Shown: positions 1-23,895 of the stretch, piece after piece
How positions within the stretch are numbered: position 1 is the first letter of the stretch
Layout of the letters: every line of letters starts with the position of its first letter
IMG/VR virus record: IMGVR_UViG_3300009422_000045
Location: 1 to 23,895 of that record
Direction: 5' to 3' (one strand)
Source: a virus
Length of the DNA stretch: 23,895 bases
Made by a program: the position numbers and the translations under genes
The notes under the pieces: model-generated
Database searches by the model: none
The model's input: only the letters and a program-made list of their open reading frames with translations
Told to the model about the DNA's origin: nothing

Positions 1-1
1 A

Positions 2-1036
2 CCTGTGTATAAATTCATCTGGATACTCAGACCACAGAAGGTGTCTGCAAACTATTTTAAAAAAGAAGCAGTGGATTTGGTGAAAGACGTAGATCCAGTG
101 AGGACATATGATTATCTCTACACAGGAAAAAATAAAGATATTTTAGCCTTTGACCTCACCTATCGATTTGCTTACTTTCAACCCATTCCATATTTCAACC
201 AAGGAGGGGATGGAGCGCCTCCAACTGATGCTTACAGCGCCAATGATCCAAATTTTTTCGGGGGTATCAACACCACAGGACAACAGGGTGCAGGCACGTC
301 ATCAATCGTATCAGAAACAACACCCACAAGAAAAGACGGCTTCATTGCAAGTTTAAACACTGTGAATGGAGAAGCGACCACGCTGTTCGAACAAATTCTT
401 AATGATCCTGCAGGTGATTTACTGGTTGTGCAAATGGAAATACTGGGAGATCCTCTGTGGATTGAACAGAAAACTGTGAGCAATCGAAGTTTTGCAGGGT
501 CTCATAACACGAGCAGTTTTCCGCTAGTAGATGCCAATGGTGCTGTGGTTCCTGATGCATACGAAGTATATGTGCAGGTAAATTTTAAAACACCAACTGA
601 TCTAGACGATGACACAGGATTGTTCAAAATACAAGACGCGGCATCCTTCGGAGGCAAATACGCAGTCTATCTGTGTGAGAGTAATTTCGCAGGAGGTTTA
701 TATACTAATATACTACAGATGAGAAGAATGAGACACCAGGAAACAGACAAAAAAATTGATGAGAAGGCAGAAGCAAGCTCAAAACCACAAGGATCACCAA
801 CACAAATAAATGCATCTACGGGCACACCTTCGTCAGAAAGTGCAATCTCAAAACCACAAGGATCACCAACACAAATAAATGCATCTGGAGGCAGTGTTGC
901 TGGCAATAACACCACGTCCAATGTTGCTGTAAACACTGGAGAGTTTGGTCCAGCTGACCAATATAAAGACTTGTACTTGCCAAACGTTTTAATAGAACTC
1001 GTAGGCAATAAGAGCAAAACAGATAGGTTAAAATAA
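2..1036 (+). CDS. Phage virion structural protein, probably baseplate-associated, 5'-truncated
   Basis: The frame is open to the left edge, so the real start most likely lies upstream; a GTG at position 5 exists but has no room for a ribosome site to be judged. Roughly the first 250 residues look folded (aromatic-rich patches such as YDYLYTGKNKDILAFDL and GGKYAVYLCESNFAGGLYTN), a style I associate with hub-proximal structural proteins of marine T4-like phages. The ending with a FGGKYAVY...TNILQMRR pattern resembles the last beta strands of such proteins. The C-terminal ~90 residues are low-complexity and contain a perfect 40-bp direct repeat encoding SKPQGSPTQINAS twice. Four bases separate the stop from the gp5-like gene, so the two are probably cotranscribed. 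I do not recognise a named family. Being structural is supported by position; a hub role is inference. Confidence 0.6.
   Translation, partial: PVYKFIWILRPQKVSANYFKKEAVDLVKDVDPVRTYDYLYTGKNKDILAFDLTYRFAYFQPIPYFNQGGDGAPPTDAYSANDPNFFGGINTTGQQGAGTSSIVSETTPTRKDGFIASLNTVNGEATTLFEQILNDPAGDLLVVQMEILGDPLWIEQKTVSNRSFAGSHNTSSFPLVDANGAVVPDAYEVYVQVNFKTPTDLDDDTGLFKIQDAASFGGKYAVYLCESNFAGGLYTNILQMRRMRHQETDKKIDEKAEASSKPQGSPTQINASTGTPSSESAISKPQGSPTQINASGGSVAGNNTTSNVAVNTGEFGPADQYKDLYLPNVLIELVGNKSKTDRLK
778..886 (+). repeat. Perfect 40-bp in-frame direct repeat pair
   Basis: Bases 778-817 and 847-886 are identical, at an offset of 69 bases (23 codons), so both are read in the same frame as SKPQGSPTQINAS. The 29-base spacer encodes a Ser/Thr-rich linker. 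The nucleotide identity, including third codon positions, points to a recent duplication in a disordered tail rather than to an old protein repeat. Confidence 0.9.
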
Positions 1037-1040
1037 ATTA

Positions 1041-2612
1041 ATGGCACTAGATAGACAGCAACGATCAGTACAGGATCAAATCCAACAGTTTGCCGGACCT
1101 TACATAGGTTATGTGAAGAATCCAACTGACCAAAATAGAATGGGCAGATTGGGTGTATACATTCCTGATATCCATGGCGCATACGATGAAACCAACAAAG
1201 ACATTGGTGCACAAACAATCACAGTGCAGTACTGTTCTCCTTTTGCAGGACAAACTCCTTTGAGTGAAACAGGATCAGGCACAAGAGAATTTGCACAAAC
1301 ACAAAAATCTTACGGTTTTTGGATGGTACCACCAGACATTGATTCCAAAGTGCTGGTGATGTTTGCTAATAACAATCCTAATCAAGGCTATTGGCTAGGC
1401 TGTGTGTATGAAGATTTAATGAACAACATGACTCCTGGGTTGGCAGCCTCGGGCAACTTTGTAGGCAACTCAGAACAGAATGAAAGATACTTTGAAGATT
1501 TAAAATTTGGAGATAATGAAAACACAGATCAAGATGACCCAACACCAATTCCTGTTGCAGAAGCACAAAGAAAAGCAGAAACACCGAACATTGCAAGGAC
1601 CAACACTGATGCCAGAAATGATAATGCCTACAAATTCAGACCAGTGCATGTACCAGCCACAGAAACACTTATTAATCAAGGCCTTATAAGAGACACAGTG
1701 AGAGGCACCACATCATCATCTGCAAGAAGAGAAACTCCTTCACAGGTGTTTGGAATTTCAACACCTGGCCCAATTGATTTTAATGGACAGGAGACTGCAC
1801 CAAGAGAATCGATCAATAGGCACGGCAAAGTTTACAATGATCCTAAAGAGGAATACAATTTTCGTAAAGTACATCATTCAAGACTGGGTGGTCAGTCATT
1901 TGTGATGGATGACGGCGTACCAGCCATTGCAGAAATTGTTGCAGGTAAAAAAGCAGTAGGTTCTATCAGTAACGAATTGATTAGATTGCGTACACGTTCA
2001 GGCGCACAATTATTATTACACAATTCCGAAAGCCTAGTCTACATCACCAACAATGATGGCACTGCTTGGATTGAATTCACAGCAGATGGCAAAATAGATA
2101 TCTACTCCAAAGACTCAGTCAGTGTGCATACTGAAAATGATTTCAATTTTAGAGCAGAACGCGACATCAACATGGAAGCAGGCAGAAATGTCAACATCAA
2201 AGCCACTGGACAAAACACCATAGATAACAATAATCATTTAGTCAACTCTGATCAAACATTGACCACTGGTCGAGTCAGAATAGAATCCAGTGCAAACTAT
2301 GAACTGGTCATAGGGTCGAACGGTCTTATCAAAGCAGGCACAGACATAAAAACTTTTGCTGGCAACGATTTTCTTGTAAACACAGACCATGAAATACATT
2401 TTAACACTGTGGATAAAGTTTTAAGCACTGTGCTGTCAAATTTGGAAACATATGACAATGCAGGTGTAAGTCCTACTCGTAATCCTAATGCAAGAGAAAG
2501 CATTATGAAACGTGTGCCCACAGCAGAACCATATGCAGAACATGAAAACAAACGCAAAACCAAAACCACACCCACAGCAACAGACAGAGAATTACCTGAG
2601 GATAGATTCTAA
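1041..2612 (+). CDS. 5: gp5-like baseplate central spike/hub protein without lysozyme domain
   Basis: This is the T4 gp5/VgrG-type spike that sits under the tail tube and carries the PAAR tip. Residues ~17-125 match the gp5 N-terminal OB fold (GPYIGYVKNPTDQNRMGRLGVY, then VLVMF...GYWLG). Residues ~125-275 are a polar, low-complexity linker where T4 gp5 carries its lysozyme; no lysozyme-like catalytic pattern is visible. Residues ~280-460 give the C-terminal triple beta-helix signature: SFVMDDG, LIRLRTRSGAQLLLH, GTAWIEFTADGKIDIY, followed by short alternating repeats such as DFNFRAERDINMEAGRNVNI. Length is 523 residues against 575 for T4 gp5, consistent with loss of lysozyme. The ATG at 1041 is the first in frame and keeps the whole OB fold; the only Shine-Dalgarno-like bases (AGGT at 1025-1028) are rather far away. 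Its stop overlaps the PAAR start. Confidence 0.88.
   Translation: MALDRQQRSVQDQIQQFAGPYIGYVKNPTDQNRMGRLGVYIPDIHGAYDETNKDIGAQTITVQYCSPFAGQTPLSETGSGTREFAQTQKSYGFWMVPPDIDSKVLVMFANNNPNQGYWLGCVYEDLMNNMTPGLAASGNFVGNSEQNERYFEDLKFGDNENTDQDDPTPIPVAEAQRKAETPNIARTNTDARNDNAYKFRPVHVPATETLINQGLIRDTVRGTTSSSARRETPSQVFGISTPGPIDFNGQETAPRESINRHGKVYNDPKEEYNFRKVHHSRLGGQSFVMDDGVPAIAEIVAGKKAVGSISNELIRLRTRSGAQLLLHNSESLVYITNNDGTAWIEFTADGKIDIYSKDSVSVHTENDFNFRAERDINMEAGRNVNIKATGQNTIDNNNHLVNSDQTLTTGRVRIESSANYELVIGSNGLIKAGTDIKTFAGNDFLVNTDHEIHFNTVDKVLSTVLSNLETYDNAGVSPTRNPNARESIMKRVPTAEPYAEHENKRKTKTTPTATDRELPEDRF
2598..2601 (+). promoter_or_regulatory. Shine-Dalgarno GAGG for the PAAR gene
   Basis: GAGG ends 10 bases before the PAAR ATG at 2612 and lies inside the end of the gp5-like gene. 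It supports translation of the PAAR gene from the upstream message, aided by the TAATG stop/start overlap. Confidence 0.5.
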
Positions 2613-2923
2613 TGATTCACACGCTACTGGCAGCCAGACAAGGAGACGCAGTAAGCACAGGTCATGACTGTGATAGTGCTACAGTCTTGGCCATCCCCAG
2701 TCAGTCTACAGTGTTTGCTGAAGCAAAATTATGGTGTAGAATAGGTGATAGAACAGTGTCTCATGATATATTGAAAGAGTTGCTATGTGTGTCACACACT
2801 GCTCCTATCAATGAAGGTAGCGGCACAGTGTTTGTTGTTGGCATAGGATGTGCAAGACTAGAAGATGGTGCTGACGCAGGATCCATTACTGGCAGTGCAA
2901 TCACAGTGTACGCAGGGGATTAA
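2612..2923 (+). CDS. PAAR-repeat spike-tip protein (gp5.4-like)
   Basis: PAAR proteins cap the distal tip of the gp5/VgrG spike and sharpen it with a bound zinc ion. The 103-residue length, the N-terminal AARQGDAVSTGHDCD and the glycine-spaced beta strands (VFVVGIGCARLEDGADAGSITGS, here split as VVGIGCARLEDG then ADAGSITGS) fit the family. Candidate zinc ligands are H18, H51, C59 and H62, matching the three-His/one-Cys set described for PAAR proteins; assignment of each ligand is my inference. The start codon shares its A with the TAA stop of the spike gene (TAATG), which implies translational coupling and roughly matched synthesis of spike and tip. Its own stop, TAA at 2921, is also the beginning of the TAAATA element in front of gp25. 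Confidence 0.85.
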   Translation: MIHTLLAARQGDAVSTGHDCDSATVLAIPSQSTVFAEAKLWCRIGDRTVSHDILKELLCVSHTAPINEGSGTVFVVGIGCARLEDGADAGSITGSAITVYAGD

Positions 2924-2926
2924 ATA
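2919..2926 (+). promoter_or_regulatory. Late-promoter-like element (ATTAAATA) before gp25
   Basis: ATTAAATA matches 6-7 of 8 bases of the T4 late -10 box TATAAATA and ends 6 bases before the gp25 ATG (intervening CTAGTC). It overlaps the PAAR stop codon. There is no Shine-Dalgarno sequence between the element and the ATG. T4 late promoters have no -35 box, so none is expected. Confidence 0.6.
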
Positions 2927-2932
2927 CTAGTC

Positions 2933-3397
2933 ATGGCAGTTGTAACATTCAAAGATGCAAAAAGAACCACACAACAGGTACAGCAAAATCAAATATTCAA
3001 CGGATTTTCAACCATAGGCCGTGAGTTTAAAGATCCAAAACTGTATGACATTGAACTGGTCAAACAGGATCTCCTTAATAATTTTAACATACGCAAAGGT
3101 GAAAAATTAGAAAATCCTAACTTTGGCACTAATTTATGGAACTATCTGTTTGATCCGTTGGATGCAGACACTAAAGATGCAGTGATCAGAGAAGTAGAAG
3201 CAGTTATAAATTATGATCCAAGAGTGGCACTAGATCAATTGGAAGTGTTTGAAGCCGAGAATGGTTTACAAGTCAAAATAACTGTACTGTACATTGGTTA
3301 CGCAATCGGCGAAACTTTAAACTTGTTATTTGACTCTGAACAAGGATTACTTCAAGGTCCAGGTCAAGTGTTTAACTCATCTCAGGCAAATTATTAA
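2933..3397 (+). CDS. 25: gp25-like baseplate wedge subunit / sheath initiator
   Basis: The gp25/TssE family forms the inner ring of the wedge and starts sheath polymerisation in contractile machines. At 154 residues it is close to the usual 130-150. The family pattern is clear: IRKGEKLENPNFGTNLWNYL at residues 53-72, then FDPLD, and the NYDPRV segment (residues 93-98), where DPR stands at the place of the conserved EPR motif. Upstream is the PAAR gene, 9 bases away; downstream, after 33 bases, comes gp6, as in T4 (25-6). The start is the only ATG before the conserved core and follows a TAAATA element at 6 bases, so it likely has its own late promoter. Confidence 0.92.
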   Translation: MAVVTFKDAKRTTQQVQQNQIFNGFSTIGREFKDPKLYDIELVKQDLLNNFNIRKGEKLENPNFGTNLWNYLFDPLDADTKDAVIREVEAVINYDPRVALDQLEVFEAENGLQVKITVLYIGYAIGETLNLLFDSEQGLLQGPGQVFNSSQANY

Positions 3398-3416
3398 GTA
3401 TACACTTTTTTAAAGC

Positions 3417-3424
3417 AATAAATA
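3417..3424 (+). promoter_or_regulatory. Late-promoter-like element (AATAAATA) before gp6
   Basis: AATAAATA matches 7 of 8 bases of TATAAATA and ends 6 bases before the gp6 ATG (intervening TCTTGC). It lies in the 33-base gap after gp25. No Shine-Dalgarno is present. It would drive the gp6-megaprotein pair, a transcript of at least 16.5 kb. Confidence 0.65.
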
Positions 3425-3430
3425 TCTTGC

Positions 3431-6400
3431 ATGGCTTCTAACACCCGACAAAATACCCTGTTAGCCAATACAGTATGGCAAAAACTTTATCGTACCTTTC
3501 AACAGGCTGACTTTAAATCATATGATTTCGATACTATTAGACGTACCCTAATTGATTATTTACAATTAAACTATCCTGAATCGTTTAACGACTTTATTGA
3601 GTCGTCGGAATACGTTGCACTCATTGATATGATATCCTATGTGGCACAGTCAATTTCCTATAGAGTAGACTTAAATGCCAGAGAAAATTTTATAGATCTA
3701 GCAGAACGTAAAGATTCTGTGTTAAGACTAGCAAGACTAATATCATATCAACCAAAAAGAAACACAGCAGGAAACGGTTTTTTAAAAATAACATCAGTTT
3801 CAACATCAGAAACAGTCACAGACTCCAATGGACAAAACATTGCAAACACACCAATACTTTGGAATGATCTTACTAATGACAATTGGCAGGACCAATTCAA
3901 CACAGTCATCAATGCAAGCCTACCAAAAAATCAATTTGTAAACAAACCCGAACAAAGTGACACCATAGGTGGAATAAATTCACAGTTGTACAGAATCAAT
4001 GGTGCAAATCTTGATCTGCCAACAGTGCCTTTTAGTCAAACAATTAACGGTGTGGGCATGGAATTTTCCATTGTGCCTTGTTCATTTGCAGGCGAAAAGT
4101 TTGTGTATGAAGAACCACCTATACCAGGCAACTCTATGTCTTTACTTTACAGAAACGACAATAGAGGATTTGGGTCGAACAACACAGGGTATTTCTTGCA
4201 CTTTAAACAAGGTGTGCTTAATTCTCAAGACTTTGCAATTACAAACACAGCGCCGAACACTGTGGTATCGATTCAGGAAAACAACATTAACAATGACGAT
4301 GTATTTTTATTCAAATTAGACCAAAACGGTGTGCTTGAGCAGAGATGGAGAAAAGTTCCTGCAATAGTTGGTAACAATATTATCTACAATAATCTAGCAG
4401 AAAATATCACAAATCAATTTGCTGTTGTGACTAAAAACAACGATCAAATTGATCTTGTGTTTTCCGATGGAGTGTATGGCACTTTACCACAAGGAAATTT
4501 TAGATGTTATTACAGACAAAGCAATGGATTAACGTACAACATCAATACTTCCGACATGCAGAATATTTCTATTGCTTTTGATTATATTTCGAAAAACGGC
4601 CAAACAAATACACTAACAATTCAGACTTCATTGCAGAGCACTATCACAAATGCATCAAGTTCTGAGTCTGTGGCAGATATTAAAACACTTGCACCACAGT
4701 CGTATTATTCAAATAATAGAATGATATCTGCAGAAGATTATCAAATTTTACCATTAACACAAAATCAATCAATTGCAAAAGCCAAGTCACAAGTAAGAAC
4801 AGCATCGGGTGTCTCAAGATTTTTAGATATTACAGATCCAACTGGTGTGTATTCGCAAACAAATATTGTAGCAGACGACGGTGTGTTGTATCAAGATCAA
4901 GGAACAAATACTTTTAATTTTCAATTTTTAACAAGAGATGATGTTGAAAAAGTAATCAACACATCTCTTACAGATGTATTAACTTCTGCAGACTTTAAAC
5001 AGTACTACTATAAAAATCATCCAAGAATTACTCCACCAACTGGTACACTTTGGAACAAGTCTACACAGACAGTGAATCAAGCCACAGGATATTTTACTAA
5101 CGGCGGTGCGTTGAGTGTTGGAGGTTCGACCACAAACAATTTAAGATACTTGACTGCAGGTGCTCTTGCAAAATTTACACCAACTAGTGGCAATTACTTT
5201 ATGCCTGGTAATGGCACACAGAGACCAGGTGTTGGAGGTCATCCAGGGTCTACAGACACTATATGGACTAAAATTATATCTGTTGAAGGCGATGGGTCAA
5301 ATGGTGGTCTAGGCAATCTGTCAGACGGGAGTGGTCCTATAGTGTTAAATGATTTAGTACCAACTGATGCTGTACTGTCTGAAATAATTCCGCAGTTTAT
5401 AGATTCTATTTCGGATACATTAAAAGCATCAATCATAGATCTAGTTGTAGAATTTGACAATTTTGGGTTAAGTTACAACATAACTGCAAAAACTTTTGAT
5501 ATTGTGACAGAAGCCAATCTAGGCAGTGGAGCATTTGCTTTAACACATCAAGGTGATACTACAGGAGCAAATTTAGATAATTCATGGTTAATAAAGTTTA
5601 TAACCAATGGTGTAAGTTACACAGTAACACATAGAAAAACACAATATGTATTTCAATCTGCTACAAGAAACAAATTTTACTTTGATCCAACAGCAAAGGT
5701 AATTGATCCGCAAACTGGAGTATCTATAAAAGACAAGATCAGATTGCCGGCTAGTAACACAGCATCTGATTTCACTAGCAGTCTAACATACAATTATGAT
5801 TGGCAAATTGTAGGTAATGTTGTAGGGTCAGATGGCTACAACGATACTAGAAAAATAGAAGTAGGTTTCTTTGATTCTGATGATGATGGAGTTATTGATA
5901 ATCCTGATCTATTCACAATTATTGTAGATCCGAGTACAAACATAAACAACAAATACGTATTTTTTAAAACGGTCACAGTAGAAGGATATGATCAAGATAG
6001 TATTGTGGATCAAACACAATTTGTTGTTGTAAAAAATGCTTTAGAAGTTACAAATTTTGCAGTTTATCCTGATAACCAATTGTTTTACTATTATGGAGAT
6101 GATGCATTTTATCAGTATTCCGCAACCACTAACAGCACAACAGCAGTTACAATTTACACTGCTAAACTAGGTAGACAAGACCTAATTTACAACTATAATC
6201 ATGGAGCTGTAAGAAGTAGAAGAATAGATCCTAGTGTATCGAACATTATAGATCTTTATGTTGTGACAAGATCTTTTGATCAACAACTGCGTACATGGTT
6301 AAGAAATAGTCAAGCAACAGCAAAGCCTGAAACACCTACAATATTTGATTTAGAAACTGCGTACCTGTCATCCTTGGATGGGATCAAGGCTATAAGTGAT

Positions 6401-6910
6401 GAAATAGTTTTTAATCCAGGCGAATATAAACTATTGTTTGGACCAGGTGCGGACGCTTCATTACAAGCACAGTTTAAAGTTATTAAAAATCCACAAAGCA
6501 CTGTCAGTGATAATCAAATTAAATCATTAGTAATTTCTGCTATAGATACCTATTTTCAAATTGACTTTTGGGACTTTGGCGATACTTTTTATTATACAGA
6601 ATTAGCCGCTTACATACACAATAATCTAGCACCAGATTTATTAAGTGTTGTGATTGTGCCATCTCAAAGCACTAATGGATTTGGTTCTTTGTTTCAAATA
6701 TATGCAGAAGACAATGAAATATTTGTGTCATCAGCTACAGTAGATAATGTTGAAATTATTTCTTCGATCTCAGCAGAAAAACTTAAAGCAACCGGTACAG
6801 TAATAACTAGTTCTGCATCTTCAACAGCAACTACAGGTACAGTATCTGCAACTAGTACTACATCAGGCACAGTATCTACCACTGGTTCATCCAGTGGAGG
6901 ATATTACTAA
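3431..6910 (+). CDS. 6: gp6-like baseplate wedge protein, enlarged
   Basis: gp6 forms the backbone ring of the baseplate wedge. The N-terminus (residues ~1-120) is typical of marine T4-like gp6: LYRTFQQADFKSYDFDTIR, then a TLIDYLQLNYPESFNDF segment, SSEYVALIDMISYVAQSI and DLNARENFIDLAERKDSVLRLA (split here for length). The C-terminus keeps the gp6 ending (DFWDFGDTFYYTELAAYIHN, VVIVPSQS, FGSLFQIYAEDNEIFVSSATV). At 1159 residues it is far longer than T4 gp6 (660). The extra mass lies mainly in the middle, roughly residues 540-900, and includes a perfect EF-hand-type loop, DSDDDGVIDNPD, at residues 815-826. The last ~40 residues are a Thr/Ser/Gly-rich tail. The stop overlaps the megaprotein start (TAATG), and its last codons carry that gene's Shine-Dalgarno. 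Confidence 0.92.
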   Translation: MASNTRQNTLLANTVWQKLYRTFQQADFKSYDFDTIRRTLIDYLQLNYPESFNDFIESSEYVALIDMISYVAQSISYRVDLNARENFIDLAERKDSVLRLARLISYQPKRNTAGNGFLKITSVSTSETVTDSNGQNIANTPILWNDLTNDNWQDQFNTVINASLPKNQFVNKPEQSDTIGGINSQLYRINGANLDLPTVPFSQTINGVGMEFSIVPCSFAGEKFVYEEPPIPGNSMSLLYRNDNRGFGSNNTGYFLHFKQGVLNSQDFAITNTAPNTVVSIQENNINNDDVFLFKLDQNGVLEQRWRKVPAIVGNNIIYNNLAENITNQFAVVTKNNDQIDLVFSDGVYGTLPQGNFRCYYRQSNGLTYNINTSDMQNISIAFDYISKNGQTNTLTIQTSLQSTITNASSSESVADIKTLAPQSYYSNNRMISAEDYQILPLTQNQSIAKAKSQVRTASGVSRFLDITDPTGVYSQTNIVADDGVLYQDQGTNTFNFQFLTRDDVEKVINTSLTDVLTSADFKQYYYKNHPRITPPTGTLWNKSTQTVNQATGYFTNGGALSVGGSTTNNLRYLTAGALAKFTPTSGNYFMPGNGTQRPGVGGHPGSTDTIWTKIISVEGDGSNGGLGNLSDGSGPIVLNDLVPTDAVLSEIIPQFIDSISDTLKASIIDLVVEFDNFGLSYNITAKTFDIVTEANLGSGAFALTHQGDTTGANLDNSWLIKFITNGVSYTVTHRKTQYVFQSATRNKFYFDPTAKVIDPQTGVSIKDKIRLPASNTASDFTSSLTYNYDWQIVGNVVGSDGYNDTRKIEVGFFDSDDDGVIDNPDLFTIIVDPSTNINNKYVFFKTVTVEGYDQDSIVDQTQFVVVKNALEVTNFAVYPDNQLFYYYGDDAFYQYSATTNSTTAVTIYTAKLGRQDLIYNYNHGAVRSRRIDPSVSNIIDLYVVTRSFDQQLRTWLRNSQATAKPETPTIFDLETAYLSSLDGIKAISDEIVFNPGEYKLLFGPGADASLQAQFKVIKNPQSTVSDNQIKSLVISAIDTYFQIDFWDFGDTFYYTELAAYIHNNLAPDLLSVVIVPSQSTNGFGSLFQIYAEDNEIFVSSATVDNVEIISSISAEKLKATGTVITSSASSTATTGTVSATSTTSGTVSTTGSSSGGYY
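5873..5908 (+). other. EF-hand/dockerin-type calcium-binding loop in the gp6 insertion
   Basis: Residues 815-826 of gp6, DSDDDGVIDNPD, fit the 12-residue calcium loop: acidic residues at positions 1, 3, 5, 9 and 12, glycine at 6 and isoleucine at 8, followed by LF. No second EF-hand is obvious nearby, which resembles single-loop dockerin-like or structural calcium sites in extracellular proteins. Calcium binding is inference. Confidence 0.6.
6896..6900 (+). promoter_or_regulatory. Shine-Dalgarno GGAGG for the megaprotein gene
   Basis: GGAGG ends 9 bases before the ATG at 6910 and lies in the SSGGYY codons at the end of gp6. It is the strongest ribosome site in the window and decides the start. 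With the TAATG overlap it indicates coupled translation from the gp6 message. Confidence 0.8.
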
Positions 6911-9900
6911 TGAGCAAATCTACTAGATCAAGTTCTCAATTATTACCTCAAATATTTCAAACAGAGAAGAACAAAAGGTTTATCAACAGCACACTTGATC
7001 AATTAATTGAACCAAGTGTATTAGATCAACTGAATGGGTTTATAGGACAAAAGTATCGTCAATCATACAACACCACAGAGCAATATCTCAGCGAAAGCAC
7101 AGAACAAAGACAGAGTTATCAATTAGAACCTACAGTGACCTATAAGTCAGACGGTAACACCATTGACTTTGCCTCACAGTACATTGATGCTGTGAATGAA
7201 ATTGAGTCACAAGGCGGTAGCAACGCAAAGCATGATCGACTGTGGGAACAAGAATCTTATGCTTATGCTCCACCTATAGATCCAGATAAGTTTGTAAATT
7301 ATAGACAATATTATTGGATCAGTGAAGGACTTACACCGATATCTTTGTTACTATCCAGTGGCACAAAAACCACTATAGGTGTTACTAATAATAGTTTCGG
7401 TGCTTATGTATTTTCAAACAAAAATGGGCAAAATAACCCTGATATCATTGTGTACAAAGGCAGTACATATGAGTTTGAAGTAGATGCTCCAGGACATCCT
7501 TTTTACATAAAAACACAATATGCAACTGGCACAGACTACCAGTTTTCCAATGATCATGTTTCTAACAATGGAGCAACTTCCGGAACAGTAACTTTGAAAG
7601 TTCCTGCTAGTGATTCATCAACCAACGCAGAAACAGTTTTATTTTATCAATGCGGTAATCACACAGCAATGCGTGGTAGAATTATAATCAAAGACCTTGA
7701 CGACGTACTATTTGATCCAGCAGAAAATATCATTGGCTGTAAAAAATTTACTGATGCATCTGGGTTAGAGTTAACTGATACAATCAATGTTCAAATTACA
7801 TCTTCTAGTGTTGCAAATTATCAAGACAAAAAATACTTCATAAGTGGAGTAGGTGAGAGCATAACTTTTACTGATATATCACAGCATGAAGTAGTTGAGG
7901 CATATGGTGTTGAAAAAGGAGAAGTATGGGACAGAGATGGTACAGAAGGTTTTGATACAGTAGGGTTTGATAACTCCACTGCTCAAAGTTCCAGTCCAGA
8001 TTATTGGACCATAGACAGATCATCTGCAGATTTAAATGCATGGAGCAGAGCAAACAGATGGGTACACACACAAGCAATACAAAAGACAGAAAGCAAATTA
8101 AACGTCACAATAGGTTTACCAGAAAACGCAAGAGCAAAACGTCCCATCATTGAGTTCGTTCCAAATTTAGAACTGTTTAGTCATGGTACCACTGGTAGGT
8201 TAATTGACATTATTGATTCTTCTAACACAGATGCTTTTAGTAATGTGTCTGGTGCAGGAGCATATGTGGCTGACGGTTCACAACTGCGTCAAAATGATTT
8301 AATATGTTTTACTGCTGATCCTAACACAGTAAACAAAATTTATCGTGTAGATTTTGTATCTGTATTCGGCCTAGCTGATGACAGTTCTTCCGTAGCACAA
8401 GTTATAAGATTGGTAGAACATGAAACGTTTACAGATGCACAGTCAGTTACTGTTGTGTCTCGTAGAGGTGACAACAAAGGACAACCATATCATATTGAAA
8501 ATGGAGCATGGAAAAAATCACAACAAAAAACAAAATTAAATCAAAAACCTTTGTTTAATGTATATGACACTGACGGAAATTCGTTAGGTGACGCGGATGT
8601 TTATCTTTCAAGTAGTTTTATAGGCTCAACACTATTTGAGATTGCAACAGATGACACTCAAGGCACACCTGACACTGTGTATGGCACAAACGTCATATAT
8701 GAAAGACTGGGATTAATTAATGATTTACGTGCAAACGATACTTTTAACAGTGGAACATTTGATTATGTTACTGAAGGAGCCATTGTAACAAAAAATCTAC
8801 GTCAGTATTTTTACAGGATCTTTAACAGCACACTGAACAACTATGAATACACTAACAACTGGAAAAAATTTATTGTTAAAAATAGCCAAAAAATAATAAG
8901 AGTATATGAAAGTGATCAGGATCAACAATATTTTGAAATTGACCAATACCTAAATCCAACAGCACTATCTGATCTCACAGTGCAAGTTTTATTAAACGGT
9001 GCAACAACTAATGATTATCAGTTAACTCCGATCAATGACCATTATTATGTGCAAACTACATCAATAATTGCATCAGGCAATGTTATCACAATAAAAGCAC
9101 ACTCTTTGACAGGTACTCCTAGTGGCAATGGATTTTTTGAAGTGCCTTTAGGATTACAGCGAAATTCACAAAATAAAAATATTAAAAAATTAACACTAGG
9201 AGACATGGTAAAACACTACAACTTAGCAGTCAATGAACATCCAAATTTTGTAGGCACTGCAATTGGAGGAAATAATTCTAGAGATTTAGATAATGTTTTT
9301 GCTTATGGTTCTCTAATCATGCAACACTCTGGAAATGATTCTTTATCACACATATTAGTTAAAGACAAATCCATTAACTTAATTGGAGCAATGAGGCACA
9401 GCAGTCGTGAGTATGAAAAATTTAAACAAAGTCTTGTCGACAGAGTCAGACAGGTGTCGTTAGATGGCACCATTGCACAAAACTTTGATGAACTTATAAA
9501 ATTAATAAACAAAAATAAAAATTCTACAATGCCTTTTTATGACACTGATATGTTAGCATATGGCGATGATCAAGTCACACTATCTTACACAGTAACAGAT
9601 CCAGCCATTGTAAATTATCCTATAAGTGCATCACACAATCTAACAACTCTCGGCAACAAATCTGTGTATGTATATCTAAATGATGTGCAACTAACACATC
9701 TTGCAGATTATCAATTCACTGACACTGCTGACTCCGCGGCACAAAATGGTATTGAAGTTATGACTGCGTTGGCAACAAATGATGTTATTAAAATTGTTGA
9801 GTACACCAGTTCAGATGGTTGTTTTATACCTGCTACTCCAACTAAATTAGGCCTTGCTTCTGCATGGAGACCGGAAAAGTTCACAGACGACACTTATCAA

Positions 9901-12900
9901 CCAACTGATAGTTCTAGTGAAGTAACCGGCGTTGATGTTATAAGAGGTCATGATGGTTCTATCACAGTTGCATACGGCGATTTCCGTGATGACATTATTC
10001 TTGAATTTGAAAAAAGAATTTACAACAATATTAAAATAAAATTTGATGAAGAAATAATAAATTTAGATTATGGTTTCTTTAGAGACAACGAATATTCTAG
10101 TCAAGAGATTCTAAATTTACTAAGCAGAGACTTTTATAATTGGACAGGTACCAATGGTGTAGACTATACTACAAATACTACATATTCTGCTAGTAATGAT
10201 TTTACTTGGAATTATAGCAATTACAAAAACAAAATAGATCAAACATCACTGCCTGGATATTGGCGTGCTATATATAGACAATGGTTTGACACAGATGCAC
10301 CACATAAAAGACCATGGGAATCTTTAGGCTTTACAATCAAGCCTGATTATTGGGACACGAGATATGGAACTGCACCTTACACTAGAGGCAACTTAGTTTT
10401 ATGGAATGATATTGCAAATGGATTTATTGCTGAGGGAAACCGTAAAGGATTCTATCCTCGGTATGCAAAAGGCTCTAACTTTTTAAATGTATTACCTGTT
10501 ACAGAAAGTGGAGAATTAGCTTCTCCAGGTAATGCCGGCATCATTAACAACAACACTAGTATCCCATCTGCATTAAAACAAAATTGGCAATATGGAGATG
10601 GTGGTCCACCTGAAACTGCGTGGCGGAAGTCTTCGTCTTATAGGTTTGCAGAACAAATAGCAAAATTTCTTGCAAAGCCAAGTAGGTATGCTGGGTTGTT
10701 TTTTGATAGGTCAAGAATAAACAAAAACATCATAGGTCAATATGTGTACAACTCGTTACATAGACAACAGGTCACAGACTATGTGTTGCCGACAGGTGCT
10801 TTTTTTACTGCTGGATATATTAACACAGTATCAGATTATCTTAAGAGTTTAGGATACACTGCTTCTACGTATTTGGCAGATAGATTAGACAACATCTCGA
10901 TTCAGTTATCTTATAAACTAGGTGGATTTACAAACAAAGACAACATGCAAGTTGCAGTTGGAAGTGTGTCACCTCAAAGTACATCGCGTGGTGTATTTTT
11001 ACCACAACAAGACTTTTCTATATTGTTGTACAAAAGTGCCCCATTAGTGAACGCAAACTACAGTGGTGTAATTATACAAAAAACTGATACAGGGTACAAA
11101 GTTTCTGGATATGCTAATTTTAATCGTACATTTACATACCGTAAACCAAGACAGTTCAATGATTCTATCTTAATTAGAGTTGGCGCAGTAACAGACTCTT
11201 TTGTGGAATGGCAAGGTGGCGGATTTTATAGTAAAGGCACTATAGCAAAAAATCAAGGAGTTTTTTATAGAGCAAAGAATGCAGTATCAAGCAGTGAATC
11301 GTTCAACACTGACGATTGGGCAGAGATTGGAAACACATTGCCACTAAAAGGCGGAGTCAGTGTTAAAAAATATAAAAACTATAATCCAGTCACAACCACT
11401 ATTCCATATGGATACGAATTTAAAGACGTTCAAGAAGTTGCAGACTTTTTGTTTGGATATGATCAGTACTTACAAGAAATAGGATTTGTATTTGATGAAT
11501 ATATAAATGAACTGAATCAACCAGCCAATTGGGAACTTAGTGCAAAAGAATTTTTATTCTGGACTACACAGAACTGGAATATAGGTTCTGTAATATCTTT
11601 GTCACCAGCGGCGTCAACACTTAAATTTCAAAAGGAAAACACTATAGGCGATGATCTTACAGACTCAGATCACTTTTATTCTGTATTACAACAAGATGGT
11701 TTACCGATCAATCCTAACAATTTTGCAACAAAAAGGCAAGATGGTATTTTTCAACTTATTACTAATCCTGCAGAAGACGGCATTTACAATGCAGATATTC
11801 GTGCTGTACAAAAAGAACATCATTTACTTTTAGAAAATGTATCACAATTTAATGATGTAATTTTTGATGACATAATTGGTAATAGACAAGACCGTGTAAA
11901 ACTAGTTGGTTTCCGTACTGCAAATTGGAATGGAGATCTTTATGCTCCTGGATATATTCTAGACCAAGGCAAAGTTGCTGATTGGACACCTTACACTGAC
12001 TTAAGGATCGGAACTAACATAACACATCAAGGCAAATACTATGTTGTTACAACTAATCACACTACCACGGACAATTTTGAAAGCAGATACTTTACTCAAA
12101 GAGCGAGTGCACCAGTTGGTGCTATGTTGCCTAACTGGGATTCTAAAGCAGAAGCGTTTAAAGATTTTTATTCATTAGATTCAGATAATTTTGATGCAGA
12201 ACAACAAAGATATGCACAACACCTTATTGGATACGAGCCTAGAACATATTTCCAAGATCTAGGATTGAACGAACTTACACAATTTAAATTTTACCAAGGA
12301 ATGCTTAAAGAAAAAGGAACTATAGGTCCAATAGAAAAATTTAAATCACAGCCGCAAAGTGGACAAACTTCTGCTTACAACATATTTGAAGAGTATGCAT
12401 TTAGAGTTGGAGAATACGGCGGTCATAGAACTGATCAAGCATTTGCATTTGTCATATCAGAAAAACAGCACGATCACAATAGAATGATTTATCAAATCAC
12501 TGAAGGTGCTAACGCAGATACAGACACTATTTTAAATGTCAACAAAAACACTGATTTGTTTTTGAAGCCTTATGCATTTAGTGGCGATGTGTTTGGCACA
12601 ATTGATTACACTGCTACACAAAATTCTGCAGAAAATATATTCAAATACAATATGGCAGGATATGTCTTGCCAAGCCAAGTAGATTTTACTGTGTACAATG
12701 AATCAGATCTACTTGCCCTAGATGTCACAGCATTTGCTGAAGGCACAACTGTGTGGATTGCCAACACAAATGCAAATGATTGGGATGTAAAAAGATTTAG
12801 TTCATCAAATTTAAGCACAATAATATACAAACAATTTGATGATGTTCTACAAATTACCACAGACGGGCCTCATGGTTTGTTTACAGATGACTATGTGGTT

Positions 12901-15900
12901 ATAACAAACACAAATGAAACAATCAACGGTGTATACAAAGTAAATTTAGATGATAGCACTGACGATCAAAAAACTTTTTCTGTAGATTTTGCAGGAGATT
13001 TTGACAGTACAAATACAATTGGTACAATAGGTGTTTTAAAAACTATCAGAATCAACACAATGGATGACTTGGATAGTATTATTCCAGACAAAGGTTTTGT
13101 AATAGGTGATTACGTCTATGTAGATAATAATTACACACTAAGTCAACCAAACAACGGACTGTGGCAAGTATTACAAAAATCTACTGACACATCTTATACA
13201 AACAGCACAGTAAGTTTTGATACAGAGTATGAGTCTGACGCAGAAATTGGTACATCGGTTGTAGTTGATGTGGATAACTTGGTTTTAGCTACAGGAGCAT
13301 CAGGCGTTAATAAAGTTTTTATCTACATACGAAATCAAGTTGCAGAAGATTTTTACTTACGTAACGAAATAGAACTTGACATAGCCAATCCTCTAGGTGG
13401 AGACAAATTTGGTCAAAGTCTTGCTTCTACAAAAACTGGCAACAGACTATTTGCTGGATCTCCAGAAACTAATGACATTGTTAGATTAACATTGGATACC
13501 ACTGATGTACAACTAACAAGAGCGGTGACAATAACTGGTGGCACCAGCGGAGCAACAGGAAAAATATTAGAGGTTGATCACAACGATAATGTGTATTGGG
13601 TAAAAGTTACAAGTGTTGCTAATTTTGAAAATGAACCAGTGTCAGTAGGAGATTCGTCTTCAGTTGTGTCAATTACAGCTGTTTTAGGCACAGACAACAC
13701 AAAGACAGGTGCAGTGCATTGGATTAATCAAGACGTCAACACCAGTTTCAGTATCAAACAATCTATTGTTGCTCCTGATGTAAATGCAGGTGGTGAATTT
13801 GGTGCATCTGTAGCAGTGTCAGGTGATGGTACCTATTTGGCAGTGGGTGCTCCTGGAGGCCCTAATGATTCCAGTGCAGAAGGCAGAGGCACAGTGTACA
13901 TCTACAAATATGCCAAAGATGGATCCAGCACACGATATGATATTCATCAGACACTGGTACCAACTAACAGTCAACTTGGAGCACGTTTTGGAACTGATGT
14001 AAAGTTTGCTGAGGACGGAAGTGCATTGATTGTAACTTCTGCTCAGTATGATAATGATAGTACTACAACAGACAACGGAAGAGCCACGGTGTACAGATTC
14101 AAAAATGATGCTTACTATGAGCATGAAACACTGGTACCTCAAACTTTTGACGCTATAGAATTTGGGACGTCTGTAGCAATAGACTCAGATGGTTCTGATG
14201 TAGTCATTGGTGCACCGCTTTACACTGACACAGTGTCGACCCAAGGCGGTGTGTTTCATTATAGTTTAAAAACAAGCACCTTGCAAGGAGATGGTAGCAC
14301 AACTGCTTTTGAATCTGGATTTGCTATTAATATGTCTGACGCTGTGGGTGTGTTTGTCGACGATGAAAATATTGCATTTACTAATGATGGCAGTAGCACA
14401 CCATACTACATTTTAGATGGTTCTAGTACTGGTATCACATTCAGCACTGCGCCTGCTTCTGGTAGCCAAATAACAATAAGTCAATATCAGTTGGTGGAAA
14501 CTTTAGTGTCAAGAGCACCAAGTGTGAATCAAGGATTTGGAAACACAGTAAGCATTGACGACAACACACTTATAGTGCAGAGCAAACAGGGCGATAGTAA
14601 ACGGTTAACTACTTTTGATTCAATATCAACAGATGGATCCACAGTACTACTTGAAACAACTTTTGACAACAACGCAACTAAGTTCAATGATATTTCTTAT
14701 GATTCAGGACAAGTGAGTGTGTTTGTTAAATTGAATACAGAATTTCAATTTGTGCAAAACTTAACTTCACCGGTGGCTTTAAAAAGTGGTGCAAACTTTG
14801 GTTCCTCAATTGCTATTTCTAATTTAAGTGTGTATGTTGGGGCAAAAAATAATGACACTACTTTTAACAACCTGTTTGCAGGTTTACAAAGTTTTTCAAA
14901 CAGCGGTCAACTATTAACATTTAACAAACCTACAACTGGATTAGGATGGAATAATGTTATTGAACAACCTAATTTAGTTGATACACAAAAATTAAAAAGT
15001 GCATTTACATATAATATAGCAACCGGCACTGTTGTTAATTTTTTATCGATAATAGACCCTGCTAAAGGCAAACTATTTCCGCAAGTACAAGAACACATAA
15101 AATATCAAGTACCTTTTGATCCAGCTGACTACGCATTATGGGACGAAGACCATGTTGGTGAAATTTGGTTAGATGTTTCAACGTTCAAATACATGTGGTA
15201 TGAGCAAGGCTCGTTAGATGAAAGATTAATCAATTGGGGTAAACTGCATCCTGATTCAAACGTAGAAGCTAGACAATGGGTAGCAAGTAGCCTTACACCT
15301 ACACAATATAACGCACTTACAGGAACAAACCAAGGTGACAGTCAGGGCATAACAGGCACAGCAAACTCAAAATTTGTAACCAAACGTGTGTTTGATGACA
15401 ACAGGTCCATATTTGTTAATAGATATTTTTATTGGGTCACAAACAGCACCACAGTAGCAACTGGTGACTCTGTGTCAGCATCGCAAATTGCATCATCAAT
15501 TGCAGATCCAGCAACGTTTACTAACAATTTTATTGCTATGGTGTCCAATGAATCTATTCTTTTAAATTTAGATAGAACACAACTAGAAGAAAATAAAATA
15601 GGTTTACATTTTGAAAATACAACTGATAGTGATCAACTACAGAAACATACAGAATATGCGTTAGTTTCTAAAAATGATCCAAATTCTGCCATACCACAGC
15701 AACTTGTAGACAAGTTTTTTGACAGTTTAGTTGGATTTAATACCAATGGAAAGCCAGTACCAGACATGACACAGCCTGAAGGTCTTAGATACGGATCATT
15801 AGACCGTCCAAGACAAAGTTGGTATAAGGACAAATTGAATGCACTTAAAGTTATTGTAAAATTCATAAACAGCAAATTATTATTAAAAGCATATGCTGTT

Positions 15901-18900
15901 GAAAAAAATCTTACAAAATTTTTAGAATTCACACCATTGCCTAGTGCTGTTTTGGGTGAATTTGATAGATCAGTGGATACAGAAATTGATCTAACATACA
16001 TAGACACTGATTTACTTGATGTTGGCTACAAAGTACTAGTCTTTACAGATTCTGACACAGTAGACGGATGGGCAGTCTACACATGGAATGGTGAAACCTG
16101 GATAAGAAGTTCACAACAAACTTATGACACTACAAACTATTGGTCATATTCTGATTGGCACGCTACAGGCTATGATAAAAACACAGTGGCAGACTATGTG
16201 GTAGCAGATGAAAGAACAAGATTAAACAGCACATATAATAAAGGTGATATTGTTAAAGTGCGTAAATCATATGGTGGAGAATCTAGATTTTACGTGAAAA
16301 CTTCAGCATCTTTCAACACTATAATAATTGAAAATGGAACACTACAACTTAGTACTAGGTTATATGATTATGCAAACAATGCAGTAGGGTTCGGAGCAAC
16401 AGCATATGCATCAGGATTATACGATGCAGAAGCAATTACTGAACTACGTAATATATTAGAAGGAGTTAAATCTTGGTCAGTAGACGAAGATGCTAATCTG
16501 TTTAATGAAATATTCTTCTTAGGAGTACGTATTGCACAGGTTGAACAGAAAGATATTGATTGGACATTTAAAACATCATTTGTAAAACTATTAAACACTT
16601 ATTCTGATCTAGAACAACTGCGTGAATTCCAAATTGATGCATCTGCTTCAGTGTCAGAATTTTTTAGAGAAGTTTTACCTTTCAAAACTACTGTGAGAGA
16701 AGATGTAACCTCGTATAAAAATCAAGATATTATGCAAGGCGATATCACTGACTTTGATAACAAGAGTTATTATGACAAAACTATTGGTCAATACATCACG
16801 CCTGCACTGTCTATAGATGACAGCACATACTTTGATGTGTACGATACTAACCCATGGAAACAGTATTCTGATAACTTCAAATATAACATTGGAGCAATCG
16901 AAGTAGGCAATGGTGGCGAAGGCTATACAGAAGCACCTCGCATTACTATCAGCGGCGGAGGTGGATCAGGAGCCACTGCCAAAGCAATCATAGGTGATGC
17001 CAAAGTCACAAAAATAACAGTGACTAACAAAGGTAGTGGCTATACATCAACGCCAACAATTACAGTAACAGGCGGTGGAGGCTCGGCAGTCACTAAGACA
17101 GCAACAGTATTTGCAGTTTTAGAAAACACTAAAGTTAGGAACATAGACACAACTGTAAAATTTGATAGGATAAACACTTTAAAAACAATCACAAACACAG
17201 TCATATTAAATTGGACTGCGAACACATCATATACCGCAGGGCAAAACGTAAGATATTTGAATGAAATATACAGAGTAACCAATGACTTTACAAGTAATTC
17301 AACGTTTATTAGCAATGTGACACTCAATGACTCGTCGTCTGTAGTGAGTACAGCACCGTTAGTGCGTTGGACTGCTACAGATAGAATACATGCTTATTAT
17401 AGACCTACCACTGGTATGGCAGGACTTATAGGAGATGGTTCGACAACAATTAACACTTATGCTCAATTAATGACTGGTATAGAGTACCTAGGAGTAAAAG
17501 TTCAATCAAATGCTTTCCAATCTGCATCTGGTTATGATGAAATTAGTTTTGATAACAATCAGTATGATGTACAGACAGCAACAGATGATGCCACTGTAGG
17601 AAATTTAGATCAAATTCTAGACTCTAGAACATTCACAACGCAGTTAGGACAGAGAGCTGAAGATATAAACGTGGTAGGCGATGCATTTATTTCAGAATAT
17701 TCTGCACACGCTCCAGAAGAAGTTATACCCGGGGGTGTGTACGACACAATGGATCTTAAAGTGTTTACAAGACAGACAGACGGCACATCTCTGATTGTAA
17801 AACGTGCTTATTTTGGTGATGGATCAACCACTGTGTTTGATACTCCAGATCTTGGCACTAGTGACGGTTTAAGAGTTTTTGTAAACAATATTTTCAAAAA
17901 CAAAGATGTTGACTACACAGTCAATTTCAAAACAAAAGAAATTACGTTTACCACTGCGCCTGCTGTAGATGCTGTGATTGGTTTGCAAGCCATACAAGTG
18001 GCAACAGAAAATCTGATTGGGAAATTTACTTTTGAAGGTGGTGACTCAGTGTCAACATTTAATATTCCTGTGACTTTTGATCTTATCACTCAAACATATG
18101 TGTTAGTGAATGGTGAAAAACAAACTGCTTCCATATCTGTTAATTCTGATGGTGGCACAGACGTAACCATACAGGACGCTCCAGACAATGCACACATTGA
18201 AATATTTGTTTTTGATCTAGCCACATCAACAAAAGCATTTTCTGAAGTGGTTACAACAGAATATGCTGATATTCCAGGATTTATTAACAACGCAGAAATA
18301 GAAATTCAAATAGATCCTGCTAATCTAGTGCTTGGACCGCATCATCACAAAGTTATTGTTGAGGGTGTGGCATCCGGTACTGGCACAAACAGATACAGAT
18401 TAGATCCGCCACAAGTTAGTTACTTTGTGGGAGATGGTTCCACACTGAGTTTTGACATTCCTAATTTTCCAGAGCCATCCGCAGACGCCACCATTGCCAC
18501 TGTGGAAGTTTGGAAAAATGGAATCATACTACAAGCAGGACAAGACTTTTTCCTAAGCACAACCCTGGCAGGTTTTAGAGCGATCACATTGGATGGTCCA
18601 CTAACAGCCGATGACACACTTGCTGTGGTATACAAACGAAATCATGATTATGAATTAGATGCTCAAGGTGTTTTAAAAATACAACCAGGAGCATTTGGAG
18701 ACTCCAGTATTGATAACAGCAGAATATTTGTAACTACGTTTGCTAATTCTGATCAACAACACATACGTACTCAAGTGTTGGCAAAAACTGCTGGCTTAAA
18801 CACTGTGTCAGGCGCTGTTCTGCCAGAAATTGACAGAGGCGATTTAGGCGTATCAGTCGTTAACAACATTGATGATCGTGGAGATTTAACCACTGCTTCT

Positions 18901-19947
18901 GCAAGTTTAAATTTTGGTACTCTGGGTGCTAGTGTCACTGGTACAAATGATGCTGGGGCAATTACTGGCAATATTTTTTCTACTACAGCAGTGAACAATG
19001 TTACTGTAACACAAGATTTTGGCGATCTAGGCATACAAACAGCCTCCCCAGAAGACTTTGGTTTCCTTGGTGCCGCGGTCCTGCTACCAGATATACAAAC
19101 TACCAGATTCCAATTGGCAACAGTTCCGTCGAATCCTGATTTCACAATGGTGTCTATCAACAAACAGTATGTGCAATCAAATTTTGATTACAGACTCAAC
19201 GGCAGTATACTAGAATTTGCAAACAGAAACTTCCAAGATAGTGACATTATTACCGTGACATACTTTGGAGGTGCACCAGTGAATCCTTCCATAGGATATA
19301 GAGTGTTCAAAGACATTATTAATAGATATCACTACAAGCGAGTCGCAGAAAAACACAGCACCAAATTAACCACAGCGATTACTAAAGACAGTGTAGAAAT
19401 CACAGTGAATGATGCCACTGTGCTAGGTAACCCTTCACCAACAACCAACACACCTGGTGTAGTTTTTATTGGTACTGAACGTATTGCATTCTTTGAAAAA
19501 GACGGCAACACATTGAAGCGATTATACAGAGGCACTCTAGGCACTGCGGTTCAATCACATGCAACAGGTTTACCTGTTGTGGATGCAAGTGCAATACAAA
19601 ATATACCATACGAGGACACCACAACAACTACAAAATTCACTGGTGATGGATCAACACTAGTGTTTGCCTTAGACTATGTGCCTAGTTCTGCAAACGAATT
19701 GACTGTGTTTGTAGGAGGAGAAACAGTGAGTGGCTATACAGTAGGTTCAGATTCTAGCACCGCATTAACACTGTCTTCTGCACCAGCCTCAGGTGTTGAA
19801 ATAAGAGTGATACGAAAAGTTGGCAGTGTATGGTACGATCAAGGCACATCAACAGCATCAAATGGATTAGGATTACAATCAGCCACTGGTGTTCAGGTAG
19901 AATTTTTACAAAAAGGCTCAAGTTCTTTGAACCTAATAGTTAACTAA
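6910..19947 (+). CDS. 4345-residue mosaic baseplate/fibre-like megaprotein
   Basis: A single uninterrupted frame of 13 kb, coupled to gp6 and in the place of T4 gene 7, although I see no convincing gp7 similarity. The N-terminus (LLPQIFQTEKNKRFINSTLD) and the region around residues 1130-1290 (KRPWESLGFTIKPDYWDTRY, PYTRGNLVLWNDIANG, PETAWRKSSSYRFAEQIAKF) look like a conserved core of marine T4-like structural proteins. Modules in order: cupredoxin-like domain (~158-262); carbohydrate-binding-like W/Y/G patches (~1432-1475, ~1690-1733, ~3433-3469); HGL/D-type beta repeat (~1980-2040); FG-GAP-type propeller (~2160-2680) with a GDGST module inside it; a helical conserved stretch (~2950-3015, and ~3180-3260); glycine-rich GYT repeats (~3332-3410); five more GDGST-like modules (~3634-4345) broken by an RGDLG-type repeat (~3973-4060). 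No signal peptide, transmembrane segment or enzyme signature is seen. Likely a baseplate-peripheral adhesin or giant tail fibre; function inferred from modules and position only. Confidence 0.85.
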   Translation: MSKSTRSSSQLLPQIFQTEKNKRFINSTLDQLIEPSVLDQLNGFIGQKYRQSYNTTEQYLSESTEQRQSYQLEPTVTYKSDGNTIDFASQYIDAVNEIESQGGSNAKHDRLWEQESYAYAPPIDPDKFVNYRQYYWISEGLTPISLLLSSGTKTTIGVTNNSFGAYVFSNKNGQNNPDIIVYKGSTYEFEVDAPGHPFYIKTQYATGTDYQFSNDHVSNNGATSGTVTLKVPASDSSTNAETVLFYQCGNHTAMRGRIIIKDLDDVLFDPAENIIGCKKFTDASGLELTDTINVQITSSSVANYQDKKYFISGVGESITFTDISQHEVVEAYGVEKGEVWDRDGTEGFDTVGFDNSTAQSSSPDYWTIDRSSADLNAWSRANRWVHTQAIQKTESKLNVTIGLPENARAKRPIIEFVPNLELFSHGTTGRLIDIIDSSNTDAFSNVSGAGAYVADGSQLRQNDLICFTADPNTVNKIYRVDFVSVFGLADDSSSVAQVIRLVEHETFTDAQSVTVVSRRGDNKGQPYHIENGAWKKSQQKTKLNQKPLFNVYDTDGNSLGDADVYLSSSFIGSTLFEIATDDTQGTPDTVYGTNVIYERLGLINDLRANDTFNSGTFDYVTEGAIVTKNLRQYFYRIFNSTLNNYEYTNNWKKFIVKNSQKIIRVYESDQDQQYFEIDQYLNPTALSDLTVQVLLNGATTNDYQLTPINDHYYVQTTSIIASGNVITIKAHSLTGTPSGNGFFEVPLGLQRNSQNKNIKKLTLGDMVKHYNLAVNEHPNFVGTAIGGNNSRDLDNVFAYGSLIMQHSGNDSLSHILVKDKSINLIGAMRHSSREYEKFKQSLVDRVRQVSLDGTIAQNFDELIKLINKNKNSTMPFYDTDMLAYGDDQVTLSYTVTDPAIVNYPISASHNLTTLGNKSVYVYLNDVQLTHLADYQFTDTADSAAQNGIEVMTALATNDVIKIVEYTSSDGCFIPATPTKLGLASAWRPEKFTDDTYQPTDSSSEVTGVDVIRGHDGSITVAYGDFRDDIILEFEKRIYNNIKIKFDEEIINLDYGFFRDNEYSSQEILNLLSRDFYNWTGTNGVDYTTNTTYSASNDFTWNYSNYKNKIDQTSLPGYWRAIYRQWFDTDAPHKRPWESLGFTIKPDYWDTRYGTAPYTRGNLVLWNDIANGFIAEGNRKGFYPRYAKGSNFLNVLPVTESGELASPGNAGIINNNTSIPSALKQNWQYGDGGPPETAWRKSSSYRFAEQIAKFLAKPSRYAGLFFDRSRINKNIIGQYVYNSLHRQQVTDYVLPTGAFFTAGYINTVSDYLKSLGYTASTYLADRLDNISIQLSYKLGGFTNKDNMQVAVGSVSPQSTSRGVFLPQQDFSILLYKSAPLVNANYSGVIIQKTDTGYKVSGYANFNRTFTYRKPRQFNDSILIRVGAVTDSFVEWQGGGFYSKGTIAKNQGVFYRAKNAVSSSESFNTDDWAEIGNTLPLKGGVSVKKYKNYNPVTTTIPYGYEFKDVQEVADFLFGYDQYLQEIGFVFDEYINELNQPANWELSAKEFLFWTTQNWNIGSVISLSPAASTLKFQKENTIGDDLTDSDHFYSVLQQDGLPINPNNFATKRQDGIFQLITNPAEDGIYNADIRAVQKEHHLLLENVSQFNDVIFDDIIGNRQDRVKLVGFRTANWNGDLYAPGYILDQGKVADWTPYTDLRIGTNITHQGKYYVVTTNHTTTDNFESRYFTQRASAPVGAMLPNWDSKAEAFKDFYSLDSDNFDAEQQRYAQHLIGYEPRTYFQDLGLNELTQFKFYQGMLKEKGTIGPIEKFKSQPQSGQTSAYNIFEEYAFRVGEYGGHRTDQAFAFVISEKQHDHNRMIYQITEGANADTDTILNVNKNTDLFLKPYAFSGDVFGTIDYTATQNSAENIFKYNMAGYVLPSQVDFTVYNESDLLALDVTAFAEGTTVWIANTNANDWDVKRFSSSNLSTIIYKQFDDVLQITTDGPHGLFTDDYVVITNTNETINGVYKVNLDDSTDDQKTFSVDFAGDFDSTNTIGTIGVLKTIRINTMDDLDSIIPDKGFVIGDYVYVDNNYTLSQPNNGLWQVLQKSTDTSYTNSTVSFDTEYESDAEIGTSVVVDVDNLVLATGASGVNKVFIYIRNQVAEDFYLRNEIELDIANPLGGDKFGQSLASTKTGNRLFAGSPETNDIVRLTLDTTDVQLTRAVTITGGTSGATGKILEVDHNDNVYWVKVTSVANFENEPVSVGDSSSVVSITAVLGTDNTKTGAVHWINQDVNTSFSIKQSIVAPDVNAGGEFGASVAVSGDGTYLAVGAPGGPNDSSAEGRGTVYIYKYAKDGSSTRYDIHQTLVPTNSQLGARFGTDVKFAEDGSALIVTSAQYDNDSTTTDNGRATVYRFKNDAYYEHETLVPQTFDAIEFGTSVAIDSDGSDVVIGAPLYTDTVSTQGGVFHYSLKTSTLQGDGSTTAFESGFAINMSDAVGVFVDDENIAFTNDGSSTPYYILDGSSTGITFSTAPASGSQITISQYQLVETLVSRAPSVNQGFGNTVSIDDNTLIVQSKQGDSKRLTTFDSISTDGSTVLLETTFDNNATKFNDISYDSGQVSVFVKLNTEFQFVQNLTSPVALKSGANFGSSIAISNLSVYVGAKNNDTTFNNLFAGLQSFSNSGQLLTFNKPTTGLGWNNVIEQPNLVDTQKLKSAFTYNIATGTVVNFLSIIDPAKGKLFPQVQEHIKYQVPFDPADYALWDEDHVGEIWLDVSTFKYMWYEQGSLDERLINWGKLHPDSNVEARQWVASSLTPTQYNALTGTNQGDSQGITGTANSKFVTKRVFDDNRSIFVNRYFYWVTNSTTVATGDSVSASQIASSIADPATFTNNFIAMVSNESILLNLDRTQLEENKIGLHFENTTDSDQLQKHTEYALVSKNDPNSAIPQQLVDKFFDSLVGFNTNGKPVPDMTQPEGLRYGSLDRPRQSWYKDKLNALKVIVKFINSKLLLKAYAVEKNLTKFLEFTPLPSAVLGEFDRSVDTEIDLTYIDTDLLDVGYKVLVFTDSDTVDGWAVYTWNGETWIRSSQQTYDTTNYWSYSDWHATGYDKNTVADYVVADERTRLNSTYNKGDIVKVRKSYGGESRFYVKTSASFNTIIIENGTLQLSTRLYDYANNAVGFGATAYASGLYDAEAITELRNILEGVKSWSVDEDANLFNEIFFLGVRIAQVEQKDIDWTFKTSFVKLLNTYSDLEQLREFQIDASASVSEFFREVLPFKTTVREDVTSYKNQDIMQGDITDFDNKSYYDKTIGQYITPALSIDDSTYFDVYDTNPWKQYSDNFKYNIGAIEVGNGGEGYTEAPRITISGGGGSGATAKAIIGDAKVTKITVTNKGSGYTSTPTITVTGGGGSAVTKTATVFAVLENTKVRNIDTTVKFDRINTLKTITNTVILNWTANTSYTAGQNVRYLNEIYRVTNDFTSNSTFISNVTLNDSSSVVSTAPLVRWTATDRIHAYYRPTTGMAGLIGDGSTTINTYAQLMTGIEYLGVKVQSNAFQSASGYDEISFDNNQYDVQTATDDATVGNLDQILDSRTFTTQLGQRAEDINVVGDAFISEYSAHAPEEVIPGGVYDTMDLKVFTRQTDGTSLIVKRAYFGDGSTTVFDTPDLGTSDGLRVFVNNIFKNKDVDYTVNFKTKEITFTTAPAVDAVIGLQAIQVATENLIGKFTFEGGDSVSTFNIPVTFDLITQTYVLVNGEKQTASISVNSDGGTDVTIQDAPDNAHIEIFVFDLATSTKAFSEVVTTEYADIPGFINNAEIEIQIDPANLVLGPHHHKVIVEGVASGTGTNRYRLDPPQVSYFVGDGSTLSFDIPNFPEPSADATIATVEVWKNGIILQAGQDFFLSTTLAGFRAITLDGPLTADDTLAVVYKRNHDYELDAQGVLKIQPGAFGDSSIDNSRIFVTTFANSDQQHIRTQVLAKTAGLNTVSGAVLPEIDRGDLGVSVVNNIDDRGDLTTASASLNFGTLGASVTGTNDAGAITGNIFSTTAVNNVTVTQDFGDLGIQTASPEDFGFLGAAVLLPDIQTTRFQLATVPSNPDFTMVSINKQYVQSNFDYRLNGSILEFANRNFQDSDIITVTYFGGAPVNPSIGYRVFKDIINRYHYKRVAEKHSTKLTTAITKDSVEITVNDATVLGNPSPTTNTPGVVFIGTERIAFFEKDGNTLKRLYRGTLGTAVQSHATGLPVVDASAIQNIPYEDTTTTTKFTGDGSTLVFALDYVPSSANELTVFVGGETVSGYTVGSDSSTALTLSSAPASGVEIRVIRKVGSVWYDQGTSTASNGLGLQSATGVQVEFLQKGSSSLNLIVN
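7381..7695 (+). other. Cupredoxin-like domain with a complete type-1 copper ligand set
   Basis: Residues ~158-262 of the megaprotein form an immunoglobulin-like beta domain with H196 (in GHPFYIKT) and the C-terminal loop C248-G-N-H251-T-A-M254. His, Cys-x2-His-x2-Met is the ligand arrangement and spacing of amicyanin-type cupredoxins. The strand before Cys (VLFYQC) and the one after Met (GRIIIKD) also fit. Copper binding is inference from the motif. Confidence 0.65.
13390..14940 (+). repeat. FG-GAP-type beta-propeller repeats in the megaprotein
   Basis: About six imperfect blades share a pattern of FG-x-S/D-V then G-x-x-L-x-V-GAP: GGDKFGQSLAST, GGEFGASVAVSGDGTYLAVGAP, GARFGTDVKFAEDGSALIVTS, AIEFGTSVAIDSDGSDVVIGAP, NQGFGNTVSIDDNTLIVQS and GANFGSSIAISNLSVYVGA. 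This resembles the FG-GAP/integrin-alpha propeller. Two foreign modules are inserted between blades: a GGTSGATG beta unit after the first and a GDGST module after the fourth. Confidence 0.7.
14281..14505 (+). repeat. GDGST beta module 1, inside the propeller
   Basis: Residues ~2458-2530: GDGSTTAFESGF, a VGVFVDD strand, then ITFSTAPASGSQITISQY. The pattern (GDGST-x3-F, VxVFVxxxx, LTFxxAPxxGxxIxI) recurs five more times near the C-terminus. It is a small beta sandwich seen in many phage fibres by my recollection; it likely provides an exposed face. Confidence 0.7.
16903..17140 (+). repeat. Two tandem glycine-rich GYT beta repeats
   Basis: Residues ~3332-3410 contain two copies of the unit GxGYTxxPxITxxGGGGS: GGEGYTEAPRITISGGGG and GSGYTSTPTITVTGGGG, each followed by an Ala/Thr/Lys strand. 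Similar GYT-x-P-GGGG units occur in other phage and surface proteins and are likely elongated beta structure. Confidence 0.75.
17809..19944 (+). repeat. C-terminal array of GDGST-type beta modules
   Basis: Five modules related to the one at 14281 follow each other with spacers: about 17809-18000 (GDGSTTVFDTPD...ITFTTAPAVDAVIGL), 18022-18230 (GGDSVSTFNIP), 18421-18640 (GDGSTLSFDIP), 19093-19270 (QTTRFQLATVP...NFQDSDIITVTYF) and 19624-19830 (GDGSTLVFALD...LTLSSAPASGVEIRV). A lone GDGSTTI segment at 17431 may be a further degenerate one. The second and fourth have lost the GDGST start but keep the strand order. Confidence 0.65.
18826..19090 (+). repeat. Short RGDLG / FGDLG imperfect repeats
   Basis: Within ~90 residues (about 3973-4060) the unit [RF]G[DTF]LG-x-[SA]V recurs: DRGDLGVSV, DDRGDLTTAS, FGTLGASV, DFGDLGIQT and DFGFLGAAV. 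Two copies contain the tripeptide RGD (R3976 at 18835 and a second at 18877). The spacer residues are Asn/Thr/Ala-rich. I do not know the fold. Confidence 0.6.
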
Positions 19948-19962
19948 AAAAAATTGGAAAAA

Positions 19963-21447
19963 TTATAAACGTCCAACTACAACTTCGATAACGCCTTCAG
20001 CGTCTGAGTTATAGTCTTCTAGTGCTTTGCCGAGCACACAGCCTAGTGTATATTGTGCAGTGTTTAATCTACATGCTACACCTGGTGTGTTTGATGAAGT
20101 AACCATGTCACCTTTAGCAATTGGGCCTTTTACTTTACAAGGCACACGACCAGTAAGTCCTAGCAGTACACCATTTTCTAAATCATTGTTCATGATAAAT
20201 GCTGGATCAGTGGATACAATACCTGCAATCTTTGCATCATGTGTTGATGTGGATTGGGTAATTTCTTGTTCGCCACCAAACACCATCACAGTGCCTGGAG
20301 AGTATTGGGTATCAGCAGTATATTTTTCAGCCAAGTCAGCGTATTGTGCCGCTGTAACTGTACCAGTTATAGTGCCTGAGACACGCAATGCCTCATTTAT
20401 TAATATCTCAGCCGAGTCAGTTGATTGGATTATGTTCACATCCAGTGTGGTAGTGACCAATGAAGTACAATCGGCTATGATTGTGCCACCTGATGTGATT
20501 GTTAAATTTGTGTCATCGCCTTCGATCTTCTCACCAGCACCGAACACTAAACCTTTGTTCGCAGGAATGTGTACATCTGTGTTGGGAGATAAGTTAAGTT
20601 TACCACCTGATGTAATTGTTAAATCTGTGTTGTCTGTTTCAATCTTCTCACCACCATCACCAAAAGCAAGACCAATGTCTACAGGAATAAACACATCTGA
20701 AGTTGCTGCCAAAGTAATTTTTGCACCTGAGGATATTGTTAAGTCGGTGCCATCACTGGCAATTTTTTCTCCTGAGTCTGCGAATCTAAGTTCTTTGCCT
20801 GACGCTATAAGCAATGCAGAAACATCGCCGTCTAGTCTAAACACCTCAGTGGCAGCCCCGCCATCATTGACAGTGAATATTAAATCTTTGTCCGAAGTTG
20901 AATTGGCTACGGTCACATCACCACTTGATTGTGTGGCTGAAAATCCTGAAGCCAGTGTTAAAGTGGTACCAGTTACAGTGGTACCAGATATTGTTGTGGA
21001 ACTTGTTATAGCACCTGACACACTTAAACCATCATCAATAAAGATTGCTGAGCTTCCTTCAGCTTTGATTACTCCAGTAATTAGAAGATCATCATTAATA
21101 GTAACACCAGTTGAATCTGATGATGATATGCTGGTTAAATTTACAACATTGTCTAATGCAAAGGTGACTGAATTACCAGCCACAGTTGGAGTAACTCCAC
21201 TGCCATCACCTTTTATTGTGATATCTGAATCTCCAGGGGTTACACTAATAGTGTTTGATGATGCATCTGATAGTGTAAAAGCACTGTTGACTTCTGAAAA
21301 CTTTGCTATTCTTATACCACCTGCTGTTGAGCCATCATGTACCCTGATGGTATCTAAATCTGTATCAACAGTAACTTCACCAATTGCTCCTGTAAAGGAA
21401 CTATGTTCTGAAGTACTGCCTCTTCTAAATTGTACTTGAGTTGCCAT
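19963..21447 (-). CDS. Tail-fibre-like protein with Mtd-N-type head and beta repeats
   Basis: The start is the ATG at 21447; a TTG two codons upstream is less likely because the ATG follows a perfect TATAAATA by 7 bases and opens directly on MATQVQFRRGSTSEHSSF. That opening, with GEVTVDTDLDTIRVHDGST, is the small N-terminal domain found on many phage fibres and on Mtd-like receptor-binding proteins. The middle holds three imperfect ~40-residue repeats (GEKIASDGTDLTISSGAKI, GEKIETDNTDLTITSGGKL, GEKIEGDDTNLTITSGGTI), typical of trimeric beta fibres. The C-terminus (AQYADLAEKYTADTQYSPGT, VMVFGG, then GIVSTDPAFIMN) resembles a terminal domain common in marine phage fibres, possibly for trimerisation or processing; that role is inference. 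It is the only gene on this strand, convergent with the megaprotein. Confidence 0.8.
   Translation of the reverse strand: MATQVQFRRGSTSEHSSFTGAIGEVTVDTDLDTIRVHDGSTAGGIRIAKFSEVNSAFTLSDASSNTISVTPGDSDITIKGDGSGVTPTVAGNSVTFALDNVVNLTSISSSDSTGVTINDDLLITGVIKAEGSSAIFIDDGLSVSGAITSSTTISGTTVTGTTLTLASGFSATQSSGDVTVANSTSDKDLIFTVNDGGAATEVFRLDGDVSALLIASGKELRFADSGEKIASDGTDLTISSGAKITLAATSDVFIPVDIGLAFGDGGEKIETDNTDLTITSGGKLNLSPNTDVHIPANKGLVFGAGEKIEGDDTNLTITSGGTIIADCTSLVTTTLDVNIIQSTDSAEILINEALRVSGTITGTVTAAQYADLAEKYTADTQYSPGTVMVFGGEQEITQSTSTHDAKIAGIVSTDPAFIMNNDLENGVLLGLTGRVPCKVKGPIAKGDMVTSSNTPGVACRLNTAQYTLGCVLGKALEDYNSDAEGVIEVVVGRL
20500..20800 (-). repeat. Three imperfect ~40-residue beta repeats in the minus-strand fibre
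   Basis: Each unit runs through FxDxGEKI, three to five polar residues, then TDLTITSGGKL and a D-V-x-I-P strand. At DNA level they share blocks such as the complement of ATCTTCTCACCA. They are spaced about 120 bases apart and are a plausible site for repeat-number variation. Confidence 0.7.
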
Positions 21448-21454
21448 GTGCAAT

Positions 21455-21462
21455 TATTTATA
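21455..21462 (-). promoter_or_regulatory. Perfect T4-type late promoter TATAAATA before the minus-strand fibre
   Basis: On the minus strand the octamer TATAAATA reads from 21462 to 21455 and is followed by ATTGCAC and the fibre ATG. It is identical to the T4 late -10 consensus. No Shine-Dalgarno is present. It lies 32 bases from the divergent + strand element. Confidence 0.75.
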
Positions 21463-21494
21463 TCAGAAAAAATAAGTGCTGTTAATTTATCCAT

Positions 21495-21502
21495 ACTAAA
21501 TA
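21495..21502 (+). promoter_or_regulatory. Late-promoter-like element (ACTAAATA) before the 217-residue protein
   Basis: ACTAAATA ends 6 bases before the ATG at 21509 (intervening ATAGGT). It is the + strand half of a divergent promoter pair in the 61-base gap, the longest gene-free stretch in the window. The short AGG in the spacer lies too close to the ATG to be a normal ribosome site. Confidence 0.65.
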
Positions 21503-21508
21503 ATAGGT

Positions 21509-22162
21509 ATGAGCGACTCCGATAATAAAGACTCTGATAAATCTACTATTGTAAAGCCAGATGAACAGCAAGGCTTAGACATTCAAGGTTATATCAAGAT
21601 TTTTGACCCTGATTCAGGCGCTGTATATGTAGACAAAAAGAATGCCATACACTATGAAAACTTTTCTAAATCACTAGCAAATTCTGTGGCCAACAGGACA
21701 ACTGGATACATTGAAGAAATGCATTTTGGTAATGGTGGAACCTCTGTAGATAACACAGGTATTATTACATATCTGACTCCAAACACTACAGGCGCAAATG
21801 CTAATCTTTATAATAGAACATATTATAAAAGTGTAAATGACAATTCATCCTTAAACACCGATATTACAAGAAACAAGATTACTATTGCACATACAGATGG
21901 CACAACATACACAGACACAATTATATCTTGTCTGCTAGATTTTGGTGAGCCTGCAGGACAGTCTGCATTTGATAACACAACCACAGTGAATGACACTTAT
22001 GTGTTTGATGAAATTGCATTATTTTCATGGGAAGGCACAGCGGGTGCTGGTAATTTGTTGACCCACGTGATTTTTCATCCAGTACAAAAATCTTTGAACA
22101 GATTAATTCAAATAGACTACACAATTAGAATACAGAGTTTAACAAACTTTGTTGATGTATAA
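21509..22162 (+). CDS. Conserved-type phage structural protein, unassigned
   Basis: A 217-residue protein without a signal peptide or membrane segment. After a charged start rich in Asp/Lys/Ser (residues 1-20), it has DIQGYIKIFDPDSGAVYVDK, NAIHYENFSKSLANSV, TGYIEEMHFGNGGTSVDNTG and, near the end, LLTHVIFHPVQKSLNRLIQI, blocks that I associate with a virion protein widespread next to fibre genes of marine T4-like phages. The beta-rich composition and the position between two fibre genes suggest a baseplate-fibre connector or collar role, which is inference. It has its own TAAATA element and 19 bases separate it from the next gene. I cannot equate it with a T4 gene; gp8 or gp9 substitutes would be candidates. 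Confidence 0.7.
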   Translation: MSDSDNKDSDKSTIVKPDEQQGLDIQGYIKIFDPDSGAVYVDKKNAIHYENFSKSLANSVANRTTGYIEEMHFGNGGTSVDNTGIITYLTPNTTGANANLYNRTYYKSVNDNSSLNTDITRNKITIAHTDGTTYTDTIISCLLDFGEPAGQSAFDNTTTVNDTYVFDEIALFSWEGTAGAGNLLTHVIFHPVQKSLNRLIQIDYTIRIQSLTNFVDV

Positions 22163-22167
22163 GGAAC

Positions 22168-22175
22168 GGTAAATA
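22168..22175 (+). promoter_or_regulatory. Late-promoter-like element (GGTAAATA) before the 569-residue fibre
   Basis: GGTAAATA ends 6 bases before the ATG at 22182 (intervening TAGACG), in the 19-base gap. An AAGGA at 22161-22165 lies 16 bases from the ATG, too far to act as a standard ribosome site and upstream of the expected transcript start. Confidence 0.6.
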
Positions 22176-22181
22176 TAGACG

Positions 22182-23891
22182 ATGGCATACACAATTAATA
22201 AAACAGATGGCACCATAGTAGCCACAGTCGAAGACGGTATTCTTGATACTACAACTTCGCTAAGTTTAATAGGTAGAAATTATCAATCCTACGGTGAAGC
22301 ATTCAATGAAAATTTAGTAAAACTTTTAGAAAATTCAGCAAGTACAACTGCTCCGACTGCTCCTCTTAAAGGCGAATTATGGTTTGATGCATCAGCATCA
22401 AGTCTTAAAGTATACAATGGATCACAATTTACAGAAATCAGCATAAGAAATGCAGCCAGTGCACCAACCTCTGCACTTGCAACAGGCACATTTTGGAATG
22501 ATACTACAAATGACCAATTATACATGTATGACGGAACTGCATTTGACCTAATAGGACCAATTTACAAAACCAGCGATGGCAAATCAGGTTGGTTAGTAGA
22601 CGAGGAACCGTTATCCGCAGGCGGAACTGCAAATGTGGTGTCATTGTATATGGATGGTACTAGAGTTGGTATACTTACAAAAACTGATAGAACACTATCA
22701 TCAACCCCATCTGGATTTACTTCTGCAACGTTGCAGGCAGGACTTACTCTGTATCAAGACACAGACTCAACAACATTTAGAATACATGGCACAGCCACTA
22801 ATGCACTCCAGTTGGGTGGTTCAGAGGCATCCAGTTATCTTGTTAACAATGCAAACCAAACAACATCAGGAACATTTGGTGTTTTAAATGATTCAGGAAT
22901 TTCATTAGGCGCCGACACAGATGCTACAATTTCTATTGTTGATAATGCTTTAACATTTACACAAAATAATGCTAATGAAACAATAGTGTTTAAAATCAAC
23001 AAAGCATCAACAGTAACTACTGCATTAACATTGACTGATCTTGCTAATGTAAGAGTCCATGGTGACTTGCAAGTTGATGGATCATTGGTTACAACTGGTG
23101 CTTCATCATCGTTTGAAAATGCTACATTAATTTTAAACAATGATTCTCCTGCAGACACAAACCTAGGCGCTGGACTTGATATAAGAGGATCCAGCAGTGG
23201 TAATAATATTACATTCTTCGCTGTCAGCGATGGAGGTCCTTTACGATCATCATCTGGGTTGTCAGTTGCTTCTGGCAAAGACTATGACATTGCAGGCACA
23301 TCTATTTTAAGTAGTACTACTTTGGGTTCGTCGGTTGTTGCATCATCGTTGACATCTGTTGGTGCTCTAAACGCTGGGTCAATCACAGCAGGCTTTGGTG
23401 ATATTGATGTAGGAGATTCTAACTACGTAGCCGCTGGCATTGTAAGAGTTGGTGCAATTATTATGCCTTCGACAGGCAATGACGACTCGTCCACTCGAAC
23501 ACAGGTTGATAATTTTAATGACGATGCACAGTTAACATCTGCAAATCCAGAAAAAACTTTAGTAAGTGAAAGAGCAATCAAACAGTATGTTGACAGCAAG
23601 GTGTCTGGCATTATTACTGATTTAGTATTTTCAATGGATGTATCAGGATTAAGCAACGGTTCGATAGCAACTATTTTATCAACTTTAGCACCAGTAGCAA
23701 ACTTCCCCATAGGCACAAAAGCAAGAATAGCCGCAGTAAGTTATTCACCAACATCAACATCATCATACTCTGCGGGGTCAATTGGAAATCCTCAATCTGT
23801 TGTAACATCAACTTCATTGGGAACTTCAAGAAATAATGATCTTGTGTTTATAATTAATTCTGACCCTGCTTGGGCATACTCTTCAGGCTAA
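22182..23891 (+). CDS. Tail-fibre-like structural protein
   Basis: A 569-residue protein, complete (stop at 23889-23891). The N-terminus, AYTINKTDGTIVATVEDGIL followed by SLIGRNYQSYGEAFNENLVKLL (split at 20 residues: SLIGRNYQSYGEAFNEN then LVKLL), is a head typical of marine phage fibre-like proteins. Residues ~60-125 hold two W/F-D repeats (GELWFDASASSLKVYNGSQF and GTFWNDTTNDQLYMYDGTAF). The middle (~190-420) is Ser/Thr/Asn/Gly-rich beta-repeat sequence as in trimeric fibres. Near the end, TLVSERAIKQYVDSKV matches a short helix often placed before the last fibre domain, and the final ~90 residues should be the receptor-proximal tip. The head fits a particle-attached fibre; the receptor is unknown. 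Confidence 0.78.
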   Translation: MAYTINKTDGTIVATVEDGILDTTTSLSLIGRNYQSYGEAFNENLVKLLENSASTTAPTAPLKGELWFDASASSLKVYNGSQFTEISIRNAASAPTSALATGTFWNDTTNDQLYMYDGTAFDLIGPIYKTSDGKSGWLVDEEPLSAGGTANVVSLYMDGTRVGILTKTDRTLSSTPSGFTSATLQAGLTLYQDTDSTTFRIHGTATNALQLGGSEASSYLVNNANQTTSGTFGVLNDSGISLGADTDATISIVDNALTFTQNNANETIVFKINKASTVTTALTLTDLANVRVHGDLQVDGSLVTTGASSSFENATLILNNDSPADTNLGAGLDIRGSSSGNNITFFAVSDGGPLRSSSGLSVASGKDYDIAGTSILSSTTLGSSVVASSLTSVGALNAGSITAGFGDIDVGDSNYVAAGIVRVGAIIMPSTGNDDSSTRTQVDNFNDDAQLTSANPEKTLVSERAIKQYVDSKVSGIITDLVFSMDVSGLSNGSIATILSTLAPVANFPIGTKARIAAVSYSPTSTSSYSAGSIGNPQSVVTSTSLGTSRNNDLVFIINSDPAWAYSSG

Positions 23892-23895
23892 TACT

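Follow-up and report, generated by a model that had tools for sequence, protein, structure and literature searches.

Do the main late genes of this phage begin their messages at the start codon itself? The question is raised by the hexamer TAAATA, which stands immediately ahead of several gene starts in the window, the 23,895-base stretch of DNA analysed here. As the window is the entire IMG/VR record, wider counts were made on relatives. No nucleotide match to it was found among 50,697 phage records, and its close relatives are all uncultured. At the protein level, gp6 is ~33–36% identical to the gp6 of Phosso, Atu_ph07, SCTP-2 and PA5oct, and a 217-aa protein is 53% identical to its Phosso and Atu_ph07 counterparts. 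By these comparisons the phage falls, within the T4 superfamily, in an uncultured group that is sister to the jumbo phages Atu_ph07, Phosso, CBB and PA5oct. A cyanophage origin, hinted at by GC content and T4-like genes, was rejected, the nearest isolates being jumbo phages of the Atu_ph07/Phosso/CBB type.

Position and depletion of the TAAATA box

The window holds six copies of TAAATA over both strands, five of which sit 6–7 nt before the ATG of a gene. On the plus strand the boxes at 2921–2926, 3419–3424, 21497–21502 and 22170–22175 are each followed, after exactly 6 nt, by an ATG (2933, 3431, 21509 and 22182). They open, respectively, the baseplate wedge genes gp25 (2933–3397; Pfam GPW_gp25, phrog_261) and gp6 (3431–6910; phrog_10646, E 1e-288), a conserved phage gene of 217 aa (21509–22162; phrog_11259), and a virion structural gene of 569 aa (22182–23891; phrog_14394), all four predicted to be leaderless. 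The gp25 box overlaps the stop codon of the preceding PAAR gene. On the minus strand, one copy (21460–21455) lies 7 nt before the ATG at 21447 of a tail fibre-like gene (19963–21447; phrog_9648), with a predicted leader of 0–2 nt, and the other (3562–3557) falls within gp6 and is not followed by an ATG. The full octamer TATAAATA occurs only at the fibre box (21455–21462), the core hexamer being common to all five. The fibre and 217-aa genes have back-to-back start codons across a 61-bp divergent control region (21448–21508) with one box each, an architecture also present in contigs G001–G005. These positions and spacings, listed in a first-pass annotation of the window, matched exactly on recount.

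Two further features of the region concern protein content. The fibre protein carries an Mtd_N domain (Pfam), the N-terminus of the major tropism determinant, and, towards its own C-terminus, a match to the autoproteolytic domain Peptidase_G2 that falls below threshold. The plus-strand ORF at 6910–19947 encodes 4345 aa and takes up 55% of the window; in PA5oct, Atu_ph07 and Phosso its counterparts carry virion structural protein annotations.

Dinucleotide shuffling of the window predicts 27.2 copies of TAAATA on both strands (sd 5.0), or ~14 per strand, so that an earlier estimate of about twenty per strand was somewhat high, while the deficit it described is real. In coding DNA, synonymous-codon shuffling of the nine window genes gave 30.8 expected copies against one observed (sense strand, 0 versus 15.0; antisense, 1 versus 16.1), and not one of the 1000 shuffles reached so low a count (z about −7). 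Among all 15 A4T2 isomeric hexamers, TAAATA is the most depleted in the window's coding DNA, and such codon-preserving counts also place it far below expectation in the coding DNA of relatives. The proposal that the hexamer has been purged from genes is thereby upheld. The lone antisense copy inside gp6 is kept in the nearest relatives only, small base changes abolishing it elsewhere, and is probably due to chance; a conserved antisense promoter was considered and rejected, as the site is not conserved across gp6 loci.

A probable late promoter of the gp55 type

The late promoter of T4 is TATAAATA, served by gp55, gp33 and gp45, with the octamer beginning at −13 (PMC2988020). In CBB, ATAAATA has been reported from sequence as a late motif at 35 places, together with a gp55-like sigma factor (PMC5259590). 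A profile search with the gp55 of PA5oct and CBB identified gp55 in twelve relatives (Phosso and eleven fetched contigs, including G001 of the window clade), and most of the large relatives fetched carry it. In G001 the gene lies directly upstream of the baseplate genes; the corresponding region precedes the start of the window, which ends before the place of gp55. In the stretch of G001 that separates gp55 from the first virion gene, the two boxes overlap to form the palindrome TAAATATTTA (G001:1865–1874, L010), with a spacing of 6 to the virion gene and of 40 to gp55 on the opposite strand. For the T4 sliding clamp (gp45), PF02916 matched only T4 among 20 records, a profile that would miss a divergent clamp. 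No consistent −35 element was found upstream of the boxes, and a candidate upstream element such as GTTAAT was weak, the TATTTA enrichment there being attributable to divergent boxes.

The strand distribution of the depletion bears on what the box is. Observed/expected TAAATA counts in coding DNA are 32/141 (sense) and 39/128 (antisense) in G007, 41/147 and 47/158 in G012, and 5/28.6 and 1/29.9 in CBB (6 versus 58 in total). Avoidance of a signal read in RNA would leave the antisense strand unaffected, so similar depletion of both strands points to a DNA promoter. As CBB, whose late genes are leadered, is equally purged, the purge is attributable to the promoter rather than to a missing leader; the avoidance described in the first-pass annotation is thus confirmed, and is not special to the leaderless layout. 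Two other explanations can be set against a promoter. That the rarity and placement of TAAATA are accidental might be suggested by a sample of just six copies, but this is already refuted by the shuffles and by the counts at called gene starts, the same pattern recurring in every clade member. The constant distance between box and AUG in the window would also suit an RNA translation signal, such as an A/U-rich enhancer or an S1 site; this is very improbable, given that the antisense strand is depleted to a similar degree, that relatives place the identical box 20–38 nt upstream, ahead of the Shine-Dalgarno (SD) sequence, and that the box matches the published T4 and CBB late promoters. On motif match, two-strand purge and the gp55 of relatives, the five boxes are best read, as first proposed, as gp55-type late promoters of the T4 superfamily ahead of structural genes.

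Spacing between box and start codon

What is new in the window clade, as judged from these genomes, is the spacing and not the box: 5–8 nt, against the leadered arrangement of relatives. The decisive evidence, absent from the first-pass annotation, is this contrast: in relatives, the same promoters retain a leader. Genes in relatives were simple longest-ORF calls with the nearest in-frame ATG, so individual spacings may be off, and only ATG starts were counted, all five window starts being ATG. Raw whole-record counts of TAAATAN{5,7}ATG, blurred by chance ATGs, carried little information, so boxes were counted at called gene starts instead.

In the structural-gene blocks of T4, CBB, Phosso, Atu_ph07, PA5oct, SCTP-2 and Syn9, the box lies mostly 20–38 nt ahead of the ATG and an SD usually intervenes, Syn9 being the exception (0/6 with an SD motif). 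The T4 boxes lie mostly at 14–35 nt with an SD between; those of CBB lie at about 26–38 nt, with an SD in 9/9. Across the seven outgroup blocks a single start has a box at 4–8 nt (control hexamers, 2.1), compared with 55 at 14–45 nt, whereas the window and G001–G007 have 69 at 4–8 nt (control hexamers, 12.7). The wider relatives (G008, G010–G012, G014 and G015) have both classes, with 77 close (control 16.6) and 156 leadered (control 73) starts, and between them a nearly empty class at 9–13 nt (4 versus 13.6 in controls). Leaders of 4–8 nt fit neither mode of translation, and a gap at 9–13 nt is therefore what leaderless translation predicts. The core clade has no such gap (12 versus about 6).

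Individual genes behave similarly. The gp25 spacing is 5–8 nt in 6/7 clade members, and close spacing precedes the 217-aa gene in many relatives. At the starts of this last gene, AGG-TAAATA-N4-ATG recurs in L056, L057, L062, L068, L070, L071, L075, L087 and L088, with a spacing of 4 in place of 5–6; on longer transcripts, the AGG abutting the box could serve as an SD, its distance to the AUG being ~10 nt. G007 is mixed: terminase (7 nt), the neck gene gp13 (5 nt) and gp25 (6 nt) are close, and the sheath gene keeps its box at 37 nt. The fetched contigs yielded no capsid, sheath or portal gene of the window clade. The view that the main late genes are leaderless hence fits the late transcription units seen so far, and is too broad as first worded.

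The gp6 gene gives the fullest series. On the gp6 tree the spacing is 5–6 nt in all seven members of the window clade (support 100/100), 14 in G007 and G008, 18 in G010, G011, G012 and G014, 23 in G015, and 31 in CBB. Throughout this series, leadered homologues included, the gp6 N-termini can be aligned gap-free from the first residue, which indicates that the start codon stayed in place and the leader shrank. The spacing is exactly 6 nt in the window, and likewise at each of the 22 gp6 loci among the viral contigs, with a variable spacer sequence. For the 569-aa gene, spacing is 6–7 nt in nine members and 26–28 nt in Atu_ph07 and Phosso. Just upstream of its box, ~15 nt from the AUG, stands AAGGA or AAGGAG (window 22162–22175; also G001, G003 and G004), too distant for a usual SD, which may be an ancestral SD or an aid on read-through RNA.

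Predicted transcript start and start modes

The T4 octamer starts at −13 and so ends at −6, which puts +1 at the sixth position beyond the box. The leadered outgroup promoters have an A peak at this position (65%), the T4 +1. In close promoters with a spacing of 5, position 6 coincides with the first base of the AUG, and the base before it is a pyrimidine in 95% of cases among the wider relatives and 81% in the core; with a spacing of 7, A is preferred at position 6 (77%), so that the transcript would open with AY-AUG and its leader would be 2 nt long; and with a spacing of 6, either position 5 or the AUG itself fits. The spacing of 4 in some relatives would require a start at position 5. A pyrimidine occupies −1 at 72% and 87% of close starts, compared with 48% and 42% of box-less starts, and close-spaced genes are also less structured over their first 40 nt. 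From T4 geometry and the −1 pyrimidine, a leader of 0–2 nt from the AUG would be expected. This agrees with the earlier suggestion that transcripts begin at or near the ATG; leaderlessness itself is what we infer from the spacing.

The five box-preceded starts of the window lack an SD in the usual place, whereas the start at 2612 of the overlapping PAAR gene has GAGG (2598–2601) and that at 6910 of the overlapping 4345-aa gene has GGAGG (6896–6900). These genes lie within units, and their motifs indicate that SDs are evidently used in this phage; the coexistence of two start modes noted in the first-pass annotation stands. The absence of an SD at the five starts, likewise borne out, is partly forced, the box occupying the SD slot. 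The same bias affects the wider comparison, in which an SD motif at −15 to −5 was found at 0/72 close starts (core set), 34% of box-less starts and 59% of leadered starts, the box filling most of this interval; upstream of the box (−25 to −14), SD motifs are near background (18% versus 12%). At 1041, 4 nt past the preceding stop codon, gp5 starts without a box or a good SD. In the window and G001–G007, 44% of close starts have GCN (Ala) as second codon, against 13% of box-less and 41% of leadered starts, and as leadered starts are similar this bias probably reflects virion proteins and not start mode.

Proposed leaderless late messages and the alternatives

Together, geometry and evolution lend good support to leaderless late mRNAs, and it is very probable that gp55-type late promoters 5–7 nt from the AUG produce them in this clade. 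In the proposed mechanism, the box ahead of each transcription unit would have been brought to 5–7 nt from the AUG that opens the unit, and gp55-programmed host RNA polymerase would initiate at position 5–7 past the box, ≤2 nt from the A of the AUG. Ribosomes would then recognise the late mRNAs through their 5′-terminal AUG by the 70S pathway, and later genes of the unit would start by SD or by stop–start coupling. In E. coli, a 5′-terminal AUG suffices for 70S binding (PMC4965119).

The chief competing account accepts TAAATA as a late promoter and has translation proceed mainly from longer transcripts, made by read-through or from another upstream promoter and served by SD-less leaders or by re-initiation after an upstream stop, with the close box contributing little. 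In its favour, gp25 starts 9 nt past the PAAR stop and gp6 33 nt past the gp25 stop, and phages often have SD-less leadered starts, as the 0/6 of Syn9 illustrates. In a polycistronic read-through RNA gp25 and gp6 would be internal, which counts against leaderless messages. The fibre and 217-aa genes, however, diverge from the 61-bp region with no gene upstream, and neither the exact spacing kept through spacer change nor the near-empty 9–13 nt class of the wider relatives (4 versus 13.6 in controls) would be expected if the close box did not set the start, which leaves this account an outside chance. It is also highly unlikely that the true start codons lie further downstream, giving the mRNAs ordinary leaders: the starts were called from sequence alone, but gp6 and the 569-aa protein match ordinary-leader homologues from residue 1.

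Phage-encoded translation factors were considered as a cause of leaderless initiation. Phage bS21 was rejected, being present in the leadered PA5oct, Atu_ph07 and Phosso and in no window-clade contig, and no phage-encoded IF2 was found in 20 records. IF3 disfavours leaderless mRNAs. An IF3-like protein (PF00707) occurs in the leadered Phosso, Atu_ph07 and CBB (the records behind L109, L110 and L113) and in 0/15 environmental records, whose contigs are incomplete; this presence/absence contrast is only a lead.

Relation to known systems

The window promoters resemble those of T4 in the core hexamer, the service of structural genes on both strands, the lack of a −35 element and the gp55 homologues of relatives; they differ in lying 5–7 nt from the AUG with predicted leaderless transcripts, where T4 boxes lie mostly 14–35 nt off with an SD (PMC2988020). 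The late motif ATAAATA of CBB and GAP32 shares the jumbo-phage lineage, the motif, the gp55-like sigma factor and the strong coding purge, and differs in its spacing (about 26–38 nt, SD in 9/9, versus 5–7 nt; PMC5259590). Leaderless genes are common in the Thermus phylum. The middle and late mRNAs of the large Thermus phage phiYS40 have been reported as leaderless (PMC3594737), in another phage lineage and from RNA evidence, whereas the window is known from sequence alone. In Deinococcus, a −10 element 6–7 bp before the ORF has been shown experimentally to give leaderless mRNAs (PMC12340547), likewise alongside SD-led genes, the element there being the cellular TANNNT and here a phage late box. 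The late promoters of the jumbo phage phiKZ also have a very short motif (TATG) near the start site, but are read by a phage-encoded multisubunit RNA polymerase and have no gp55 box (PMC7598289). No report of leaderless transcripts from gp55 late promoters was found in a search outside most of the subscription literature, for example transcription-start maps of T4-like cyanophages. With that reserve on novelty, the parts are known, and their arrangement is an unusual, clade-specific form of the T4-type late promoter.

Implications

The T4 late promoter and leaderless translation, usually handled separately, would meet here in one system. A doubtful but possible extension is that a gp55-phage lineage turned nearly all of its late units leaderless by stepwise leader loss, late initiation at a 5′-AUG (70S) then giving these messages an advantage, within host takeover, over the SD-dependent messages of the host and of early phage genes. 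For annotation, a box 5–7 nt before an ATG flags starts that are invisible to SD-based gene finders. One phage with mixed start modes offers a testable case, and the gp6 series, in which the spacing falls from 31 to 5–6 nt around a fixed start codon, would be a natural record of how a leaderless gene originates.
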